From: a virus
Virus record (IMG/VR): IMGVR_UViG_3300013115_000353
Coordinates: 1 to 64,000 of that record
Strand: one strand, 5' to 3'
Length of the DNA: 64,000 nucleotides
Positions within the stretch are counted from its first letter, which is position 1. Each line of letters opens with the position of its first letter. The notes below the pieces were generated by a model. It ran no database searches. It was not told the origin of the DNA and saw only the letters and a program-made list of their open reading frames with translations. A program made the position numbers and the translations under genes. Of this stretch, positions 1-64,000 are shown piece by piece.

Positions 1-468
1 AGCATTGAGCAGATCGATACCGCCAGTGATCTGGCTTGCTACCTCGGCGCCACCATAAATGGAACCAGTGTAGATGTTACCAAGTCGACCGCGACCCGTG
101 CCACCAGCGGTGGTACCCCCTGCGTCCGGTGAGAACACAAAGTCCAGGAAGAAGATAAGTCCGCTTGGCAGACTCATCGGCTGAACACTAACGAGATCGT
201 TGGCGATCAGCCCTGCGAAAACCCGACGGACAATAGGGAATGCGACGGCAGCAAAGCCCTCAACATCTCCAGCAGCCATGGTAGAGTTTTCTCGTAGAAG
301 CTCCTTTGCTTGGTTTTCAAGCAATCGAGCCATTGCGTTGCGGGAATGATCGGCGCCGATACCTTCCAGTAGACCGGTCCGCTCCCACTTATTTAATAAC
401 GCGTGACTTTCGGCACGCATATCACGATTGACCACGCCTTCGGTCAAACGTTCAATAATACTAGACAT
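1..468 (-). CDS. Major capsid protein, T4 gp23-like (3' part off the window)
   Basis: I translated this frame from the minus strand; it starts at ATG 466-468 and runs off the left edge, so only the first 156 residues are seen. The segment 'FPIVRRVFAGLIANDL' followed by 'VSVQPMSLPSGLIFFLDF' is the hallmark of T4-type gp23 major capsid proteins, as is the preceding 'LLENQAKELL'. In T4 the N-terminal peptide of gp23 is removed by the prohead protease after an (L/I)-x-E motif. Here L58-R59-E60 lies at a similar distance from the start, so the same maturation is likely. An AAGGAGGTGAT-type ribosome site lies just upstream (469-483). The scaffold-like gene is immediately upstream, as in T4 (gene 22 then 23). 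Confidence 0.9.
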   Translation of the reverse strand, partial: MSSIIERLTEGVVNRDMRAESHALLNKWERTGLLEGIGADHSRNAMARLLENQAKELLRENSTMAAGDVEGFAAVAFPIVRRVFAGLIANDLVSVQPMSLPSGLIFFLDFVFSPDAGGTTAGGTGRGRLGNIYTGSIYGGAEVASQITGGIDLLNA

Positions 469-497
469 TAAAAATCACCTCCTTAATTGTAATTTGA

Positions 498-1688
498 TTA
501 TATTATTCCAGCTAACTTTTTCATCCGTTCCGTATGTGGATCGGCTGAAGGCTTCTCAGTTGCCCGAGATGCCCGGATGACAGAAGACCGCCGACCAATT
601 GCCTCGCTCAGTGATTGTGGGCTCTTCTTAGGAGTAGCCTCCACTGTGCTTTGAAGCGTATCATAGATCGTTCTTGCTTCTGTAACTGAACCGGCACTGG
701 AAATAGCTTCGGCAATTTTTGATTTTTGCCGCTCATTAAAGGAGGTATTTCTTAAAACACGGTTCGTGTAAAGCAAGCGAGCGTTAGAAAGATTTACATC
801 TTGTAAATTCTCCTTAAGCTCTTGAAATGCTTGCTTATATTGTGAGTTTTGCTCTGTGAGTTGTTTATTTTCGAAAACTAACTCTTCTTGAGCCTTCTTC
901 ATAACTTGTAATTCGTCTTCTATATCAGTACTGCGGCGGTGCGCTAGCGCTCTCGCGAGTTCATACTTGATATCTTCGGATGAGCGTCCCGCCCAACCGC
1001 TTAATTCGGCGCCCATGTCTACAGTGAGTCGCTCTACGATAGCGTCAACAAGATCATCGCGCGAAAGTTTCTCGCCTAGACCTTTTCCGCCATCAAATTC
1101 TTCTGTTTCTGCTGCTTCTTCTGCGGCGGTGGCTTCTCCGGCTGCACCGCTAGATTCAGGTGATGCCATTTCACCAGCTTCCTCAGTCCCGCCTTCAGCT
1201 TCTGTGTCGTCATCATCGGCCAACTCTAACAATGCGTCCAATTCTGCTTCGTTGATTTCAATTTCGTCTTCTTCAGAAAGCTTTTCGATGGCTTCTTGAA
1301 GGGCTCCTAAATCAATAGACAATTCCACATCCTCGCCACTAGCCGGGAAGTTCTTAAGATTCTTTCCTTCTAATTCTCCAAAGTCGTTGGTCGCTCCGAG
1401 CGGAATATCATCTTCCTCGTCCAGAGCTTCGACTTCTTCGCCGGTACCACCTTCTTCTCCTGCGGGCGCGAGAGGATCCGCAACGGGATCCGGAACGGCT
1501 GCAGCAGGATCTACGGCTGCTTCGGCGCCGCCGACATCAAAGCCCAGATCTTCTTGTTCTAATAACTGCTCTAAAGTGCTCTTAACTTCTTCTGAATATT
1601 TTTCGATAACAACGGTTTCTGCATTCTTTAACGCAGCCTGACGCAAGGCGGTCGCGTCGACAATTGCTTCGTTGAGAAGGTTTGACAT
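498..1688 (-). CDS. Prohead core scaffold-like protein (gp22 position)
   Basis: A 396-residue, strongly acidic protein: Glu/Asp/Ala-rich from about residue 45 to 200, then a long coiled coil (about 245-320) with heptad-like runs such as 'QEELVFENKQLTEQNSQYKQ', and a basic C-terminus. The longer frame begins 10 codons earlier, but ATG 1688 has AGGAG seven bases upstream and is preferred. Composition, size and position directly upstream of the major capsid gene match a T4 gp22-type scaffold, which is degraded by the prohead protease during maturation. The assignment rests on synteny and composition, not on recognised sequence identity. Genes for portal (gp20) and protease (gp21), which precede it in T4, are not here; a fibre gene sits upstream instead. 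Confidence 0.7.
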   Translation of the reverse strand: MSNLLNEAIVDATALRQAALKNAETVVIEKYSEEVKSTLEQLLEQEDLGFDVGGAEAAVDPAAAVPDPVADPLAPAGEEGGTGEEVEALDEEDDIPLGATNDFGELEGKNLKNFPASGEDVELSIDLGALQEAIEKLSEEDEIEINEAELDALLELADDDDTEAEGGTEEAGEMASPESSGAAGEATAAEEAAETEEFDGGKGLGEKLSRDDLVDAIVERLTVDMGAELSGWAGRSSEDIKYELARALAHRRSTDIEDELQVMKKAQEELVFENKQLTEQNSQYKQAFQELKENLQDVNLSNARLLYTNRVLRNTSFNERQKSKIAEAISSAGSVTEARTIYDTLQSTVEATPKKSPQSLSEAIGRRSSVIRASRATEKPSADPHTERMKKLAGII

Positions 1689-1719
1689 AAATTGACTCCT
1701 AATTTGACAATAGTTCAAA

Positions 1720-1729
1720 AATAAGTAGT
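1720..1729 (-). promoter_or_regulatory. ACTAYTTATW motif upstream of scaffold gene
   Basis: Minus-strand ACTACTTATT, 31 bases before the scaffold start. It resembles decamers before four other genes (5242, 15622, 45640, 52651) and is a candidate phage-specific promoter element; this is inference. Confidence 0.25.
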
Positions 1730-1765
1730 ATTATGGTAGCGTAAAATCCATTTTTAATGGTGGCA

Positions 1766-4700
1766 TCACCACGTATCAATCGCCACCCTCTTCCATGTGT
1801 CAGTAGCAACACAAATATAAATATAACTTGCGTCCCATCGAATCTCGCCTTGGACTCCTAAATCACTTGCGCTAGAAGGGGTGCCCGCGGTCCTGATACG
1901 TATTGCGTTAGCATTAACATCCAACGTCATTGATGGGTCTGTTGTCCCAATTCCAACTTTTCCGGCTACATATACATCTCCACTTCCGCTCGCATAAAAA
2001 GCGGGGTTTTTGGTATCACTTTTAAGAGAAATCAGTTTATCTGTATCCGAGCCGCTTACATTTAACTTGGCGTCAAGGTGTAAGCCGCCAACTACAACTT
2101 GGCCCGAGCCAGTTATAGCCATCGCAATTGGATTTGAAGGCGTTTCGAAAATTGCTAAAACCGAACTATCAGAACCACTGACATGAATCTTCGCGTCCGA
2201 ATCGATGCCCGTACCAATATCAACGGTAGCATCAACAATTAAATCCGATGTCACTCTAGTTGTTACAGATGATGTAATGGCGTTCGTTCCGCCATCCATC
2301 CGGAGATATTCCGTAGCCAGCGTACCTCCGGTTGTCACCTCAAAAGTCATGAAGCCCGCTTCAGATGTGTTAGTAGGGCTTCCGACTTTGGTGGTTATCT
2401 TTCCATACTGAGTACCAGTAGCAGTGCTGTCTTGCGCCATGAAGACAACCCCTCCGCAGAAATCATTCGCTTGTCCAGCGTTACTACCTGCGCGGGTGTT
2501 TTGAAGCCTAAGCAGAGAACCGTACGCATCATTCGCTGTGTTGGCCAAGCGTCCCGCGGCGGGTGAAGTGCTCTGTACATCTAAGGGGAGTGTTGGTGTC
2601 CCACCAATTCCCAGATCGGAATTAAACACTGCCGTACCTGCTGGATCTAAAGTCATATTTCCATCGATTGTAAATGTAAGGTCAGCAGCGGCAGCGTCAT
2701 CATCAACCGTTGTGATCGTGGTTGCGCCGTGGGTGGTGGTTTGAATCTGGAAATAATCGCCGCTATCGGCTGAGCTTTCAATTCTAAGATCAACGCCACC
2801 GTCCTCGACATCAAGCTGAAGTCCGTAGTTGACATCACCGCCGCCTGCTTCGATCCTTGCACCTTGAACTAAGCTACTGCCGTTTGTTCCGCCTTGCGCG
2901 TTAATAAACGCACCGTATAGAAAGGCACCTCCAGCATCAGCAGCGTGCGTAAGCGTCGGCGTGACGTGTAAGCCATACATGTAGTTGTTGCCATTGGTGG
3001 CTGTGGTGTTGTCCATATCAAGCTGGATACCATACATGGTATTGTCTGACGTGGAAGCGCCGGTCTTATCCCAGTCTATATGCAAGCCGGTTATTGAGGC
3101 TTCAGTGAGATCCGAGTAATTCTTGTCTAGTTTTATTCCTGTTGTGCCGCCGTCTGACTGAACTGCTAATGCTTGGGCGTTAATTGCTGCAGCATTATTC
3201 TGAATTATGAGGGCGGTATTTCTTGTTCCTGTGTTAGCTGAATTGTCATCAACATAAAGAGCATTACCGGTGGTTAAACCATCGGCGCCAATAGCAAGAA
3301 CTCTTGCTGTTGTTACATCGTTTGCTGTTATGTTAACTACATTTGCGTCAATATTGCCAGCATTAATATCAACACATTGTTGGTCAGTGTCGTTGTTGTT
3401 TAGTTGCAGAAGGGGCACTCCAAAGGCGCCGGCAGAAGCATGATTTTTTATTTCCACTGTGGCGCCAGGAGATCCTGTGTTGTCGCCAATACTCATCCTA
3501 TTGGAAGAGCCCTCAATAAAAAGCATATGGGATTCATCAGCAGTTTCAACTCTAAAGTCAATGTCAACGCCGGCCTCATTAAAAGTTACTTCGTTTTGAG
3601 TATCCTCAGTGAGATCTAGAAAATTGACGCCGCCGGCTTGAAAGTTTATGTCGTCAGTTGTAAAGGTGATATATGTATCTGGATCGCCAGTATGAACTAT
3701 TTGATCTTCGACGTAGAAAGCAGATGCTGAAATGTTTATCGAAGCTGAAAGATTGCCGTCAACGATAACATTACTTCCGGCAGGGTCTAAAACAATATTT
3801 CCATCAACACTACATGTAAGATGAGCAGCGGCAGCATCAGCATCGTTAGTACTCAGCGTCGTCGCACCGGCCGCCCCAACCGAGATCTTAAACTGATCGA
3901 GTAGATGATCTGGTGATCGTGCTACAAGATGAGTACCGTCATTGGGTACGGTGATATCAATCCCGGTATTAGTGTCAGCACCGGCCAGATTTATAGCCAC
4001 ACCCTTCATGGACTGCGTGCCCGATGCTCCACCAGTCATTTTGCAATCTATTCCAGTTGACTCAAGCGTACCTACTTGCGTTGCTGAATCCTGATTAAAA
4101 TGAATTGCTAGGGCATCATGAATTGCTGTTTGGCCCGTTGCAACTATACCAGTGACATCATAATCAATAAGCAAGCCCTGCGGATCGGTTGTATAATTGC
4201 CGATACTTGTAGTGCCAGTATAATCTCTGTCAATTTTTATAGCTGGTATAGCGGTGTTAGAAGCATTTGTCGCTGTTAAAGTATTACCATCAAAAGTCAT
4301 ATTAGCTTCCACATCAGCCTGCGTGGCGCCACCATAGGTAACCACACCATTAGCAGTAGAACCATTAAAAGAAATACCACCCCCAGCCGATTCAGTTAAT
4401 ACTAGTTTACCGACAGCATCTACACTCACAAAACTACCAGGGCCTGCCGCTGAGCCGCTTGCAAGTCCTTGAAATGTTACGTCTGTTCCTGCTTTTAATG
4501 TGCCGGATCCTGAAATATTGTTAAAAGTAGAGGTACCAGTAGATGTGATAGCTCCACACCCAACAGTGCCTAATGTTGCAATGTTTTTACTACCATCAAC
4601 GACAACAGCTTTATTTGCTGTAGCAGTTCCGTCAGTGATACCATCAAGTTTTTCTAAATCAGTTTCATTTATATTCGCACTACCAATAATAAAGCTATTA

Positions 4701-5224
4701 CCCGCTGTAACAGAACCAGTAACAAAAACAGAAGCACCAAACTTTGCGGCCCCAACATTCTTTAATACTCCAGAGCCTGAAATATCACCTGCAACCGTTA
4801 ATTCATCTGTTGGGCTTGCGATACCGATGCCGAGTTTACCCTCACCAGTCAGTTTGAGTAATGATGTTGATCCAGCGGCATTGTCTACTATCAATGCAGC
4901 ATCGGAAGAGTTCGTACCTGCGCGCACATAAGGACCATAAGATTGCCCTGTAGTGGTGCTAGCTCTAAAGCTGGCTACGTATTGGTTTGCATCGCCATTA
5001 ACTTGCAGACCCTCAACCCCAGAATTCGAATCAATTTGTAAAGTGTGGGAAGGGTTCGTCGTCCCAATACCAACATTGCCAGCGGATCCAGAAATAGCGA
5101 GGCGAGTGGTGCCCCCAGTCTTTAGACCAATGTAATCTTCTTCCCAATCTAATTGAGTATCTGTGTCTGTTTCGTACTTTAAATCGCCAAAATCACGCGA
5201 TCCCGATGATTGATTATATGCCAT
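1766..5224 (-). CDS. Large tail fibre / appendage protein with repeated fibre motifs
   Basis: An 1152-residue low-complexity structural protein rich in G, S, T, N and D. It contains repeated 'VGIGTTNPSHTLQIDS'-type units, the pattern seen in phage fibre shafts upstream of intramolecular-chaperone tips: at about residues 50-65, 130-145 ('LGIGIASPTDELTVAGDIS'), 920 and 1105. The C-terminus ends in 'WDASYIYICVATDTWKRV' and shows no obvious S74 peptidase catalytic domain. The N-terminal segment (residues 1-60: 'YIGLKTGGTTRLAISGSAG') resembles the start of the smaller fibre at 39022-39846, so both may attach to the same base. Probable role: receptor-binding or side-fibre component of the virion. 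It separates the scaffold gene from the giant protein gene upstream. Confidence 0.75.
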   Translation of the reverse strand: MAYNQSSGSRDFGDLKYETDTDTQLDWEEDYIGLKTGGTTRLAISGSAGNVGIGTTNPSHTLQIDSNSGVEGLQVNGDANQYVASFRASTTTGQSYGPYVRAGTNSSDAALIVDNAAGSTSLLKLTGEGKLGIGIASPTDELTVAGDISGSGVLKNVGAAKFGASVFVTGSVTAGNSFIIGSANINETDLEKLDGITDGTATANKAVVVDGSKNIATLGTVGCGAITSTGTSTFNNISGSGTLKAGTDVTFQGLASGSAAGPGSFVSVDAVGKLVLTESAGGGISFNGSTANGVVTYGGATQADVEANMTFDGNTLTATNASNTAIPAIKIDRDYTGTTSIGNYTTDPQGLLIDYDVTGIVATGQTAIHDALAIHFNQDSATQVGTLESTGIDCKMTGGASGTQSMKGVAINLAGADTNTGIDITVPNDGTHLVARSPDHLLDQFKISVGAAGATTLSTNDADAAAAHLTCSVDGNIVLDPAGSNVIVDGNLSASINISASAFYVEDQIVHTGDPDTYITFTTDDINFQAGGVNFLDLTEDTQNEVTFNEAGVDIDFRVETADESHMLFIEGSSNRMSIGDNTGSPGATVEIKNHASAGAFGVPLLQLNNNDTDQQCVDINAGNIDANVVNITANDVTTARVLAIGADGLTTGNALYVDDNSANTGTRNTALIIQNNAAAINAQALAVQSDGGTTGIKLDKNYSDLTEASITGLHIDWDKTGASTSDNTMYGIQLDMDNTTATNGNNYMYGLHVTPTLTHAADAGGAFLYGAFINAQGGTNGSSLVQGARIEAGGGDVNYGLQLDVEDGGVDLRIESSADSGDYFQIQTTTHGATTITTVDDDAAAADLTFTIDGNMTLDPAGTAVFNSDLGIGGTPTLPLDVQSTSPAAGRLANTANDAYGSLLRLQNTRAGSNAGQANDFCGGVVFMAQDSTATGTQYGKITTKVGSPTNTSEAGFMTFEVTTGGTLATEYLRMDGGTNAITSSVTTRVTSDLIVDATVDIGTGIDSDAKIHVSGSDSSVLAIFETPSNPIAMAITGSGQVVVGGLHLDAKLNVSGSDTDKLISLKSDTKNPAFYASGSGDVYVAGKVGIGTTDPSMTLDVNANAIRIRTAGTPSSASDLGVQGEIRWDASYIYICVATDTWKRVAIDTW

Positions 5225-5241
5225 TTATTTTCCTCTTTAGC

Positions 5242-5251
5242 TATAAGTAGT
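5242..5251 (-). promoter_or_regulatory. ACTAYTTATA motif upstream of fibre gene
   Basis: Minus-strand ACTACTTATA, 17 bases before the fibre gene start. Same family as the decamers at 1720, 15622, 45640 and 52651. Confidence 0.25.
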
Positions 5252-5277
5252 CTCTTGATGAATAGAAGTTTTATTTA

Positions 5278-8200
5278 TCAGGCTCTCAATAGCTCTTCAA
5301 CCTCAAATAATTTTTGTTCTTCCAAACCGAGTTCTCCTGGCGCAGCTTGACTGGCTACTTTCGCCTGGCGTGCCGCCCATATAAACGTTTTCTTTACGAC
5401 ATCATGAACCTCATTGTGCCAATCATCCCAATGTTCTACGAGGGCTTTTAATACTTCTACGAGTCCATCTGGATCGTCCATCGAGGCATAATACTCAATT
5501 CTTATAAAAATCTCAGTTGGCGATACTGAAAGTGTTTCTGTCTCTATGGGCGGATAATACGACTTGTTAACTGCTTCTTGTGCTGGTGTTGACATAGCTT
5601 TTCTCAAGGCAATTCGAAACTGCCGGCTTTCTGCTATTGCTGGTGCCGTCTCTTCGTTAACGCCTTTGAAATTTGCGCCGACGCCGGCTATCGCATCATT
5701 AATATCAGCATAAGAAACAGTAACGTCGGTGGTAAATCTTACGCTTTCCATTTCTCCATATTCATAACCTTCTTCGGCTTCGGCATCCCATTCAGAAGAA
5801 CTATATTCTCCGTTTAACACTTCCTGTCCCAGTTCTACAATAGCACCGCCTTCCATCCATCCTTCACGTTTAAAGAACACTTCACAAATCTGTTTTACAC
5901 CAGCGCCCTTGTCATCGCATTCGGTATCGACTAGCTGTGCGAACTCTTCGAAATTCTCCGGAGCCCAAGCATATTCTTGTCCGTTGAACCCTACAAGCTT
6001 TTGAGGAAGAATCTTGAAAGTTAGTACAATGTTGTGATTCTGGGCTCCAATATCTGATAGCTGAGCCCACGAATAACCTATGTCATTTAATTCGTATTCT
6101 ACGTACTCAGCTTGATTTTTATTGGGTAATGACTTCCATTCGCTTTTGCTCCATTTCAACATCATCGTTGCGTCTATATCAATAGCAACGCCGCCATCTC
6201 CATCGTCAAAAGCGCTTCCTTCTACCTCACAATATCTCATTCTATTGTTATATGTCTCGGTAAGATCATTGACAGCTTCTTGATATTGATCAACGAGCGC
6301 AACGCTCATCAAACTTGCATCTAGTCTGTCTTCTGTGTTGGTGTCTTGAACAATTCTGCCGTTAAATCCGAAGTTCTCATCTTCAGGCCATAAATTCTTT
6401 ATGAGAGAATTAACGAGATTATCTTGATATGAGCCGCCAAACTTTATGAACTGATCTAGATCGATCTGTTTAGTGCCGCCCCTAGTTGTCATATATATTG
6501 GCGCGCCCTCTATTTGTTCTTTTTGGTTCTCTTTTGCCCAGTCAAGGATTCTTTTCGCGAAGCCTGGAACTCCCCCCGCGCTTACAGCAGGATACGTGCG
6601 AATCTCTGGAATAGCCAACTCTATCCCCTCATAAGGGTTTCTACCAGCATATGTCTCCGGATCTTTGGTGTGTTCATAATATTTCACTTGACGCAATCGT
6701 ATTCTGGCGACAGGAAGAATCATTCCTGTGTCCACTAGTGGGCGTTCATCATCAAAAAATATTTCACCATCTTGGATTGCCCGTTCGGCACTTTCAATGT
6801 CATCAGTTTTAGTAGTTTCTAACAAGTTTTTTGTTTTCACCACATATGCAACTGCTCCGTGTCCGTGTGCTTCGGCAACAGCGCACTTATACTCAGCCGA
6901 TCCGCCACCCCTGGATGGAGGCGAGTGGCATGATTGGATATTTTCGAAATCGCTCATACGCAATACATCAATAGGGTGACGAGTAATGATGATAGAATAC
7001 TTGTCACTACCCTCCTTAGCTTTCGAAGCTTCTTTCTTGATAAACGCTGCGTTGTCTCGCCAATACTTAATAAGTTTTTGTATAGATTGCACAGATTCCA
7101 ATTGTGGAGGAAATGCCGCTATATCAGAACGCGCCATCATATAAATATAAGATTCTAGCCTATAATAGCTTTTAAGTTCTTCTTCGCTTAGTGCCTTTGC
7201 TATTTGGTTTCCGGTAAAACCGGCCGGCGGCCTCGGGCCTTCTTTAGAATAATAGTCTTCTACTTTTTGCCTTAATGCCTGGTATTTGGTTTGATATCCT
7301 AAAAGCTTAGCTAGCCATTTGCCGATTTTCATATTGATTTTTTTAGTCTGTGGCCCACCTTTGCCTGAGCCCATATCCAAAATTTGACTAGCAAAACCAG
7401 CGGGGCTAACATCTCGCAAGCGCCTATCGCCGCTTACCGTACCTTTATCCCAATCCACTGTATAGCCCATAATTCTCCATAAATCAATAAATTGTCCAAT
7501 CTCTGTAGATGTATCAAGTGTAGGAAAATTAATTACCAATCGGAGCTTTTCGTCGAAGAGTCTATTGAACGCTAAGTCTTTTGGATCCATTCCATTAAGA
7601 ATATCAGCAATGTGCCCAATCTCATCTACAGTAACTTCTTTGATCAGTCTCTCTGTATTTTCCAAAAGTTGTTCTTCCAGTGCATCAACCTCATATTCTT
7701 CAGCACCCATTTCTTGTGCGGTGGCGTGTCGCGCAGTCTTTCGAGATTGTAGTTCTACTTTACATTTTTCATAAACCGTCTTCACACGCGATACCTCTGG
7801 ATCGAGTTTTGTTTCGGCTTTCTCATCTAATTGTACTTCGTACATGCTTGGATTATCATAAAAGGAAGCAACTAAAGCGTCTAGATATAATATTTTATTT
7901 TTACATCCTAATCCGGGGGCAGCATCATAAGGAAAAAGCCATTTAAATTTAGCATGCATAATTCGATTCTGTGTCTCCGATACCGGTGGTGATCGTTTCC
8001 ACCCTTGCTTGGTTGTGTAAGTTTTAAATTTTTTAAAAAATGTATTACTGGGATCATCGAGATTCCACATAAAGTCAACAAACATATTATGATTGTCTTT
8101 GAACTCCTCAAGCTCGGGATCCCGTTCCGGTGGTACAGGGGGCCCGTGTTTTTCGAAATGAGGATGCTCAGGATCCCCTTCAAAGTGTTCCAATGCCGAT

Positions 8201-8919
8201 TGGTATTTAAATTCTTGAGAACGCTCTTGATCCATTAATCTTTTTATTTTCTTCCACGTGGGAGTTCTTTTGTGTGCCGTGGGGTTACTATACCCAGTCG
8301 TGTCCAGATCTGGCTCTACATCCCAATCACTCAATCTTTCATTTACCATCTGTTCTTCTATCTCCTCCGCGTATCCAACACGCCTAGCATCGATTTTAAC
8401 ATCGGGGTATTTTTCTTTTAAGCCAAGTACTGCTTCGACATTTTTTCCTGAGTCATCAAGGAACAGAACGTCCGTGGCGCCAGTTCTAATCTTGTCTTCA
8501 ATCCATCTGCTTTTTGCTATTGGGGCGCTATCTCCCAACAACACAAAATCAATCTTCGAAATATCAATTCCAATCTCTTCAAGATAATCTTGAATCGGAG
8601 CTTCCGCCACAGGATCTCTTGCTGTTAGTACAACATTTTGGCGCCCATCTGTTCCGGCGCCGATAACGTTTCTTAAAATATTCGTAACTTTTTTAACTTC
8701 ACGAGGATTGATAAGCTTATCAAATTCTGAGAAATCATATTCATTACGCGAATCTTTTTCGTGAGTAGCGTATTCCCCTGGTGTTAAAGTGGATTGTTTC
8801 CCGCCAGGATCCGTTACTTTGATTTTTGAATCTGATTTCACTAAAGTATCATCAAAATCAAAAACACGTAATTTTGTTTCAGTTAAATAGTTACGCCATA
8901 TATTGTTAAAATTCTTCAT
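5278..8919 (-). CDS. Giant protein 1: capsid-targeting-like N-terminus, HAD phosphatase domain, SCH-motif domain
   Basis: 1213 residues from ATG 8919; a start five codons earlier is possible. ATG 8919 overlaps the stop of the upstream small gene (ATGA) and gives the N-terminus 'MKNFNNIWRNYLTE', like those of the Nudix and 132-residue genes nearby. Residues 17-185 form a HAD-type hydrolase: DxDxT nucleophile motif 'VFDFDDTLV' (D21, D23), 'VVLTARD' and 'FLDDSG'. A long middle part is unrecognised. Near residues 640-700 (about 6830-7005) is a motif block 'ITRHPIDVLRMSDFENIQSC', then H, then 'AVAEAHGHGAVAYVV', also present in the 1441-residue protein at 41295. The C-terminal 500 residues are acidic and unrecognised. 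The L-T-E at residues 12-14 could be cut by a prohead protease, suggesting a head-internal, co-injected protein. That role is inference; the HAD domain is well supported. Confidence 0.7.
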   Translation of the reverse strand: MKNFNNIWRNYLTETKLRVFDFDDTLVKSDSKIKVTDPGGKQSTLTPGEYATHEKDSRNEYDFSEFDKLINPREVKKVTNILRNVIGAGTDGRQNVVLTARDPVAEAPIQDYLEEIGIDISKIDFVLLGDSAPIAKSRWIEDKIRTGATDVLFLDDSGKNVEAVLGLKEKYPDVKIDARRVGYAEEIEEQMVNERLSDWDVEPDLDTTGYSNPTAHKRTPTWKKIKRLMDQERSQEFKYQSALEHFEGDPEHPHFEKHGPPVPPERDPELEEFKDNHNMFVDFMWNLDDPSNTFFKKFKTYTTKQGWKRSPPVSETQNRIMHAKFKWLFPYDAAPGLGCKNKILYLDALVASFYDNPSMYEVQLDEKAETKLDPEVSRVKTVYEKCKVELQSRKTARHATAQEMGAEEYEVDALEEQLLENTERLIKEVTVDEIGHIADILNGMDPKDLAFNRLFDEKLRLVINFPTLDTSTEIGQFIDLWRIMGYTVDWDKGTVSGDRRLRDVSPAGFASQILDMGSGKGGPQTKKINMKIGKWLAKLLGYQTKYQALRQKVEDYYSKEGPRPPAGFTGNQIAKALSEEELKSYYRLESYIYMMARSDIAAFPPQLESVQSIQKLIKYWRDNAAFIKKEASKAKEGSDKYSIIITRHPIDVLRMSDFENIQSCHSPPSRGGGSAEYKCAVAEAHGHGAVAYVVKTKNLLETTKTDDIESAERAIQDGEIFFDDERPLVDTGMILPVARIRLRQVKYYEHTKDPETYAGRNPYEGIELAIPEIRTYPAVSAGGVPGFAKRILDWAKENQKEQIEGAPIYMTTRGGTKQIDLDQFIKFGGSYQDNLVNSLIKNLWPEDENFGFNGRIVQDTNTEDRLDASLMSVALVDQYQEAVNDLTETYNNRMRYCEVEGSAFDDGDGGVAIDIDATMMLKWSKSEWKSLPNKNQAEYVEYELNDIGYSWAQLSDIGAQNHNIVLTFKILPQKLVGFNGQEYAWAPENFEEFAQLVDTECDDKGAGVKQICEVFFKREGWMEGGAIVELGQEVLNGEYSSSEWDAEAEEGYEYGEMESVRFTTDVTVSYADINDAIAGVGANFKGVNEETAPAIAESRQFRIALRKAMSTPAQEAVNKSYYPPIETETLSVSPTEIFIRIEYYASMDDPDGLVEVLKALVEHWDDWHNEVHDVVKKTFIWAARQAKVASQAAPGELGLEEQKLFEVEELLRA

Positions 8920-9065
8920 AGTTTGTCCATCCACTCATATACAACAATTACCAATACAACTTGAGAAATACAAAATGTTAAATACACTAAGCACGCCTTA
9001 ATATCTCCATAATAATCATAACCATCGTTCCAGAACTCTTTCCAAAATTCACGAACTTTGTTCAT
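8916..9065 (-). CDS. Small single-pass membrane protein (49 aa)
   Basis: Translated directly: 'MNKVREFWKEFWNDGYDYYG' followed by a hydrophobic stretch 'ACLVYLTFCISQVVLVIVVY' and 'EWMDKL'. Its start overlaps the end of the Nudix gene by 17 bases. Its TGA overlaps ATG 8919 of giant protein 1, so the two are probably translationally coupled, which also fixes the giant gene's start. No strong ribosome site is visible. Function unknown. Confidence 0.6.
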   Translation of the reverse strand: MNKVREFWKEFWNDGYDYYGDIKACLVYLTFCISQVVLVIVVYEWMDKL

Positions 9066-9525
9066 CTTTAAGTTTTTCCATAGCCTTACTCAATATATAG
9101 TTTGGAATAATCGATTGTTCTAACTCTTTTATCTCGTCAATTGCCGCCCATTTGTAATCATCATGTTCGATTATGTCCGTTTTTGGGTTTGGTTTTAGCT
9201 CAATTTCCCCCGTCCAATTTGTTGCAACAAAAATATATCGTATCGCTTTTTCGAGATCGCGTTTAGCAACATACGTTAAATCATTTAGAGCGACAGTCAA
9301 CCCTGCCTCTTCATGAAGCTCTCTGGCTGCTCCAGCTTCTATAGAATTATCCGAAGGATCTATATGCCCCCCTGGTAAATCCCAAGACATAGGCTTGTGT
9401 TTGTCCGTTTTTGATCTCCGTAAAATCAAAATTTGCTGTTTGTCGTTAACGCATATAATTGATGCAATATTTTTCTTTTTATCTTCATTTAAAACTTCCT
9501 GCCAATTTTCAAGTAGGAGTTTCAT
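9049..9525 (-). CDS. Nudix hydrolase with capsid-targeting-like N-terminus
   Basis: 158 residues. The Nudix box spans residues 52-75: 'GGHIDP' then 'EAGAARELHEEAGL', matching G-x(n)-E-x7-REUxEExGU with a few extra residues in the first spacer. Such enzymes hydrolyse nucleoside-diphosphate derivatives (8-oxo-dGTP, NADH, ADP-ribose, capped RNA); the substrate cannot be told here. The first 14 residues 'MKLLLENWQEVLNE' lie outside the Nudix fold and end in L-x-E, like a T4 capsid-targeting peptide. If so, the enzyme would be packaged and delivered at infection. The first 25 bases of the gene are identical to those of the gene upstream (9896-9920). Its start overlaps that gene's stop (ATGA). Confidence 0.88.
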   Translation of the reverse strand: MKLLLENWQEVLNEDKKKNIASIICVNDKQQILILRRSKTDKHKPMSWDLPGGHIDPSDNSIEAGAARELHEEAGLTVALNDLTYVAKRDLEKAIRYIFVATNWTGEIELKPNPKTDIIEHDDYKWAAIDEIKELEQSIIPNYILSKAMEKLKDEQSS

Positions 9526-9920
9526 TCAGCCGGCCCCGTTATAGCCACTCCTACTCCACTGCCCAGGGCGGCTTTTAGAGTAACAGGTTTTCCCAACGCA
9601 ATTTTTTCCGCTAATTTGGGCTTTCCTGTTGCTGCGACAGAAAGAGATATCGCCCATACCGTTACCGCTTGGGCACTCTTAGGTATATATTTTTGAATAA
9701 ATTTGTTCACTGGCATTGTCATATCAGAGACTTTTCGAGAAGTTTTTATAAATTGCTCCAGAGCATCATCATAGATTTTCTCTTTAAGTTTCGCAGCGGC
9801 AGTCACAGAATCTTTGATAAAATCCCATATCTTTCCCTCTTCTAAAAGCTGTTTTTCAAAGTCATATTGAGAACAATCTTCGTTTAAATACTCTCGCCAA
9901 TTTTCAAGTAGGAGTTTCAT
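9522..9920 (-). CDS. Unknown protein with capsid-targeting-like N-terminus (132 aa)
   Basis: N-terminus 'MKLLLENWREYLNED', nearly the same as the Nudix protein downstream, with L-N-E at residues 12-14. The remainder is moderately basic and Ala/Lys-rich, with a weakly hydrophobic segment (about 88-103 'QAVTVWAISLSVAATG'). No domain recognised. Overlaps both neighbours by four bases, so it belongs to the LamG-(this)-Nudix-small membrane protein-giant protein operon. A head-internal protein is the likeliest role, by inference from the N-terminus. Confidence 0.65.
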   Translation of the reverse strand: MKLLLENWREYLNEDCSQYDFEKQLLEEGKIWDFIKDSVTAAAKLKEKIYDDALEQFIKTSRKVSDMTMPVNKFIQKYIPKSAQAVTVWAISLSVAATGKPKLAEKIALGKPVTLKAALGSGVGVAITGPAE

Positions 9921-11188
9921 TTAGTCACCACGTTGCCGAGATATTCCCAAGTTGGATAAGCTGTTGTGTTTCCAGAAATAGTGCCAAAAGTCCCGTGATT
10001 ACCGTTTCCTGAATGATCTTTAACAGTAATTCCTTTTCCTTCGTTAAATTTCCAATATCCTACAAGGCCACCTTCATTTGATAAATCTAGTTTTTTCTTA
10101 TCGGTGTTATATACACTTGAAACCCAATCGGCATCTTTTGCTGTATCAAAAATGGCTACTTGATCAAGAGCACAAGCCCATCCGTTGTTATAACTATTGC
10201 TTACATTACGAGCACCAAAATACATGCCACCAGTTGAACCACCCGTATCATCCCAATTAATAGTGTCAGTCTGATGAAGCACGCCGTTTACATATATTTT
10301 ACGATCCGTACCTGAAGATGTATCTGAGCGGTCATCATAGGTTACTACAAAATGATACCAAGTACCATCTGTTTTTAGATTCCAGTAGCTGCCGTCCTGA
10401 ACTAACATGGATTCTGGCACTGGGGTGTCCATATTAACCCACGCTTTTATTCCTTGACTTGAACCAATACCGAAGTATGATTGACGTTTTCTGTAGATAC
10501 CAAACACAAATCGTTGGTTGCTATTGTGCTTTCTACCGAATGCAAACATACTATTTCCTACTTCATCTGGTCTAACCCAATAAGAAACAGTAAATCCCAA
10601 ATTAAGATTAAAATCATCAGGATTAAAGTCAGTTGTTACATAATTATAGGTTCTTGTAGCTACATCTGAATTTCCGGTGAACACTAAAGCATATTTGGGG
10701 GTGGCTTTCTTCGGCTTCCCATGCGTCCTCTTCCGTCGTTTTGCTAGCAGGTTATCGCGCTTAAACATTTCCATCGCGTAATCAAAATCTAAAGCAGCTA
10801 GTTTTTGATTAAGGGGATCGGATAACCAACTATCCCAATCAAGCTCTTGAAGAGAAGGTTCACGATTTTGGATTATAACCCTTATTTCTTCAAGCTTATC
10901 ATACTTTTGGGATCGATCCTTTATCTGAGCTAATAAAGTGTCAAACTGTTTATCCCATTTTTGTTCTGCTAATTTTTCTTTTCTTTGAATATGTTTCTGA
11001 CGAAGACGTTCATCTTCTTGTTGTTCTAGAAGAAGTTTTTCTCGCGCAGCGATCTCTTCTTGCTCGCGAGCTTCGGCTTCTATTTTAGCAACTCGTGCCG
11101 CTTCTTCTTTAGCTTCCAATTCAGCAGCGCGTTTTCTTTTTCTTTCCAACTGCTCTTGTTTGCGCTTCATATATTCTATGGTTATCAT
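9917..11188 (-). CDS. Coiled-coil plus LamG/concanavalin-like lectin protein
   Basis: 423 residues. Residues 5-110 are a charged coiled coil (E/K/R/A-rich). Residues about 165-423 form a LamG-like jelly roll: 'GFTVSYWVRPDE', 'WYHFVVTYDD', 'RKIYVNGVLHQTD', 'LDQVAIFDTAK', and the typical ending 'LVGYWKFNEGKG' with 'HSGNGNHGTFG'. Such domains bind glycans and are common on phage fibres and capsid decorations. The long helical region suggests a trimeric or rod-like attachment. It overlaps the next gene by four bases. Confidence 0.8.
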   Translation of the reverse strand: MITIEYMKRKQEQLERKRKRAAELEAKEEAARVAKIEAEAREQEEIAAREKLLLEQQEDERLRQKHIQRKEKLAEQKWDKQFDTLLAQIKDRSQKYDKLEEIRVIIQNREPSLQELDWDSWLSDPLNQKLAALDFDYAMEMFKRDNLLAKRRKRTHGKPKKATPKYALVFTGNSDVATRTYNYVTTDFNPDDFNLNLGFTVSYWVRPDEVGNSMFAFGRKHNSNQRFVFGIYRKRQSYFGIGSSQGIKAWVNMDTPVPESMLVQDGSYWNLKTDGTWYHFVVTYDDRSDTSSGTDRKIYVNGVLHQTDTINWDDTGGSTGGMYFGARNVSNSYNNGWACALDQVAIFDTAKDADWVSSVYNTDKKKLDLSNEGGLVGYWKFNEGKGITVKDHSGNGNHGTFGTISGNTTAYPTWEYLGNVVTK

Positions 11189-11207
11189 TTATACCTCTTA
11201 AGTTTCA

Positions 11208-11495
11208 TTACTTGTTCCATTCAAATGTTTCACGAATATATTGTAACACATTTTTTATATCTTCTTCAGAAAAAAGAAAACCCCACGCTGGCATTTGTCC
11301 TTTTCCTTCGCGTATACTTTTTGATAGCTCTTCATCGGACTTGACAAGTCTTTCCGATATCTTAAAGTTAGCTATAGCTGAGCCCTCTCCGTTGGTACCA
11401 TGACACGAAGCACAATATGTTTTAAAAAGAGCTTCCCCATTAACATCGGCATATGCTGGTTGCGATAACACCATAAACACCATTAAAAATTTCAT
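11208..11495 (-). CDS. Exported class I c-type cytochrome
   Basis: 95 residues: a signal peptide (residues 1-16, cleavage probably after 'PAYA'), then heme-binding C28-A-S-C31-H32 and a distal Met ligand at residue 68 in 'GKGQMPAWGFLFSEEDI', the arrangement of small class I cytochromes (c6/c553/c-551 type). It would be a periplasmic electron carrier needing the host cytochrome c maturation system. It sits between two other exported-protein genes and the LamG gene. Cytochrome c genes are very unusual in phages; it could be an auxiliary metabolic gene or cargo from the host. The domain assignment is firm, the role open. Confidence 0.9.
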   Translation of the reverse strand: MKFLMVFMVLSQPAYADVNGEALFKTYCASCHGTNGEGSAIANFKISERLVKSDEELSKSIREGKGQMPAWGFLFSEEDIKNVLQYIRETFEWNK

Positions 11496-11507
11496 TATAT
11501 TTCTCCG

Positions 11508-12254
11508 TTACCTACAAGCTTTAGGCTTATTATTTAGTGCCATACATAAAGTATTTAACGAAGTTTCTAAATTAATATTTCTAATGGGGGAAATCCACAC
11601 CATATTGTCGATAACTTGAAATGATGGACGACGCTCAACATCAATTCCCCAGAGTATACCAACAATTCTTCCTTTTGAGTCGTATACCACAGAGCCAGAG
11701 CACCCAAACCATCCGTGAGTATGAATTATAATTTGAGTCCCTCTAGGATCTAAGGTTTCATAACCGGCTACAGATCCCCTAATCGTCATCAGGCGATGAT
11801 CTGACGGGTATCCAGAATATGTAATCTCTGTTCCAACATCTGCTATTCCTTCCAGTGGATCGTATTTCATTGGTTTGGCATCTCTGAGTGGATTTGGCAT
11901 ATATAAAATAGCGATATCGTGTAACGCATCAGAATAAATCAATACTCCAAGTTGAGATTCACTGTCTTTTGAGATAACATAAAAATCTCCTGGAAGTCCC
12001 TCCGCAACGTGTTGTGCTGTTAATACTAAAATAACATCTTTATATGCAATAACCGACCCCGATCCGTGGCCAGTAGAAGACGAAACTTTCACGGCGGCGT
12101 CACGTACTTTCTTTTCGATAACTGTCATCGAAGATTTAACTTCTTCGGTTTTTTTCTCTACTGTAGTATTGTAGCTGCTTTCTGTTTCTGTCGCGTGTGT
12201 GGGCACGACCAATACAAACAACGAGGCAACAAACAAAGATAATAATTTATTCAT
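11508..12254 (-). CDS. Secreted trypsin-like (chymotrypsin-fold) serine protease
   Basis: 248 residues from ATG 12254, which has AGGAG seven bases upstream; a longer frame exists but puts the signal peptide internally. Signal peptide 1-21 ('LLSLFVASLFVLVVPTHA'). Catalytic triad visible as His82 (LTAQHVAEG), Asp113 (LHDIAIL) and Ser186 (GCSGSVVYD). Clear paralogue of the membrane-anchored protease at 40483-41283: both share 'GYP', a G-x-I/V-x-GY step and '(G/D)GKIIGxxx(G/A)xD'-like ends. The site of action would be the periplasm or outside the cell. Possible roles are entry, release, or processing of exported neighbours; none is proven. Confidence 0.85.
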   Translation of the reverse strand: MNKLLSLFVASLFVLVVPTHATETESSYNTTVEKKTEEVKSSMTVIEKKVRDAAVKVSSSTGHGSGSVIAYKDVILVLTAQHVAEGLPGDFYVISKDSESQLGVLIYSDALHDIAILYMPNPLRDAKPMKYDPLEGIADVGTEITYSGYPSDHRLMTIRGSVAGYETLDPRGTQIIIHTHGWFGCSGSVVYDSKGRIVGILWGIDVERRPSFQVIDNMVWISPIRNINLETSLNTLCMALNNKPKACR

Positions 12255-12256
12255 GA

Positions 12257-13876
12257 TTATACTCCTGTATCTTCTGTGTCTTCTGGACAATCTGATATTG
12301 GTGAGTAACTTATAAGTATTGATACTCCTGCTGTCGGCACGTGCCCCTCGGCAAAGCTAATTGCGTTGGTAGATGAATCATATGTCCAATTAGATTCTTC
12401 CACTCCATCCACGACAACAGTAATTGTTTCTTCCACCGGATCACGATCCAGGGTAAAAGAAGATTTAAGAATCGATTCATTTGCTAGTATTTCAAGGGGT
12501 GTGCCCCAGTCATCTTCGCAAATCGACAAAAACGTTCCATTGAGATAGGTTACAACAGTAAAATACTCTAGTCCTTCTTGGGCGCCACCGTTTGTAGTAC
12601 AGCCACCTGGATAGTCTCCCGCTACGGCATGCGCAACAACATAGTCTGCACCGCCCTTGGCAGATATCGTATATGTTTTGATACTAGTGGGGGTAATACC
12701 CGAAGAAGAATCATCTTCGTCCGATACGTAAATAATTACTAGTTTAGCATGCTCGCGCCAGAAATCACTGCCTGGGCCAAAATCATACCCTGTTTGTAGA
12801 GCGTAATAAGAATAATAAAGGCCCCGCTCAGTTGAACTTCCGTGTGTTCCTATATCGTCTATTATTTGAGCGACCTCAGCAACCGGATCTGGCGTGGCTG
12901 TTGTTATAAGAGAGCCTTCCATATCAGAACTATCAGTGGTAATAAAACCAATCTGATAATCGATTGCTGATGCATCAAATACGTTCATAAACGTGTCAAA
13001 ATTATTTGCCAGTTGTGTTTGCTTGTCGTTCATTGAACAAGAGTTATCGATAACAAATAAAATATCAACCGCATCTATTTCTTCTTGTTTGTGAGATTCC
13101 TCATAAGTTGAAGAATAAATACCTTGAGCCCCATGGGTTGCTTCGGCAGTGGGAGTATACGGATCGTTAGATTGAACTTCTAATATTCCAGAATCTAAAT
13201 CTACATCACTTGGACAATACTCAACCTCTAATATTATAGAGTCTCCTGGTTCTAAAACCCATGGCATCGGCCCATACGTATTCTCATAATCTTCAATGGA
13301 AAAATCCGCTGGATATGAAACATAATAATCAACTTGACTGATTGTCAAATCCACATTTCCTACGTTAGATATTGTAACATCTAAATCATCATCACAGCCC
13401 ACTAATACGTTTTCAAAATCATATGAGTCAGGATCTATACTAATAACAGGTGCTTCACTGTCTCCTACTAGGGGCACTGAGACAAAACCATCTTCTGGAT
13501 CATCAGATGTAATAACTACCGAATTATTGTCCGTACTGTATGTTTCCGGATTATACATTACGATAATGTATGCTTCTTCATCTGGTTCAAGCTCATCGTC
13601 GCTTAAATTAGATAAAGTATATACTGTCGAAGTGTTGCTTAAATCAGCACTAGCAATGTTTAATGTGTCAGATCCTTTGTTTTTAATTGTTATAGTTTTA
13701 AGAGAAACTTCGCCGTCCGCATTTAGCGTACCAAAATTAAGAGATGACGGCGTTACCTCTATGTTGGGGACTTCTATTGGGGATCCTGATGGTTCTTCAT
13801 AGGATTTAAGATTGTAATCACTGCACGCCCCCAAACACAACACAAACGTACAGAGTAAATTTATATATCGCCCCAT
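12257..13876 (-). CDS. Lipoprotein with choice-of-anchor-type Ig-like repeats and a VWA domain
   Basis: 539 residues. Lipobox 'LCLGAC' at about residues 13-18. Two Ig-like repeats of choice-of-anchor D type follow: 'SSLNFGTLNADGEVSLKTI' about 43-130, and 'DSYDFENVLVGCDDDLDVTI' about 147-240. Then a von Willebrand factor A domain (about 268-470) with the MIDAS motif 'VIDNSCSMNDKQ' (DxSxS). The C-terminus is Asp/Thr/Glu-rich ('CPEDTEDTGV'). This architecture is typical of bacterial surface lipoproteins, especially Myxococcota-type genomes, and is unexpected in a phage. No clear ribosome site precedes the ATG. It may be a moron that changes the infected cell surface; host-derived transfer is plausible. 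Confidence 0.8.
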   Translation of the reverse strand: MGRYINLLCTFVLCLGACSDYNLKSYEEPSGSPIEVPNIEVTPSSLNFGTLNADGEVSLKTITIKNKGSDTLNIASADLSNTSTVYTLSNLSDDELEPDEEAYIIVMYNPETYSTDNNSVVITSDDPEDGFVSVPLVGDSEAPVISIDPDSYDFENVLVGCDDDLDVTISNVGNVDLTISQVDYYVSYPADFSIEDYENTYGPMPWVLEPGDSIILEVEYCPSDVDLDSGILEVQSNDPYTPTAEATHGAQGIYSSTYEESHKQEEIDAVDILFVIDNSCSMNDKQTQLANNFDTFMNVFDASAIDYQIGFITTDSSDMEGSLITTATPDPVAEVAQIIDDIGTHGSSTERGLYYSYYALQTGYDFGPGSDFWREHAKLVIIYVSDEDDSSSGITPTSIKTYTISAKGGADYVVAHAVAGDYPGGCTTNGGAQEGLEYFTVVTYLNGTFLSICEDDWGTPLEILANESILKSSFTLDRDPVEETITVVVDGVEESNWTYDSSTNAISFAEGHVPTAGVSILISYSPISDCPEDTEDTGV

Positions 13877-13911
13877 ATTAGTAACTATGTTTTAGCTAGC
13901 TTTAAAGGAGA

Positions 13912-14079
13912 CTACTCTGGAATTTTTATTCCAACAATACCAAGAAGTAGAATATTTACAATTGATAACATTGTTAATTCGAAATTGCCTGTCATTCTGG
14001 CAAAAAATAAAAGAGCTATATTAATTCCAATCGCTATCCATGCTGAACAGACAAATAATTGGCTAATACGCTCCTTCAA
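13912..14079 (-). CDS. Possible small two-segment membrane protein (55 aa, TTG start)
   Basis: Open frame with TTG start preceded by AGAGG nine bases upstream; reads 'KERISQLFVCSAWIAIGINI', 'ALLFFARMTGNFELTMLSIV', 'NILLLGIVGIKIPE'. Two hydrophobic segments separated by a short polar turn. It fills an otherwise empty gap between the lipoprotein gene and the GDLV region. The rare start makes it uncertain. Confidence 0.4.
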   Translation of the reverse strand: MKERISQLFVCSAWIAIGINIALLFFARMTGNFELTMLSIVNILLLGIVGIKIPE

Positions 14080-14104
14080 ACATTGTATCCTCTATTAGTA
14101 TATA

Positions 14105-14326
14105 TTATTCAGAAATTAAATCCATATCTCCTCCCCAAATTGTTTCTATAGTTTTGGTATTAAAGACATATACATCATAGAAGGGAAATAAGTTTGCTTG
14201 TCTTCCGTTGTGAATTTCAAGGACAATGCCGGTATTCTTTTCTTTTGCAACTGCCGCCTTGTAGTACCGATTTATTTTTACTAGATTGCCTTTTTTCAAT
14301 ATTGGCTCATCTGTTCTTTTAGCCAT
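14105..14326 (-). CDS. GDLV-family small SH3-like protein
   Basis: 73 residues. Divergent last member of the array: 'KKGNLVKINRYYKAAVAKEK', then 'NTGIVLEIHNG' and an ending 'GGDMDLISE'. The family pattern is a GDLV-like first strand, a G-(I/V)-V turn, an aromatic-rich strand and a final (L/I)EVI, consistent with a small five-stranded SH3/KOW-like barrel. Overlaps the upstream gene by 31 bases. Function unknown. Confidence 0.7.
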   Translation of the reverse strand: MAKRTDEPILKKGNLVKINRYYKAAVAKEKNTGIVLEIHNGRQANLFPFYDVYVFNTKTIETIWGGDMDLISE

Positions 14327-14748
14327 TCGTCAGCCCTCGGCGCAGATTTAAATTGAGGGGACAGCCCTTTAAGGTATTTTAAGGTTGCCGGCTCCAGCGC
14401 TGCCCATTGCCACTTCCACTCCGATTCTTTGCAAAAGACGAGCCCGGCACAAATATTGTTGGGAAGTTGTCCCGCGCGCATCGCCAATTTCCCAAGAAAA
14501 GAATTTTTTTTTCTTGATAAGTCATTTTCCTTTTCTAAATTTTTTTCATGTTCTCGTTCTTGAGACATGTCCGTCCGCACGAACGTCCACGAAGAAAGTT
14601 TAGTTTGAGAAGAATTATCCTTGTCAAGATGCTCGTCTAAAAATTTTTCTTTCGCTATTCTATCGTTTGCAGCTTCTACCACACAAAACGGTGCTTTCGC
14701 CCGTTTACCGTTTTTAAATAATTTGTATACATTCCATTTATGGCTCAT
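14296..14748 (-). CDS. Unknown charged protein (150 aa)
   Basis: Starts 'MSHKWNVYKLFKNGKRAKAP' at ATG 14748, chosen because GGAG lies seven bases upstream; an in-frame ATG 12 bases earlier lacks one. The middle (about 70-95) is a highly charged helix rich in E, K and N. The last part has 'NICAGLVFCKESEWKWQWAA'. No domain recognised. Overlaps genes on both sides within the GDLV operon. Confidence 0.65.
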   Translation of the reverse strand: MSHKWNVYKLFKNGKRAKAPFCVVEAANDRIAKEKFLDEHLDKDNSSQTKLSSWTFVRTDMSQEREHEKNLEKENDLSRKKNSFLGKLAMRAGQLPNNICAGLVFCKESEWKWQWAALEPATLKYLKGLSPQFKSAPRADEWLKEQMSQY

Positions 14749-15031
14749 AAGTTTCTCCATTTATTGAGTGCCAGCGATATACCCCTATCACAATAGAAAG
14801 TTTAAGCCCTTCTTCCTCTAATATTGGAGGAATCGGAGCATCTTCGTAATGTTCTTTCACAACATTATTCAACCATTTAACTTCCCATATATACACATCG
14901 TCTTCTACCATATCGATATAACGACGACGTTCAACCAGCAAACCAATATGGCCACCAATTGTATCGATAATAATATCACCTATAGATAGTATAACACTAC
15001 TTGTCTCACCATGCAAGATTTTATATGACAT
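14738..15031 (-). CDS. GDLV-family SH3-like protein (97 aa)
   Basis: Core 'LSIGDIIIDTIGGHIGLLVE' (residues 15-34) matches the GDLV / G-(I/V)-x-V pattern, followed by an aromatic strand 'YIWEVKWLNN'. It lacks the EVINESR tail and carries a C-terminal extension. The start ATG has no clear ribosome site and is preceded by an AT-rich tract (15032-15060), so the mRNA may have a very short leader. Confidence 0.65.
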   Translation of the reverse strand: MSYKILHGETSSVILSIGDIIIDTIGGHIGLLVERRRYIDMVEDDVYIWEVKWLNNVVKEHYEDAPIPPILEEEGLKLSIVIGVYRWHSINGETYEP

Positions 15032-15100
15032 ATAATAAATATTTTTATATCATATGAAACGGAAAGCGCAATAGGTACGTAACTATCAAATGAACAGTAA

Positions 15101-15340
15101 TTATCGTTTATGGAGAACAAACAGGCCGCTTTCTACTAGTTGTTTAAGGCCGCTTTCGGTGTAATCTTCAACGTTGGTATAATATGTTTGTGGCATTCCA
15201 CCACACCATCGTATTTCCCATGCCCAATGTTGAACGCTACCGGTGTAGGTTAAATCTTTATGCAACAAGTCATATCGGCGCACTAACACACCAACTTCTC
15301 TTGTTGTCGGGTCTATGACAAGATCACCAATCTCAAACAT
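15101..15340 (-). CDS. GDLV-family SH3-like protein (79 aa)
   Basis: 'MFEIGDLVIDPTTREVGVLV' starts the domain; 'HWAWEIRWCGG' is the aromatic strand. C-terminal extension 'LKQLVESGLFVLHKR' instead of the usual tail. Starts six bases after the lipoprotein gene stop. Confidence 0.7.
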   Translation of the reverse strand: MFEIGDLVIDPTTREVGVLVRRYDLLHKDLTYTGSVQHWAWEIRWCGGMPQTYYTNVEDYTESGLKQLVESGLFVLHKR

Positions 15341-15346
15341 CTACTC

Positions 15347-15592
15347 CTAAATAGGAAGCCATGCAGACGAACGGTCAGTACATACCATAATATACTCTTC
15401 GATTTTCTTAGCGTTATTAATATCGCTTTTAGGAAATTCAATGTTACAATGGCTATTTTGGCTATTGCGTGGGCCAATGTGTTCAATATTAATAGGTGCC
15501 GGAATAAAAGTTTCCGTTTCGGTATCCTTAAAGACAAAAGGAACGCAGGCTATTAAAAAGCCGCCAATAATGGCGGAAATAAGATATCGCAT
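15347..15592 (-). CDS. Small predicted lipoprotein (81 aa)
   Basis: ATG 15592 has GGAGG ten bases upstream; a TTG start six codons earlier is possible but spoils the signal peptide. 'MRYLISAIIGGFLIACVPFV' holds a hydrophobic core and lipobox L-I-A-C (Cys16). The mature part is polar and contains 'HIGPRNSQNSHCNIEFPKSD'. It could be an outer-membrane lipoprotein (exclusion factor or o-spanin-like), but no spanin partner was seen next to it. Confidence 0.65.
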   Translation of the reverse strand: MRYLISAIIGGFLIACVPFVFKDTETETFIPAPINIEHIGPRNSQNSHCNIEFPKSDINNAKKIEEYIMVCTDRSSAWLPI

Positions 15593-15621
15593 AATGTTTT
15601 TCACCTCCAATAGTGAACGCT

Positions 15622-15631
15622 TATAAATAGT
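15622..15631 (-). promoter_or_regulatory. ACTATTTATA decamer
   Basis: 29 bases before the lipoprotein start. Identical decamers lie before the 1441-residue giant gene (45640) and the acidic protein gene (52651). Confidence 0.3.
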
Positions 15632-15669
15632 ACCACATTTCCAGTTAAGCCTATAAAAAAAGAGTATTT

Positions 15670-16320
15670 TTATACCTTAATCCGATCAATGATATATGGA
15701 TGGTGGAATGACAAGTCTTTATAAAGTCTTTTCATCACCTTTTTAGTGATATCAGTGATGTCGTCTTTAACCGCTTTGGTTTTAAGAACCTTCGAAAGCT
15801 CATCTTCCACAACTTTCTTGACACTTTTCGCAATTTCCGTTTGAGATGAGGAAATTTCTTTCGATATCAGCTTTTTAATATCAGTTTCATCAGTCTTGGT
15901 TAGTTCTTCTCGAATCATATACGTAAGTGCGCGTTCTCCAAGTGGCATTGTTCTATCAGCGCCCCCTGCCGACGCAAAACCTGCCATTCCACTGAGAGGT
16001 TTACGACGGGGACGACGAGGAGCAGGTGGTGGACTAGCCAGGCGCCCTGCCATGGCTTCGCGCTCAGCCTTACATGCGCGCAATCGATCTGAATGTTTTC
16101 CTTCTACAGAGTATGCATCGTCCACTGCATCATGTATCTCTAAATAATCGTCCCATGATTGTCCGGACTGCTCCGCGCGCGCAATAACAATATCTCGTAT
16201 TGATTCAATATCCATACCCAAACCGGCCATAGGGGAAAACTCGGCTATACATTCAGCCTCTATTCGCGAAAGCGCCTCTCGAATGAGCCTTTTAAGCTCT
16301 CTATCTGATAATAAATTCAT
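15670..16320 (-). CDS. Unknown, possibly virion-associated protein (216 aa)
   Basis: ATG 16320 with AGGA six bases upstream is preferred over a start 15 codons earlier. N-terminus 'MNLLSDRELKRLIREALSRI' contains L-I-R-E and loosely resembles the capsid-targeting peptides elsewhere in this phage. The centre is Pro/Arg-rich ('PPPAPRRPRRKPL', about 105-117). The C-terminal 90 residues are amphipathic helices of K/D/E repeats ('DITDITKKVMKRLYKDL'). No known domain. A head or core protein is possible; the evidence is compositional only. Confidence 0.6.
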   Translation of the reverse strand: MNLLSDRELKRLIREALSRIEAECIAEFSPMAGLGMDIESIRDIVIARAEQSGQSWDDYLEIHDAVDDAYSVEGKHSDRLRACKAEREAMAGRLASPPPAPRRPRRKPLSGMAGFASAGGADRTMPLGERALTYMIREELTKTDETDIKKLISKEISSSQTEIAKSVKKVVEDELSKVLKTKAVKDDITDITKKVMKRLYKDLSFHHPYIIDRIKV

Positions 16321-16336
16321 TTGTTCCTGCTTATAA

Positions 16337-16594
16337 TTAGTATACCCAATCCAAATGGGTCGCAAAAGTTTCTGAAATTCGTTTCGTTCTGAACCAATAA
16401 ACCCTAAACGTTCTTCCTTTATAATAGCCAGTTACGTCTCCTATTATAATCCCCAAATCAAGTCTCTTTTGATACTGATGTACTCTTCCTAAAATATAAC
16501 TCGGTGGTATGAGTGGGCCGCCGATACCGTACCCTGTAAATCTCACCAACTCACCAACTTGAAACATGCGCTTTTCATCGTCGTTATTTTTCAT
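16337..16594 (-). CDS. GDLV-family SH3-like protein
   Basis: 'MFQVGELVRFTGYGIGGPLI' is the domain start at internal Met10 (16567). The frame may begin at ATG 16594, which overlaps the upstream stop, or at 16567; neither has a strong ribosome site. Later strands: 'LGIIIGDVTG', 'FRVYWFRTKR'. Lacks the EVINESR tail. Confidence 0.65.
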   Translation of the reverse strand: MKNNDDEKRMFQVGELVRFTGYGIGGPLIPPSYILGRVHQYQKRLDLGIIIGDVTGYYKGRTFRVYWFRTKRISETFATHLDWVY

Positions 16595-16832
16595 TATTTT
16601 TTTGGGCGATTTTTTCTATTAGCTCTTTTCGCTCGTCCTCGGTTAACTGTTCGAAATATTCCAATATGGCATGCTCACCTGCCTCAATCATTATGAGCCC
16701 ATTCTCATCGCAATACGGGCACCTCTTCCACTTGTATGGATCCAATGGACTGTGAAAGGATGCGTTGTGCATAAACCGCTCTCCTCTACAAGATAAACAT
16801 TTGATTCGAACATACAATTTATCGAACGGCAT
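16584..16832 (-). CDS. Small zinc-ribbon protein
   Basis: 82 residues with two CxxC knuckles, C12-x2-C15 ('KCLSCRGERF') and C38-x2-C41 ('RCPYCDENG'), expected to bind one zinc, followed by a helical acidic tail 'QLTEDERKELIEKIAQKNNE'. Resembles DnaJ-type or rubredoxin-like zinc ribbons in phages. Likely nucleic-acid or protein binding; partner unknown. Confidence 0.7.
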   Translation of the reverse strand: MPFDKLYVRIKCLSCRGERFMHNASFHSPLDPYKWKRCPYCDENGLIMIEAGEHAILEYFEQLTEDERKELIEKIAQKNNEK

Positions 16833-16839
16833 GTTGTAA

Positions 16840-17079
16840 CTATGATGCTCGATTTATTAATCTCAAGAATCGGGAATTGATTGTTCGTACACTGGGCGTT
16901 GTGTGTCTTAAACCATGCTCCACTGAATCGTCTTTAAACCAAAATACCCTAATTCTGTTACTGTACTTTCCGTTGTTCTCTAGAATCTCCAACACAACCC
17001 CTAGCGATTCGGGTGGTTGGTGACGGCGTCTGGCAGCTGCCTTAGATACTAAGTCTCCGACTTCGAATTGCTTGTCCAT
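16840..17079 (-). CDS. GDLV-family SH3-like protein, probably leaderless
   Basis: 'MDKQFEVGDLVSKAAARRRH', then 'LGVVLEILENNG' and 'IRVFWFKDDS'. The ATG lies four bases after the -10 box of the promoter at 17084-17112 and has no ribosome site, so the transcript probably starts at or near the ATG. Confidence 0.7.
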   Translation of the reverse strand: MDKQFEVGDLVSKAAARRRHQPPESLGVVLEILENNGKYSNRIRVFWFKDDSVEHGLRHTTPSVRTINSRFLRLINRAS

Positions 17080-17083
17080 GCAT

Positions 17084-17112
17084 TAAGTATGCGGGGGTTT
17101 TCTGAAAGTCAA
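17084..17112 (-). promoter_or_regulatory. Sigma70-type promoter
   Basis: Minus strand TTGACT, 17-base spacer, TACTTA. Drives 16840-17079, whose ATG begins four bases downstream of the -10. Confidence 0.55.
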
Positions 17113-17199
17113 ATATCTGAAATTTTTAGGCGCAGATCTAGAACGTACTTAGCTGGCGTATATAGGCATACGCATACAGTGTGACATAGATCCCGAGCA

Positions 17200-17219
17200 G
17201 GGGGGTAGGGGGTGGGGGG
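17200..17219 (+). other. G-run tract in a gene-free stretch (17113-17315)
   Basis: The plus strand has runs of six, five and six G separated by TA and T. No coding frame longer than about 12 codons with a start was found on the minus strand in 17113-17315. The stretch also holds one isolated pair of TTGACA/TTAACA boxes 11 bases apart (17283-17299) without a downstream promoter. Confidence 0.5.
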
Positions 17220-17315
17220 TGCTACGTGAGAGTCAGCGTTACAAGCGCATTATCAAATGGTGTTACATAAGCAGGTTACGTATGTTAAGTGAGTGTCAAG
17301 TGTTACTGTGTTATA

Positions 17316-17462
17316 CTATTCTTTTTTTGTATTACTCTCGGAAGGTTTCCGTCTGCAATGATAACGTAGCCCAGCAATCTGTATAGCTATAGCCACCGCA
17401 GTCCAGAACACAAACTCTTCTGCTGTGTAAATAGCCTTACGTATTCTCTTTACTCTTGACAT
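17316..17462 (-). CDS. Small membrane protein (48 aa)
   Basis: Strong ribosome site GGAGGGAGAGG just before ATG 17462. Sequence: 'MSRVKRIRKAIYTAEEFVFW' then 'TAVAIAIQIAGLRYHCRRKP' and a polar tail. A basic N-terminus and one hydrophobic helix suggest an inner-membrane peptide. The leader contains a 7-bp hairpin (17487-17493 with 17503-17509). Confidence 0.65.
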   Translation of the reverse strand: MSRVKRIRKAIYTAEEFVFWTAVAIAIQIAGLRYHCRRKPSESNTKKE

Positions 17463-17562
17463 GATTTCCTCTCCCTCCAAGGGCAACCGTAACTCACGCT
17501 ATGTTACGGGGCGATTCTGTAGTATGAATAAGTCTTGACATGCAGTGAATAAATATACATTA

Positions 17563-17697
17563 CTACTCTCGCACTGCCGGCGCGTGTATGTTTGTATACG
17601 TTGGCGGTTCGATAGTGTATGCTATTGTATACCATAGCAGAAAGCACAGAGCCAACGCAAAGCAACCGAAGCCATCGAATATAGTATCATCGTTCAT
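17563..17697 (-). CDS. Small single-pass membrane protein (44 aa)
   Basis: 'MNDDTIFDGFGCFALALCFL' continuing 'LWYTIAYTIEPPTY': an acidic N-terminus, then one hydrophobic helix. Its ATG overlaps the TGA of the upstream gene (ATGA) and AAGGGA lies ten bases upstream. The tight coupling supports both genes. Confidence 0.6.
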   Translation of the reverse strand: MNDDTIFDGFGCFALALCFLLWYTIAYTIEPPTYTNIHAPAVRE

Positions 17698-17825
17698 CGT
17701 ACCGTATCCCTTTTGATAGGTTGACAGGGAAGCACACCGTATGTATACTTAACACCAAGCGCATTACAGGCACATTCTCTCACAGTGTACTGATACATAT
17801 ACTCTTTATCTTTATAACTCTGCAT
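17694..17825 (-). CDS. Small Cys/Tyr-rich protein (43 aa)
   Basis: 'MQSYKDKEYMYQYTVRECAC' then 'NALGVKYTYGVLPCQPIKRD'. Three cysteines. AGAGGT lies nine bases before the ATG; its TGA overlaps the next start. No family recognised. Confidence 0.6.
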   Translation of the reverse strand: MQSYKDKEYMYQYTVRECACNALGVKYTYGVLPCQPIKRDTVR

Positions 17826-17881
17826 ATTCTATCTACCTCTATCCACTATACGTATATGTATATATTTTAGTAGTCTCGCCA

Positions 17882-18187
17882 TTAAAATGGTAGCTCGCCA
17901 ACGTGTTCAGTAATGGCTGGTGAGTTTTCAAACACTAACGGATGCCAAACGGAGTCAGCATAACGGGCAGCGATACCCACGTGGCAACTCGTTGTGTGCG
18001 TTGTAAAGTGTTTGGTGCGTGCTGTGTAGTCACCCACGATAGTGTAACCAGACTTAAGGCGCAACCCAATCAACTTACCGTATGACATCAAGTGTGTACC
18101 ATCTGTTGATAGTGAATGATTGCCGGTGCGGGCTTTGTTGCCTTGCGTCCATGCGTATACAACATCTACTCTTTTCTTAATACTCAT
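17882..18187 (-). CDS. Unknown conserved-looking phage protein (101 aa)
   Basis: Contains 'GNHSLSTDGTHLMSYGKLIG' and 'TTHTTSCHVGIAARYADSV', His/Thr/Ser-rich with no transmembrane segment. It looks like a small phage accessory protein, but I cannot name a family. GGAGAGG precedes the start, which overlaps the upstream stop by four bases. Confidence 0.65.
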   Translation of the reverse strand: MSIKKRVDVVYAWTQGNKARTGNHSLSTDGTHLMSYGKLIGLRLKSGYTIVGDYTARTKHFTTHTTSCHVGIAARYADSVWHPLVFENSPAITEHVGELPF

Positions 18188-18396
18188 TTACTTATCCTCT
18201 CCATATGCCTAAGCAGTCCACGATCAAACAGGCGTGGCTGACTATCACCCACTAACAATACCTTATGATTCGTTATAGTAACTCCATCGTCGCGATGGAT
18301 AATGTCTTCGCCCAGATAGATACCCGTGCGACGGTTAAGATCATGGGTGTGCCCATTGATGTAACCAAGTTTAAATAGATCACCGGCTTGTAACAT
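18184..18396 (-). CDS. GDLV-family SH3-like protein (70 aa)
   Basis: 'MLQAGDLFKLGYINGHTHDL' from ATG 18396, chosen for the GAGGT just upstream. 'RTGIYLGEDII' gives the central turn. Its tail 'HMERISK' replaces EVINESR. Confidence 0.65.
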   Translation of the reverse strand: MLQAGDLFKLGYINGHTHDLNRRTGIYLGEDIIHRDDGVTITNHKVLLVGDSQPRLFDRGLLRHMERISK

Positions 18397-18613
18397 TAAC
18401 CACCTCGTAATACCTTGCGTTAAAACCTCTGTCGCTGAGTCCATCGCGAAGGTATCGCCGTTCCAGGTCTGTCACCACCATTAGGTTACCTGATATATCG
18501 TCTCTTATAGACAACACCAAACCCACGCGCCCGTCCATTTCAGGGAACATGCGTTTACCATTATCACACATACTGCTGATGTCTTTGAAACGTACCAGAT
18601 CACCGACTTTCAT
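18380..18613 (-). CDS. GDLV-family SH3-like protein (77 aa)
   Basis: 'MKVGDLVRFKDISSMCDNGK', 'GRVGLVLSIRDD', tail 'YYEVVNVTSR'. The gene's start and the end of the next gene upstream (18600) share the junction GAGGTTGTAAATGAAAGTCG read in two frames. Confidence 0.8.
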   Translation of the reverse strand: MKVGDLVRFKDISSMCDNGKRMFPEMDGRVGLVLSIRDDISGNLMVVTDLERRYLRDGLSDRGFNARYYEVVNVTSR

Positions 18614-18815
18614 TTACAACCTCGATATCATCAATGTTCACGATGTGAGTGTGACCGCTACCCCACGCAACGAGCCAGTGATGTCCGCGTGCATGATCCA
18701 GACGATGAAGGCCCATATCATCATCTGCTGGACGAATGACAACGCCAACAGTATCACTATAAAGCCTCCATGCCTCATCTGTTACAATCTCTTTTACTAA
18801 ATCACCGACTTGCAT
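18600..18815 (-). CDS. GDLV-family SH3-like protein (71 aa)
   Basis: 'MQVGDLVKEIVTDEAWRLYS', 'VGVVIRPADD', 'HHWLVAWGSGHTHIV', tail 'DIEVVNESR'. The 14-base overlap on each side carries the junction word. Confidence 0.8.
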   Translation of the reverse strand: MQVGDLVKEIVTDEAWRLYSDTVGVVIRPADDDMGLHRLDHARGHHWLVAWGSGHTHIVNIDDIEVVNESR

Positions 18816-19404
18816 TTACAACCTCCAGGTTTTTAGCAGGATCCCAGAACGTACCGTAGCCGCCCCAGTTAACTTGCACGAGGCGTCTGCTTGCCACGTG
18901 ACCGGCAACATTGTCATCTATTGCGATGATAATACCCATACGCTTGGCTTGTGAAGCCCTGATCGCCTCGGTTCGCTTTGCTCGCTCTGGATTGGACTTG
19001 TACGTCACAAGCGCACCCACGGTGAAAGGGTCTACTGTGCTCTCCGTTAGGGTTGCTGTTGCAATCTTTTCGTCCCACGCCCTACCCGCGGCCTTCGCTT
19101 GCCAGATTGCATATGCGTTTTCAATATCTTTTCTGTGATCTTCGCTACCTTCCGTAATACGGATCCGGCTACGTGTTTTATTGTCCCACTCTGCGATACC
19201 CGCAAGGATCAACATCTCGCACGCAGTGTTACCGCTTGCATACGTTTGTGGGCCCATATCGGTGCCGGAAGATGGGCCACGCCGGTGTGCTTCAGTCGCA
19301 GCTTCCGCAACCGTCATTGACTTTACAGTCAACAACACAAACGCAATCAGCAACTCAGCCACGGTTAGCAGCGTGGGCCCGATCTTGATTAGGTTGTCTT
19401 TCAT
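18802..19404 (-). CDS. Membrane protein fused to a C-terminal GDLV domain
   Basis: 200 residues. Residues 8-28 form a hydrophobic helix ('LLTVAELLIAFVLLTV'). A soluble helical middle (30-125) follows, then a GDLV-type domain from about 128: 'FTVGALVTYKSN', 'MGIIIAIDDNVAG', 'LVQVNWGGYGTFW', tail 'NLEVVNASR'. This is the only array member tethered to a membrane. It suggests that the small barrels can work as add-on domains, or that a junction recombination fused two genes. The middle region is unrecognised. Confidence 0.7.
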   Translation of the reverse strand: MKDNLIKIGPTLLTVAELLIAFVLLTVKSMTVAEAATEAHRRGPSSGTDMGPQTYASGNTACEMLILAGIAEWDNKTRSRIRITEGSEDHRKDIENAYAIWQAKAAGRAWDEKIATATLTESTVDPFTVGALVTYKSNPERAKRTEAIRASQAKRMGIIIAIDDNVAGHVASRRLVQVNWGGYGTFWDPAKNLEVVNASR

Positions 19405-19611
19405 TTATGCCTCTACCGTGTCGGTAATCTCGGCAGCGAAGACCAACATAGCCTCCACCTGCTCAGGGGAAAGTGCCGCATCGGGTTGCGACTGCGCCAT
19501 CTGCGCATACAACGCAAGCTGGATAGCCATCACGTTACGGGTTGCTGCGCGTTGCTCCATTGGAGTCATCACGCGGGTAGTCTCAGGGGAATCGAGGACG
19601 AAATCAAACAT
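19405..19611 (-). CDS. Unknown small helical protein (68 aa)
   Basis: 'MFDFVLDSPETTRVMTPMEQ' then Ala/Gln/Met-rich helices ending 'FAAEITDTVEA'. Has GGAGCTATA before the ATG. No domain. Codon use is more GC-rich than in the structural genes, like its neighbours to 24.4 kb. Confidence 0.6.
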   Translation of the reverse strand: MFDFVLDSPETTRVMTPMEQRAATRNVMAIQLALYAQMAQSQPDAALSPEQVEAMLVFAAEITDTVEA

Positions 19612-19622
19612 TATAGCTCCTT

Positions 19623-19910
19623 TTAGCCTTGCGCCAAGATTGCGGCCAACTCGCTCGCGGACAACTTATCCGCAGCCTTCTCGACGGTCGCGTTGAACAC
19701 GATGTCAGCGCCCGGCTTGCGGGTTGCGGTGACGCTGCCACCTTCGACGCCCAGAAGCAGAACGCCTCGGTTCGCCTTGCGCGGACGGAAGAAACCAACG
19801 GCTTTCATGCCGTTAGCGCGGACAGCCGTGCGGATCTGCGTTTTCGCGTCCTTCCACGTCACGCAGGAAGTGTCAGGGGTGGTCTTGAGGGTTCCGAGAG
19901 TCTTGGTCAT
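19623..19910 (-). CDS. Unknown basic protein (95 aa)
   Basis: 'MTKTLGTLKTTPDTSCVTWK', Lys/Arg/Ala/Thr-rich, ending 'LSASELAAILAQG'. First gene after the promoter at 19941-19969. Possibly a nucleic-acid binding early protein, judging only from basic composition. Confidence 0.6.
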   Translation of the reverse strand: MTKTLGTLKTTPDTSCVTWKDAKTQIRTAVRANGMKAVGFFRPRKANRGVLLLGVEGGSVTATRKPGADIVFNATVEKAADKLSASELAAILAQG

Positions 19911-19940
19911 TGATAAGCTCCTTTCTTTAACTTATACTCT

Positions 19941-19994
19941 ATTATCTCATACGCGAGAGATGAAGTCAAGCCGGTTGTGTCAAGGGAATGTCAA
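19941..19994 (-). promoter_or_regulatory. Sigma70-type promoter with paired upstream boxes
   Basis: -35 TTGACT (19964-19969), 17-base spacer, -10 GATAAT (19941-19946). Upstream boxes TTGACA at 19978-19983 and 19989-19994, 11 bases apart. Drives 19623-19910 and the genes after it. The stretch 19995-20077 holds no gene. Confidence 0.75.
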
Positions 19995-20077
19995 AGGTGG
20001 AAAAATATTTTTAGGGTCCTGGAAGGCTCTGTGCTGGCTCCTGCCATCTCGGTCGAGCCAGCACACCAGCACACCAG

Positions 20078-20395
20078 CTACGAGCCACCACGGGCGCTCT
20101 CAGACGCCTCTGTGTCGGTGCTGTCGGCCTCTGCCATGATCTCGGCCACCTCACCCAGCGTCAACTGTCGATCCGCCTTCCGGCGCTTGTTGTAGGCGCG
20201 CTCCAGCTTGCCATACCGGCGACTGTTAACAGGGTGCTCGCACAGATGGATGTTCTCGATCCCCATGCGCTTGAACCGCTTAAGCTGCGCAACAGCGTTA
20301 GAAAATGAATCGGGACGGGTAAGGACATTTTCATATCCTGTAACCTTTCCATTTTCATTTAGAGTAACATAGGTTTTGGTAATGTAATACTTCAT
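20078..20395 (-). CDS. Unknown phage protein (105 aa)
   Basis: ATG 20395 has GGAGG six bases upstream and is preferred over a start 19 codons earlier. 'MKYYITKTYVTLNENGKVTG' reads as a beta-hairpin start; the middle is Arg/Lys-rich ('RYGKLERAYNKRRKADRQ') and the tail acidic with Ser. Follows the VWA gene by one base, so it is co-transcribed with it. No family recognised. Confidence 0.6.
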   Translation of the reverse strand: MKYYITKTYVTLNENGKVTGYENVLTRPDSFSNAVAQLKRFKRMGIENIHLCEHPVNSRRYGKLERAYNKRRKADRQLTLGEVAEIMAEADSTDTEASESARGGS

Positions 20396-20396
20396 T

Positions 20397-21647
20397 TTAG
20401 CCCTCCACGGCAATGATGCGTTCGTTAGTTTGAAAGTATGGACGTGCAGCATAGGCTGGCGTCGTCATCCACATACGCTGACACCGACTGCCGATAGGCT
20501 TAGGTGCGCACAGATCAGTCAAGACGATATGCCCATCAAAATCACGCTCATTAACGTACTTGGTGGGCGGATCGAAGTCTGTGCCACCACACATTACACG
20601 TTCCCACGGGCGAGTCTGTCCTTTCTTCCAAACATAAATCTTATCCTCTCCAACCTCGGAGTCGAATGGGATAACAGTAAACTCGGCAATGTCTGACAGC
20701 TTGTTCAACTCAGCGAAGAACAGCGCCAGCATGCCGTCGTCCACCGATCCGCTCTGATCGATGCTGATCGCGATCTTCGCTTGACGGCGAACACGCTTGC
20801 CAGGATGCACACGAGGATAACGCTTGTTAAGGCGTCGGGGCGTGCTTCGCTTGTCGGCACGTTGTGACGTTTTAACAAAGTAACGCAGTACCTTGCGCCA
20901 ATCGACCTTAGTCGTGATCGAGTCCATGATCTGCTTACGCATCTGGCTCGACACGGATCCCCAGCTTCGCGCCTTGTCCGCTTCTTCTGCTGCCTTGCGT
21001 AGCGTTTCCTTCAAACGCTCTTTAGCGATCTCGTTGACGGTTCCGTCCGTCTCACCAAAATGCTGGTGATCATCGAAGCTATCAGCATCACCGATGCCGT
21101 TGCCTCCACCTTCACCAGGCTCGCCACCTTCGCCGTCACCGTCGCCCTTACCTTCGCCCTCATCCTCCAGCTTCGCCTTGTACCACTCGTATGTCTTACC
21201 AGCAGGGAGATGTGCGAATGGACCTTCGCCGGGCAGACAGCCCAGCATAGGCTTACCTGAAGGCATCATAGGACCGGGATCGCTCTCACTTGGCAGCTTG
21301 CCCTTCATTTCGGGCAACCCGTTGATAGACAGGTCCATAGCCACGTTGTCGATGCGCGTGATGCCGCCTTCCGGCATACGTCCCGTAACGTGCTGAAAGA
21401 TGATGTGATAGAACTCGTGCATAATGACGCCCAGACGATGTTCGTCTTTCAGTTGCGCCATGAACTTAGGGTTATACATTAGCTCAAACTGTGCACGTTC
21501 CTGGTTCACTCGCACGGCAGCAGTCGGAATAGACTCGGTGCGCGTCTTGTCGATGCGCCGTGAGAGCGCAGCAAAAAACGGCTCGCGCATGAGCAAACGG
21601 GCAGTGTGCTTGTTGAGATCAAAATCGAGGGTTTTGTCATCGGACAT
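20397..21647 (-). CDS. VWA-domain protein with N-terminal HExxH metallopeptidase-like domain
   Basis: 416 residues. N-terminal domain has H77-E-F-Y-H81 ('VIMHEFYHIIFQH'), the zinc motif of metallopeptidase-like domains found upstream of VWA domains. A Gly/Glu/Asp-rich linker spans about 160-190. The VWA domain has MIDAS D297-x-S299-x-S301 ('ISIDQSGSVDD'). The paired MoxR AAA+ ATPase is encoded 500 bases upstream in the same direction. MoxR/VWA pairs act as chaperone-like remodelling machines that load metals or mature partner complexes. This one may remodel a host or phage target early in infection. Domain calls are firm; the target is unknown. Confidence 0.8.
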   Translation of the reverse strand: MSDDKTLDFDLNKHTARLLMREPFFAALSRRIDKTRTESIPTAAVRVNQERAQFELMYNPKFMAQLKDEHRLGVIMHEFYHIIFQHVTGRMPEGGITRIDNVAMDLSINGLPEMKGKLPSESDPGPMMPSGKPMLGCLPGEGPFAHLPAGKTYEWYKAKLEDEGEGKGDGDGEGGEPGEGGGNGIGDADSFDDHQHFGETDGTVNEIAKERLKETLRKAAEEADKARSWGSVSSQMRKQIMDSITTKVDWRKVLRYFVKTSQRADKRSTPRRLNKRYPRVHPGKRVRRQAKIAISIDQSGSVDDGMLALFFAELNKLSDIAEFTVIPFDSEVGEDKIYVWKKGQTRPWERVMCGGTDFDPPTKYVNERDFDGHIVLTDLCAPKPIGSRCQRMWMTTPAYAARPYFQTNERIIAVEG

Positions 21648-21670
21648 AAAAGTTTTCTCCTTACTCTATA

Positions 21671-21724
21671 AATATACACGCAAACGGGACAGAAGTCAAT
21701 AGCCAAATGTCAAGAACTCGTCAA
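21671..21724 (-). promoter_or_regulatory. Sigma70-type promoter with paired upstream boxes
   Basis: -35 TTGACT (21694-21699), 17-base spacer, -10 TATATT (21671-21676); boxes at 21708-21713 and 21719-21724. Gives the VWA/metallopeptidase gene its own promoter. Confidence 0.75.
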
Positions 21725-21938
21725 GAGTGATCCAGTCGATTCCGATCTTCATTTCATCCACCCATTCATTCTTTCGTGTGTCCTTTGCCCACACCTTATA
21801 TTCCATTCGTTTTTCGATTGTTCCGTATCGTGGTTTGCGTGTGGGGCGCACTTCTAAAACGATACCCGTCTCTGCGTTGCCTATAATGGGGGTGCGAAAT
21901 AAAAGATCGCCCGTTCCTATGCCTTTGCGCTCCGTCAA
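21696..21938 (-). CDS. GDLV-family SH3-like protein (80 aa)
   Basis: 'MTERKGIGTGDLLFRTPIIG', 'AETGIVLEVRPTRKP', 'MEYKVWAKDTRKNEW'. The tail ends 'LDEFLTFGY', not EVINESR. Its 3' end overlaps the promoter of the VWA gene. Confidence 0.7.
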   Translation of the reverse strand: MTERKGIGTGDLLFRTPIIGNAETGIVLEVRPTRKPRYGTIEKRMEYKVWAKDTRKNEWVDEMKIGIDWITLDEFLTFGY

Positions 21939-22162
21939 CTTATAACTTCCAAGTCTCGCGTATCGTATGCCAGCGTTCCAGCCTTCACGGCACGTGCAGG
22001 TTTAATAAACCGCAACAACACAAACCGTTCACGCTCATTAGGGATGGAACCATCCCACTCTTCTGCGCCATCACGCCACCCGACAACAAGTGCCAGGTTA
22101 GGCGTATGCATCCGGGTAACCGTCACAAGGTTACCCGGCTTTGCGGATACGCTACTCATCAT
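21935..22162 (-). CDS. GDLV-family SH3-like protein (75 aa)
   Basis: 'AKPGNLVTVTRMHTPNLALV' and tail 'YDTRDLEVIS'. Starts at the stop of the MoxR gene (overlap of four bases) and overlaps the next gene by four bases. Confidence 0.7.
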   Translation of the reverse strand: MMSSVSAKPGNLVTVTRMHTPNLALVVGWRDGAEEWDGSIPNERERFVLLRFIKPARAVKAGTLAYDTRDLEVIS

Positions 22163-23235
22163 CCACCCAAGATTTCCACAAGGTGCTCGCTCACCTTGGT
22201 GCCCGATGCCGTCTCAGCCTGGTGCAGTCGCACCACATTGTCAATGACATCAGCGTCACCCAGCACCGTCCACAACTTCATTGCAACCTCTGACGGAAGC
22301 TGCACAAAGTAGTTAGCGAGGTTAGTGATACGCTCGTCTGACAACTCAGCCTTGAATACCTCTGATGCCTCAAACTTCTCGATCATCGCGCTGTGATCGT
22401 TGATGCCCCACTGCTCCGTCTTTTCAAGGGCACCATCATCAAGGATATCCTCAATAGTCACCTGCCATTCGTACTTGTCAACGAAGTCACGCAATGCAAC
22501 CGCAGCTTCAAAGCCCAGGAACGCACAAGCGAGGTTGTACAGCAGATCGGAATCGCCTTCCTTCTCGAAAACGCCCGTATCGGCTACGGTATCGTTAAAC
22601 CGCTTCCACGAGCGACGAGACGGGTACACCTTGTTAGGCTCAAACTCGCCCTGATGCTCCAGGTGGGCATGGTTGTGGTTAACAAAATCCCACACAACCA
22701 CATTGACGTTACTCTTTGCCCACTTCAGCCAGTCTTCCACAGTCGGCTCGACATCGAACACCGCCCAGCGATCAAGCTCGGCAGGATCCATCTCACCCAC
22801 TTGGTACTGCGCACCGTGTTCGCCACCGTTGACGGCAGCGATGATCAGCGTCTCAGGGTGCAGACGCCAGCCGTTGATCTTGCGGCTATCCGTCAACTCG
22901 AAGAGGCCCTGACGGACTTCCATCGTCGCGCGGTCCACCTCGTCAAGGAACAGCACCACCGGCTGCTCACAGGCAGTCACGAGCCAGTCTGGAGCGTTCC
23001 ACGTTGTCGCCTTGCGCCCATTGATCGAAGTCTCAGCGGTATCGGGCAGACCCAGAAGGTCACCCTCTGTCATCTGTGACGCTCGACGCTCGACAACGGG
23101 TAGCGTCATCTTGTCAGCGATCATGTAGACCACCTCAGATTTACCAAGTCCGTGCTTGCCGCGAATGAGTACGGGCAGCTTCGCTTTCAGAATGAAAGGA
23201 ACGGAACCGAGAAAAGTGTTAAAGTCTACTGCCAT
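22159..23235 (-). CDS. MoxR-type AAA+ ATPase
   Basis: 358 residues. Walker A G26-K-H-G-L-G-K-S33, Walker B 'VVLFLDEVDRA' (D98-E99), sensor-1 'TLIIAAVNGG'. Residues 43-75 ('VERRASQMTEGDLLGLPD') match the MoxR-type segment with a conserved 'GDLLG' step. Length and order fit MoxR ATPases, which work with VWA proteins such as the one encoded just downstream. Likely hexameric and cytoplasmic. GGAG lies nine bases before the ATG. It has its own promoter with the paired boxes (23279-23333). Confidence 0.88.
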   Translation of the reverse strand: MAVDFNTFLGSVPFILKAKLPVLIRGKHGLGKSEVVYMIADKMTLPVVERRASQMTEGDLLGLPDTAETSINGRKATTWNAPDWLVTACEQPVVLFLDEVDRATMEVRQGLFELTDSRKINGWRLHPETLIIAAVNGGEHGAQYQVGEMDPAELDRWAVFDVEPTVEDWLKWAKSNVNVVVWDFVNHNHAHLEHQGEFEPNKVYPSRRSWKRFNDTVADTGVFEKEGDSDLLYNLACAFLGFEAAVALRDFVDKYEWQVTIEDILDDGALEKTEQWGINDHSAMIEKFEASEVFKAELSDERITNLANYFVQLPSEVAMKLWTVLGDADVIDNVVRLHQAETASGTKVSEHLVEILGG

Positions 23236-23278
23236 GTGATTGTCTCCGGGGAGGATGAAAAGTTTTGCTTACTCTATA

Positions 23279-23333
23279 AATATATACCCGATGGGCCTAA
23301 AAGTCAAGGTGTTTCTTGTCAAGTAAATGTCAA
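23279..23333 (-). promoter_or_regulatory. Sigma70-type promoter with paired upstream boxes
   Basis: -35 TTGACT (23302-23307), 17-base spacer, -10 TATATT (23279-23284); TTGACA boxes at 23317-23322 and 23328-23333. Drives the MoxR gene. Confidence 0.8.
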
Positions 23334-23551
23334 TCGTTGCAAGGGGGGTGAGACCAGTTCTCACATTGCCAATCGCTGATCTGTCCGTCGCGACACAGAT
23401 TGTCTGTCCAGTTGTTCCAGCACTCCCGACGAGCGGGATAGTCAGGCTCTCCGTCCTGCTCATAATCCTGCTGGATATAGGGCAGAAGATCAAGGGTGAA
23501 AATCTCGCACGCTTGTGCGAAAGTCATGACGGTGTCGAGGTTTGATGGCAT
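23330..23551 (-). CDS. Small conserved phage protein (73 aa)
   Basis: 'DYPARRECWNNWTDNLCRDG' followed by 'QISDWQCENWSHPPC' is a pattern I recall from many small phage proteins of unknown function, usually written '...ARREAxNNWTDxLxxDGxIS...W'. Trp- and Asn-rich, no membrane segment. It is transcribed from the promoter at 23582-23610. Confidence 0.7.
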   Translation of the reverse strand: MPSNLDTVMTFAQACEIFTLDLLPYIQQDYEQDGEPDYPARRECWNNWTDNLCRDGQISDWQCENWSHPPCND

Positions 23552-23581
23552 CGGGGTAACTCCTTTCTTGATGATGTCTTA

Positions 23582-23635
23582 TTATCTCATATGCGAGAAG
23601 AAAGATCAAGGGTTTTTTGTCAAGTAAATGTCAAC
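23582..23635 (-). promoter_or_regulatory. Sigma70-type promoter with paired upstream boxes
   Basis: -35 TTGATC (23605-23610), 17-base spacer, -10 GATAAT (23582-23587); TTGACA boxes at 23619-23624 and 23630-23635. Confidence 0.75.
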
Positions 23636-24425
23636 CCTTCTTGTCGTCAAAATGCCTGTCGGTAACCCTGGAAGAACCTGCGTAATAATCGGCAGGGATT
23701 TTATCCCACCCGTTCGCTGGCGCTCTTGTCACGAGCGTGCGAGCGTCGTAACCGTCTGGATCTCCATCGGTCGCCCAAGAGCCCATCTGTCGCCCACCAG
23801 AAATCTTAACACCTGTCTTGTCGTCTTCTTCGTAAAGGTGTGGCAGCGGAAAACTGGTTGTGCCTCGACTGCCCACCTTACACACTTGATCCAACCGGCG
23901 CACCATAAGCGGCTGCGGGTTTCGCACTTGATCAGTGATGTTGTCCCAGTTAATAGAAACAACCATATAGGGATAGTTACGTGCTTCATATACCTGATCG
24001 CCGTTACCATCGGGATAATAGCCATAGCTATTATAGCTAATGGTAGCGCCAACGCCAATACCTTCACGCTTCAGGGCAGCAACCACCTTCTTACGCACGA
24101 TGCCATTTTGTTTTGCTGCTTCCTTTCGATCCTTCTTAAGTTGCTTGCACGTGCGGCGAGTGTGCCCGATGCCTTCATCACCCCACGAGCCATGCACAAA
24201 CTTACAATAGGAGCAACGCCGAACGATACCCGCTCTGCGGTTCACCTTTGCGCCAGTGCGGGGATCGGTGCCGGTACGCTTGGCAAGTAGCTCACCCCAG
24301 TGATCGATAGAGGCTTGCTGCTTATCCTCAACTGCCATATCATAACGCTGTTGCAACCTCTCAGTAATCTGAGGGCAGGTGCGCTTGTTGTGTCCATATT
24401 TCCAGCACGATGAGCATCGATTCAT
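23631..24425 (-). CDS. Zinc-knuckle protein (264 aa)
   Basis: Two zinc knuckles: C4-x2-C7-x4-H12-x4-C17 ('CSSCWKYGHNKRTCP'), a perfect CCHC retroviral-type knuckle, and C71-x2-C74...H88-x4-C93, the same with an expanded middle. A Lys/Arg-rich stretch follows, then a mixed C-terminal domain with 'GRQMGSWATDGDPDGYDART'. CCHC knuckles bind single-stranded nucleic acid. The C-terminal domain is unrecognised. It has its own promoter at 24457-24485. Confidence 0.75.
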   Translation of the reverse strand: MNRCSSCWKYGHNKRTCPQITERLQQRYDMAVEDKQQASIDHWGELLAKRTGTDPRTGAKVNRRAGIVRRCSYCKFVHGSWGDEGIGHTRRTCKQLKKDRKEAAKQNGIVRKKVVAALKREGIGVGATISYNSYGYYPDGNGDQVYEARNYPYMVVSINWDNITDQVRNPQPLMVRRLDQVCKVGSRGTTSFPLPHLYEEDDKTGVKISGGRQMGSWATDGDPDGYDARTLVTRAPANGWDKIPADYYAGSSRVTDRHFDDKKG

Positions 24426-24456
24426 GTTTTCTATCCTTTCTCAAAGGTTATGCTCT

Positions 24457-24510
24457 ATTCTCTCATAGATCAGAGGAGAAGTCAAGCGGTAAATGTCAAG
24501 TGAATGTCAA
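24457..24510 (-). promoter_or_regulatory. Sigma70-type promoter with paired upstream boxes
   Basis: -35 TTGACT (24480-24485), 17-base spacer, -10 GAGAAT (24457-24462); TTGACA boxes at 24494-24499 and 24505-24510. Confidence 0.7.
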
Positions 24511-25316
24511 GCCTTCTTTGGGGCTTTGAAAGTTTTAATGTGTCGCTCCTCGATCTCGACTGGCGCAACAGCACCAACGGGGAGAACTTTGTAACGCTTC
24601 GCGCCGTTAGCTGCGGAAATGATGGGAAGATTAGACGCGATGACGATACCGCCCTTAGCGAGTGCTCGCTTTGCTGCCCAGCTTGCGCTTGCACGGTGAG
24701 ATACCATCGAACCAGTCGAATACTTAGGCTCTGCATACCAAGCCGCCAGAACCTTCTGGGCGAACTTGTTAGTGTGTAGCTTCATAAAAAACCGCTTTGG
24801 AGGCACATAATCGCCATTATCTTGAACTTTGCGCACGAAATCGCGATAGTACGAGGTATGAGCGTAATAGTTAGCGAGCACAACAGCATCAGTCCGATAC
24901 ATATCTCGATAGACAGTTGGCCACTTCTCGCGTGCCGCAAGTGCCTCGTTAGTGTACTCGCCGGCAATATCTTTCAACTTGCTCGTTTGCTTGTCAGTAA
25001 GCGTGTAACCGGACATAGCCTGTTCACGCAGCGAGCCAATAAAGCCCATATTCCAGCTTGAAGCATCGGATTCGGGCATACGAGCGATCAAAGCGTCGAT
25101 TTCCTGCACGATTTCAGGCTTTTCTGTCTTTTCAAGGATCTGCCGCGTCTCGATCATCTCTTCGAGCTTGTCAACCCAAACACGTCGGCCCTGCGTAAGC
25201 ATGCGCTTGCGCTCATAAAACGCCAGAAGCGATTTAGCGAAGTTCAGCTTTGAAGCAGGCAGATACGGACTATCCACGATAGTTTGAAGTCTGTCACCAA
25301 GGGTGATGCGGGGCAT
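24507..25316 (-). CDS. Unknown conserved-looking phage protein (269 aa)
   Basis: Mostly helical. Starts 'MPRITLGDRLQTIVDSPYLP'; includes 'NMGFIGSLREQAMSGYTLTD' and a C-terminal 'SASWAAKRALAKGGIVIASN' segment that reads like a small beta domain after a basic helix. It resembles hypothetical proteins of large marine phages that I cannot name. Single gene under its own promoter. The basic C-terminus could bind nucleic acid. Confidence 0.65.
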   Translation of the reverse strand: MPRITLGDRLQTIVDSPYLPASKLNFAKSLLAFYERKRMLTQGRRVWVDKLEEMIETRQILEKTEKPEIVQEIDALIARMPESDASSWNMGFIGSLREQAMSGYTLTDKQTSKLKDIAGEYTNEALAAREKWPTVYRDMYRTDAVVLANYYAHTSYYRDFVRKVQDNGDYVPPKRFFMKLHTNKFAQKVLAAWYAEPKYSTGSMVSHRASASWAAKRALAKGGIVIASNLPIISAANGAKRYKVLPVGAVAPVEIEERHIKTFKAPKKA

Positions 25317-25336
25317 GTTTTTCTCCTTACTCTCTA

Positions 25337-25391
25337 AATATACACCCGAACAGGGCAGAAGTCAAGTTCTTTCTTGTCAAGTAAATGTCAA
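25337..25391 (-). promoter_or_regulatory. Sigma70-type promoter with paired upstream boxes
   Basis: -35 TTGACT (25360-25365), 17-base spacer, -10 TATATT (25337-25342); TTGACA boxes at 25375-25380 and 25386-25391. Confidence 0.8.
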
Positions 25392-25594
25392 GACTCTTCT
25401 GACTCGTAAACCGGCTCGAATCTGTCTGCTCGATCATAAACCTGAGACAGTTTAACATCTCCGACAGGCTTAACAAACTTTACTTTGTACGCTCCCCAGT
25501 CAGCATCCCACATTATGTGTTCCATAACGAGCCCGATGCCACCGGTGCGTTTGTGTCGCACGAGCGATCCAACTGTAATACGTCTACGATTCAT
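25388..25594 (-). CDS. GDLV-family SH3-like protein (68 aa)
   Basis: ATG 25594 follows GGAGGTTATAAA and is preferred over a frame extension of ten codons. 'MNRRRITVGSLVRHKRTGGI' and 'GLVMEHIMWDADWGAYKVKF'. Last of a sub-array that runs from 26769 to 25388. Confidence 0.75.
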   Translation of the reverse strand: MNRRRITVGSLVRHKRTGGIGLVMEHIMWDADWGAYKVKFVKPVGDVKLSQVYDRADRFEPVYESEES

Positions 25595-25770
25595 TTTATA
25601 ACCTCCAAGTTTTCCCCTAAACACGAGAAACTATGACCGTCGAGCGCATGACACTCGTAGATAAGGCGCGTTTCACCAGCGGAATCCTCCGCTGAATGAC
25701 GGATCCGCACAATCAAAGCCATAATCATATCGGGGTGTGTTTTAACATAAACCAAATCACCTACCTGCAT
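25591..25770 (-). CDS. GDLV-family SH3-like protein (59 aa)
   Basis: Found by hand. 'MQVGDLVYVKTHPDMIMALI', 'RLIYECHALDGHSFSC', tail 'NLEVIK'. Its TGA overlaps the next ATG, and its last codons contain the next gene's ribosome site. Confidence 0.75.
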   Translation of the reverse strand: MQVGDLVYVKTHPDMIMALIVRIRHSAEDSAGETRLIYECHALDGHSFSCLGENLEVIK

Positions 25771-25939
25771 GCGTCACCACATAAGCTGATGCCTGCACCC
25801 ATTCATTGCCTTCGTCCGCCAGCTTTATCCAGCCGGGTGCCGTGCGGACTACCAAATATACCCTTCCTACACGCAGAGGCGGGGGCTTAGTATGTTCTAC
25901 CAGATCGCCTATCTGTATTCTCGGATTACGCAGTCCCAC
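25757..25939 (-). CDS. GDLV-family SH3-like protein (60 aa)
   Basis: 'MGLRNPRIQIGDLVEHTKPP', 'RVGRVYLVVRTAPGWIKLAD'; the tail 'YVVTHAGR' is the frame-shifted reading of the next start. Confidence 0.7.
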   Translation of the reverse strand: MGLRNPRIQIGDLVEHTKPPPLRVGRVYLVVRTAPGWIKLADEGNEWVQASAYVVTHAGR

Positions 25940-26108
25940 TGATCACCTCCAAATCTCGTGATAGTAAGCGGACTGTACGTCCGTTTGTAAACTGTATTTC
26001 AAAGACCAAGGTGTTGCCGTGCGTGAAGTGACGCACAATCAAGCCAACCGAGCCTTTTGGTAGCCCGATAGATGCGCGTTTGATCTTTACTAAGTTACCG
26101 ACTTGCAC
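25926..26108 (-). CDS. GDLV-family SH3-like protein (60 aa)
   Basis: 'MQVGNLVKIKRASIGLPKGS', 'VGLIVRHFTHGNTLVFEIQF', tail 'DLEVISGTA'. Overlaps neighbours by 14 bases on each side. Confidence 0.75.
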   Translation of the reverse strand: MQVGNLVKIKRASIGLPKGSVGLIVRHFTHGNTLVFEIQFTNGRTVRLLSRDLEVISGTA

Positions 26109-26262
26109 TTATAACCTCACACTTCCACGCTGTAAAGCCTGTTCTCACACGCCCTGTCTTTAAAAACCTTAAATCTACATATAGAAAGTTCCCGATCTGT
26201 ACCCTATCGAGCACAATCGCAAGGTTACCCTTTTGGGTTTTTACCAAGTCACCGACTTTCAT
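26095..26262 (-). CDS. GDLV-family SH3-like protein (55 aa), near-duplicate of 26412
   Basis: 'MKVGDLVKTQKGNLAIVLDR', 'LYVDLRFLKTGRVRTGFTAW', tail 'CEVISASR'. Closest relative is the gene at 26412-26579; the two are separated by one unrelated member, so they mark a recent duplication. Confidence 0.75.
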   Translation of the reverse strand: MKVGDLVKTQKGNLAIVLDRVQIGNFLYVDLRFLKTGRVRTGFTAWKCEVISASR

Positions 26263-26425
26263 TTATAACCTCCAGGTCACGCTTAGGGTTACTGGTACGC
26301 AAGTTGTTTTCTTTATTCCACTGAACAACTTGCGTCTCATCGGTCCCTGGTATTTGTTTAATCACAATACCGACCCAATGAGCCCAATCCTCGTGTTTAT
26401 ATTTTACCAGATCACCGACTTTCAC
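26249..26425 (-). CDS. GDLV-family SH3-like protein (58 aa, GTG start)
   Basis: 'KVGDLVKYKHEDWAHWVGIV', 'TQVVQWNKENNLRTS', tail 'DLEVINESR'. GTG start preceded by GAGGTGATCA. Uses the standard junction at both ends. Confidence 0.75.
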   Translation of the reverse strand: MKVGDLVKYKHEDWAHWVGIVIKQIPGTDETQVVQWNKENNLRTSNPKRDLEVINESR

Positions 26426-26579
26426 TGATCACCTCGCATTGAGCGCCCCAAAAGCCTGTTCTGAGGTATCCGGTTTTTAAGAACATTATATTCACATATA
26501 GCTGACCGGCAATCATATACCTCTCTACAACAATCGCAAGGTTACCCTTGTGAGTTTTTACCATATCACCGACTTTCAT
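26412..26579 (-). CDS. GDLV-family SH3-like protein (55 aa), near-duplicate of 26095
   Basis: 'MKVGDMVKTHKGNLAIVVER', 'LYVNIMFLKTGYLRTGFWGA', tail 'CEVISESR'. Confidence 0.75.
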   Translation of the reverse strand: MKVGDMVKTHKGNLAIVVERYMIAGQLYVNIMFLKTGYLRTGFWGAQCEVISESR

Positions 26580-26769
26580 TTATAACCTCGATCTCGTTAA
26601 GGGGCAACCACCCGAACCATTCGCCCGAACGCAGAAAGATACACCTGACACCCGCAAAGCAGATCGGCTCGTCTTCTCGCACCAGCTTGAACACCGGTCC
26701 ATGCTCGCGCAAACGGTTACGTGTGCGGGAAGATGCGCGGGGTGCGGCCTTGATAGTAATCAACTTCAT
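26566..26769 (-). CDS. Divergent array protein with GDLV-type tail, leaderless
   Basis: 67 residues: 'MKLITIKAAPRASSRTRNRL' is a basic N-terminus unlike the family, but the C-terminus 'GWLPLNEIEVINESR' keeps the array tail. The ATG lies six bases after the -10 box of the promoter at 26776-26804, with no ribosome site, so the mRNA is probably leaderless. Confidence 0.65.
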   Translation of the reverse strand: MKLITIKAAPRASSRTRNRLREHGPVFKLVREDEPICFAGVRCIFLRSGEWFGWLPLNEIEVINESR

Positions 26770-26775
26770 ACCAAT

Positions 26776-26830
26776 AATATACACCCGATAGCCCTAAAAG
26801 TCAAGTGCTGTCCTGTCAAGTAAATGTCAA
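26776..26830 (-). promoter_or_regulatory. Sigma70-type promoter with paired upstream boxes
   Basis: -35 TTGACT (26799-26804), 17-base spacer, -10 TATATT (26776-26781); TTGACA boxes at 26814-26819 and 26825-26830. The next ATG starts at 26769. Confidence 0.8.
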
Positions 26831-27033
26831 GACTCGTTTAATAACATCAGAGCCCTCGTATCTTCTCCGTCGTACACTTTTCCTTCGTCAAGCCAGTACA
26901 CATCCACACTATGACCCCCGTGAGCGGTTGGGGTTTCGGGATAGGTGCGAGTAATGACGCCCATAGGAATCTTATCCTCGCATTCTCGCAACCATTCAGG
27001 ACTAATCCGAACCAGATCACCAACTTTAAACAT
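26827..27033 (-). CDS. GDLV-family SH3-like protein (68 aa)
   Basis: 'MFKVGDLVRISPEWLRECED', 'MGVITRTYPET', 'VDVYWLDEGKVYDG'; ends 'LMLLNES'. ATG 27033 shares bases with the upstream stop (TAATG); a 43-codon upstream extension is rejected because it overlaps the previous gene. Confidence 0.75.
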   Translation of the reverse strand: MFKVGDLVRISPEWLRECEDKIPMGVITRTYPETPTAHGGHSVDVYWLDEGKVYDGEDTRALMLLNES

Positions 27034-27275
27034 TATCCTACTTTCTCCCACCTGAACTCGTGTATTATTAAATATAACTGTCCGCGCCTCAAAACGCAAA
27101 GATCGCCTGTATTCAATGGAATAGATGCGGGTAGTGGCGCGCCGGCATCGTCTCCTAAACAATGCTGCATTACGTCATACCGGCTAAGATCACGCACCAT
27201 GCCCTCACGAGCAACGATCACGATGCCGATGTCACCGCTCGGCAAATGTTTTAATATATCGCCAGCTTTAAACAT
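27033..27275 (-). CDS. GDLV-family SH3-like protein (80 aa)
   Basis: 'MFKAGDILKHLPSGDIGIVI', followed by a longer loop and 'QLYLIIHEFRWEKVG'. No EVINESR tail. Confidence 0.7.
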   Translation of the reverse strand: MFKAGDILKHLPSGDIGIVIVAREGMVRDLSRYDVMQHCLGDDAGAPLPASIPLNTGDLCVLRRGQLYLIIHEFRWEKVG

Positions 27276-27492
27276 CTTCGCTCCGTGCGCTCGATAGAAT
27301 CCTTACAAAAGATGCTAAATGCCAGTCATGATCGATATATGGCGCTTTGATCTTTACATATTTAATGTTTTTATGGAAAGAACCACGAAAACGCACATCT
27401 GTGATCAAGCCTATATATCCCGTTGGTAGCCCACCAGCATTATAAACCTCCACAAGATCGCCTACGTCTGCGTGATCGCCGTGATTGTTCAT
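27268..27492 (-). CDS. GDLV-family SH3-like protein (74 aa)
   Basis: 'ADVGDLVEVYNAGGLPTGYI', 'GLITDVRFRGS', 'YVKIKAPYIDHDWHL', end 'FVRILSSARSEDV'. Confidence 0.7.
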   Translation of the reverse strand: MNNHGDHADVGDLVEVYNAGGLPTGYIGLITDVRFRGSFHKNIKYVKIKAPYIDHDWHLASFVRILSSARSEDV

Positions 27493-27782
27493 CCTTCCAC
27501 CTTTGTTTTGATCACTTCAGATTCATAGTTAAAGTGGTCCCAGGTGCGCTCGGACCACAGTCTGTATACCTGTGTAAGCCGCTCGCTATCCATTTCGTCT
27601 AACTGTTCCTTTCTCCACGGTGGGTATTCCTTTTCGTCTCTGTCGTCATCAAAATACTCTTCGTAGATGCCAAGATAGTCGAGAACATCACCAACAGCCA
27701 CGAGCAATGCACCCTTCAGTGTGAGATGGGTCGAAACAGATAGCTCGCCATCGTATCTAACCACAAACGTCCAGATGTTCAT
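27489..27782 (-). CDS. Unknown acidic protein within the array (97 aa)
   Basis: 'MNIWTFVVRYDGELSVSTHL' then helices 'LVAVGDVLDYLGIYEEYFDD' and 'LTQVYRLWSERTWDHFNY'. Not a GDLV member. Looks like a small alpha/beta phage protein; overlaps both neighbours by four bases. Confidence 0.6.
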   Translation of the reverse strand: MNIWTFVVRYDGELSVSTHLTLKGALLVAVGDVLDYLGIYEEYFDDDRDEKEYPPWRKEQLDEMDSERLTQVYRLWSERTWDHFNYESEVIKTKVEG

Positions 27783-27991
27783 GAAACCACCTCAAACTTG
27801 CTCGCCATGAAGTGCGATTCGCGGGCGGCGGATCCTGCATAGACGGGATGGGGTTTAAACCACTTCACTGCCAGGTGCAGCGCGCCCGTGTCGCGGTTTT
27901 TTGCGCACCTCAACACATACCCACAATGCCCCACAAACTCAGGATACTGATCATGAGAGCTATCAACAAATCTGACTATTTTTCCTATCAT
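27779..27991 (-). CDS. GDLV-family SH3-like protein (70 aa), leaderless
   Basis: 'MIGKIVRFVDSSHDQYPEFV', 'CGYVLRCAKNRDTG', 'HLAVKWFKPHPVY', tail 'KFEVVS'. ATG 27991 is six bases from the -10 of the promoter at 27998-28026, with no ribosome site. Confidence 0.7.
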   Translation of the reverse strand: MIGKIVRFVDSSHDQYPEFVGHCGYVLRCAKNRDTGALHLAVKWFKPHPVYAGSAARESHFMASKFEVVS

Positions 27992-27997
27992 GACTAT

Positions 27998-28052
27998 AAT
28001 ATACACCCCGTGGCCCTAAAAGTCAAGGGCAACCGTGTTAAGAGAATGTCAA
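27998..28052 (-). promoter_or_regulatory. Sigma70-type promoter with paired upstream boxes
   Basis: -35 TTGACT (28021-28026), 17-base spacer, -10 TATATT (27998-28003); boxes TTAACA 28036-28041 and TTGACA 28047-28052. Confidence 0.8.
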
Positions 28053-28249
28053 GACTCGCTGATGACTTCCAGTTCTGGTTGGTATACCCAGCCCTGTGTG
28101 TTATTCGCCCAGCTAACATAATATACATTTTTCCCGTGCGGTGCATCCCGTTTAATCTCTATCACAACGCCTATTTTGCCTCGTTTGTCAGTGTGTGGTT
28201 GTAACCACGCGGCTACTTTCCGTAACCTCACCATGTCACCCACTTTCAT
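28049..28249 (-). CDS. GDLV-family SH3-like protein (66 aa)
   Basis: 'MKVGDMVRLRKVAAWLQPHT', 'KIGVVIEIKRDAPHG', 'VYYVSWANNTQGWVY', tail 'ELEVISES'. ATG 28249 has GGAGG seven bases upstream. Confidence 0.78.
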   Translation of the reverse strand: MKVGDMVRLRKVAAWLQPHTDKRGKIGVVIEIKRDAPHGKNVYYVSWANNTQGWVYQPELEVISES

Positions 28250-28556
28250 CTTCAAACCTCCTTAATCCAGTGTAACCTTCCTTGTATCCAATGATTTTAC
28301 CATCTTTCCAAACCCTATTTAAAAGTTCGTGTTTCTCCTCTGGTGTGATATAATAATATGATGGGTCTTCGATGATGCCCTCTATGGGATGGTGTACTTT
28401 ATAAACTGGATAGTCGGCTTGTATCCAGCCCTTCGGGCTGGGGTTTTCTGCGTCCCACTCTATTACTTCAAGCACCACGCACCATCCACCTGGCATCCTT
28501 TCCTGCCAAATCACATCACCGGCATTTACAATGTGCATTGTGTCAACATACTTCAC
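28236..28556 (-). CDS. GDLV-like protein with C-terminal extension (106 aa)
   Basis: 'IVNAGDVIWQERMPGGWCVV' and 'YPVYKVHHPIEGI' are SH3-like strands; the C-terminal 40 residues ('ITPEEKHELLNRVWKDGKII') add a helix not found in other members. Confidence 0.65.
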   Translation of the reverse strand: MKYVDTMHIVNAGDVIWQERMPGGWCVVLEVIEWDAENPSPKGWIQADYPVYKVHHPIEGIIEDPSYYYITPEEKHELLNRVWKDGKIIGYKEGYTGLRRFEDESG

Positions 28557-28737
28557 TTACCACCTCCAGATTCGTCCAGTTGTGCAAGGTTTGTGTTCCA
28601 TCGGGCGAAAGGTCGGGCCCATTATGGAGCAGAATCCACGTACTACCCTCGACTTTAACCACGAGAAACACCCCTTTCTCAGACTCACGGTATGGGTATC
28701 GGAATCTCACCAAATCGCCAGCTTTAAAGGGTGTCAT
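28543..28737 (-). CDS. GDLV-family SH3-like protein (64 aa)
   Basis: 'MTPFKAGDLVRFRYPYRESE', 'VFLVVKVEGSTWILL', tail 'NLEVVSEVC'. Confidence 0.75.
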   Translation of the reverse strand: MTPFKAGDLVRFRYPYRESEKGVFLVVKVEGSTWILLHNGPDLSPDGTQTLHNWTNLEVVSEVC

Positions 28738-28925
28738 TTAGCACCTTTCCACGCCAATAGTTCATCTTCCACGCCAGCAACCAAAGTGTAATCCCATACC
28801 CACGTCAAACTACAGTCCATTCCCTGCCAGAGAACCAGCACACGTTGTGCGTGCGGCGAACCAAACTTAATAATGATACCATAACGAGAATCTCGCTTCT
28901 CGCGAACCCAATCACCTGCTTTCAC
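28734..28925 (-). CDS. GDLV-family SH3-like protein (63 aa)
   Basis: 'KAGDWVREKRDSRYGIIIKF', 'RVLVLWQGMDCSLTWVW'; ends 'LLAWKGAK'. Confidence 0.72.
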   Translation of the reverse strand: MKAGDWVREKRDSRYGIIIKFGSPHAQRVLVLWQGMDCSLTWVWDYTLVAGVEDELLAWKGAK

Positions 28926-29100
28926 TTATCACCTCTATATCACTCGCTGCCATATATTCCATTTCGCCGTCACGCCATCGGACCTGATACATTGTCAGCG
29001 GTGCAACGCCTTCAATAGCCTCAATGATTATACCAACTTGCCCGTTTCCATTGTGAAACGACTCAGGCATCAGACTTTTAACCAGATCACCTAACTTCAC
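28912..29100 (-). CDS. GDLV-family SH3-like protein (62 aa, GTG start)
   Basis: 'KLGDLVKSLMPESFHNGNGQ', 'VGIIIEAIEGV', 'MYQVRWRDGEMEYMA', tail 'DIEVISESR'. GTG start after GAGGTGGTAA, standard junction on both sides. Confidence 0.78.
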   Translation of the reverse strand: MKLGDLVKSLMPESFHNGNGQVGIIIEAIEGVAPLTMYQVRWRDGEMEYMAASDIEVISESR

Positions 29101-29272
29101 TTACCACCTCAAACAGCCCCGCAAAGGCACTATCTTCAAGCCAATCATCAAGCCACACAAAATCAATATAGTTATAAACAGATTCGTTAATGGTTCCTTT
29201 TGATATACGACTACGCAATACGATCCCTAAATGTCCACTCGATATATGTCTAATCAGATCACCGGGTTTCAT
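29087..29272 (-). CDS. GDLV-family SH3-like protein (61 aa)
   Basis: 'MKPGDLIRHISSGHLGIVLR', 'NYIDFVWLDDWLEDSAFA', tail 'LFEVVSEVR'. Confidence 0.76.
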   Translation of the reverse strand: MKPGDLIRHISSGHLGIVLRSRISKGTINESVYNYIDFVWLDDWLEDSAFAGLFEVVSEVR

Positions 29273-29444
29273 TTAATAGCTCCAATACACCAGCGGTGCA
29301 ACGACTTCTCCCCAGATGTGTGGGGATCCACTGCACGCTATATTCAGGTGCAAGTGTCGCGTTGAGAGGTAGATACTCTCTGACGATGACACCCATTAAA
29401 TACGTGTCTTGTCTCTTGTGTTTCACCAAGTCACCGACTTTCAT
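29259..29444 (-). CDS. GDLV-family SH3-like protein (61 aa)
   Basis: 'MKVGDLVKHKRQDTYLMGVI', 'EYSVQWIPTHLGRSRCTA', tail 'VLELLNETR'. Confidence 0.76.
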   Translation of the reverse strand: MKVGDLVKHKRQDTYLMGVIVREYLPLNATLAPEYSVQWIPTHLGRSRCTAGVLELLNETR

Positions 29445-29614
29445 TTAACCACCTCTATCTTTGATACGCTCCAACTGCCTTTTCCGTGGCGCGTCATCAC
29501 GGTAACATGATCAATAGTGAGCAGTGCCCCTGTTATTCTCGATGGTATCTCGATGATCAGTGCCACCTCTTCGCGCCCGTTAATGGTGCGCTTTACCAGA
29601 TCACCGATTTTCAT
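29441..29614 (-). CDS. GDLV-family SH3-like protein (57 aa)
   Basis: Found by hand: 'MKIGDLVKRTINGREEVALI', 'LLTIDHVTVMTRHGKGSW', tail 'KIEVVK'. Overlaps the next gene by four bases (ATGA). Confidence 0.75.
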   Translation of the reverse strand: MKIGDLVKRTINGREEVALIIEIPSRITGALLTIDHVTVMTRHGKGSWSVSKIEVVK

Positions 29615-29759
29615 CTAACTGCCCCTTGTGCTTCACCTGACGGACGTAGCCGCGCTTGCTGTGGTATCCGGCGCCACGCCTACCCGTTAGCCCCTTGGAG
29701 TGAACCACGAGCCAGTTACGAGCCTTGGGGGGCTTGTTCTTGTTGCGCTTTCGAGCCAT
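29601..29759 (-). CDS. Small very basic protein (52 aa)
   Basis: 'MARKRNKNKPPKARNWLVVH', then 'SKGLTGRRGAGYHSKRGYVR'. GGAG lies five bases before the ATG. About one third Arg/Lys, so probably nucleic-acid binding. Similar short basic genes occur in large marine phages; I cannot name the family. First gene after the promoter at 29779-29807; its last codons hold the junction to the array. Confidence 0.7.
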   Translation of the reverse strand: MARKRNKNKPPKARNWLVVHSKGLTGRRGAGYHSKRGYVRQVKHKGQLDENR

Positions 29760-29778
29760 AATATCTCCTTACTCTCTA

Positions 29779-29832
29779 AATATACACCCCAGAGAGCTAA
29801 AAGTCAAGGGGTAGATGTCAGGTAAATGTAAA
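29779..29832 (-). promoter_or_regulatory. Sigma70-type promoter with degenerate paired boxes
   Basis: -35 TTGACT (29802-29807), 17-base spacer, -10 TATATT (29779-29784); boxes CTGACA 29816-29821 and TTTACA 29827-29832, adjoining the tRNA 3' end. Confidence 0.78.
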
Positions 29833-29909
29833 ATGGAGCCCAAGATCAGAATCGAACTGATGACCTTTTCCCTACCAAGGAAATGCTCTGCCAACTGAGC
29901 TACCTGGGC
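29833..29909 (-). tRNA. tRNA-Thr (GGU anticodon)
   Basis: A 77-base cloverleaf: acceptor GCCCAGG/CTTGGGC, anticodon stem TTTCC/GGAAA with loop TTGGTAG (anticodon GGT), T-arm ATCAG-TTCGATT-CTGAT. The CCA end is encoded. Confidence 0.93.
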
Positions 29910-29910
29910 G

Positions 29911-30027
29911 CTAATCTTTAAGTTTGTTTTTTAAGTTTTCAATCAGTTTTTGAAAATGTTTAATAGCATTTTCATATGCTTCAATACTTTCTTCGACTTG
30001 TTTTGTTTCTTCTTTTGTTAATGACAT
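29911..30027 (-). CDS. Small coiled-coil peptide (38 aa)
   Basis: 'MSLTKEETKQVEESIEAYEN', then 'AIKHFQKLIENLKNKLKD': a single amphipathic helix with heptad spacing. Near-perfect ribosome site GGAGGAAAG before the ATG. Its leader is the structured RNA at 30057-30193. Confidence 0.65.
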   Translation of the reverse strand: MSLTKEETKQVEESIEAYENAIKHFQKLIENLKNKLKD

Positions 30028-30056
30028 CTTTCCTCCTTTAAGTTATAAATGTAAAT

Positions 30057-30193
30057 AAGAGGATCCCCGTTGTGCGATCTTGCTCACACTGCTAACCTCC
30101 CTTTAACTGTTTGTTGCTGTCTCACTTCAGACATGCTTGTGGTTCGTAGGAGATATTGAACCACTCCACTTATAAGTTATCGGGGATCCTCTT
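30057..30193 (-). ncRNA. Candidate structured RNA or 5' leader element (137 nt)
   Basis: A perfect 13-bp closing stem (30057-30069 with 30181-30193, minus strand AAGAGGATCCCCG / CGGGGATCCTCTT) encloses three hairpins. These are 30139-30145/30158-30164 (7 bp, 12-nt loop), 30118-30122/30129-30133 (5 bp, 6-nt loop) and 30072-30077/30084-30089 (6 bp, 6-nt loop). The last needs a G-U pair that exists only in minus-strand RNA, which supports that strand. It has no open frame of note. It ends 30 bases before the start of the 38-residue gene, so it may be a cis-regulatory leader or a free RNA next to the tRNA. It matches no RNA family that I recognise. Confidence 0.55.
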
Positions 30194-30201
30194 TAAAATA
30201 G

Positions 30202-30423
30202 TCACTTTGTTACGGCTCCATTTATCACCTCAATCTCATAGTTGTTTTCGTTAATAACACCCTGCACCGTGCCGGTCCTGGTGCATCGTCCAGGTATCAA
30301 TATATCCCATAGTCCATCATCGGGGGGCGGATACTTACGCATTACCAGACAAGGCCCCACCCATAAATCATACGGCGGTGGCTGAAAGTTGGCCTTGTAC
30401 CTAATCAAATCACCTACCTTCAC
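30202..30423 (-). CDS. GDLV-family SH3-like protein (73 aa, GTG start)
   Basis: 'KVGDLIRYKANFQPPPYDLW', 'LWDILIPGRCTRTG', tail 'YEIEVINGAVTK'. Last gene of a sub-array from 31893, ending just before the structured RNA. Confidence 0.75.
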   Translation of the reverse strand: MKVGDLIRYKANFQPPPYDLWVGPCLVMRKYPPPDDGLWDILIPGRCTRTGTVQGVINENNYEIEVINGAVTK

Positions 30424-30616
30424 TGATTACCTCCACCTCTGCTCTTTTAAACCACATCTCTCTCACCCATTTACTCTCAATGGTAATATGGGGTCTGTGG
30501 AAATGTACCAATATATAATCGCCCTGAACACTTGTTGCTCTTTCCCATTTAACTATTACACCCACCATATGATGCCCAGTTCGTCTATATGGCCGCACCA
30601 GATCACCTATTTTCAC
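30410..30616 (-). CDS. GDLV-family SH3-like protein (68 aa, GTG start)
   Basis: 'KIGDLVRPYRRTGHHMVGVI', 'YILVHFHRPHITIES', tail 'EVEVISEGR'. GTG 30616 preceded by GGAGGTGCTTA; an upstream frame extension is rejected. Confidence 0.76.
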   Translation of the reverse strand: MKIGDLVRPYRRTGHHMVGVIVKWERATSVQGDYILVHFHRPHITIESKWVREMWFKRAEVEVISEGR

Positions 30617-30818
30617 TAAGCACCTCCAAGAACTCATCATCGGACAGGTATTCAGCGGAAAATGTCCCGTGATCGGGACACGTCCAGTGAATCGTGATGA
30701 CCTCGTTGTACGCATACTGTACGCATTTTGTTATAATACCTTTCCAGTCGCCACAATACGCAAAACCGGGATCCAGCACGTGCTCTGTTGTAAACCTAAC
30801 CAAATCACCTACTTTCAT
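30603..30818 (-). CDS. GDLV-family SH3-like protein (71 aa)
   Basis: 'MKVGDLVRFTTEHVLDPGFA', 'WKGIITKCVQYAYNEVITIH', tail 'FLEVLSENR'. Confidence 0.76.
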   Translation of the reverse strand: MKVGDLVRFTTEHVLDPGFAYCGDWKGIITKCVQYAYNEVITIHWTCPDHGTFSAEYLSDDEFLEVLSENR

Positions 30819-30984
30819 TTATAACCTCGTATTCATATGATGCCTTCGGAAAATGCAGTTCGATTCGCTTGGACTCATTCAAAATAATAAACTTGTTTGG
30901 ACGATCTTCAACCAGATACCCGATGTGCTCTGAGTTGGAAAGGTTGTCTTTCAGTCTGATTCTAATCTTTGGAAAGTCTTTCAT
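30805..30984 (-). CDS. Array protein with degenerate N-terminus (59 aa)
   Basis: Found by hand: 'MKDFPKIRIRLKDNLSNSEH', 'IGYLVEDRPNKFIILNES', tail 'YEYEVINESR'. The GDLV strand is replaced by a basic sequence, but the central G-Y-L-V turn and the tail remain, so it is a diverged family member. Confidence 0.7.
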   Translation of the reverse strand: MKDFPKIRIRLKDNLSNSEHIGYLVEDRPNKFIILNESKRIELHFPKASYEYEVINESR

Positions 30985-31178
30985 TTTATAACCTTTAGCT
31001 GATAGCTGTTTTGTTGTTTGATTCTACCCTGAAGAAAGTTCCACGATACCCAAACGGGATAAGTTACACTAATAGGGCAGTTCTGCACATCGACAACTAT
31101 TCCTAATGATAGCGGACACTTATGAGAGTCACGCGCTGCTCCATCCATCTTAAGAGTTACTAAATCACCCACCTTCAT
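30981..31178 (-). CDS. GDLV-family SH3-like protein (65 aa)
   Basis: 'MKVGDLVTLKMDGAARDSHK', 'LGIVVDVQNCPISVTYPVWV', tail 'YQLKVIK'. Confidence 0.77.
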   Translation of the reverse strand: MKVGDLVTLKMDGAARDSHKCPLSLGIVVDVQNCPISVTYPVWVSWNFLQGRIKQQNSYQLKVIK

Positions 31179-31419
31179 TTATAACCTCCACATGAACCGC
31201 ATACCGTCGAATCCTCTTTCCTTCTGTGGTTAGAATAAACATAGTACGAACAGGTGCCTCTGCAATCTGCTCTGCCGTATATGCTTCTGGAGAACGATTG
31301 TGTGTTTCAAGAACAATACCATATGTGTACGGAGGCATAACGCATCGCTTCTTCGTACACCATCCTTCTCGCACCAGATCGCCCACTTGTGCGCAGTGTC
31401 CCGGTTTAACTGCCTTCAT
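31165..31419 (-). CDS. GDLV-family SH3-like protein (84 aa)
   Basis: 'CAQVGDLVREGWCTKKRCVM', 'TYGIVLETHNRSPEA', 'TMFILTTEGKRIRRYA', tail 'HVEVINEGG'. Has an eight-residue N-terminal addition. Confidence 0.76.
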   Translation of the reverse strand: MKAVKPGHCAQVGDLVREGWCTKKRCVMPPYTYGIVLETHNRSPEAYTAEQIAEAPVRTMFILTTEGKRIRRYAVHVEVINEGG

Positions 31420-31597
31420 TTATAACCTTCAATAACATTCTTTTAAACCAGCCCTTGTCTGCGTTTTTGTTTGCCCATATAATAAGACACTCATTCCCTC
31501 GACATTGAACAACCAAACCGGGACAAAAAATATCACGGCTCACGTCATTCAAATGAACGATTAGATCGCCTACACTGGGGGCACCGCTACTTTTCAC
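31406..31597 (-). CDS. GDLV-family SH3-like protein (63 aa, GTG start)
   Basis: 'GAPSVGDLIVHLNDVSRDIF', 'PGLVVQCRGNECLIIWANKN', tail 'LLKVINEGS'. Confidence 0.75.
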   Translation of the reverse strand: MKSSGAPSVGDLIVHLNDVSRDIFCPGLVVQCRGNECLIIWANKNADKGWFKRMLLKVINEGS

Positions 31598-31784
31598 TTA
31601 TAACCTCCACTTCGCTTTCATACGTCACAGATGTTCCATCTCTTAATGTCCATTTTGGGTTAGCCCATAAGACCGCCCATCTCGCATCGCCATCGTCGTC
31701 ATCGAAAAGAAACTTAACCACCAGCCCAATACCAAAGTCCTGTCCAGGGCCCTCAACACGCTGTACTAAATCACCCGGTTTCAT
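31587..31784 (-). CDS. GDLV-family SH3-like protein (65 aa)
   Basis: 'MKPGDLVQRVEGPGQDFGIG', 'LVVKFLFDDDDGDARWAVLW', tail 'EVEVISEK'. ATG 31784 has GGAG upstream; the longer frame is rejected because a separate small gene covers it. Confidence 0.76.
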   Translation of the reverse strand: MKPGDLVQRVEGPGQDFGIGLVVKFLFDDDDGDARWAVLWANPKWTLRDGTSVTYESEVEVISEK

Positions 31785-31893
31785 CTGGCTGACTCCACAA
31801 GTATTTAATGTATGCGCCCAGAAAAGGCAGCGAAGAACCCCATAGAACGAGAAACGATAGCTCCTGATGGCAGTTAGCAAACAAGTGTTCCAT
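31771..31893 (-). CDS. Small membrane-like peptide (40 aa)
   Basis: 'MEHLFANCHQELSFLVLWGS', then 'SLPFLGAYIKYLWSQPDETG'. One hydrophobic segment. The start shares bases with the upstream stop (TAATG), and the end overlaps the next GDLV gene by 14 bases. Confidence 0.5.
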   Translation of the reverse strand: MEHLFANCHQELSFLVLWGSSLPFLGAYIKYLWSQPDETG

Positions 31894-32267
31894 TAAATAG
31901 CAATGCTCCGTTCAATATAAATATTTTCAAACCCCCAGCCGCGATGTACATTATCGTCTGAGTCCTCGCCTATGCGAACAAAACGATAAAAGTTAACAGC
32001 CTCGTGTTCGTCGCCATCGACATCGATATGTTCGCCATCGCACCAGTCCATAAAGTCAACGATAGCATCGATCTCTTCGTAGCCCTCAAACCATTTGATA
32101 CTGGACCAGTTAAACAGGATGTTACCATCTCCGTCATAGTCTTTGATCATCCTATCTGTCCCTGAAAAACACATCTCACGTGCTTCCGGCGACTTTGCCA
32201 TTGTGGCTAAGAACTGTGGCATCACCTCTTTGGCGACGATAAAAACGACTTCTGAACGATAGCCCAT
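31893..32267 (-). CDS. Conserved small phage protein 'MGYRSEV' type (124 aa)
   Basis: The opening 'MGYRSEVVFIVAKEVMPQFL' and the later 'NWSSIKWFEGYEEIDAIVDF' follow a pattern I recall in accessory proteins of many phages of Gram-negative bacteria, function unknown. Acidic, mixed alpha/beta, no transmembrane segment. It belongs to the operon started at 32453-32481. Confidence 0.7.
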   Translation of the reverse strand: MGYRSEVVFIVAKEVMPQFLATMAKSPEAREMCFSGTDRMIKDYDGDGNILFNWSSIKWFEGYEEIDAIVDFMDWCDGEHIDVDGDEHEAVNFYRFVRIGEDSDDNVHRGWGFENIYIERSIAI

Positions 32268-32268
32268 T

Positions 32269-32433
32269 TTAAACCCCTGCTTCTTTATTAAGTTTTGTCA
32301 ACAGTTCGTTGAGCGATTCGATCTCGCTTTCGAGGTAGTCGGCATCGCCATACATAGCGCAGGTTTCCAGATCATCGATCCGATTGTTGACACAATCGAT
32401 CAGCGAAATGATTTCATCGGTTGTCAGATTCAT
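32269..32433 (-). CDS. Small acidic helical protein (54 aa)
   Basis: Found by hand: 'MNLTTDEIISLIDCVNNRID', then 'DLETCAMYGDADYLESEIES'. GGAGAAAAA precedes the ATG. Amphipathic helices; function unknown. Confidence 0.65.
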   Translation of the reverse strand: MNLTTDEIISLIDCVNNRIDDLETCAMYGDADYLESEIESLNELLTKLNKEAGV

Positions 32434-32452
32434 TTTTTCTCCTTACTCTATA

Positions 32453-32507
32453 AATATAGCACCGGACGGCACCAAAGTCAATAGGGAAGTTGTTAAGTAG
32501 ATGTCAA
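32453..32507 (-). promoter_or_regulatory. Sigma70-type promoter with paired upstream boxes
   Basis: -35 TTGACT (32476-32481), 17-base spacer, -10 TATATT (32453-32458); boxes TTAACA 32491-32496 and TTGACA 32502-32507. Confidence 0.8.
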
Positions 32508-32764
32508 GCCTTGCTGACTAATACAAGTTCGTGTGAAAGGTATACCTGATGGAGAGATCCGAATAAAACTGTGATACGATACATATCATGCACGTTTTCT
32601 GTTATCATAACTATTCCTACAGGTTCCGGTGGCACCCAATCGCCTTGAGCGCGGTGTATTTCGATCAGTTTCGGATCCAAACGAACCAGATCCCCTATTT
32701 GGTAAACTCGTCCGATAACATTTCCTCTAACGAGACGTAAAATGCCCTGCTCTCTGGTGGGCAT
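32504..32764 (-). CDS. GDLV-family protein without a normal start
   Basis: The domain core 'VYQIGDLVRLDPKLIEIHRA' begins where the usual ATG/GTG is replaced by GTT, inside the end of the upstream gene. The frame is open back to ATG 32764, giving 86 residues and a 70-base overlap, but that ATG has no ribosome site. It may use that start, a non-canonical start, or be decaying. 'VGIVMITENVH' and 'ITVLFGSLHQV' are intact. Confidence 0.55.
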   Translation of the reverse strand: MPTREQGILRLVRGNVIGRVYQIGDLVRLDPKLIEIHRAQGDWVPPEPVGIVMITENVHDMYRITVLFGSLHQVYLSHELVLVSKA

Positions 32765-32898
32765 TCATCTAAAATATCATTAACCAAATCTATTAACTTG
32801 GCTATTTCCTCCCTCTCTTTCTTCTGTCGGTATTCGTCTAAATCAACGACGTTATCATCACCCGACCACCCTATCTTAATATCGAAATCGTAGCACAT
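32695..32898 (-). CDS. Unknown small acidic protein (67 aa)
   Basis: 'MCYDFDIKIGWSGDDNVVDL' then a charged helix 'DEYRQKKEREEIAKLIDLVN' and 'MLSDEFTK'. No family recognised; overlaps the GDLV-type gene downstream by 70 bases. Confidence 0.6.
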   Translation of the reverse strand: MCYDFDIKIGWSGDDNVVDLDEYRQKKEREEIAKLIDLVNDILDECPPESRAFYVSLEEMLSDEFTK

Positions 32899-32937
32899 TA
32901 ACGGTGTTTCCTTGTGTGTAAAAATGTTTTGTATACT

Positions 32938-33126
32938 CTAAGATGATGTAGCTTTTTTCAAGAACATCGCGTGAAACTTTAGCTCGGCACGATTGGGAAA
33001 CAAAACGATATAACTGTTCTTATGGTTCCCTTCTCGCACAATGAGCCCCGTGCGATGATCGGGGATCTCTTCTTGGTTTGTGCCGTCTGTAATGACAACC
33101 AAATCACCTGGCTTAAAAGTTTTCAT
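32938..33126 (-). CDS. GDLV-family SH3-like protein (62 aa), nearly leaderless
   Basis: 'MKTFKPGDLVVITDGTNQEE', 'RTGLIVREGNHKNSYIVLFP', end 'AMFLKKATSS'. The ATG is eight bases after the -10 box at 33135-33140 and lacks a ribosome site. Confidence 0.7.
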   Translation of the reverse strand: MKTFKPGDLVVITDGTNQEEIPDHRTGLIVREGNHKNSYIVLFPNRAELKFHAMFLKKATSS

Positions 33127-33134
33127 CACTTATA

Positions 33135-33188
33135 AGTATGCCACTCTTTCTTAAAAGATGCAAGCAATATATGTCAAGTCGCTGTCAA
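33135..33188 (-). promoter_or_regulatory. Sigma70-type promoter with paired upstream boxes
   Basis: -35 TTGCAT (33158-33163), 17-base spacer, -10 CATACT (33135-33140); TTGACA boxes at 33172-33177 and 33183-33188. Confidence 0.7.
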
Positions 33189-33476
33189 GTATGGAATACC
33201 TGGAGGCAGTTCGCCTGACACGATACCTCCGTGTTTGGCAACCACGAGGGTGATCTGTGTTGCTGGCACATATCCATAAACCGTTTCGGTAGGTTTTTCG
33301 GGGCTTTCTGCCCATTCCATTAACAGATTCTCTTTCTGGTTTGGATACCCCACTTCCACCGCTGTGTATTTAGCGGCTTTGTCAATGCGTGGCGTACAGT
33401 ACGCACCCTCATTAGCTTGGACGCTCATAGTGAAGCCATCCTTGCAGGTAACTTTTTTATTAAGTCTTCGTGTCAA
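33174..33476 (-). CDS. Conserved phage protein of unknown function (100 aa, TTG start)
   Basis: Start taken as TTG 33476, with GGAGAG upstream and overlapping the previous stop (TTGA). 'CKDGFTMSVQANEGAYCTPR' and 'YTAVEVGYPNQKENLLMEW' with 'VYGYVPATQITLVVAKHGGI' form a pattern I recall from hypothetical proteins of cyanophages and other marine T4-like phages. Likely a small beta-rich protein. The three genes to 33921 form a set that seems to travel together. Confidence 0.65.
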   Translation of the reverse strand: MTRRLNKKVTCKDGFTMSVQANEGAYCTPRIDKAAKYTAVEVGYPNQKENLLMEWAESPEKPTETVYGYVPATQITLVVAKHGGIVSGELPPGIPYLTAT

Positions 33477-33694
33477 AGCTCTCTCCTTTTTTCTTCTGAC
33501 TTCGTTGATGCTGTCAACTCGTTGAGATACACTGGGTGATCGCCAGGTACGAGTGCCACCACATTTACGCCGGGTGGCCAAAAGCGCCCAAACTTCTCTT
33601 GAGCCTCCCTTAGTGCTTTTTGGCTATCGTTATCCCCATAAAATGTTTGTTTAATGTACGTATCTCCATTGTATAAAATAGCTGTCCAAGTCAT
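33473..33694 (-). CDS. Conserved small phage protein (73 aa)
   Basis: 'MTWTAILYNGDTYIKQTFYG' from ATG 33694, preceded by AAGGAGAG; a Lys/Arg-rich end follows. Similar 'xxIFNGDSYIKQ' proteins appear in marine phages; function unknown. Confidence 0.65.
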   Translation of the reverse strand: MTWTAILYNGDTYIKQTFYGDNDSQKALREAQEKFGRFWPPGVNVVALVPGDHPVYLNELTASTKSEEKRREL

Positions 33695-33921
33695 TTTTCT
33701 CTCCTTATGCAAATAACTTCTGATTCTGTTTCAATCCACACGCGCGCCCCACACGATAACGGTTTGTCGGGCGAATATATCACTTTACATGGCCCATTTA
33801 TCACAGCTTCGTGGCAGTAATCGTTTGATTTATAGGTTTTAACCGTCAATACTGCCTCTTGTTCTTTGTTCTTCCGATTGGATCGGATTTTGTGTTGATT
33901 TACGTGTATTCTTTTTTTCAT
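33691..33921 (-). CDS. Conserved small protein with 'KPLSCGARVWIETE' motif (76 aa)
   Basis: 'MKKRIHVNQHKIRSNRKNKE' and 'SPDKPLSCGARVWIETESEV': a pattern I recall from marine phages and some bacteria, unknown function. ATG 33921 sits 12 bases after the end of the tRNA-like gene; an upstream extension would run through the tRNA and is rejected. Confidence 0.7.
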   Translation of the reverse strand: MKKRIHVNQHKIRSNRKNKEQEAVLTVKTYKSNDYCHEAVINGPCKVIYSPDKPLSCGARVWIETESEVICIRREK

Positions 33922-33933
33922 TGTTTCTAAATA

Positions 33934-34018
33934 TGGTAGGGGCGGTGGGACTTGAACCCACATGCACCAGTTACCCAAGTTTCATGCACCGCTTATAAGA
34001 CGGCTGGGATACGCCCCC
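33934..34018 (-). tRNA. Atypical tRNA, probably Ile (UAU anticodon)
   Basis: 85 bases with encoded CCA. Acceptor GGGGGCG/CGCCCCT and T-arm GTGGG-TTCAAGT-CCCAC are sound. The only good anticodon arm is GCCGT-CTTATAA-GCGGT (anticodon TAT). It lies only seven bases after the acceptor, leaving no room for a normal D-arm. A 27-base variable region contains the direct repeat GGTGCATG at a 22-base distance. Either an unusual tRNA or a decayed one. Confidence 0.5.
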
Positions 34019-34019
34019 T

Positions 34020-34094
34020 TGGTAGGTCCACCAGGAATCGAACCTGGAACGAAAGATTAGAAGTCTTTTGTGATATCCCTTTCACCATAGACCC
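34020..34094 (-). tRNA. tRNA-Arg (UCU anticodon)
   Basis: 75 bases: acceptor GGGTCTA/TGGACCT with two wobbles, D-arm GTGA/TCAC, anticodon stem AAAGA/TCTTT with loop CTTCTAA (anticodon TCT), T-arm with TTCGATT loop, encoded CCA. Reads AGA codons. Confidence 0.92.
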
Positions 34095-34097
34095 ATG

Positions 34098-34574
34098 TTA
34101 TTGTTCCAGGTTTAAGGTGCCGTGTGGCGTTTTAACGCTCACGTCCCAACCACCCAGAAGGGGGGTATTATGAATAAGATTGGCTACCGGAATCTGCACA
34201 ACGGCAGTAAGGGTGGTGAAGCCCCGTTTATGATCGTACCTCTCCGTTGAACTCTCAACGATTTCAGTATCATAGAAGTTTTCGTTAATAGTCTCGATAA
34301 GGTATTCAGCGAATGTATTATCGCGTTCGTAGTCTTCAAGGTAGCCATCCTCTCGCAAAGTATCTAAGATGCTGCTTCCACTCCAGCAGTCGCGCACGTC
34401 TAAACCAGGCGTGGCAAGCAGATTGCTCAAGTAATATACCACATCGGTTTCTGCCAGTGCGGTTTCTATCTCAGTTTCGTTGTGGATAAAAACATCAGTT
34501 CCCTCACTACATGTAAGGACTGCCATCGTATCTTCCGGCAGATTAAGTTGTTTCAAAGTATCATATACAGACAA
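34098..34574 (-). CDS. Conserved phage protein of unknown function (158 aa, TTG start)
   Basis: TTG start with GGAGG six bases upstream. 'VVYYLSNLLATPGLDVRDCW', 'ILDTLREDGYLEDYERDNTF' and 'YDHKRGFTTLTAVVQIP' follow a hypothetical-protein pattern I recall from marine T4-like phages. Acidic, alpha/beta. Own promoter at 34615-34643; the tRNA-Arg follows four bases after its stop, so the tRNAs are probably processed from this transcript. Confidence 0.7.
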   Translation of the reverse strand: MSVYDTLKQLNLPEDTMAVLTCSEGTDVFIHNETEIETALAETDVVYYLSNLLATPGLDVRDCWSGSSILDTLREDGYLEDYERDNTFAEYLIETINENFYDTEIVESSTERYDHKRGFTTLTAVVQIPVANLIHNTPLLGGWDVSVKTPHGTLNLEQ

Positions 34575-34614
34575 GTTGCCTCCTCAAAAATTATTATTTT
34601 GTCTAACTTTTAAA

Positions 34615-34643
34615 ATAATAACACCCTTTTATGACGAAGTCAA
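34615..34643 (-). promoter_or_regulatory. Sigma70-type promoter
   Basis: TTGACT (34638-34643), 17-base spacer, TATTAT (34615-34620). No paired upstream boxes. Confidence 0.7.
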
Positions 34644-34802
34644 GAACTTTCTTAAAAAAACTGGAACCTTCCCAACACTATCTACACCACCCATCACATC
34701 ATCGTGTTGACTATTACTCCTTGACGGGCATACCACACTGGTAGCTTGCAGTTGCAGGCGAACGCCACTTCGCCGCTGAGACGGAAGGCAGGCTATTTCC
34801 AG

Positions 34803-34874
34803 TTACTCCGTAGCAACGACATATGCAAAAAATATACCGCACGCTACAGCAGCGGCGAATGCAAATATCATCAT
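34803..34874 (-). CDS. Possible tiny membrane peptide (23 aa)
   Basis: 'MMIFAFAAAVACGIFFAYVV' then ATE; AAAGGAGATAAATC precedes the ATG, an excellent ribosome site. Hydrophobic throughout. The remaining gap 34644-34802 shows no convincing gene. Confidence 0.45.
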   Translation of the reverse strand: MMIFAFAAAVACGIFFAYVVATE

Positions 34875-34904
34875 GATTTATCTCCTTTAATAGTAGCAAA
34901 TAGG

Positions 34905-34978
34905 TGGGCCTTCTGGGACTTGAACCCAGGACCATCCGGTTATGAGCCGGGTGCTCTGACCAACTGAGCTAAAAGCCC
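34905..34978 (-). tRNA. tRNA-Met/Ile2 (CAU anticodon)
   Basis: 74 bases: acceptor GGGCTTT/AAGGCCC, D-arm with AGTTGGTCAGAGC, anticodon stem CCGG with loop CTCATAA (anticodon CAT), T-arm CTGGG-TTCAAGT-CCCAG, discriminator A. CCA is not encoded (CCT follows). Methionine or, if lysidine-modified, AUA isoleucine. Confidence 0.9.
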
Positions 34979-34984
34979 ATTGAT

Positions 34985-35013
34985 AGTATAACATTTAGTA
35001 TCAATGAAGTCAA
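34985..35013 (-). promoter_or_regulatory. Sigma70-type promoter for the CAU tRNA
   Basis: TTGACT (35008-35013), 17-base spacer, TATACT (34985-34990), placed seven bases before the tRNA 5' end. Confidence 0.75.
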
Positions 35014-35369
35014 TAACTTTTTAGCCATTCAATAGGATACCACGCCTCGGGTGCGAATACTGCTTTCATCGTGTAATCTGAAGGCTTTTTCATCCATTTT
35101 ACATATGCAAACTTCAACTTAGGTTTGCTCGCCCATCCAGCATTATAATAAAATGCCTGATCAAGAAACTCCGTATCGCCGCAGCGTTGATAGGCGTTTT
35201 TAAATATCTGTGCTCTATCTGTGTAGCTTATGATGTCTTTTGTTTCCTCTAAGATTTTCGTTATATTGACCCCGCCTTCCCTGGCTAAATCGTCAGAATA
35301 TTTAATAACGATGCCTATACCCCGCTCTCGCCGTCGTGGCATGCACACCAAATCGCCCACCTTTATCAT
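35010..35369 (-). CDS. GDLV-family protein with a 60-residue insertion (119 aa)
   Basis: 'MIKVGDLVCMPRRRERGIGI' starts the barrel. A helical insertion follows (about 28-80, including 'ILEETKDIISYTDRAQIFKN'), and the aromatic strand resumes at 'KLKFAYVKWMKKPS', ending 'YPIEWLKSY'. Largest single-domain member. Confidence 0.72.
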   Translation of the reverse strand: MIKVGDLVCMPRRRERGIGIVIKYSDDLAREGGVNITKILEETKDIISYTDRAQIFKNAYQRCGDTEFLDQAFYYNAGWASKPKLKFAYVKWMKKPSDYTMKAVFAPEAWYPIEWLKSY

Positions 35370-35370
35370 A

Positions 35371-35655
35371 TCATACCTTTCCTTTTAATACGCTCACATA
35401 GCCAATAGGCACCTTCACAATAACAGAGCGCCAGCCCATGTATTTACCACGAAGTTCCAGAATCGGATGCTCTACGTCCATGGTATCGGAAGGATCATTA
35501 ACCTCTACATTTACTTCTAATATCTGTCCCCCATCATCCGATGTAAACCGCGCATGATAAACGATTGTAGGGCACCTTTCGTTAACGAATCTTTCAATGG
35601 TTTTTAGCACATCTGATCGAGACTCTTTTTTTCCACCGAAATGTATATTAGCCAT
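35371..35655 (-). CDS. Unknown small protein (94 aa)
   Basis: 'MANIHFGGKKESRSDVLKTI', 'ILEVNVEVNDPSDTMDVEHP', 'YMGWRSVIVKVPIGYVSVLK'. Alternating beta strands after one helix; no family recognised. Confidence 0.6.
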   Translation of the reverse strand: MANIHFGGKKESRSDVLKTIERFVNERCPTIVYHARFTSDDGGQILEVNVEVNDPSDTMDVEHPILELRGKYMGWRSVIVKVPIGYVSVLKGKV

Positions 35656-35685
35656 TTTAAATTATCCCCTTAATGTATTTCATTT

Positions 35686-35922
35686 TCAATCTCCATTACT
35701 TAGTATCTCAAACTCTTCGTTTTTGATGTTTATCAATGTCCATTTGTAATCGGTACAATCATAGCAAAAAACAATCATAGAGACAGGATCATCGCCGGTG
35801 GCTATCTCCATAACGATTCCATGACGGTATATAGGATGAAACCCAACAAGTCCATCTGGATATGCTGCATATGTCTCATACTCACTAACCCACCTTATTA
35901 AACACCCCGGCTTTATCTCCAT
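35686..35922 (-). CDS. GDLV-family SH3-like protein (78 aa)
   Basis: 'MEIKPGCLIRWVSEYETYAA', 'RHGIVMEIATGDDPVSMIVF', tail 'EEFEILSNGD'. First array member in transcription order at this end. Confidence 0.7.
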   Translation of the reverse strand: MEIKPGCLIRWVSEYETYAAYPDGLVGFHPIYRHGIVMEIATGDDPVSMIVFCYDCTDYKWTLINIKNEEFEILSNGD

Positions 35923-35929
35923 ATACTAA

Positions 35930-36163
35930 TTATGAAGCAAGATGGTGTACTAACTCCTTGTAACCGCCAATAATTTCTTCTTTTTCATTTATTATTATAA
36001 CAATGATTGGGTAAGTTGTCCAGTCAAATTTTTGTTTGATCATTTCGCGGTAATCTTTGGCGAAATCCATTTCAATAAAAACATACTCTTTGTCTCTTTC
36101 CATCAGATCGGCGCATGCCCGCAGACAATGAGGACAATCGCTAACGCCATAGATTAAAAACAT
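35930..36163 (-). CDS. Glutaredoxin-like protein
   Basis: 77 residues: 'MFLIYGVSDCPHCLRACADL' with active-site C10-P-H-C13 after the first strand, and 'TTYPIIVIIINEKEEIIGGY' with the cis-proline T-Y-P and the G-G-Y helix start. Normal size for a phage glutaredoxin, which can reduce ribonucleotide reductase or protein disulfides. Follows two unknown genes with small gaps. Confidence 0.85.
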   Translation of the reverse strand: MFLIYGVSDCPHCLRACADLMERDKEYVFIEMDFAKDYREMIKQKFDWTTYPIIVIIINEKEEIIGGYKELVHHLAS

Positions 36164-36166
36164 TCA

Positions 36167-36436
36167 TTATTCCTTGAGCTTCATTTTAAGAATCTTCGCT
36201 ACGTGCGAGCCGCATCTATAGAACACGCGCACATCGCATGCTCCTTTAAAAGCATTCCGCAACCCTGTTAAGGTGGCTCGATCTGTCTTGTTCACGAAAG
36301 GCGCAACCATAGTTACCTCGGCGGTGCCTTTATTTGCCAACTTCAGGGCATCACGATGAACGGCTTTTAAAGAGGAATATACGCCATAAAATGTATCCTG
36401 TCTATCAAAAAGACAGTAAATATAGATTTTTGTCAT
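36167..36436 (-). CDS. Unknown conserved-looking protein (89 aa)
   Basis: 'MTKIYIYCLFDRQDTFYGVY' reads as an alternating strand, then 'SSLKAVHRDALKLANKG' as a helix, resembling small phage alpha/beta proteins of unknown role. Overlaps the upstream gene by four bases. Confidence 0.6.
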   Translation of the reverse strand: MTKIYIYCLFDRQDTFYGVYSSLKAVHRDALKLANKGTAEVTMVAPFVNKTDRATLTGLRNAFKGACDVRVFYRCGSHVAKILKMKLKE

Positions 36437-36705
36437 GAAATTGAAGGTATAGTGCCAAAAGTAGTGATCAGGGTGGCATTAAAAGTGGAGCGCAACATAT
36501 CTAATTCTTGTTTATAAAGCACCATATTTTCTTCATCATCTAATGCCAATGCGCTAAGATAAAGTTGCTCTAACTTCTTCTGTTTTTCCATAATCTCTAA
36601 TATGGCATAAGACAAGTACATATTAGAACCAAAGTCTGCGATTGACTCTCGATAGGTAGCGAAAGGACCAATCTCAAAAAACTTTTTAGACGATTTAAAT
36701 ATCAT
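36433..36705 (-). CDS. Unknown helical protein (90 aa)
   Basis: 'MIFKSSKKFFEIGPFATYRE', then two long helices ('EIMEKQKKLEQLYLSALALD', 'LYKQELDMLRSTFNA'). No domain recognised. Confidence 0.6.
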   Translation of the reverse strand: MIFKSSKKFFEIGPFATYRESIADFGSNMYLSYAILEIMEKQKKLEQLYLSALALDDEENMVLYKQELDMLRSTFNATLITTFGTIPSIS

Positions 36706-36745
36706 TATTCACCTCTTTTAATTAAATAGAATACTTCTCAAGATA

Positions 36746-36982
36746 TTACCCCTTACATCCCTTACAACGTGATATCACCTTGTCCTTCTGTTCTTGAACT
36801 GATAATTTAATCTTTTTAAAATTTTCAATTCGATCTTCCATGAGGCGGCCGCGGGCCAATGCCTTAATAAAACCCTCCTTCCGATTGAACGCTCCACACA
36901 ATACGATCTGTTGAGAAGGTTGATGTAGTATATATTCACCGGGGTGTACCTTAAGTTCGTCGCTAATCTCTTGAAACTCCAT
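36746..36982 (-). CDS. Unknown small protein with C-terminal Cys pair (78 aa)
   Basis: 'MEFQEISDELKVHPGEYILH', ending 'VISRCKGCKG' with C-x2-C. Overlaps the nucleotidyltransferase gene by 20 bases. Confidence 0.6.
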   Translation of the reverse strand: MEFQEISDELKVHPGEYILHQPSQQIVLCGAFNRKEGFIKALARGRLMEDRIENFKKIKLSVQEQKDKVISRCKGCKG

Positions 36983-37919
36983 TTAAGGACATCTCCTCAT
37001 CTTCTGCTTTTTGTTTAATTTTGTTGATTTCGCCCAATGTTCCTTCGCGTCTTAAAATCTTAAACGCAACATTCTCAGGAGAATATTCACTGCGGGGGCT
37101 TTTCAGCCCCGCCATTCTCATTCTGCGAATTTTATCTTTTATACTGTTAATGCTCGAAATAACTTTTTTATAATCACCGTCCATCATATACCGTTTAATT
37201 AAATTCACACGAGTGATGATATTGTCGCTTTTACGTCGAGCAGTGGCAACATCCACCTTCTCTTCATAGCGAACTGGCTCTGCGAGCCATCTATCTTCGG
37301 TAAGAGAATATACGCCTGATGAAAGATGAGTCTCATTAGCGTCCTCCACATAAATTTCCACCTCATATCCATGGACTTTAATGTTGTGTAGATCATTCCA
37401 TAATGCACGCTTCGCATCAAAAAATCCTTTAATTATATCGGTAGGAGATTTAAAGCGAGAAAAATCTACTACCAAATGGAGATCGATATCTGAGTAATTA
37501 GACCAATTATAGTTTGCCAGTGAGCCAGTTATTCTCACATCCTCTACGTCTACTTCCACATCCAGATTGTCAATAAAACTATCAGCTATATCTTTTAGTC
37601 GGCGCATGACAGCAGGATCGAGCTTTCCGTTAGGCCAAATAAGAGGCTCTAAGGTTTCTTTTATGTCGAAACTTTCGGCTTCTACTTCCTCTTCCAGCGC
37701 GCCGCCGGCTCCAGCCACGCCACCGCCACCTGGGGCGCTTGGCGGGGCACTTACTTTGTCAATATCACGTGGAAGTTTCTTTCGCTTCTTTTTAAACGGA
37801 GGTCCAGGATCCTGGGGCCCTTGTCCCAACAAATCATCCATATCGCTATTTAAACTTTTAATACGTTTCCGAAAGTTCTCTGCTTCTCTCAATTTTAATA
37901 CATATTCATTCCAACTCAT
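36963..37919 (-). CDS. Pol beta-type nucleotidyltransferase with capsid-targeting-like N-terminus
   Basis: 318 residues. N-terminus 'MSWNEYVLKLREAE' ends in L-R-E, like the head-targeting peptides of other proteins here. A Pro/Gly-rich linker follows (about 35-80). The catalytic domain has 'ITGSLANYNWSNYSDIDLHL': G132-S133 and D144-x-D146, the GS-x(n)-DxD motif of pol beta nucleotidyltransferases, with a possible third acid at E188 ('EVEIYVED'). The C-terminal part is helical and basic. Relatives include MNT/HEPN-type toxins, AMPylating enzymes and RNA nucleotidyltransferases. If packaged, it could modify a host target at infection, in analogy to T4 Alt; this is inference. Confidence 0.78.
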   Translation of the reverse strand: MSWNEYVLKLREAENFRKRIKSLNSDMDDLLGQGPQDPGPPFKKKRKKLPRDIDKVSAPPSAPGGGGVAGAGGALEEEVEAESFDIKETLEPLIWPNGKLDPAVMRRLKDIADSFIDNLDVEVDVEDVRITGSLANYNWSNYSDIDLHLVVDFSRFKSPTDIIKGFFDAKRALWNDLHNIKVHGYEVEIYVEDANETHLSSGVYSLTEDRWLAEPVRYEEKVDVATARRKSDNIITRVNLIKRYMMDGDYKKVISSINSIKDKIRRMRMAGLKSPRSEYSPENVAFKILRREGTLGEINKIKQKAEDEEMSLNGVSRD

Positions 37920-37930
37920 AATACATTCCT

Positions 37931-39022
37931 TTAGTATGAACCATTGTTTGTCCCAGCACCAATCACATCACAGGCAATACAGCTAAGTTGACGAGTGGTG
38001 TTCGATGTTCGCACCGTCCAGGTGTCCCCGTCCGTGCTTGTTTGAATCATGCCACTCGACCCTACCGCCACAATAGTTGTATGATCTGTAGCCACCGCTC
38101 TAAGAGCTTTCGTATCATCATATGACGATGCTTCTGTCCAGTTGAGCCCATCAGGACTGTGATGTATTTGTCCCGCTGTAGTCACTATTATAAATTTGTT
38201 CACAGTTCCTTTCATATACACTGCACCATATACAGTGCCGGCACCAGATATGTTTCCTTCTGTGTTGTTGTCCCAATCATCAGTGCTATAATAAACATTG
38301 GACAAAGATAAGCCTGCCAACCATTTGCTGCTTCCATCGTAACATATGGCATTAACATCTCTGGTTCCTTCTAATGTTGTCTTATCCGTCCAACCTATCC
38401 CGTCATTAGTAGATACCCACATATGAGATTGATGTCCCAATGACCATATTTGTCCTGTTCCCTTGTAGCAGATGGCTGCGGCATTATCATTAACAGTGCT
38501 TCCGTGATCTACGGATGTCCAAGTAATCGCCCCATCAGTTGATCGCATAATCGTTCTATATGAATCGCCGTCGTGGATACGTTTACCAGTAGACATCCAT
38601 ACGTTATTGCCCCAAGCCACTCCGGGGCCTCCGTTGACGCCAATATAGTTTGTGCCAAAGTTTACTGTTGTCCAGTTTCCTGCTGTTGTTAAATCGGCAG
38701 ATGCGCTAATATAATTGATTTCGGCAGCATTAGTAGCCGCAAACACCACCCATCTTTTTTCGCCTAACTCATCTTTTCCAATAGCGACACCTCTAAAAGT
38801 TTCAGTACCAATATCAACCAACTCTTCCCATCCGGCCGAAGCATTTGAAGTAGTTGTATGATAAAGCTTGCCTGAATCCGCTCCAACTATCCATCTTGTA
38901 GCTGTGGTGGTTCCGCTAGGTTTATCTACGCCTGCCACGTTAGATATATTGGCTGCAGCCACGCCGCTCACACTATCGATACTTGCGTTGGCAACACCCG
39001 ATACTTTACTAATATCTGCCAT
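37931..39022 (-). CDS. Fibre-associated protein with BNR/sialidase-like repeats
   Basis: 363 residues. N-terminus 'MADISKVSGVANASIDSVSG' has three 'ISxVxGV' repeats, likely a short attachment motif. The remainder contains repeated 'STDGxxWT' boxes ('RSTDGAITWTSVDHG', 'VSTNDGIGWTDK', 'HSPDGLNWTEAS', 'TSTDGDTWTVRT'), the Asp-box signature of beta-propellers seen in sialidases and photosystem assembly factors. Probably a receptor-binding propeller on a tail fibre. Translation is coupled to the fibre gene upstream (shared base 39022). Confidence 0.75.
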   Translation of the reverse strand: MADISKVSGVANASIDSVSGVAAANISNVAGVDKPSGTTTATRWIVGADSGKLYHTTTSNASAGWEELVDIGTETFRGVAIGKDELGEKRWVVFAATNAAEINYISASADLTTAGNWTTVNFGTNYIGVNGGPGVAWGNNVWMSTGKRIHDGDSYRTIMRSTDGAITWTSVDHGSTVNDNAAAICYKGTGQIWSLGHQSHMWVSTNDGIGWTDKTTLEGTRDVNAICYDGSSKWLAGLSLSNVYYSTDDWDNNTEGNISGAGTVYGAVYMKGTVNKFIIVTTAGQIHHSPDGLNWTEASSYDDTKALRAVATDHTTIVAVGSSGMIQTSTDGDTWTVRTSNTTRQLSCIACDVIGAGTNNGSY

Positions 39023-39846
39023 TATGCGATTTCCACCCAGTTTCCGCTGGGGTTAAAATAAATTACGTTAGCTACGTCGGTAGCCCACCCGACAACACGC
39101 ACTACGTCGCCTGTTCCGCTGGGGGCGGTAAAGTCTATATCACCCGCGTTCTCTGAAACATAACACGTGGCTCCTTTGACAAACGTGCCTTGGATGGTTG
39201 CCGCATCAAAAAACCCACGCAACAAAATTCCATCGCTAACGCTTGTTCCCAGAGCTATTCCTAACAAAACCGCTCCACTGGTGGCAACTGCATCGGCATC
39301 AGCATATTTCCAATCCCCTCCCGAATGTAGATACATCAATTTGCCAGCCGCCAATGAGTCACTCCCATCTTCACCCCCAAATGTAACAACTTCTCCACCA
39401 CCCGTATTGTCTGCCAATCCAGTTGGATCGTGATGAACATCGAATGCATTTTTTGGAGCGCTTGTTCCAACGCCTATTTCGCCAGTACCCAATATGATCA
39501 TCCGGTCGTCGTCTACTGTAAAGAAACGTAGCTCGCTGGTGTTGGCAGGCTGCCAAACCCACGCAGAATCGCCGGTACCTCCTTTTACATTAAGAGCGCC
39601 ATAATATCCTGGTGCGCCCTGAACCCTTAAAGTTGTATTTCCCGAACCAGAAACGTGCAGGTTCTGGGTGGGAACTAGTGTGCCAATCCCGACTTTTGTA
39701 GCTTCGGCATATAAAATTGCACTTCCGCTGGGACGCAGGGTAATAGTATCCATTCCAAAATCAATATAAGTTGCCGCACCAGAGCGATCATCTTCAAAGT
39801 ATATATCGCCGCGACGAACAGAGCCGGTACTATATTTATAACTCAT
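39022..39846 (-). CDS. Tail fibre-like protein (274 aa)
   Basis: Begins 'MSYKYSTGSVRRGDIYFEDD' and 'YIDFGMDTITLRPSGSAILY', resembling the first part of the large fibre at 1766-5224, followed by fibre units 'KVGIGTLVPTQNLHVSG' and 'EIGVGTSAPKNAFDVHHD'. The C-terminal half is a small beta-rich head ('VRVVGWATDVANVIYFNPSG'). Likely a virion appendage subunit partnered with the propeller protein. Confidence 0.72.
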   Translation of the reverse strand: MSYKYSTGSVRRGDIYFEDDRSGAATYIDFGMDTITLRPSGSAILYAEATKVGIGTLVPTQNLHVSGSGNTTLRVQGAPGYYGALNVKGGTGDSAWVWQPANTSELRFFTVDDDRMIILGTGEIGVGTSAPKNAFDVHHDPTGLADNTGGGEVVTFGGEDGSDSLAAGKLMYLHSGGDWKYADADAVATSGAVLLGIALGTSVSDGILLRGFFDAATIQGTFVKGATCYVSENAGDIDFTAPSGTGDVVRVVGWATDVANVIYFNPSGNWVEIA

Positions 39847-39852
39847 TATATA

Positions 39853-40218
39853 TTATCCCATATCCTCATAAATAGTTTGCTCGCCATCGTCCCAAGTAAT
39901 AATTGTATTATTTTTAGGATGAGGCTTGATGTGAATGCTAATGAAATCATTAAAGCTGTTAAAAATGGCTAACGACCCCAACGGGGCAGGCGTTAGCCAG
40001 TGAATAACTGTGTGTCCTGTCGCAAACATACATCCTTCAATAACAACACCATCACCTGATATTCCTGTTTCGTCATTTTGACGGCAGACGGTAAATGTTC
40101 GTACACCTTCGGGCGCTTTGTTGGATATCTTTTTAGGCTTTAAGTCCTCTGGCTCAGTAGCCATTGGCTCTGCTAAATGTATGGTATCATCCGAATCGGT
40201 TTTCACTACCATAATCAT
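39853..40218 (-). CDS. Unknown conserved-looking protein (121 aa)
   Basis: 'RTFTVCRQNDETGISGDGVV' and 'MFATGHTVIHWLTPAPLGSL', with 'FISIHIKPHPKNNTIITWDD': a pattern I recall from bacterial and phage hypothetical proteins ('DETGxSGTGxVxEG...HWL'). Small beta fold, unknown role. One base separates it from the next gene upstream. Confidence 0.65.
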   Translation of the reverse strand: MIMVVKTDSDDTIHLAEPMATEPEDLKPKKISNKAPEGVRTFTVCRQNDETGISGDGVVIEGCMFATGHTVIHWLTPAPLGSLAIFNSFNDFISIHIKPHPKNNTIITWDDGEQTIYEDMG

Positions 40219-40470
40219 TTATGCCTCGCCTTTAGAATCGATTTCCAACAAACTCTCTAAACAAATATCTCGTACTGCTTCCATAGCTGCCGCGTCTGCA
40301 TCAAGCTCATCTTGGCATATTTCTAGTTCCTCTAATTTTTCTTCGCTACTTGTTTCTAGAAACGTCTTTTTCAAATCTGCCAGTGAGTTTCTTATTTCTC
40401 CAATTTTTGTTTCAATCATATCTATTTGTTCCGTTAAGTTATTATAACATCCTTTTTGTTTTATTCCCAT
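40219..40470 (-). CDS. Small coiled-coil protein (83 aa)
   Basis: 'MGIKQKGCYNNLTEQIDMIE', then a continuous heptad-like helix rich in E, L, D and A. AAAGGAGAAATCTC precedes the ATG. Likely an oligomerisation or assembly helper. Confidence 0.62.
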   Translation of the reverse strand: MGIKQKGCYNNLTEQIDMIETKIGEIRNSLADLKKTFLETSSEEKLEELEICQDELDADAAAMEAVRDICLESLLEIDSKGEA

Positions 40471-40482
40471 GAGATTTCTCCT

Positions 40483-41283
40483 TTAATCAATAACACCCAA
40501 ATCAATCTGATAAGAAGGGGCGACTATCAATATATTTTCCTGTACATCTTCTCCAAACTCGCTGTTTCCTATATCCACTGCTAATACATAGCCAATGATT
40601 TTACCATCGGGGGTAAAAATAGCACTCCCAGAGGATCCAGCCCAAGCATAAGAACGAATATAAATCAAACCATCCGGCGCATACCCAATTATTTCTCCAC
40701 TTAGACTTAAAGGGCCCACGTTATTAGGGTATCCAGTAAAATAAACAGGACTAAGGATTGCCAAAGCGTCTTTCCATTCGCTCCCTGTGGGGATGGTTGT
40801 TAAAATATCTATTGCCTCTCTAGTGGGAATTTCATTTACTTCTATGATAGCATAATCTGAAATATAATTCAACTCAATAAACTCCATACAACGAAAAAAT
40901 TTCCCGTCTACATTAATTTTGGTGTATTGACACTCGCCCGTTACTCCATGATTAACTGTCAAAACGAAATATCTCCCATTATAAGTAAAATAAGTACCCG
41001 TTGCCACAGAAAATAACTGTTGCTCGGGTGCAAGGGACACCACTTTAACGGTGCTGGCGCGTGATTTATGAACTGTATCTTGCGTTCCAAAAGATAAATA
41101 AGAAGAAACATTGTCCATTGCTTTAATTTCTGCGAGGCTAGGGATAGTAGTGAGCCATTCTATTTTTTTGAATGTCCAAATGCCGGCGGCGCCCCCAACA
41201 AGCATACAGAACACAACAAGCAGAAAACTTTTAAACAGTTGTTTTGTTCTGTTACTCATCTTCAGCTTATCTCTTAGTGACAT
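40483..41283 (-). CDS. Membrane-anchored trypsin-like serine protease
   Basis: 266 residues. A basic N-terminus and one membrane helix (about 17-34 'LFKSFLLVVFCMLVGGAA') replace a cleavable signal. Triad: His112 (LTVNHGV), Asp143 (ISDYAII), Ser218 (GSSGSAIF). Paralogue of the secreted protease at 11508-12254. Periplasmic orientation is expected. AAGGA precedes the start. It is next to the 1441-residue gene, and the other copy lies three genes from giant protein 1, so each giant gene has a protease in its neighbourhood. Confidence 0.84.
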   Translation of the reverse strand: MSLRDKLKMSNRTKQLFKSFLLVVFCMLVGGAAGIWTFKKIEWLTTIPSLAEIKAMDNVSSYLSFGTQDTVHKSRASTVKVVSLAPEQQLFSVATGTYFTYNGRYFVLTVNHGVTGECQYTKINVDGKFFRCMEFIELNYISDYAIIEVNEIPTREAIDILTTIPTGSEWKDALAILSPVYFTGYPNNVGPLSLSGEIIGYAPDGLIYIRSYAWAGSSGSAIFTPDGKIIGYVLAVDIGNSEFGEDVQENILIVAPSYQIDLGVID

Positions 41284-41294
41284 CTTTTAATTCC

Positions 41295-44200
41295 TTAAAC
41301 TTGTTTTTGATAACTTATAAACACAGGCAGTTGCTCCAAACCGGCTTTTTTGGCAAACCACACCAAGTCCTCGTTGCCGGTAATCTTAATTCTTCCATTC
41401 ATTCCAAGTGCAATGTATACAGGCTGTAATGCTCCATCTCGGATAAATTCTTGATAGGCGTTCATTTTATCATCAAAAACATCCTTGGGCGCCCTAAATT
41501 CGCGCGAAGCATAGCGCCATAATTCTTTAACCGACATCATGACATGATACCGCATATCGTTTGTGTTCATGGGCATATCATATACCTGCACCCCTCCGTC
41601 CATCCAGTCTTGAGCCACACTTTGTAAGCTCACTTCGGGGGTAACCATGGGACGCGTCTGAGGAGGAGCAGGCATCGCTTCTTTCAGGGTGCGCTCTACG
41701 GGTTCGGGGCGGCTCCAATCTTCTATTTCAATTCCCGGCATTCGTTTGATGGCAGGCAATAACTCAAATCTAATAAAGTCTTCTCGTGGAATAATGCCTT
41801 TCTGTTCGTACTTTAGCTCAAACACAATTCTCTGTGCATCCCCGATGCTGCGCTTCGTTAGCGTTCTCACTGTTGTGCAATGCTCAATACCTCGGATCCT
41901 GTTTTTAAGATCATCAGTTTCACGCCCTTCTATATCACGAACAACTAACTGAATCTGCATTTTATATAATCTTAGATCAAATATCTCATTAAGCATATTA
42001 TCGACTTTTAAAATCTGTTCTTCCATCGGGCGGTCACCGCCTCTCGCTGCCTTACGTGCTTTCGCAGCTTCTTTTGCGCGTTTATAAGCATCACCAGGCT
42101 TGTCTTCCTCCTCCGATGCTTGAACAATGCGTGTAAACTCTTCTCTGTCGCCAGCAACCAAAGCATCCATCGCAGCAGAACGTTCCGGTTCGCTTAGTCC
42201 TGCTAATGCATCTGCCCTATTTCTTGGTCTTTGTTGCGCGGGTTCTTCTGATTCTGCATCGGGGCCCCAAATCTCGCTTGCAGTCTCTATTGTTCCGCGT
42301 GCCTGTTCTATCTCGCGTGCTCTGCGACCTCTATCATAATATCCTACACCCTCGCCGGGTTGCCCCTCATGTCCCGGCTCATCAGCGAACCGCTCTAGAT
42401 CAGGGATCTCAGTTATAACCAACTTCCAATCCGCATCAGACCATCCGGCTGGACGGATAGGTCCGCCGTGGTCTGGTCCGTGCTCGTTGCGATACAACCA
42501 AGCCAAGACTTTAGCGCGTTCTTTTTGTACATCACTTAGCCCAGCTTGATCAGAATCAGGATGGTGTGTTGCCCACGAATAACCTCTCCAAACGCTTGGA
42601 GGGGCGCCGAACTCTGAGCCGCGCATCTTTGACTGTACAAGGCTGTTCCAGTTAAGAGGAAGATCCGACATAGCACTCCACGAGTTTCGTGGATGCAGAC
42701 TGCCATTTATTAGTGGGCGCAGATAGCTATCAACTAAAGTATACTTCTCTACTTTACTCATCTCCTCCCAGTTATCGCGTCCCCACATTGCGACTAGTAT
42801 TGCTTGTTCTGCGTCAGTGTTTCCCAGATCGGATTGAGCCTCAAACTTACTTCGGATCCGCTCATACATCCTCCAGAACGTAGTGCCATCTTCCATCTTT
42901 ACGTTTCGTGCTTCTACGTATTCTGCATACTCGCTCATAAATACTTTAAAGTTGTCTCGGATACCTTTAATAATCTCATCAGGAAACTGATCAATGTATT
43001 TCATAAAAGTTAGAGCACCTTCGATCTCTTCTTTAGACTCTGTAGATTTAATATCAAGTTTTAAATACATCTCAACAGGCCTAGGTTTGCCCTCTTCTGC
43101 TGCTTGTGCCAATCTAAACCTTAACTGAGCGTTTTCCGCAAACTTAATACCCTCAAATGTAGGGCGAGAATATTTATCACCAAAGTTAAAATCCAATTGA
43201 CTCTTGGCATATCCATTGGCTTGTTCTACTAAATCTGATAAAACAATATCTAGGCGCTGCATAAATGCTTCTCCTGGCCATACTTGCCCAGGTCCACTAA
43301 AGCCGGCGCCTCCACCTACACGCCCTTCATCTTTAAAAATCTTCTCCAACGCATAAGGAGTGTTTCCAAGTTCTGGGGGGAAGGAAACGCCCATTGGAAT
43401 AACGCCGCTTTGTCTTCCCCCATCACCAACCGGCTCGAAGTAAAAAGTAACCTCGCCTTCGTATTCGTCTTCATCGAGTCCATATCCGCGCCAGTTTTCT
43501 AACTCTTCGTTGGATTCTTTGATGTCGTCAAACAGTGCGTCCCAATCGTTAGGGGGCAAGTATCCTTCATCCACTAACTCTCGACGGGTTTTTTCATATA
43601 TCTCGTCATACTTATCATCGATTTCGTTCACAAGCTCATTAGCAAAGCTATCGAAATAGTCTACATCATAGCCGCAGTCATCGCAATTAAACTGCATATG
43701 CACGCGCAACTCAAACCCTGAGCCAAGCGCAGGCTCAACGTTCCAATCGGTATCCTGGGAATAAAAATTGATATGCCTTTCAAGGATTGAGGAAAATGCT
43801 CTTCTAGATTGGTAGTCTGAGCCGCCATATACTTTGGGTATTGTTTTAACATCGCGCTCTTCATCAGGAAAATAATATCCCGTCTCCCTAGGTATCACAT
43901 TTCCTTCCCATCCGACAGGGAAAGTAAAGGTAACCTCCCCAGAACCGTTAATATAAATATTTTCACCATAGTCATCTATTTCTGCTTCGCCATAAATCAA
44001 TACGTGTTCGGCGCGATTACTAGTTGCCTGCACTATCTCTTCTACTACGTCTTGCATCTCCTCAAGCTGTGCTTCCAGAGCGGCCATGCCGCCTTCCTCT
44101 TCTGTTCCCGTATTTTGGCGCATATTGGTGGCACTGTACTCTCTAAATTTGTCATGGGTTTCATCTGGGCGCGCCTCATCAAAGAAATAGTTTAATATTG

Positions 44201-45620
44201 TTCCATCTTTCGTATCTTCGTATGAGCCGCCAAAGCGTGTTAAGTCTTGTGGGCGCGGCGGACTCAGTTCGCCATCGTCGTCTACAAATAAATCTTTTTG
44301 ATTGTCCCAAGCCCAACTTGTTACCACATTAACAAACCCTGGCTGCTTAGCACCATATGGAACACGCTCAGGTACCACAAAGTATTGATGGTTTGCTGCA
44401 TCATAAAACTTTCTCATGCGCACACGCTCGTTAGCAATGATACCGGTAACATCCCGATCTGTGTCATGGAATATTTCTTGATCATCAAAGTCGGATAGAG
44501 GCTTTAACTCTGCATCGGGGTTTATGTCTGGTGCTGGCCATGGCTCGTCATCAAGTTTGGCGCGGATAGCCTCACGCACCATATCATAAGTTATAGCTGC
44601 TTTTACGTCTTTGTTTACACTGTACCACTGTCGCTTATTGGCATCCACCCCAAACTCGAAAGCATCAGCATCATTGAGATGCTTGTGTAAAACATCAAAA
44701 ACGTTTTTATTTCCCAATATATGCTTACGAACAATGGTTTGTGCTCTTTCTTTGACTGGACCCTTGTCGCCTAAAAGCTTGTTCAACTCATCAGTATACA
44801 AACGATAAGCAACAATACCGTGCCCTCTGGCTTCTTCTCGGGCGCATTGAAAATATTCCCCACCCTCTCTGTGGCAAGAAGTAATACTTCCAATGTCGCT
44901 CATTCGTAGGATATCTATAGGCGCACGGGAAACAATAATGGAGTATTTGTGTTCCGTGGAAGTCATATCAAACAACTCTTGAACGTCTTCCCATTTATTA
45001 TCGTTAGTGTAATAGATCTGCTTCTGATTCCACCACTCTAAGAGTTCGTCATCTATCTTGCCTTGTTTCGCGAGCTTGCCGATGGCGCGGGACATTGTGG
45101 TTTTATCCGTCTTTTTAATTTTTTCGCCTTTTCGCGGGCCAGCAGGTATAGTGAAGTCATAAGTCTTTTCTAGGTTCAACTCTGCTATCCATTTGTCCTC
45201 ATAGTATTCCTCAACAGGACGCGGATCGGGGTTGGTTTGAGGATGTGGCATGCCAAAGTCGGGAGGTAACTCCCCAACACGGCGCTTGCCTTTTTGTTTG
45301 ACTTCTTTTGTTTTAAATTTCTTGACGCCAGCGTTGTTTATGCGTGGAGGGTGCCAACTCTCACTCATCAGAGCACTAACAATCTGTGCTAGGTTGCGGC
45401 CGTCTTGTCCAGCCATAGGAAACGCAACGCGCATCTTGCCGCGTCCACCAAAGAGATCATCCAACTCGGGATTGATATCTCCCTGGTTCATTATCCAGGT
45501 TGTTAGACTTTCGTGTTCCTCTCGGGAAATCTCGGTGAAAAGTGTCTTACATTTCGGCTTTTTCGGCTTTTCTTTACTCTCTCTAAGGTATTTAAACCAC
45601 GTTCCAGTAGCAATGTCCAT
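41295..45620 (-). CDS. Giant protein 2: capsid-targeting-like N-terminus, SCH-motif domain, ParB/Srx-like C-terminus
   Basis: 1441 residues. N-terminus 'MDIATGTWFKYLRESKEK' has L-R-E at 12-14. Residues about 225-290 hold 'IIVSRAPIDILRMSDIGSIT', then S-C-H, then 'CAREEARGHGIVAYRL', matching the block in giant protein 1. A later shared block includes 'FGGSYED'. The very acidic middle (about 480-860) is unrecognised. The C-terminal end 'QPVYIALGMNGRIKITGNED' and 'FAKKAGLEQLPVFISYQ' resembles the ParB/sulfiredoxin fold, but the usual G-x-H-R is GNED. Likely a head-internal or virion protein; enzymatic activity unknown. An identical decamer motif lies 19 bases upstream of the start. Confidence 0.7.
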   Translation of the reverse strand: MDIATGTWFKYLRESKEKPKKPKCKTLFTEISREEHESLTTWIMNQGDINPELDDLFGGRGKMRVAFPMAGQDGRNLAQIVSALMSESWHPPRINNAGVKKFKTKEVKQKGKRRVGELPPDFGMPHPQTNPDPRPVEEYYEDKWIAELNLEKTYDFTIPAGPRKGEKIKKTDKTTMSRAIGKLAKQGKIDDELLEWWNQKQIYYTNDNKWEDVQELFDMTSTEHKYSIIVSRAPIDILRMSDIGSITSCHREGGEYFQCAREEARGHGIVAYRLYTDELNKLLGDKGPVKERAQTIVRKHILGNKNVFDVLHKHLNDADAFEFGVDANKRQWYSVNKDVKAAITYDMVREAIRAKLDDEPWPAPDINPDAELKPLSDFDDQEIFHDTDRDVTGIIANERVRMRKFYDAANHQYFVVPERVPYGAKQPGFVNVVTSWAWDNQKDLFVDDDGELSPPRPQDLTRFGGSYEDTKDGTILNYFFDEARPDETHDKFREYSATNMRQNTGTEEEGGMAALEAQLEEMQDVVEEIVQATSNRAEHVLIYGEAEIDDYGENIYINGSGEVTFTFPVGWEGNVIPRETGYYFPDEERDVKTIPKVYGGSDYQSRRAFSSILERHINFYSQDTDWNVEPALGSGFELRVHMQFNCDDCGYDVDYFDSFANELVNEIDDKYDEIYEKTRRELVDEGYLPPNDWDALFDDIKESNEELENWRGYGLDEDEYEGEVTFYFEPVGDGGRQSGVIPMGVSFPPELGNTPYALEKIFKDEGRVGGGAGFSGPGQVWPGEAFMQRLDIVLSDLVEQANGYAKSQLDFNFGDKYSRPTFEGIKFAENAQLRFRLAQAAEEGKPRPVEMYLKLDIKSTESKEEIEGALTFMKYIDQFPDEIIKGIRDNFKVFMSEYAEYVEARNVKMEDGTTFWRMYERIRSKFEAQSDLGNTDAEQAILVAMWGRDNWEEMSKVEKYTLVDSYLRPLINGSLHPRNSWSAMSDLPLNWNSLVQSKMRGSEFGAPPSVWRGYSWATHHPDSDQAGLSDVQKERAKVLAWLYRNEHGPDHGGPIRPAGWSDADWKLVITEIPDLERFADEPGHEGQPGEGVGYYDRGRRAREIEQARGTIETASEIWGPDAESEEPAQQRPRNRADALAGLSEPERSAAMDALVAGDREEFTRIVQASEEEDKPGDAYKRAKEAAKARKAARGGDRPMEEQILKVDNMLNEIFDLRLYKMQIQLVVRDIEGRETDDLKNRIRGIEHCTTVRTLTKRSIGDAQRIVFELKYEQKGIIPREDFIRFELLPAIKRMPGIEIEDWSRPEPVERTLKEAMPAPPQTRPMVTPEVSLQSVAQDWMDGGVQVYDMPMNTNDMRYHVMMSVKELWRYASREFRAPKDVFDDKMNAYQEFIRDGALQPVYIALGMNGRIKITGNEDLVWFAKKAGLEQLPVFISYQKQV

Positions 45621-45639
45621 TTAAATTATACTCCAACAC

Positions 45640-45649
45640 TATAAATAGT
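45640..45649 (-). promoter_or_regulatory. ACTATTTATA decamer
   Basis: 19 bases before the 1441-residue gene; identical to the decamers at 15622 and 52651. Confidence 0.3.
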
Positions 45650-45664
45650 TAGTTATTTCCTATT

Positions 45665-46015
45665 TCATCTCCAGAACAATTGGATGGAGGCAATTATAAA
45701 GGCTAAGAATACACATGTCATAGTTTTTGCGGTAAACATACTCTCACCTAGGAAATGCCAAGTAAGCAAAGGAAAGGTAAGATAGGACAGGGCGAAGATT
45801 AAAAACCTAGGGCCCCATATTTCCCCCATCTCGGCATATGCTAACTGCATCCCATACCAAAAGCACAAAGAAGCTGGAAAGGTGAACACCACAATGGGCA
45901 AAATAGGCTTATCTCTCCACCACTCCCATACAAACTGAGAGTTGAGATGGAACCATCCGAATAGCTGTCCGATAGTAAACAACAAACATGCTAATAATAT
46001 CTTAGAAGTTGGCAA
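45665..46015 (-). CDS. Four-helix integral membrane protein, DMT/EamA-like
   Basis: 116 residues with four hydrophobic segments (about 5-22, 38-57, 68-87, 93-115). The last, 'MTCVFLAFIIASIQLFWR', resembles the closing helix of small drug/metabolite-transporter-type proteins. Half the size of a full EamA protein, so a dimer is likely. Overlaps the upstream gene by 14 bases. Substrate unknown. Confidence 0.7.
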   Translation of the reverse strand: MPTSKILLACLLFTIGQLFGWFHLNSQFVWEWWRDKPILPIVVFTFPASLCFWYGMQLAYAEMGEIWGPRFLIFALSYLTFPLLTWHFLGESMFTAKTMTCVFLAFIIASIQLFWR

Positions 46016-46766
46016 TTATCATTTCCTCGCACTGTTCTTTTTCTTGAGTTTCTCGTCCATACTTATCAATCATGCGGATGTTGCAATCTTTGTAGAGAGT
46101 GTGCGCTTGGGGATGGTATTTATAAAGTACAATCCACTTGTCTTTTACTTCTTCAAGCGCTTCTCTAAATCGTTTATGATAAACTCGTGTCATTTCTAGT
46201 CCTGTGTTTCTGCCGTATTCTAATAAGTTATAATTAAATTGTCCAATGGGGAAGAGCCTATAATCGCTCTGAGGGGAGCCTTGAGGGAGTGTCTCTATCA
46301 AGGTGGGACTATCATCAAAGGTAAGAAAAAAATTTTTAGGGGAAAACTTTTTCAAATAGGAGAATGCGATAGGATTAAGATTTTCATCATTAAACCGTCC
46401 TGCCGAAATCCAACCGCTCTCCGAGCAGCGATTAAGTAAAAAAAACAATGCCGATCTCGCGTATTCGTCTTTATAAGTGTGCCACTGAGCTTGAAAGGTG
46501 TGAAATGCTTCACTGGTGCCAATAGGATAAAGATATCGAGCCATAGCTTCTATTTTTACAGGATCCTCTAAAGCACATTTCCAAAATTCATACACCACAT
46601 ATTTGTTGGTGTGTCCAATAACAAATCGTTCCGCTTCAGCTAATTTAAACTCTAGCTCTCCTGAAAACAGAAAATAAGAGTCTATCACGCTTCCCTTGGG
46701 AATCAACTCTTTTAAAACAGCCAAAGATTTAAATCTATTAATATTTTCTTTAATCGGTGACTTCAT
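46002..46766 (-). CDS. D12-class adenine methyltransferase-like protein, probably inactive
   Basis: 254 residues. The order of features fits Dam/D12 methyltransferases: an N-terminal 'VIDSYFLFSGELEFKLAEAE' where motif I (DxFxGxG) would be, and 'RSALFFLLNRCSESGWISAG' resembling the 'xxFLNxxxxxG' segment. However, the glycines of motif I are changed and no DPPY is visible ('LTFDDSPTLIE' is nearest). A divergent or dead methyltransferase, or a fold relative with another role. Confidence 0.45.
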   Translation of the reverse strand: MKSPIKENINRFKSLAVLKELIPKGSVIDSYFLFSGELEFKLAEAERFVIGHTNKYVVYEFWKCALEDPVKIEAMARYLYPIGTSEAFHTFQAQWHTYKDEYARSALFFLLNRCSESGWISAGRFNDENLNPIAFSYLKKFSPKNFFLTFDDSPTLIETLPQGSPQSDYRLFPIGQFNYNLLEYGRNTGLEMTRVYHKRFREALEEVKDKWIVLYKYHPQAHTLYKDCNIRMIDKYGRETQEKEQCEEMIIANF

Positions 46767-47145
46767 CGTAGGGATTTACATCGGCAACCGTGCTTTTAAA
46801 GTCTTCGATAGATTCATCTAGTGTGGGAGACGACTGCTCAGGATCCGAGTTAACCACTGTATTGGGTACCGAGGGCGGTTGAGCCTGATATTGAACATAA
46901 CTGGCAATAAGAGTGGATATATCTGTTAAAGAATGATCTACTTTTTCTAGCTTTTCTCTTGTGGCATATAACTCACGTACTGTATTCAAAGACAAAATGT
47001 CTCCATCGGCGTCTCTTCCAATAATATGTCTCAGCCATGCAGCCGTTTCCTCCACATTTTCTGCAGCCTGACTCACCAAACGCGATATCTCTAGCCCCAA
47101 ATCGTCCAAATCAATTGAATATTGAATAGTAATTCTCTGTCCCAT
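46750..47145 (-). CDS. Unknown protein (131 aa)
   Basis: 'MGQRITIQYSIDLDDLGLEI', helices with 'AAENVEETAAWLRHIIGRD', and a Pro/Ser/Asp-rich tail. No family recognised. In the GroEL operon; overlaps the gene downstream by 17 bases. Confidence 0.6.
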   Translation of the reverse strand: MGQRITIQYSIDLDDLGLEISRLVSQAAENVEETAAWLRHIIGRDADGDILSLNTVRELYATREKLEKVDHSLTDISTLIASYVQYQAQPPSVPNTVVNSDPEQSSPTLDESIEDFKSTVADVNPYDEVTD

Positions 47146-47149
47146 TTTT

Positions 47150-47446
47150 TTAACCTCTTATTACTTGTTTTGTTTTAGTCTTATTTAGCGCCGTTTCAAT
47201 AGTTTCTGGCGCGCCTACCACTACAATCTCAGAGCCGGTGTGGCCGCGATTAATGCTTAACTTCGAAAATCTGTGGTTTTTATTTAGCTCAGACGGTAGC
47301 TTTCCTTGTTCATTTAATTGTTTCATTCGTGATTCTTCACGGATCATTACTACATGTTCGGGATTAATAAAAATCTCTCGTAAAGTATAAGTTTGCTGTG
47401 ATGTAATAGCATTATTGTTACACACTTCGGTTAGCTTGATTAACAT
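47150..47446 (-). CDS. Unknown conserved-looking phage protein (98 aa)
   Basis: 'YTLREIFINPEHVVMIREES' and 'FSKLSINRGHTGSEIVVVGA' follow a pattern I recall in marine phages, in which a 'INPExVV' strand is followed by 'G.E..VVG'. Small beta-rich protein; role unknown. Overlaps the next upstream gene by 29 bases. Confidence 0.62.
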   Translation of the reverse strand: MLIKLTEVCNNNAITSQQTYTLREIFINPEHVVMIREESRMKQLNEQGKLPSELNKNHRFSKLSINRGHTGSEIVVVGAPETIETALNKTKTKQVIRG

Positions 47447-47666
47447 TTACTTCCTCCACGTTCATTGGATACACTTGCTCTCTTGAAACATACCATTGTG
47501 AGCCTTGAAAAAATACTTTTATCCACGTGGGCGTCACGAAATCGTCAATGACAATCGCCGCCTGTGGTTTTAAAGTTTTAATATATTCTGATGGAGCTTT
47601 TTCAAGCTCATTAAGCAATGTAACATCTTGTGGGATGTAGCATAAATCTCCTTTTGTTATTTTCAT
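47418..47666 (-). CDS. SH3-like small protein near GroEL (82 aa)
   Basis: 'MKITKGDLCYIPQDVTLLNE', 'WIKVFFQGSQWYVSREQVYP': a GDL start and aromatic strand like the array family but more distant. It sits where a groES might be expected, but shows no GroES mobile-loop signature, so a co-chaperonin role is not supported. Confidence 0.6.
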   Translation of the reverse strand: MKITKGDLCYIPQDVTLLNELEKAPSEYIKTLKPQAAIVIDDFVTPTWIKVFFQGSQWYVSREQVYPMNVEEVNVNQANRSV

Positions 47667-47669
47667 TTT

Positions 47670-49241
47670 TTATCCTGTTTGTATGATACCATAATTAGTT
47701 GTGATGAGAGTGCCAGCACAACTAGCGGCATTCTGTAAAGCAACTCTCGTTACTTTAACGGGATCTATAATACCGTCCACTAACATATCTGTCAATTTTC
47801 CATTTTTAAAATCCCAACCTTTTTCTTCTCCGGATTCCAATATCTTATTAATAATCAAATCTGGAGATTCGTTAGCGTTCAGAGCCATCTGCCTGATGGG
47901 CTCTTTGCATGCAGCTTGTACAATGGCTGCGCCTATAGCGATGTCTCGTTCTTTAGCTGTAATCACTAAAGTATTAGAGGCGCGCAACAATGCACACCCT
48001 CCTCCTGCAATAATCCCCTCTTCCTGCGCAGAGCGTACTGCCTCCAGGGCATCTTCTATCCTATGTTTCTTTTCTGTCATTTCCACTTCGGTTGTGCCTC
48101 CAACACGAATCACTGCTACTCCCGATGCCAGGCGCACAATTCTTTCTTGAACTGCTGTACATTCTTTCAAATCTTCGGTGTCTTTAATTATGTTTTTCAA
48201 CGTTTCTATGCGCTGCTCTACTATTTCAAAATCACATTTACCACCCACTACGGTAGTATTATATTTATTACTCTCAATAAATTTTGCACTGCCTAAATGA
48301 ATCATTTTTACATCTTTAAGTTTGATGCCCGATTCACGAGTAATAAATGTGGCACCAGTAGAAACGGCAAGATCCGAAAGAGTAGTTCGGCGCTCTTCGC
48401 CATAATGGGGAGCCTTAATCGCTGCCACCTTAAGAGTGCCACGCATTGCGTTCATAATCATTGCTGCCAATGCTTGTCCGTCGATGTCTTCCGCTACCAC
48501 CACCAGCGGCCTAGCCTCTCTAGCTGTCATTTCTAGCAAAGGGAGAATCTGTTCTACTGCATCAATCTTGTAATCTGTTACCAGAAGCAACGGATCATCG
48601 TGGTGCATAGTAGCACGACGCTCGTCAGTGATGAAAGCATTAGCGCAATAACCACTATTAAGCCGGAACCCCTCTGTAACATCTAATGAAGTCTCCAAAG
48701 ATCGCGACTCTTCAATAGTAATAGATCCATCTTGACCCACACGATCAACAGCAAGAGCGATAAGTTTTCCGATTGATTCATCATTGTTGGCAGAAATGGT
48801 CGCAACATGAGCGATCTCATCTGAACTTCTAACTGGGCGCGCTTGTGTTCTAAGCTTTTCTGTAATTTCTTTAGTTGCAAGTTCTATTCCTTTTTGTAAA
48901 TCGTAAGGCGAGACACCTGAAGCGACATATTTCTGTGATTCTCTTAAGATTGCTCTCGCCAGTACGGTGGACGTGGTCGTCCCGTCGCCAGCAGTGTTAT
49001 TAGTTTCTACTGCTGCTTGTTTGATAATTTGTACTCCAGCATTTTCAAAGGGATCGTCTAACGCAACAAAGTGCGCCACAGTTACACCGTCCTTAGTAAT
49101 AAATGGTGTCTTTCCTTTCTCCTGTAAAAGTACATTGCGCCCCTTGGGGCCTAGTGTGGAAGCTACGTTGTCAGCAAGAACGTTTACTCCCTTCATAATT
49201 TTCTGTTGTAGAGTTTGTTTGCTGTCATAATCTCTAGTCAA
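47670..49241 (-). CDS. groEL: GroEL-type chaperonin
   Basis: 523 residues, TTG start with GAGGTGATTA upstream. Group I chaperonin signatures: 'STLGPKGRNVLL', 'ITKDGVTVA', 'GDGTTTSTVLARAI', 'VEDALEAVRSAQEEGIIAGG'. Slightly shorter than E. coli GroEL and lacking the GGM-rich tail (ends 'LITTNYGIIQTG'). No groES was found in the window, so it may use a host GroES or work without one, as reported for some phage chaperonins. Likely folds capsid or large virion proteins. It has its own near-consensus promoter at 49261-49289. Confidence 0.95.
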   Translation of the reverse strand: MTRDYDSKQTLQQKIMKGVNVLADNVASTLGPKGRNVLLQEKGKTPFITKDGVTVAHFVALDDPFENAGVQIIKQAAVETNNTAGDGTTTSTVLARAILRESQKYVASGVSPYDLQKGIELATKEITEKLRTQARPVRSSDEIAHVATISANNDESIGKLIALAVDRVGQDGSITIEESRSLETSLDVTEGFRLNSGYCANAFITDERRATMHHDDPLLLVTDYKIDAVEQILPLLEMTAREARPLVVVAEDIDGQALAAMIMNAMRGTLKVAAIKAPHYGEERRTTLSDLAVSTGATFITRESGIKLKDVKMIHLGSAKFIESNKYNTTVVGGKCDFEIVEQRIETLKNIIKDTEDLKECTAVQERIVRLASGVAVIRVGGTTEVEMTEKKHRIEDALEAVRSAQEEGIIAGGGCALLRASNTLVITAKERDIAIGAAIVQAACKEPIRQMALNANESPDLIINKILESGEEKGWDFKNGKLTDMLVDGIIDPVKVTRVALQNAASCAGTLITTNYGIIQTG

Positions 49242-49260
49242 TAATCACCTCTCTAGTAAT

Positions 49261-49289
49261 AGTATAATCTCTTTTTGATTATATGTCAA
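49261..49289 (-). promoter_or_regulatory. Sigma70-type promoter for groEL
   Basis: TTGACA (49284-49289), 17-base spacer, TATACT (49261-49266). Confidence 0.85.
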
Positions 49290-49298
49290 GTCTTTATT

Positions 49299-50882
49299 TT
49301 ATGCTTCGCGGGGATCCGCCTTCAAAGTTTTAACTATTTCTTCGCCTTGTTTTTGAGCCGTAGAATTAGCTGCGGTAGCCTCACTGCGTTCTTCAGTGCT
49401 ATAGTATTTGCCAATATTTTCTGTAAATTCCTTTGTAAGCGTCAGTAAGGAGATTAAGTCTTTACCCAGTTTATCAGTATATATCTTTGCTATCTTTTTA
49501 ATATTCTCTGACGACAAGTTTATTTCGCCATAATGCTCGGTGAGGAGAAGTCCCGTCATTGCAGTCATTTGTGTTCTACTTATCCCCCATTGACTTCCAC
49601 CTTCACTTTTTCCCGCTTCCAATAGAAGCAACTCTTCTTTCATCATTCTTTTTTCATCTTCATGAAAACACCCAAAGTAGCCCATAGATTCTGCTACGGG
49701 TTCTTGTGTGGCCCGGGCAGCGATGTCTTCAAGTCCCTTTGCATAGCCCTCTTCATATCTCTTTCTTAGCACTCTCAATGCCTTCGGATCAACATCAGGC
49801 TCAGACTCAGGGGTAAACACAGATTCATCTGGAGCTTCCCCACTGAGTGCGGCTTGTCTTCCGACATTATAAGCTTCTACTTGACTGCCCTGCTGTAGTA
49901 CACGAGCATAAGACTTTTTCTTTTGTGCGCTAGTGTCACGTTTGCTTCCGGCATCCTCATCAAATTCACCCGTCTCATCAACATTCTTATAAAACATGCC
50001 TTTGTTTTTGGTATAGCCTGGAACTCGCTGCAAGACATCGAACATATCTTGTCTCCACTTGCTAGCTAACTTGGGATCCTGTGGGTATGCTTTTATTTGT
50101 ACCCTAAGATCCTCTGCCGCGTCACCTAGAAGATGGCCGTTCTTCGCACCCAACATCGCATCAACGAAATTCTCGCGAGTAATTTCAAAAGCAAAGAGAG
50201 TCAACTTAGAAACATTGTCGCCTTCTGTGTCTTTAAGGGCAATCAAGTATTTAATCGAAGGAACACCTCCTCCTCCTCGGAGGAAAAGATAGTCAATGAG
50301 ATTAGTAAAGCTACCGTGAATAACCGTATCAGGGCTCAAAAGTTTTAAACTAACATTTTCGCCGGCGCCGGTGATAAAATCTTCAATTGGGAGAGTGCCG
50401 CCAACGCGACCAGCTTCTTGTCTGCCTCCCGTAAGTGCTGCCATAAATGCTTCAAATACAAATCCGGAAGATGCCTCGTTATAATCGTTGAGCGTTGCTT
50501 GTAGTGCTTCGATAATCATCATCATATTCAAGAGCGTGTTCGTCTGGCCGCCGGGCGCCTTGCGTTTAGCCGCCGCTGGGTCCAAAAAAGAATTAACGTG
50601 TGCAATTCGCGCTCTCATATTGCCACCGCCCGTAACAGAAGCAAAAATTCTCTCAACTTCTTGACGGGACTGACTACCAGGGTCTCCCCAAGACTCAGTT
50701 GGAATCAACTTTGGAAGATCAATATCAACACTAAATCGATGGCCATCTTCCTCTGATATCACCTCTGGCTCAATGGCATCATACAGCTGCTCAACCATTT
50801 CCATTAACATAGAAAAGTCAATAGGCTTCTTTTCTTCTTTCTTTTTATATTCTTTTCTCAAAATCTCAGATAGTTCAGACAT
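49299..50882 (-). CDS. Unknown large phage protein, possibly virion-associated (527 aa)
   Basis: Begins 'MSELSEILRKEYKKKEEKKP'. Middle: 'SSGFVFEAFMAALTGGRQEA' and 'LKLLSPDTVIHGSFTNLIDY'. This 'FxFEAFxAxLxGG ... SLKLL...xxHGSxxNL' pattern recalls hypothetical proteins of marine T4-like phages. The C-terminus is helical and charged. No catalytic motif is certain. Follows ClpP by nine bases under the promoter at 51987-52015. Confidence 0.65.
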   Translation of the reverse strand: MSELSEILRKEYKKKEEKKPIDFSMLMEMVEQLYDAIEPEVISEEDGHRFSVDIDLPKLIPTESWGDPGSQSRQEVERIFASVTGGGNMRARIAHVNSFLDPAAAKRKAPGGQTNTLLNMMMIIEALQATLNDYNEASSGFVFEAFMAALTGGRQEAGRVGGTLPIEDFITGAGENVSLKLLSPDTVIHGSFTNLIDYLFLRGGGGVPSIKYLIALKDTEGDNVSKLTLFAFEITRENFVDAMLGAKNGHLLGDAAEDLRVQIKAYPQDPKLASKWRQDMFDVLQRVPGYTKNKGMFYKNVDETGEFDEDAGSKRDTSAQKKKSYARVLQQGSQVEAYNVGRQAALSGEAPDESVFTPESEPDVDPKALRVLRKRYEEGYAKGLEDIAARATQEPVAESMGYFGCFHEDEKRMMKEELLLLEAGKSEGGSQWGISRTQMTAMTGLLLTEHYGEINLSSENIKKIAKIYTDKLGKDLISLLTLTKEFTENIGKYYSTEERSEATAANSTAQKQGEEIVKTLKADPREA

Positions 50883-50891
50883 ATGTTATCC

Positions 50892-51563
50892 TCATAATAT
50901 TTCGTCAGCGATTCCTAACTTAATTGCTTGCTCTGCAGATAAATAGACATTCACTTTACGTTTTAACATTTTTTTAAGTTGAGATTCCGTCATTTTTGTT
51001 TCCTCTACTAAACAATTTATGTACATTTTTTGTAGTTCTTCGACCGCCTCTAATTCGTTAACGAGATCATGAATATTTCCCTGGTTGCCGGCACTTACTG
51101 AATGAATCATAATACGGCAGTTCTTTGCAATCCTACGCTTGCCCTTTGTTCCGCAAGCAAGCAGTGGTACGCCGGCCGACATAACCTTTCCAACACCTAC
51201 GGTATGAATCTCTGTTGTCTTCTGGATATTTTTCATTATATCATATAATGCAAACATATCATCAGCAGAGCCACCGTAGGTAGACAGATAAAACTCAATA
51301 GACTCTTTGTCTTCTTCTTCTTTGCCTTTGTTCGTTTCATTCATATATAAAAGCGCATGAACTAATTCGGCTATGGGCTCCTCTAGTATGTCAGAGAACA
51401 AGCCGATTGTCCTCAAGTTAATCTCTGGCTCCCCTCCTTGCAACTTGGAAGGATCAACCAGCACTATTTTTTTCTCTTCAGGTTTTTCCTCAGTCGCTTC
51501 AAAAAAGTTTCGCAGCTTTTCTTTTAATATGTCTAATACATTACTCTTCAGCGAGGAATGCAT
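50892..51563 (-). CDS. ClpP-like serine protease 1
   Basis: 223 residues with a 50-residue N-terminal addition. ClpP fold: 'YLSTYGGSADDMFALYDIM', nucleophile Ser129 in 'GVGKVMSAGVPLLA', His154 in 'CRIMIHSVSAG', and a later 'EQAIKLGIADEIL' end. T4 uses an unrelated protease (gp21) for head maturation; ClpP-type enzymes serve as prohead proteases in other phage groups. So this copy may be a maturation enzyme or a host-Clp partner. Overlaps the membrane protein gene upstream by 23 bases. Confidence 0.88.
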   Translation of the reverse strand: MHSSLKSNVLDILKEKLRNFFEATEEKPEEKKIVLVDPSKLQGGEPEINLRTIGLFSDILEEPIAELVHALLYMNETNKGKEEEDKESIEFYLSTYGGSADDMFALYDIMKNIQKTTEIHTVGVGKVMSAGVPLLACGTKGKRRIAKNCRIMIHSVSAGNQGNIHDLVNELEAVEELQKMYINCLVEETKMTESQLKKMLKRKVNVYLSAEQAIKLGIADEIL

Positions 51564-51939
51564 GAGCCACCTCCTTATGTTGTTCTAAAAAGTCCATCCC
51601 TGATTCCCAATCGTTAAAATCTAAAATCTCCTTAAAAAACTTGGAGTGCTGTTCCACAATATGCTTTATTGCTTTTTTTTTATACGACTCGATAGCCAAA
51701 TCAATGTTGATAGTATAAGCATTAATATTCTGTTCACTCGCGTTGCTTTCTTGGAGGGTGAGAATTTTGTAAGTTCGTGAGAAGGCAAAGTTTTCCATTG
51801 ACTTTGCGAGGATGGCTAGGCTAATAACTTGGGCGCTTTTTACTATTACTATTCCAGTTCTATTAGCATGAAAAAAATAAAACGTCTTACACGTCAGATA
51901 TCCAAAACCAAAAGCCAGAAAATATAAAAGCCACTCCAT
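51541..51939 (-). CDS. Small membrane-anchored protein (132 aa)
   Basis: One N-terminal hydrophobic helix ('WLLYFLAFGFGYLTCKTFYF') followed by a soluble helical domain. The ribosome site GGTGATGA is weak. First gene after a consensus promoter; encoded next to ClpP 1, to which it could recruit substrates. Confidence 0.62.
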   Translation of the reverse strand: MEWLLYFLAFGFGYLTCKTFYFFHANRTGIVIVKSAQVISLAILAKSMENFAFSRTYKILTLQESNASEQNINAYTINIDLAIESYKKKAIKHIVEQHSKFFKEILDFNDWESGMDFLEQHKEVAHAFLAEE

Positions 51940-51960
51940 TCATCACCTTTCACAAAATAA

Positions 51961-51982
51961 CCACCAGTATTTCTACTGATGG
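51961..51982 (-). promoter_or_regulatory. Hairpin with GAAA tetraloop at the 5' end of a transcript
   Basis: Minus strand CCATCAGTA-GAAA-TACTGGTGG, 9 bp including one G-U, starting four bases after the -10 box at 51987-51992. Probably the first structure of the mRNA; could stabilise it. Confidence 0.5.
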
Positions 51983-51986
51983 CTTA

Positions 51987-52015
51987 ATTATAACAGCTTG
52001 TAGTTTTTTTGTCAA
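51987..52015 (-). promoter_or_regulatory. Consensus sigma70 promoter
   Basis: TTGACA (52010-52015), 17-base spacer, TATAAT (51987-51992): a perfect consensus, driving the membrane protein and ClpP 1. Confidence 0.88.
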
Positions 52016-52618
52016 CTACTTTACTAGCAATCTTTTCATAATTCGTTCTGTTAGTGTGTCAGCCATCTTTGCGCGACGAGACTCCCGCATCAAACGTGCA
52101 GCCACTCGCCGTGCCACTTCGGCTACCATCTCTTCTTCGTCCGCTACAACCTCTTCTCCACCTTCGGGAGATATGTCAGCGTCGATGTCCATTTCCATCT
52201 CTTCTCCCCCTGGCTCTTCGAGTTCAGCGTCCATCTCTAATTCTTCGTCGCCGCCTTCGGAGCGCTCAGCATCCATCACGACACCATATGGTTCTAAGGC
52301 ACTTCCCATGGCATCAAGCATGGTTTCTAGTGCGTCTTCTACGGCAGAAACAGCTTCGGGAGCTAACTCTTCAGCACCCTCTTCATCCATACCCATATCC
52401 ATCTCGCCTTCAGGCTCAACATCCATTTCCATTTCATCTTCGACAGCTACTTCTTCGTCGCCGCCCATATCAAATTCCTCTTCCGCTTCAACGGCTTCGT
52501 CATCCATCACAGGCTGCTCAGAAAGCGTGCCCATCCTATCGCTACCAATAGCAGGCATGCTAGCCAGCTTCATAAATCTCCGAATCTCGGATTCGGTTAG
52601 CAAAGTCTTTCGAGCCAT
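52016..52618 (-). CDS. Very acidic protein, probably head core or virion protein (200 aa)
   Basis: ATG 52618 has GGAG eight bases before it. 'MARKTLLTESEIRRFMKLAS' is followed by about 130 residues dominated by E, D, M and G, then a basic helical C-terminus ('VARRVAARLMRESRRAKMAD'). An 'LTESEIRRFMKLA' start with an acidic body and basic helix is a pattern I associate with marine T4-like phage structural proteins. A prohead core component is plausible; unproven. Confidence 0.6.
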   Translation of the reverse strand: MARKTLLTESEIRRFMKLASMPAIGSDRMGTLSEQPVMDDEAVEAEEEFDMGGDEEVAVEDEMEMDVEPEGEMDMGMDEEGAEELAPEAVSAVEDALETMLDAMGSALEPYGVVMDAERSEGGDEELEMDAELEEPGGEEMEMDIDADISPEGGEEVVADEEEMVAEVARRVAARLMRESRRAKMADTLTERIMKRLLVK

Positions 52619-52650
52619 TATCAAATCTCCTTAAAATATACAAACTCAAA

Positions 52651-52660
52651 TATAAATAGT
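52651..52660 (-). promoter_or_regulatory. ACTATTTATA decamer
   Basis: 32 bases before the acidic protein gene; identical to those at 15622 and 45640. Confidence 0.3.
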
Positions 52661-52680
52661 GTTGTGTTTTAATAAAGGCA

Positions 52681-52941
52681 TTAAAAAAGCACATTTGCAT
52701 TTGAGAGGCGTTTTTTGAGTTTTTCTAAAGCTTTAACTTCTATTTGTTTTACTCTTGCAAAAGATATACCCAAACGTTCCGCTGCCTCTCTGAGAGTCAT
52801 TCTGCCATTTTCATAAACAGATATTAAACAACAATTGTGTTCCTTTTCATAATCTACCCAAAGACGACACTCTGTTATAGGACACGCAACTTCCTTTTCT
52901 AAACAATACTTTGAGCACTCTAGTAATCCGTTTCCTTTCAT
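52681..52941 (-). CDS. Small sigma-factor region 4-like HTH protein with Cys cluster
   Basis: 86 residues. The C-terminal helix-turn-helix 'MTLREAAERLGISFARVKQI' (49-68) followed by 'EVKALEKLKKRL' matches sigma70 region 4.2. The N-terminal half has six cysteines (9, 13, 20, 25, 37, 38) that could bind zinc. It lacks regions 2 and 3, so it is not a full sigma factor. It may act like T4 gp33/gp55-type or AsiA-like adaptors, redirecting host RNA polymerase. Last gene of the dUTPase operon. Confidence 0.75.
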   Translation of the reverse strand: MKGNGLLECSKYCLEKEVACPITECRLWVDYEKEHNCCLISVYENGRMTLREAAERLGISFARVKQIEVKALEKLKKRLSNANVLF

Positions 52942-53264
52942 AGTTCTGGGTGCTCCTCTTCTAGCAAGTCAAAAATGTTTTCAATATCACCCTCGCTAAG
53001 CGCAAAATCTTTAAGGGTGTTTTTTCCTTTTTGGCGCAGCTGCGCAGATTTTGCCTTTTTGATTTTAGACTGATCTTTTACTTCATCAACATACCCTTGA
53101 ATTCTATGATCGCCTGTGATATATGCAGTTATCATGTGGCGGAAAAAAGCAGACTGTGTAAGTCCGTCCTGTTTTAATCTAATTAAAAGTTGTGCTTGCC
53201 TGTGATCATTGTCTGTGAAAATTATTCGTTTTGTTAGGTTTCCATAATCTATATCCGTAGACAT
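52938..53264 (-). CDS. Unknown regulator-like protein (108 aa)
   Basis: ATG 53264 overlaps the IMPDH stop; GAGGGAG precedes it. 'LTKRIIFTDNDHRQAQLLIR' and 'GLTQSAFFRHMITAYITGDH' read as a ribbon-helix-helix-like segment; the C-terminus is 'ALSEGDIENIFDLLEEEHP'. I recall similar proteins from marine T4-like phages. Possible DNA or RNA binding. Confidence 0.6.
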   Translation of the reverse strand: MSTDIDYGNLTKRIIFTDNDHRQAQLLIRLKQDGLTQSAFFRHMITAYITGDHRIQGYVDEVKDQSKIKKAKSAQLRQKGKNTLKDFALSEGDIENIFDLLEEEHPEL

Positions 53265-54310
53265 CACCACTCCCTCGTTTTAATATGGGTATGGCTCTCT
53301 GACAAGCCAGAGTGTGTTTGTCGAACAAACCGCGATCTAGCATGCAATTCATTAATGGAGCGACAGCCGCTATACGATAAACCGGATCGCATGCCTCGCT
53401 CTAAGTCTTCCAGGATGGATTTAACCGAACCTCGATAGGGCACCCTGGCGGCAACACCCTCAAAAGAACTATACCTACCACGCCAACTGACTTGAGCCTC
53501 TTTGCTTGCCATGCCGCGATACGACTTCCAATGCAAGCCATCAGAATCCTCAAGGACTTTTCCTGGTGTTTCATCTGTGCCTGCTAGCAACGAACCACAC
53601 ATTACGGCGTGAGCGCCAGCAGCAAGAGCTTTTACGATATCACCGGAGTTTCTAATGCCTCCGTCAGCAATAATAGCTACATCTCTGTCTGTCTGAGCAC
53701 ACTCCATAATGGTTTGAAGTCCCGGCATGCCATGTCCCGTCTGGATACGAGTCGAACAAATAGAACCTCCTCCAATATTACAACGGACGCTATCGGCTCC
53801 CCAATCAGCCAAGTCATTTATACCCTGAAGCGTAGCTACATTACCTGCCATAATATGAAAATTATCAGAACATAGCTTTCTTAATTCTTGGAGGGCTTCT
53901 TTCATAACGATATGATGGCCGTGTGCCACATCAATACATAAAAAATCTACGCCGGCATCTAATAGTTCAGCTGCGCGTTCAAGATAATCACCGGTGACGC
54001 CAATAGCTGCCCCTACGTTGTGCTCTATACGTGGCAAAAAAGTTAGACTCATAACACTGCAAACGTTCTTAACACACAGCGCCTGCTCATCAACGCTGTT
54101 ATAACGATGAATAATCCCAGTACCGCCAAACGATGTCATGGCAATTGCCATCCTGCTTTCCGAAATGGTGTCCATGGGCGATGAAATAATGGGAAGCTGT
54201 AACGTTACCCCTTTTCCTAAATTAGACAAAATATCTACTTCGCTTCGGGTACGGATATCTGAATACTGGGGCACTAATAATACATCATCATATGATAAAA
54301 CTTCTTTCAT
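53264..54310 (-). CDS. guaB: IMP dehydrogenase / GMP reductase family protein
   Basis: 348 residues, lacking the CBS domains of bacterial IMPDH. TIM-barrel signatures: 'LSYDDVLLVPQYSDIRTRSE', 'LPIISSPMDTISE', the catalytic loop 'GGGSICSTRIQTGHGMPGL' with Cys185 (usual GPGS changed to GGGS), 'ADGGIRNSGDIVKALAAGA' and the flap 'GVAARVPYRGSV', which favours IMPDH over GMPR. Makes XMP from IMP in guanine nucleotide synthesis, a phage boost to nucleotide supply. In one operon with dUTPase and thioredoxin. Confidence 0.9.
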   Translation of the reverse strand: MKEVLSYDDVLLVPQYSDIRTRSEVDILSNLGKGVTLQLPIISSPMDTISESRMAIAMTSFGGTGIIHRYNSVDEQALCVKNVCSVMSLTFLPRIEHNVGAAIGVTGDYLERAAELLDAGVDFLCIDVAHGHHIVMKEALQELRKLCSDNFHIMAGNVATLQGINDLADWGADSVRCNIGGGSICSTRIQTGHGMPGLQTIMECAQTDRDVAIIADGGIRNSGDIVKALAAGAHAVMCGSLLAGTDETPGKVLEDSDGLHWKSYRGMASKEAQVSWRGRYSSFEGVAARVPYRGSVKSILEDLERGMRSGLSYSGCRSINELHARSRFVRQTHSGLSESHTHIKTREW

Positions 54311-54675
54311 TTCTTCTCCTTTTCAATAAACTGTTCAATGTCCGACAGATGATACCATGTATCTTTATTGGGCTCAGTCGGATCTTTTAAAATACGAATC
54401 TTAGGCTGTCGCACTCCCGTCTTCAACATGGTAATAGTGGGAACACCATCAAACCCCAATACCTTCTCTGCTTGAGGGTAATCGGCAATATTAAATGCAA
54501 AAAAATGAATATCCGAAAACTCTTTTTTATCAGCTATATCCTTGTAAGGAGCGCTCAACTTGTGGCACAAATGACATCCATTGGAATAAAACTTAATAAC
54601 ACATGTAGCTGCTTCTTTAACCTGTCCGGATAATAGCTTTTGCAATGCCGGCTTAGACAATCGATCAATCGACAT
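54307..54675 (-). CDS. Thioredoxin-like protein
   Basis: 122 residues: 'CVIKFYSNGCHLCHKLSAPY' (C-H-L-C active site) and 'LGFDGVPTITMLKTG' with cis-proline. The non-standard CHLC dipeptide and C-terminal extension (about 95-122) differ from T4 thioredoxin. May reduce ribonucleotide reductase or act as a processivity or disulfide factor. Overlaps IMPDH by four bases. Confidence 0.85.
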   Translation of the reverse strand: MSIDRLSKPALQKLLSGQVKEAATCVIKFYSNGCHLCHKLSAPYKDIADKKEFSDIHFFAFNIADYPQAEKVLGFDGVPTITMLKTGVRQPKIRILKDPTEPNKDTWYHLSDIEQFIEKEKK

Positions 54676-54922
54676 TTTCTGTCTCCTTTAAGGCGTCTCT
54701 AGTTTTATCAATGCATTCGGGACAAAACAGACGTACAGTTTTATTAGCCTCGCGAACCACGACTGACCACGATGATACCATCTCTCGATCTGTTTTGTCA
54801 AAATCCTTGTGGCAGGCAGTACACATACTCGGTAATTCTCCAAACATGGCAACCTTATTTGCCATGGCTTTTTCAGCAGGGGATGCCCTATCTAGGGCCC
54901 GTCTTTGTTTCCTGTTCATCAT
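54665..54922 (-). CDS. Small zinc-ribbon protein (85 aa)
   Basis: 'MMNRKQRRALDRASPAEKAM', then C-x2-C 'MCTACHKDFDKTD' and 'FCPECIDKT': one four-cysteine zinc site. Basic N-terminus. Overlaps both neighbours. Confidence 0.7.
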   Translation of the reverse strand: MMNRKQRRALDRASPAEKAMANKVAMFGELPSMCTACHKDFDKTDREMVSSWSVVVREANKTVRLFCPECIDKTRDALKETENVD

Positions 54923-55404
54923 CGCTCCATCGTGTATACTGAAGGGTATAAATTACGTACATAAGAAGTACCCGGATTAAACACTACTACTGCAGATGGA
55001 AAGGGAGCAGAGTTCTTAGAGTCGCCAAACTTGAGGCGCCCCTTGATAAAGTGAATCTCTGTGGCGCGCATTACATAATTGTGCCAGTACTTGGTGTCAG
55101 TTCTCGCAGGGATAAGCATTACTACCTTAGTATCATCCTTCTGGCTTTCTCTATATCCCTTCTCTACCCACTCTGAGAGGTTGCTGTAGGGAGGATTAAC
55201 GAAAACAGTTTCCCCTTTCCAGTCTTGTTCCAGTCCATTGTCTTCAAGAGTGTAGTACTTCTTCGTCTTATGGTTCTCCGACGTGGCACAGGGATCCAAA
55301 GTAAACTTTCCAAATCTCCAATCAAGTTTATTAAAAAACTCAGTTGGGGTTGCCCATTCGCCTGTCTTGGAACTAAATAATGTTTTTTGTGTTGTTTTAT
55401 TCAT
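54919..55404 (-). CDS. Phage-type DNA N6-adenine methyltransferase (Dam)
   Basis: 161 residues: 'EWATPTEFFNKLDWRFGKFT' start, 'LDPCATSENHKTKKYY', 'VFVNPPYSNLSEWVEKGYRE' with N-P-P-Y motif IV, and 'HFIKGRLKFG' near the end. Full-length for the phage N-6-adenine-methyltransferase family. Likely methylates phage DNA against host nucleases. One base separates it from the second methyltransferase. Confidence 0.88.
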   Translation of the reverse strand: MNKTTQKTLFSSKTGEWATPTEFFNKLDWRFGKFTLDPCATSENHKTKKYYTLEDNGLEQDWKGETVFVNPPYSNLSEWVEKGYRESQKDDTKVVMLIPARTDTKYWHNYVMRATEIHFIKGRLKFGDSKNSAPFPSAVVVFNPGTSYVRNLYPSVYTMER

Positions 55405-56247
55405 TTAACTTGCTCTCTTTTTTTTTATCATTTCTAAACGTTCACGTGCAATATCACAATAGTCTTGGGAAATATCAATCCCAACATAGTTTCTCTCATT
55501 CATAGCTGCCATCTTTGTAGTCGTTCCAGAGCCATTAAAAGGATCCAGAACCACATCCCCTGGTTCAGTCCAGGTTAAGATATGATCAGCTGCTAGCTGT
55601 TCCGGAAAGATGGCTGGGTGACCAAATGCAATCTTGTCCTTCGTAGAATAGTTCTTCCCGGTGTTGTACTTCCAAATATTATTACGTGGAGAAAATTCCG
55701 GGATGGGCTTGATATTCCGCTCAATCAATTCGCCCTTCTTGTTACGAATGCTGCCCTTTCCAAAGTGGGTGTAACCTGCCCATCTGTTAGGTTTATCACA
55801 AATCAGATTTGCAGTCTTAGGCTTCGCGCCGTTACTGAATACAAACATATATTCAAAGAGTTGAGAGTAACGATTGCCGTCGCGACGAGCAGGGAAAGAA
55901 CTTCCATTCTTTTCATAAATCATCGTGTCATGCAGCTTGAAACCCTTCTCCATGAAGTATAAAGCCTGTCGAAAAGAGGAGCCAGTTTCGCCACCTTTCA
56001 TGACAGCATCCCCCACTACCCATACGACTACACCACCTTTCTTTACAACTCTGGCTAGCTCGCCAGCAATCTGTTCAAAAGGAAACGAATATCCGTTGTA
56101 CTCTTCCTTCATATCATCAATTAAATCTTGATACGCTCTCAGATTATCATAAGGGGGCGATGTTACCACCATGTCCACTGAGTTGTCTGGTAGTCCTTTA
56201 AGCACTTCAATGCTGTCTCCACAGATGATTTGATTAAGCTGCTTCAA
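55405..56247 (-). CDS. Site-specific DNA methyltransferase (N4-C or N6-A, beta class)
   Basis: 280 residues: 'IICGDSIEVLKGLPDNSVDM' then 'VVTSPPYDNLRAYQD' (motif IV T-S-P-P-Y) near the N-terminus, and motif I 'VVLDPFNGSGTTTKMAAM' near the C-terminus, the beta-class order. Such enzymes are usually part of type II restriction-modification systems or stand alone in phages. Here the gene upstream is a candidate nuclease overlapping it by 14 bases. Confidence 0.9.
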   Translation of the reverse strand: MKQLNQIICGDSIEVLKGLPDNSVDMVVTSPPYDNLRAYQDLIDDMKEEYNGYSFPFEQIAGELARVVKKGGVVVWVVGDAVMKGGETGSSFRQALYFMEKGFKLHDTMIYEKNGSSFPARRDGNRYSQLFEYMFVFSNGAKPKTANLICDKPNRWAGYTHFGKGSIRNKKGELIERNIKPIPEFSPRNNIWKYNTGKNYSTKDKIAFGHPAIFPEQLAADHILTWTEPGDVVLDPFNGSGTTTKMAAMNERNYVGIDISQDYCDIARERLEMIKKKRAS

Positions 56248-56935
56248 TTTCTACTCCTCGGTATTGTGCGATGTCTTCTCTGAGACATTTACACCACTTC
56301 GTCTTTGGGTATACAGAGCCGAGAGAGATGGACTTGCGGTATTCATCAACAAAGTTGACGTGTATCTTGCCCGTGGTGCTGCTGTTGTTGTCTGTTGCCT
56401 CTCCGTTCCAAGCAACGGCACAGTTGTCCAATACTGAGAAATGGACTGCCTTGATAACGTTGGCGAAGGAGAAGGTGTTCTTTGGGATGGGAAGTTCGTA
56501 ATCAAGCTCGTAGCTGACTAAGACATAGCTTTCTGCCTTTCCTTTTCCCTTGGAATGAGTTGAACCCGTCCAGCCGTCAGCGCTCTGGGTGGTTTTCACC
56601 TCAAATGGGATAATGCCGTCGTCTGACGTTATTACACGGAAGTCGTGTCCTGGTGCGTCACCTTCTTCTTTGCCGAGAACGGCAATGCCGAAGTCTTTAC
56701 AGGCTCTGACGAGTGCGAACTCAAAGTCATAGGCAAAACGAACACTTACTGCTGATGTCTGCTGACGCTTTCGCTCTTCGATGGCTTCTGCCCAGTCACG
56801 GATGGTGACGATGCTGTCGTCCATTAGGGCGGCAGGTGCGAAGTGTGCTGCTGCGGTTCTCTCGACGAGGTTGATGACGTGGAGTGCGAACTCCTTGCTT
56901 CTCAAAATTTCAAGTGATTCTTTAAGACTTTTCAT
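56234..56935 (-). CDS. Candidate PD-(D/E)xK restriction endonuclease
   Basis: 233 residues. D98 in 'APGHDFRVIT' and E112-V-K114 in 'IIPFEVKTTQSADG' fit the PD-(D/E)xK nuclease core (acid, then ExK at the end of the next strand), typical of type II restriction enzymes. 'AYDFEFALVRACKDFGIAVL' precedes it as the expected helix. The overlap with a methyltransferase gene supports a restriction-modification pair. Base composition is more GC-rich than its neighbours, suggesting recent gain. Recognition site unknown. Confidence 0.65.
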   Translation of the reverse strand: MKSLKESLEILRSKEFALHVINLVERTAAAHFAPAALMDDSIVTIRDWAEAIEERKRQQTSAVSVRFAYDFEFALVRACKDFGIAVLGKEEGDAPGHDFRVITSDDGIIPFEVKTTQSADGWTGSTHSKGKGKAESYVLVSYELDYELPIPKNTFSFANVIKAVHFSVLDNCAVAWNGEATDNNSSTTGKIHVNFVDEYRKSISLGSVYPKTKWCKCLREDIAQYRGVEIEAA

Positions 56936-57392
56936 CTGTGCTCCCTAGTGCTCCTGCGCCTCTGGCGCTCATTGTAATTGGATATTCATATAATTCGCCA
57001 TCTCTTCGCCTGATGGCTCTAAAGTGGACCACAGGCACCATCACAACTTGTGCGATCTTTGTGCCTGCTTCGATAGTTTGTGTCGTGTTTCCTACATTAT
57101 GAAGATTGATAAACACCTCTCCATCATAACCTGAATCAACAACACACGCCCCCACCAGCAAGCTACGCTTAGCTGCTACGCTAGAACGATTCTTTACTTC
57201 CAACATATAACCATGCGGGACTCCGAATCGTAAACCAGTAGAGAGAATCTTACTCTGTCCTGGGGCAATAGACACTGCCTTGTGTAAGTCGCCGGGCGGG
57301 GGTGAGTACCGCACGTCCAACCCGGCATCCGATGGATTGGCGCGGGCTGGTTCGTTAGCGGTTGGGTGGACTAATGCGTATTCAAGCAGCAT
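56922..57392 (-). CDS. dut: dUTPase
   Basis: 156 residues with all five motifs: 'SDAGLDVRYSP', 'VKNRSSVAAKRS', 'VVDSGYDGEVFINLHN', 'AGTKIAQVVM' and C-terminal 'RGAGALGST'. Trimeric enzyme that turns dUTP into dUMP, lowering uracil in DNA and supplying dTMP synthesis. Overlaps the endonuclease gene by 14 bases. Confidence 0.96.
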   Translation of the reverse strand: MLLEYALVHPTANEPARANPSDAGLDVRYSPPPGDLHKAVSIAPGQSKILSTGLRFGVPHGYMLEVKNRSSVAAKRSLLVGACVVDSGYDGEVFINLHNVGNTTQTIEAGTKIAQVVMVPVVHFRAIRRRDGELYEYPITMSARGAGALGSTDEKS

Positions 57393-57645
57393 TGGTGTTC
57401 CTCTTCTTATTCAGAATAAGATTGTAAGCATCATAGAATTCATCGACGTTCAATTCGCTCTTCATAAAACGATATGCCTTTACGGCAGTGCGAATCTCAT
57501 CGGTGGACAACCACCCGTTGTCACGAAACTCCTTGCGAAGTTCCCTCTTCTGCTCCTTGTATGGTTCCATCGCTTCTTCGATGGCGTTTAATGATCGAAC
57601 ATATTCCAAAATATAACGATCCTTGTCTGTGTTGTTTGTGGCCAT
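57382..57645 (-). CDS. Small helical, possibly DNA-binding protein (87 aa)
   Basis: ATG 57645 with AAAAGGAGG upstream; an in-frame upstream extension is rejected. 'MATNNTDKDRYILEYVRSLN', a coiled segment 'EEAMEPYKEQKRELRKEFRD', then 'NGWLSTDEIRTAVKAYRFMK'. The topology recalls DUF2312/GapR-type nucleoid proteins, but sequence support is weak. First gene of the operon under the promoter at 57668-57696. Confidence 0.6.
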   Translation of the reverse strand: MATNNTDKDRYILEYVRSLNAIEEAMEPYKEQKRELRKEFRDNGWLSTDEIRTAVKAYRFMKSELNVDEFYDAYNLILNKKRNTNAA

Positions 57646-57667
57646 ATATGCCTCCTTTTGTATTATT

Positions 57668-57696
57668 AATATATCAGACTGAAGCGCCTGTGTCAA
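57668..57696 (-). promoter_or_regulatory. Sigma70-type promoter for the dUTPase-IMPDH operon
   Basis: TTGACA (57691-57696), 17-base spacer, TATATT (57668-57673). Followed by ten overlapping genes down to 52681. Confidence 0.85.
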
Positions 57697-57715
57697 GCTT
57701 TTTGTGAGGTTTTAT

Positions 57716-58408
57716 TTAAATTAACACTAATCCAAAAAGCTGATTCATAAAGCTTTTAATTACTTGATCTTTTTCATTGTCCGTCTCACACTCACCGAAC
57801 AAATAATTGAACGTTCTCTTTTCATGGGCTACCTCTTGATAGAGTTTTTCGCTTTCCATCTTCATCCATCTTATTTGTTGTGCATAGTTCTTGGGGGTAG
57901 CAATATTATATCTGTCGGCATATTCCAACAGTACAAAATATTGTCTTTTCTCAAATGCGGCATTAATCTTTTTAAAAGATCCTATCTTCTCATAATATTC
58001 TTTATGCGGGAGAGAGGCATCTATCTTATCGGGATGCAAGATCATTGCCAGTTTCTTATACAGCTTGGTAAACGCTTCACGAACTTCTAAATCATCCTGC
58101 GTACTTTGATATTCATTATCTAAGTTATCGTCGGTGTCCATGTAAATCGATAAAGAGCCCGTAACATCGGGAGGGGGCGCTTCAAAGGAAGATACATCTT
58201 TGACATTATAAACATCTTTGATTCTTTCACGATGTTCTTTATTGAGTTTTTTCACATCAATATCGTTCTTTGCACAATATTGGTGGTAATATATTTCAAA
58301 ATCTGGGGCAGTCTCCTGATTTACTTCCTTAACCAGCTTAAGCTCCTCATGCAAATATTTAAGAGTATGAATACTCCTCTTCCATTTAAGTTTATGCGCA
58401 ACGCCCAC
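57716..58408 (-). CDS. J-domain (DnaJ-like) protein
   Basis: 230 residues. C-terminal J-domain-like segment with the HPD motif at residues 125-127 ('LYKKLAMILHPDKIDASLPH') followed by 'FKKINAAFEKRQYFVLLEYA', helices II and III of a J domain. The N-terminal 100 residues are a charged helix and linker. It would recruit the host DnaK, with GroEL and ClpP completing a phage proteostasis set. The next gene (ClpP 2) starts 13 bases upstream. Confidence 0.72.
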   Translation of the reverse strand: MGVAHKLKWKRSIHTLKYLHEELKLVKEVNQETAPDFEIYYHQYCAKNDIDVKKLNKEHRERIKDVYNVKDVSSFEAPPPDVTGSLSIYMDTDDNLDNEYQSTQDDLEVREAFTKLYKKLAMILHPDKIDASLPHKEYYEKIGSFKKINAAFEKRQYFVLLEYADRYNIATPKNYAQQIRWMKMESEKLYQEVAHEKRTFNYLFGECETDNEKDQVIKSFMNQLFGLVLI

Positions 58409-58421
58409 ATTTTATTCCTCG

Positions 58422-59027
58422 TTATTTGAATTTAAATTCAACTTTTACGTTAATATTTAGAGTAGGAACGTGTAAATGATTAACTAAATTATGACGCCTG
58501 CATTCGTGGGGCGCAAGATACCAGTCGGCATGCCCCCTCTGATGTATAATATCTAAAAAATGTTCTTCGGGCTTTCCGCAATTTTCTGCCATCATCAAAA
58601 AGATCTTTTTATTCAATCTTTCCGTTTCGGCGGCGTCTGATTTGATCTCTTCTACTTTTCCGCCTACCATCGAACTAACATCGTGAATCATTACAGTGGC
58701 ATCAGCATCCATATATCTTTTACCTTCGGCGCCAAAGCTTGCCAATACTGCGCCACATGACATTGCTTTGCCTTGAATAATGGTGGCTACGGGGATTTTA
58801 GAATGTTTAATATCAGATATCATTGACATTAATGAATATACCTGCCCCCCATAACTATCAATTATAATGGGTATAATTGGTTGTCCGGTATTCTGTGCCT
58901 TGCACATCTGTTTCGCAAACTCATTGGCGCTGCTTTCATCAAATTTTCTGACACGAATCACCACTGGCAAGTCTTCCACCAGTTCTTGATCTTTTATCAG
59001 TGGACTAAAGTATTTAATTATATTCAT
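58422..59027 (-). CDS. ClpP-like serine protease 2
   Basis: 201 residues: 'IIIDSYGGQVYSLMSMISDI', nucleophile Ser90 in 'IIQGKAMSCGAVLASFG', His115 in 'ATVMIHDVSSM', then 'HQRGHADWYLAPHECRRHNL'. Close to standard ClpP length, clearly distinct from copy 1. Encoded between DnaE and the J-domain gene. Could form mixed rings with host ClpP or act as a maturation protease. Confidence 0.88.
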   Translation of the reverse strand: MNIIKYFSPLIKDQELVEDLPVVIRVRKFDESSANEFAKQMCKAQNTGQPIIPIIIDSYGGQVYSLMSMISDIKHSKIPVATIIQGKAMSCGAVLASFGAEGKRYMDADATVMIHDVSSMVGGKVEEIKSDAAETERLNKKIFLMMAENCGKPEEHFLDIIHQRGHADWYLAPHECRRHNLVNHLHVPTLNINVKVEFKFK

Positions 59028-59052
59028 TGCGTGTCCCTCCTTAAATAATTAG

Positions 59053-62000
59053 TCAACTCAATCTCTTAAATGTTTTCCCAATAGCGTAAGTTGAGAAGCC
59101 CCACTGTTCATCATATTTCAGCTTTGCCATATATGGTTTATTAAGCAAGATCCTATCTTTCTCGGGCTTGATTCCCCAGCATCGAATTCTTGTCTGTTCG
59201 TTGTTGCTATCGATAACTTCAACAATCCAATAATCTTTACCGTTCTTAGTCTTCTTCGGAACAATCTTGCGGGGAATAAACCAACACACATTCAATAAAC
59301 TATCGAATTCTGAAATCGGTGGAATATATTTGTCGCTCAATTTCTTCAGCATTTTGTCGTCTACCACCAGATTCAAGGGAAAAACTCCCGTAAGATCGGT
59401 TCTAAACTGAATAATTTCTTCCTCTGTGAAGTGTCCTTCCGGACGATAAAGTTCGATATTATCTGCGAGCTTCTTTGTTGTCTTTGGCCGTTCCACAATA
59501 CAGGCAGACCAAAAGTGTTTCATGCCCGTAAATCTGTCATCAATTAAACCCTCCAACGCTCCTCCTCGACAAAGAGCATCCAACGATTTCTTGTTCAGTT
59601 TGCTGTATTTAACGCCTTCTTTGAACAAGAGATCCTCTGCGTTCTCAAATGGACGGTTGTTTAAAATCTGATCAATAGCTGACATCCCCAAGCCTTTGAT
59701 AGAGGTAAGCGGTTGAATCAATGTCTTTCCATCAGCGCTAATCTCCCAGATAACACCCGACTTATTGATGTCGAGCGGTTCGATCTCATACCCATACTTC
59801 TTCGCAACGTTAATTGCTTTTTCTTTTCTACTCTCTGGTTCTTTGTCCAAGAACGCAGCTAGCCACTCTACGGGATAATATGCAAATAGGAAAGCGCACT
59901 GATAAGACAACACACTATAGGAAACAGCATGAGACTTATTAAAACCGTAGCCTGAAAAGTATTCAAAGTTATTCCATAGAGTTTGCGCGCTATCCTTGCT
60001 AATTCCTTTTTCTTCGCATCCTGCGATGAACTTGTTATAAATCTTTCTCTTTGCTGCATTTCCTTTACCTGTTCCTTTCTTTGTTAAAAGCTTGCGTAGT
60101 TTATTTCCCTCGTCCAAAGACAGATCCTTGCCCAACGTGTGGGCAATCTTGGCGATCTGTTCTTGGAAGATCAGGAAACCATATGTTTCCTCCGTAATCT
60201 CCCGTACCTCATCTGTAAGATAAGAGATACGATGTGGATGCTCTCGTGCCTCCATAAAGTCATCGTGCACATTGGCAGCTAGTGGCCCTGGACGGAAGAT
60301 GGAAGTAACAGCGGAGATATCAATAATGTTTCTCGGCTTCACTCTCTTACAGAACTTCTGCGATCCTGGCTCTGTGAACTGAAAGATTCCAGCCCACTTG
60401 CCTGCGTGGAAAATGTCTTCATACACCTTCTGATCATCCAAGTCAATAACATCTGGATGGAGGTGATTATTATAATACGCCTTCACATCTTCAAACGTGG
60501 GCTCTGCGATGTCATGATGACGCTTCAAGATGTGACGAATACACTCCTCAATCATCTTAAGCGTGGAGAGTCCCAAGATATCGAACTTAATGAACCCCAT
60601 AGGCTCCAAGTGTCGAACGTTCTGCCCTTCGCTCCAAGGCGTCTGTCTCACGCCACCAGAGTTAATCAGCGGCATGTAACGGTCTAGATTCTCCGCGACC
60701 ACCACACCCCCAGCATGACGGGAGCAAGAGCGCACCTGTCCCACCAATGCTTCAACGTGAGTCTTGATGTTCGGATATGTTCTCAAAAATTCCTGAAGGG
60801 ATGAACTAAACTCCATAACCTCTTCCCACGTCGGAGCGTATACTCCGGACTTAATACCATGGCGACGTTTGGCTTCGGGTGTTGCCTCGTAGATCATCTT
60901 ACCTGTTACGTTATTAACTTCGGTGTATGGAATACCATACAACTTGGAGATATCCTTAATGAGCGAGCGCAACTGCAGCGTGTTCCAATTCGAGATAGGA
61001 GCAACAGTATCTTCTCCCCACTCCTCAATCAGTGCCTCCTTCAGAGCCATCGGATCCGCTACATCATAGTCGATATCCGGATAATCCGTTGCGTCTGCTC
61101 GTAAGAAACGAGAGAACAGCAGTCCATATTTAATAGGATCGATCTGAGTAATGTTCAGCGCATACGCCACCAATGAGCCTGCAGCTGATCCTCGTCCTGG
61201 GCTCGTGAGCATCGTGCCCAACGCACGATCAGAGATCGCCTTCATGGTAAGGAAGTACTTAGAAAACCCGCGATCATCGATGACCTTGAGTTCGTGCTTA
61301 AGGCGGTTGAGATATTCGTTATTATAAATGAATCCCAACTCCTTTAATCCGTCCATCGAAAGCTTTACCAACGCGTTGGTGGCTGTCATGCCAGCTGGCA
61401 CAACAAAATCCGGCAATCGAACTGTATTATCTGGAAGAAACGCTTCAATCCGATCATGGGCAATTCGATGAGTTTCGGTAATTGAATTTAAAACTAACTC
61501 GTCATCGTAATCATAGTCCTTAGAATACTCCTTGTATGACTCCCACATCTGATCGCCGTTCTTAGGATACAGTTCGTATCCAATCTCCTCTACGCCGGCA
61601 GGAAGCTCATTTCCATCTGCCCAGTCTGGCGTACCCTTACCAAGCCAACCAAGACGCTTGTAAAGCTCGCGATCCTTCCAAGCGTCAGGGTTGGGGTAAT
61701 GGCTATCGGCTGTCGAAATCAGTCCAATGCCAAACTCTTGTGCAGTCTGAATAATATATTGATTCAGTTGATGTTGTTCCTTAATGTTGTTCCATTGAAG
61801 CTCTGCGTACCAGCGATCTCCAAAGATGTCTACCATGCGCTTACTTGTGTCGCGCATTGCAGCTAGCACGGCTTCGTCGCCCTCTTCTCGGTTCTCCCAG
61901 AAGTTGCCGGCATACACACCACCCAGACAAGCAGATGCAGCAATGATGCCTTCTCCATACTTCTCCAACAATGCGTAATCCACGCGAGGGTACCGATAAA

Positions 62001-62469
62001 AATTCTCGGCTTTATAACTCTCGGAGATCAATTTAAAGAGGTTATTTAAGCCCGTCTGGTTCATCGCTAACAGGACTAAATGTCTACGCCTACGTAGGAT
62101 GTCCTGTGTCTTTTTGCTGGCGCCCTCGTCCTCTACAGTGGCGCCTGACGCCTTGTCTGCTTTAAGACTTCGGGCTTTCTTCTTATCTTCCATGGCATTG
62201 GTGTACTCTTCTTTCCACTCTGCGATGGAAGGGATAAAATACGCCTCACAACCAAAGATAGGTTTGAAGTCTTTACCTTCCGCCTGCATCTTCTTGGCGT
62301 GTAACACCTGATACGCCAGCCCGTTCATGTTCCCATGATCAGTTAGCGCTAAGGCATCACTGCCATTCTCATACGCGAAGTCCATATGCGCTTGTGGATA
62401 CCCAATGGCATCAAAAATTGAACCCGCTACACTATGGGCATGTAGCCCAACAAATTTAATATTTTTCAT
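59053..62469 (-). CDS. dnaE: DNA polymerase III alpha subunit (DnaE-type, family C)
   Basis: 1138 residues, close to bacterial DnaE length. N-terminal PHP domain 'FVGLHAHSVAGSIFDAIGYP' and 'ALALTDHGNMNG'. Palm with 'PGRGSAAGSLVAYALNITQI' and catalytic acids in 'DYPDIDYDVAD'. Also 'VRSCSRHAGGVVV', the fingers/HhH region 'FNKSHAVSYSVLSYQCAFLF' and a C-terminal OB-like part. T4-like phages normally use a family B polymerase, so a DnaE beside gp23-type head genes is unusual and implies a host-like replisome. Promoter at 62488-62516. Confidence 0.95.
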   Translation of the reverse strand: MKNIKFVGLHAHSVAGSIFDAIGYPQAHMDFAYENGSDALALTDHGNMNGLAYQVLHAKKMQAEGKDFKPIFGCEAYFIPSIAEWKEEYTNAMEDKKKARSLKADKASGATVEDEGASKKTQDILRRRRHLVLLAMNQTGLNNLFKLISESYKAENFYRYPRVDYALLEKYGEGIIAASACLGGVYAGNFWENREEGDEAVLAAMRDTSKRMVDIFGDRWYAELQWNNIKEQHQLNQYIIQTAQEFGIGLISTADSHYPNPDAWKDRELYKRLGWLGKGTPDWADGNELPAGVEEIGYELYPKNGDQMWESYKEYSKDYDYDDELVLNSITETHRIAHDRIEAFLPDNTVRLPDFVVPAGMTATNALVKLSMDGLKELGFIYNNEYLNRLKHELKVIDDRGFSKYFLTMKAISDRALGTMLTSPGRGSAAGSLVAYALNITQIDPIKYGLLFSRFLRADATDYPDIDYDVADPMALKEALIEEWGEDTVAPISNWNTLQLRSLIKDISKLYGIPYTEVNNVTGKMIYEATPEAKRRHGIKSGVYAPTWEEVMEFSSSLQEFLRTYPNIKTHVEALVGQVRSCSRHAGGVVVAENLDRYMPLINSGGVRQTPWSEGQNVRHLEPMGFIKFDILGLSTLKMIEECIRHILKRHHDIAEPTFEDVKAYYNNHLHPDVIDLDDQKVYEDIFHAGKWAGIFQFTEPGSQKFCKRVKPRNIIDISAVTSIFRPGPLAANVHDDFMEAREHPHRISYLTDEVREITEETYGFLIFQEQIAKIAHTLGKDLSLDEGNKLRKLLTKKGTGKGNAAKRKIYNKFIAGCEEKGISKDSAQTLWNNFEYFSGYGFNKSHAVSYSVLSYQCAFLFAYYPVEWLAAFLDKEPESRKEKAINVAKKYGYEIEPLDINKSGVIWEISADGKTLIQPLTSIKGLGMSAIDQILNNRPFENAEDLLFKEGVKYSKLNKKSLDALCRGGALEGLIDDRFTGMKHFWSACIVERPKTTKKLADNIELYRPEGHFTEEEIIQFRTDLTGVFPLNLVVDDKMLKKLSDKYIPPISEFDSLLNVCWFIPRKIVPKKTKNGKDYWIVEVIDSNNEQTRIRCWGIKPEKDRILLNKPYMAKLKYDEQWGFSTYAIGKTFKRLS

Positions 62470-63356
62470 TCCTTACCCTCATAAGCTATCTTACTATGTT
62501 TGTGTGTCTGTGTCAAGCCTTCTTCTGGCTTTTTTATAATATTTTTTGAACCTAAAAAGTCGCAGTATTCTCGCCACTTAGAGAGATCATAGAACCACTC
62601 CAATTCAAGGCGTGTTGCGTTCTTTTCCCCCACCTCACCGAACACATCTTTAAAATCAAAATGCCGTGCTGACCATCGTTCTTCCAACGGTAGTTTCTCT
62701 GATGGCATTTCACCTGCCGGGGGGTTAACAAATGTCCTAGTTGTCTTTTTGTTTACTGCAGTGCGGCAGGCTTTAAAATCATCTCCAAACATGGTGAAAG
62801 CAAGCGGCAAGTTGTCTTTTGCTGTCTTGCCATCGTGTGTTAGGAAAAAGTTTTCTTTCATACTGGAGATTTGGATCCTGTGCTCTCTCAAGTTATAAAT
62901 GTCATACGCGGACATAGGGAAAGTAATATAATACTTATCAGGCAACAGCCACTTAGATATTTTATATGCCACCTTCCAAGCAGCAAGAATACCATATAAT
63001 GCCCCCCACCCATACGAGTCGCGTCTATCACGATCCTTCGGATGGACAGGTACATAATAAATAGGAATCTCTTTTCTCACACCTTGATAAAATTGAGTAA
63101 ATTTTCGAGAATAATATACAGGATCATATACCCACTCTCCCACCCTCTTTCTGACGATGGGCGCCAAATCATCGTTGGCAACAATCCAGATGGTTTGACA
63201 TCCAGCGATGGCGCACTCGAATACTGCCTTTTGGATAGCTGTGTAGCCAGCATCCACAGGCATCATGACGGCAGGAACATCCATATCGAAATCTGTCTTA
63301 AGGTTTGCCACTGGGATAATACCTGCCAAATGAGAATGGCGCGGAATAGTCGTCAA
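62466..63356 (-). CDS. Nucleotidyltransferase-like (GT-A fold) protein
   Basis: 296 residues: 'LAGIIPVANLKTDFDMDVPA', then 'AIQKAVFECAIAGCQTIWIV', the order of a sugar-nucleotidyltransferase Rossmann-like domain. The usual GGxGTRL loop is replaced, so activity is uncertain. I recall this protein type in uncultured marine phages. It may help in sugar or base modification. Overlaps dnaE by four bases. Confidence 0.55.
   Translation of the reverse strand: MTTIPRHSHLAGIIPVANLKTDFDMDVPAVMMPVDAGYTAIQKAVFECAIAGCQTIWIVANDDLAPIVRKRVGEWVYDPVYYSRKFTQFYQGVRKEIPIYYVPVHPKDRDRRDSYGWGALYGILAAWKVAYKISKWLLPDKYYITFPMSAYDIYNLREHRIQISSMKENFFLTHDGKTAKDNLPLAFTMFGDDFKACRTAVNKKTTRTFVNPPAGEMPSEKLPLEERWSARHFDFKDVFGEVGEKNATRLELEWFYDLSKWREYCDFLGSKNIIKKPEEGLTQTHKHSKIAYEGKE
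62488..62516 (-). promoter_or_regulatory. Sigma70-type promoter for dnaE
   Basis: TTGACA (62511-62516), 17-base spacer, TAAGAT (62488-62493), inside the 3' end of the upstream gene. Confidence 0.72.
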
Positions 63357-64000
63357 AAATGCCTCAAAAATCTATCGTAGGCCATACTAGCCGAATGTAG
63401 ATCTCTGAGTAGATCTTCTTCTTTAAGTTCTGGCATCTCGATAGAATTCTGCCTTTTCCACGACGGATCTTTCTCTTTGCGCTTTGTCCTTGTGATAGAC
63501 GTTGTTCTAAATTTATAATATTTTGGTTTGCCATTTGGTCCGTACCCATTAAATACTCCTTTCATACCTCGGGTTTCCATTTCGGAAATTAGTTTAAATC
63601 GCGCCATTGTTTCGGAAAAATCAAAATCGAGCAAATCTTCTTCCTTGATTCTCGAAACGACGCATGCATCCTTTACCGGGGTGTCTCCATCAATTCTGTC
63701 CGAAGGATAGAACCACACCTCGTTAACGAAGGGGTCTTCTAATTTGATGTAATCAATGTCATGCTTCCCTCCTCGATTGAATGCTATCCAATCATAACAT
63801 ATATAATCTTGTTTCGCAAGTGTTTTTTCTTTCATTCCTGAACAATTTTGATCTCCGAAAAAATAGCAAGTTTCAAAATTTATTTGGGCAATTTTTGAGT
63901 ACTCGTTTGAACATATAACTTTATTCTCGTGCAGTCTCATGCTTTTACATAAATTAGAAAAAGGAACTTTTCCATCGAGTGACAAGAAGAAAAGAAGACG
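63353..64000 (-). CDS. Unknown protein, probably 5'-truncated by the window edge
   Basis: The frame stays open to base 64000; a TTG at 63985 has no ribosome site, so the real start is likely outside. Visible: 'SNEYSKIAQINFETCYFFGD', 'VNEVWFYPSDRIDG', a Lys/Arg-rich 'TSITRTKRKEKDPSWKRQNS'. Several cysteines near the start. No family recognised. It overlaps the nucleotidyltransferase-like gene by four bases and so belongs to the same operon. Confidence 0.55.
   Translation of the reverse strand, partial: RLLFFLSLDGKVPFSNLCKSMRLHENKVICSNEYSKIAQINFETCYFFGDQNCSGMKEKTLAKQDYICYDWIAFNRGGKHDIDYIKLEDPFVNEVWFYPSDRIDGDTPVKDACVVSRIKEEDLLDFDFSETMARFKLISEMETRGMKGVFNGYGPNGKPKYYKFRTTSITRTKRKEKDPSWKRQNSIEMPELKEEDLLRDLHSASMAYDRFLRHF

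Follow-up and report, generated by a model that had tools for sequence, protein, structure and literature searches.

A long-standing question in phage biology is whether precise single-gene swaps occur through short boundary homology or through illegitimate recombination followed by selection. The closest known ideas are boundary sequences, T4 PeSLs, and the mycobacteriophage SAS. In lambdoid phages, short conserved sequences at gene borders have been proposed as homologous recombination sites that make mosaics, though most mosaic borders are said to show no recognizable one (PMC3029335). T4-type PeSLs (Arbiol 2010; Comeau 2014, cited in PMC4503421) are described as promoter-plus-terminator repeats between small early genes that have been linked to modular shuffling. 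Finally, the SAS of cluster K mycobacteriophages is a 13-bp repeat with 11–19 copies at ribosome sites, which has been suggested to act in translation initiation and perhaps in homologous recombination; SAS precede genes of different families, and no exchange at them has been reported (PMC3203893). In the literature that we searched, no system is described as being built on overlaps between coding regions.

The locus that we compare with these systems lies in a 64,000-nt stretch of DNA (the window), which is part of an 85-kb record of an uncultured phage. Between positions 14105 and 35922 it carries about 40 small "GDLV" genes, all on the minus strand: 33 domain matches to the family HMM at i-E <0.05 and another 7 ORFs that match more weakly and carry the motif. 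None of the plus-strand ORFs of the record matched this HMM better than about E=1.5. A sequence-only reading of the window had proposed an array of more than 40 such genes. The large array is real, but the number is nearer 40, and the array is not uninterrupted: promoters and conserved non-family genes (a MoxR-like ATPase, a DUF2201/VWA protein, and others) break it into co-directional runs headed by host-type promoters.

As in lambdoid phages, a short conserved sequence marks the gene borders. Lambdoid boundary sequences, however, are not described as coding overlaps, whereas the GDLV boundary lies inside two overlapping genes, occurs many times per genome, and borders members of one protein family. 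With PeSLs the locus shares repeated elements among small genes, and the ends of its runs also merge with promoters; it differs in that the repeat is a signal for translation and is read in two frames. An early promoter plus stem-loop terminator between genes is not what is found here, as overlaps of 14 nt leave no intergenic DNA within runs. Nor does a GGGATAGGAGCCC-type repeat precede the start codons as in SAS: the GDLV consensus is TTGGAGGTGATCAGTGAAAGTCGGTGATTTGGT, it spans the two protein ends of a single family, and exchanges are observed. Integron cassettes are likewise single exchangeable genes that stand in arrays and are bordered alike, but no attC-like structure was seen in the GDLV array, where genes meet in coding overlaps and not at a recombination site that follows each of them. 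We set an integron-like reading aside because the conserved bases are already coding or ribosome-site bases (integrase profiles were outside our search).

All features listed below are on the minus strand. The 3' part of the array (14105–18815, delimited by HMM and junction table) contains three coupled genes (18600–18815, 18380–18613, and 18184–18396, the last a weak HMM match retained on motif) and five others (16840–17079, 16337–16594, 15101–15340, 14738–15031, and 14105–14326, of which those at 14738 and 15101 are weak matches retained on motif). Coupled to 18600–18815 is a 200-aa gene (18802–19404) that is among the rare fusions in the family, whose C-terminal 74 residues (127–200) form a GDLV domain (i-E 6e-15) and whose product ends LEVVNASR. 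Two genes, 21935–22162 and the weakly matching 21696–21938, lie at 21696–22162 between two anchors: a DUF2201 putative metallopeptidase/VWA-like protein (20397–21647; Pfam PF13203 6e-21, PF09967 2e-11) and the MoxR-like AAA ATPase (22159–23235; PF07728 2e-9).

The run at 25388–26784 has six consecutive 14-nt overlaps and then one of 4 nt (26566–26784, 26412–26579, 26249–26425, 26095–26262, 25926–26108, 25757–25939, 25591–25770, and 25388–25594); its first gene is not GDLV, yet it ends with the tail IEVINESR. The next run (26827–28006) has overlaps of 4 and 8 nt rather than 14 and comprises 27779–28006, 27489–27782 (non-family), 27268–27492, 27033–27275, and 26827–27030. Six 14-nt and two 4-nt overlaps join the genes of the run at 28049–29759, namely 29601–29759 (non-family, tail LDENR), 29441–29614, 29259–29444, 29087–29272, 28912–29100, 28734–28925, 28543–28737, 28236–28556 (divergent), and 28049–28249. 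Five of 14 nt, one of 11 nt, and one of 4 nt do so at 30202–31788 (31587 to about 31780, 31406–31597, 31165–31419, 30981–31178, 30805–30984 (divergent), 30603–30818, 30410–30616, and 30202–30423). Scattered GDLV-type genes follow at 32504–35922, where 32938–33129 is a strong match and 35686–35922, 35010–35369, and 32504–32764 are weak.

Seven sigma-70-like promoters of the form TTGACT-17-TATATT span 21671–32481, with first hexamers at 32481, 29807, 28026, 26804, 25365, 23307, and 21699; others with a variant -10 lie at 35013, 34643, and 19969. At 25388–25412 a gene end is merged with a promoter, the TGA stop of 25388–25594 falling within the upstream TTGACA of the next promoter, and the same arrangement occurs at the ends of 26827–27030 and 28049–28249. 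Terminator-like sites were not above shuffles (19 versus 15.5, sd 4.1), and an Rfam search of the array returned tRNAs only.

The center of the system is the junction. The 20-mer GAGGTTATAAATGAAAGTCG occurs 8 times at up to 3 mismatches, on the minus strand only, and in none of the shuffles; around it is centered a 33-nt repeat family, D1, with 16 copies over 18371–31188 (starts at 18371, 18591, 18793, 25748, 26086, 26240, 26403, 26557, 28903, 29078, 29250, 29422, 29592, 30401, 30796, and 31156). Perfect words stand at 26253–26272 (the tail of 26249–26425 and the Shine-Dalgarno sequence and start of 26095–26262) and at 26570–26589 (the tail of 26566–26784 and the start of 26412–26579). The double reading claimed for these junctions is borne out: GAG GTT ATA AAT GAA AGT CGG TGA ends the upstream protein as E-V-I-N-E-S-R-stop, and ATG AAA GTC GGT GAT opens the next as M-K-V-G-D. 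The shared word thus holds the upstream tail E-V-I-N/S-E-S-R-stop, an extended Shine-Dalgarno sequence, and the next start, with the upstream TGA supplied by the downstream Gly-Asp codons GGT GA(T). That the downstream start and ribosome site lie within the upstream gene is seen directly in the sequence. Counted from one start codon to the next, a cassette comprises a single whole gene (median 175 nt), and both of its ends are the same word of about 30 nt: a near-full Shine-Dalgarno sequence GGAGGTGATC, a start codon, and codons for M-K-V-G-D-L-V. The word is not universal: its 14-nt form occupies only about half of the junctions in the window (19 neighboring pairs overlap by exactly 14 nt, several further pairs by 4 nt).

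Relatives were found with the MoxR-like ATPase as anchor, which gave 117 viral relatives, all of the comparison contigs being metagenomic assemblies; the protein at 31893–32267, tried as a second anchor, recovered only three contigs. The carriers form a large group of phages that are uncultured and apparently marine, with genomes mostly of ~185–205 kb. A search of bacterial genomes gave only five contigs, all from marine MAGs and most likely mis-binned phage. In the phage collection, tblastn of the MoxR-like and DnaE-like proteins found only matches below 60% identity and the family consensus found none, so host and biology cannot be taken from an isolate.

Across the relatives' loci analyzed for junctions, which hold 1,749 distinct family proteins, the 14-nt overlap occurs in 738 of 1,208 non-redundant GDLV–GDLV junctions (>100 related viral contigs), the next commonest being 4 nt (96); about 25% of the junctions within runs are not 14 nt. 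The word lies on a single strand in 32/32 related records tested, where the reversed pattern had no match, and 413 of 471 word contexts are flanked on both sides by family genes (1 by none). Codon choice follows the overlap: the tail Glu codon is GAG in 562/579 coupled genes versus 44% elsewhere in these genes, and GAA in 30/37 run-ending genes that stop in a promoter, while for Gly, 645 of 652 coupled starts use GGT, versus 330 of 491 uncoupled ones. In the tail (L/I)EVI(N/S)ESR, the N/S-E-S-R end is set by the overlap, but L-E-V-I is also a protein feature, as it is kept with other codons in some run-ending genes.

The suggestion that junctions let genes be lost, duplicated, or shuffled is supported by these relatives: an unchanged gene order, which would have refuted shuffling, did not occur. 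Gene number between fixed anchors varies widely, and the same next gene is kept in only 22 of 143 orthologue pairs at 70–90% identity (11 of 65 at 80–90%). DNA matches within the array (≥80% identity) end at the word in 89% (right) and 78% (left) of cases, where 16% and 14% are expected by position. For 132 matches covering a single gene, the borders are junctions in each of the two genomes, and some exchanged single genes are 96–99% identical where MoxR is only 69–76% and the neighbors are unrelated. Base-level alignments also place breakpoints at the junction; as BLAST extends across any conserved word, the crossover position is resolved no finer than the word. The clearest case is a pair of loci (L087 and L088) with near-identical flanks, in which the same junction is empty in one and filled by exactly one 184-nt cassette in the other; perfect words flank the insert on each side, the empty site has a single word, and a third locus (L089) has a different gene there. 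Two more near-identical pairs (L221/L223 and L211/L209) each differ by one gene. A short sequence is thus shared at the ends of exchanged segments.

We consider it probable that the locus is an array of exchangeable cassettes, each encoding a single-domain SH3-like protein, with coupled translation and recombination at in-register words. Coupling is inferred from sequence alone: on reaching the end of one protein, a ribosome would have just read the ribosome site of the next gene and would stop 14 nt into that gene, so that translation would restart and the run be expressed together. Breakpoints suggest the second step, in which homologous recombination, possible because every such junction has the same word in the same register, would insert, delete, or replace whole genes. 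The partners may be co-infecting phages or copies within one genome, probably via the phage RecA, and any in-register product would again be a correctly coupled run. RecA is encoded in 17 of 17 phages tested, and RecT is absent (only these two recombinases were searched for). As far as sequence comparison can tell, homologous recombination at in-register words that preserves coupling is most likely, and illegitimate recombination with selection is not fully excluded.

The latter is the core of the best-surviving alternative, which we hold to be unlikely though not negligible: the junction would be a relic of tandem duplication and coupling selection, the word no recombination site, and only in-frame, gene-bounded products of illegitimate recombination would survive. 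Phage operons do commonly have starts and stops that overlap, with Shine-Dalgarno sites inside genes. Mosaicism at gene boundaries is widespread in phages, and in a control the match ends inside other genes also lie near ORF boundaries (43% versus 18% expected). Among exchanged genes, 14-nt ends are only modestly more frequent (86% at 3' and 90% at 5', when not first in a run, versus 75%), and some genes lack them. Random joins, however, would rarely remake both the word and the precise 14-nt overlap, and still the words at the empty/filled site are perfect. Right ends at the word exceed the positional expectation 5.5-fold in the array, whereas those of other genes fall within 35 nt of an ORF start below expectation (22/694, 3% versus 5.9%). 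For 2,124 of 2,164 members, the nearest paralogue at the same locus is <50% identical or there is none, so most members do not come from recent tandem duplication within the locus.

Co-directional runs behind host-type promoters, and the presence of SH3-like barrels in many assemblies, could also fit structural or replication parts needed together in many copies, with coupled runs fixing their ratios. This seems improbable to us, since array content and order differ even between phages with MoxR at 95–100% nucleotide identity, unlike an assembly of fixed parts. We give still less credence to the word being the site of a regulator or site-specific recombinase (cf. integron attC, stoperators) with an incidental coding overlap. 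Its conservation over ~30 nt in all 32 records is more than a Shine-Dalgarno sequence alone needs, but nearly all conserved bases are accounted for by two protein ends and the ribosome site, positions free in both readings vary among junction words, and the consensus has no visible inverted-repeat symmetry. Lastly, assembly chimeras arising from the repeated 20–30 nt word, a short and nearly exact repeat in contigs that are all metagenomic, are largely refuted and the least credible. The longest k-mers that common assemblers use exceed the repeat in length, the order of the array is unchanged over ~21 kb at 99.8–100% identity in three separate metagenome datasets (the window, L010, and L011) and the same over the array in L057 and L058, and exchanged genes are often a few per cent off their relatives, unlike joined reads of two co-occurring phages.

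Returning to the cassette proteins, AlphaFold modeled two divergent members as one SH3-like fold, a five-stranded barrel each (pLDDT 84 and 81; pTM 0.71 and 0.69), so the unrelated folds that would have counted against the shuffling-cassette idea did not appear. Foldseek matches were PetP, YorP, and Tudor (TM 0.69–0.74, E at best 2.5e-3). KOW family (NusG/uL24) profiles gave no Pfam gathering-score match (NusG and uL24 weak, E 0.02–0.05), and the best PDB profile match was NusG (E=0.02, very weak sequence similarity). The small KOW/Tudor/SH3-like domains (PetP, SPbeta YorP, the T4 MotB N-terminus, and Phi3T Nip) share the barrel predicted for GDLV, with very weak sequence similarity, whereas GDLV members are single-domain and in arrays. 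Among the phage proteins of this kind, T4 MotB (PMC7827196) and Phi3T Nip (PMC11984713) have a host DNA-binding protein or host defense as their target. Fusions offered only six candidates, none informative, and the anchor proteins at 20397–25316 gave no function for the region. By inference only, and with low confidence, GDLV proteins may be early host-takeover or counter-defense binders, a fast-changing repertoire of small binding proteins expressed from host-type promoters.

With near-identical borders in the hundreds, numerous recent exchanges, and an empty/filled site, the question of how phages swap single genes becomes directly measurable in a widespread natural case, and a clear one in which protein ends, translation signals, and recombination homology fall on the same bases. 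The GDLV family is also a large pool of uncharacterized small phage proteins. Whether this amounts to a distinct gene-exchange system we regard as evenly balanced. If so, the codons at the family's protein ends would simultaneously provide the ribosome site, the start, the stop, and the homology for recombination; any member could be joined to any other, and to promoters via the stop in TTGACA; and the phage population could reshuffle a common library of small binding proteins, well over a thousand in number, without harm to expression.

At 14105-35922, a GDLV-protein profile detects 33 domains (i-E <0.05), together with 7 further, weaker-scoring open reading frames (ORFs) that carry the GDLV motif. 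The 20-mer word found at the junctions of these genes has 8 close copies in the window and 0 in shuffled sequence; a 33-nt repeat family at the junctions has 16 copies, and in 19 neighbor pairs the overlap is exactly 14 nt long. The sequence-only reading held that the word is read twice, as upstream protein end and as next gene start, and this is indeed what a base-by-base reading gives in the run of coupled genes at 26784-25388, where GAGGTTATAAATGAAAGTCGGTGA encodes E-V-I-N-E-S-R-stop and, from its ATG, M-K-V-G-D.

The MoxR-like protein (22159-23235) has 117 viral relatives, and the word pattern has at least as many matches as were listed for it. The relatives' loci hold 1,749 distinct family proteins, and the 14-nt overlap is exact in 738 of 1,208 non-redundant neighbor junctions, the next class being 4 nt (n = 96). 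The consensus of the 14-nt junctions is TTGGAGGTGATCAGTGAAAGTCGGTGATTTGGT, within which GGAGGTGATC complements the 16S rRNA 3' end common in bacteria, GATCACCTCC (the phage's host is unknown). The word is confined to one strand in all 32 of the 32 related records searched, in which the reversed-pattern control gave 0 matches. At E up to 0.01, records of 185-205 kb contain 10-31 family members each and three larger ones 24-33. Arrays are also present in the larger phages L227 (293-kb record), L160 (235-kb), and L182 (267-kb), with better-matching RecA; the system thus spans phages of differing genome size.

Codon choice tracks coupling. Among genes at 14-nt junctions, 562 of 579 use GAG for the tail Glu (44% elsewhere in the same genes) and ATT is avoided for the tail Ile; of 37 genes whose run ends inside a promoter, 30 use GAA for that Glu. 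For the Gly of G-D, GGT is the codon at 645/652 coupled starts versus 330/491 uncoupled ones. Hence, where genes are coupled, the choice of codons at both protein ends fits the ribosome site and the stop codon. L-E-V-I, modeled as the last barrel strand, is a protein feature as well, since some run-ending genes keep it with other codons (e.g., CTGGAAGTCATCAGCGAGTCTTGA). Of 799 distinct cassettes (start codon to start codon) of the 14-nt type, all 799 have lengths of 1 modulo 3, as the overlap requires. The array takes in promoters with the same thrift, the stop being the TGA of the TTGA box in 81 of 136 family genes preceding a promoter. At the TTGACT-17-TATATT promoters at 26776-26804 and 27998-28026, the ATG lies ~6 nt past the -10 box, too close for a ribosome site to fit between them; from sequence alone, this suggests that the genes opening these runs are translated from leaderless mRNAs.

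Comparison of related genomes bears out the proposed gene gain, loss, and order change at junctions. GDLV gene counts between fixed anchors vary widely among loci, and 2,124 of 2,164 members lack a same-locus paralogue at 50% identity. Where DNA of at least 150 nt matches between loci at 80% identity or more, the word is the site of 89% of right-hand match ends and 78% of left-hand ones; position alone would give 16% and 14%. In other genes of the same phages, used as a control, some ORF boundary is close to 43% of match ends (18% expected) and a start to 3% (5.9% expected). Junctions bound 132 single-gene matches in both genomes, with identities of, for example, 98.9% in L014/L020 (MoxR 75.7%) and 97.8% in L025/L219 (MoxR 68.8%); in their alignments the sequence on either side is unrelated, and the change to identity and back falls within the word. 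The clearest case is L087/L088/L089: the same two flanking genes have an empty site between them in L087, a single gene in L088, and another gene in L089, the L088 insert being exactly 184 nt, the length of one cassette. A single gene sets apart the members of each of two near-identical pairs, L221/L223 and L211/L209, and the next gene is the same in 11/65 orthologue pairs at 80-90% identity and 15/36 at 90-97%. RecA is encoded by 17 of 17 phages tested (here at 72545-73369, outside the window), and RecT was absent from the phages searched. Because the phages encode RecA, homologous recombination by it at ~30 nt of in-register identity is plausible but not shown.

The full uncultured-virus record has 85,455 bases, of which the window covers 1-64000, and the minus strand carries nearly all genes of the window. 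We take some to be GroEL-like, ClpP-like, and IMPDH-like genes of large-phage type (named by reading) and, by reading plus a search, a DNA polymerase III alpha-like gene. Uncommon phage cargo includes, by reading, a lipoprotein-like protein (539 aa; 12257-13876) and two trypsin-like protease ORFs (11508-12290; 40483-41283). Proteins of 1,218 aa (5278-8934) and 1,441 aa (41295-45620) share the block YSIIxxRxPIDxLRMSDxxxIxSCH...ARGHG/AHGHG and have no telling Pfam match, save a weak DUF2608 at the N-terminus of the former. The MoxR-like ATPase adjoins a DUF2201/VWA putative metallopeptidase (20397-23235), a pair conserved in relatives, whose role in the phage is not known. DUF2201-protein relatives also lie on contigs (L232-L236) in marine MAGs labeled Neomarinimicrobiota, Deltaproteobacteria, Acidiferrobacteraceae, and Bacteroidetes, which are probably mis-binned phage contigs. 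A tRNA-Thr segment of ~215 nt (29833-30047) is retained in L011 and missing in L010, which is otherwise 99.8-100% identical to the window around it.

The array has ideas partly in common with boundary sequences (PMC3029335), SAS (PMC3203893), and PeSLs (as cited in PMC4503421). No published account of one-family coding-overlap cassettes was found in the open-access literature, and we regard the array as close to being its own kind of system, though related to known ones.

The anticipated shared fold is supported by structure prediction, which gives the same five-stranded barrel for two members that are 23% identical. Foldseek matches comprise PetP, YorP, and Tudor-type domains, as well as many small phage proteins; sequence profiles weakly match NusG, uL24, and other SH3-like families, and all PHROGs matches are unknown-function entries. 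T4 MotB, a phage protein with such a domain, changes H-NS binding to DNA (PMC7827196), and the phage counter-defense protein Nip of Phi3T has predicted SH3-like domains (PMC11984713). Given the host-type promoters of the array and its rapid turnover, our best guess, held tentatively and at somewhat less than even confidence, is that the GDLV proteins form an early host-takeover or counter-defense repertoire.
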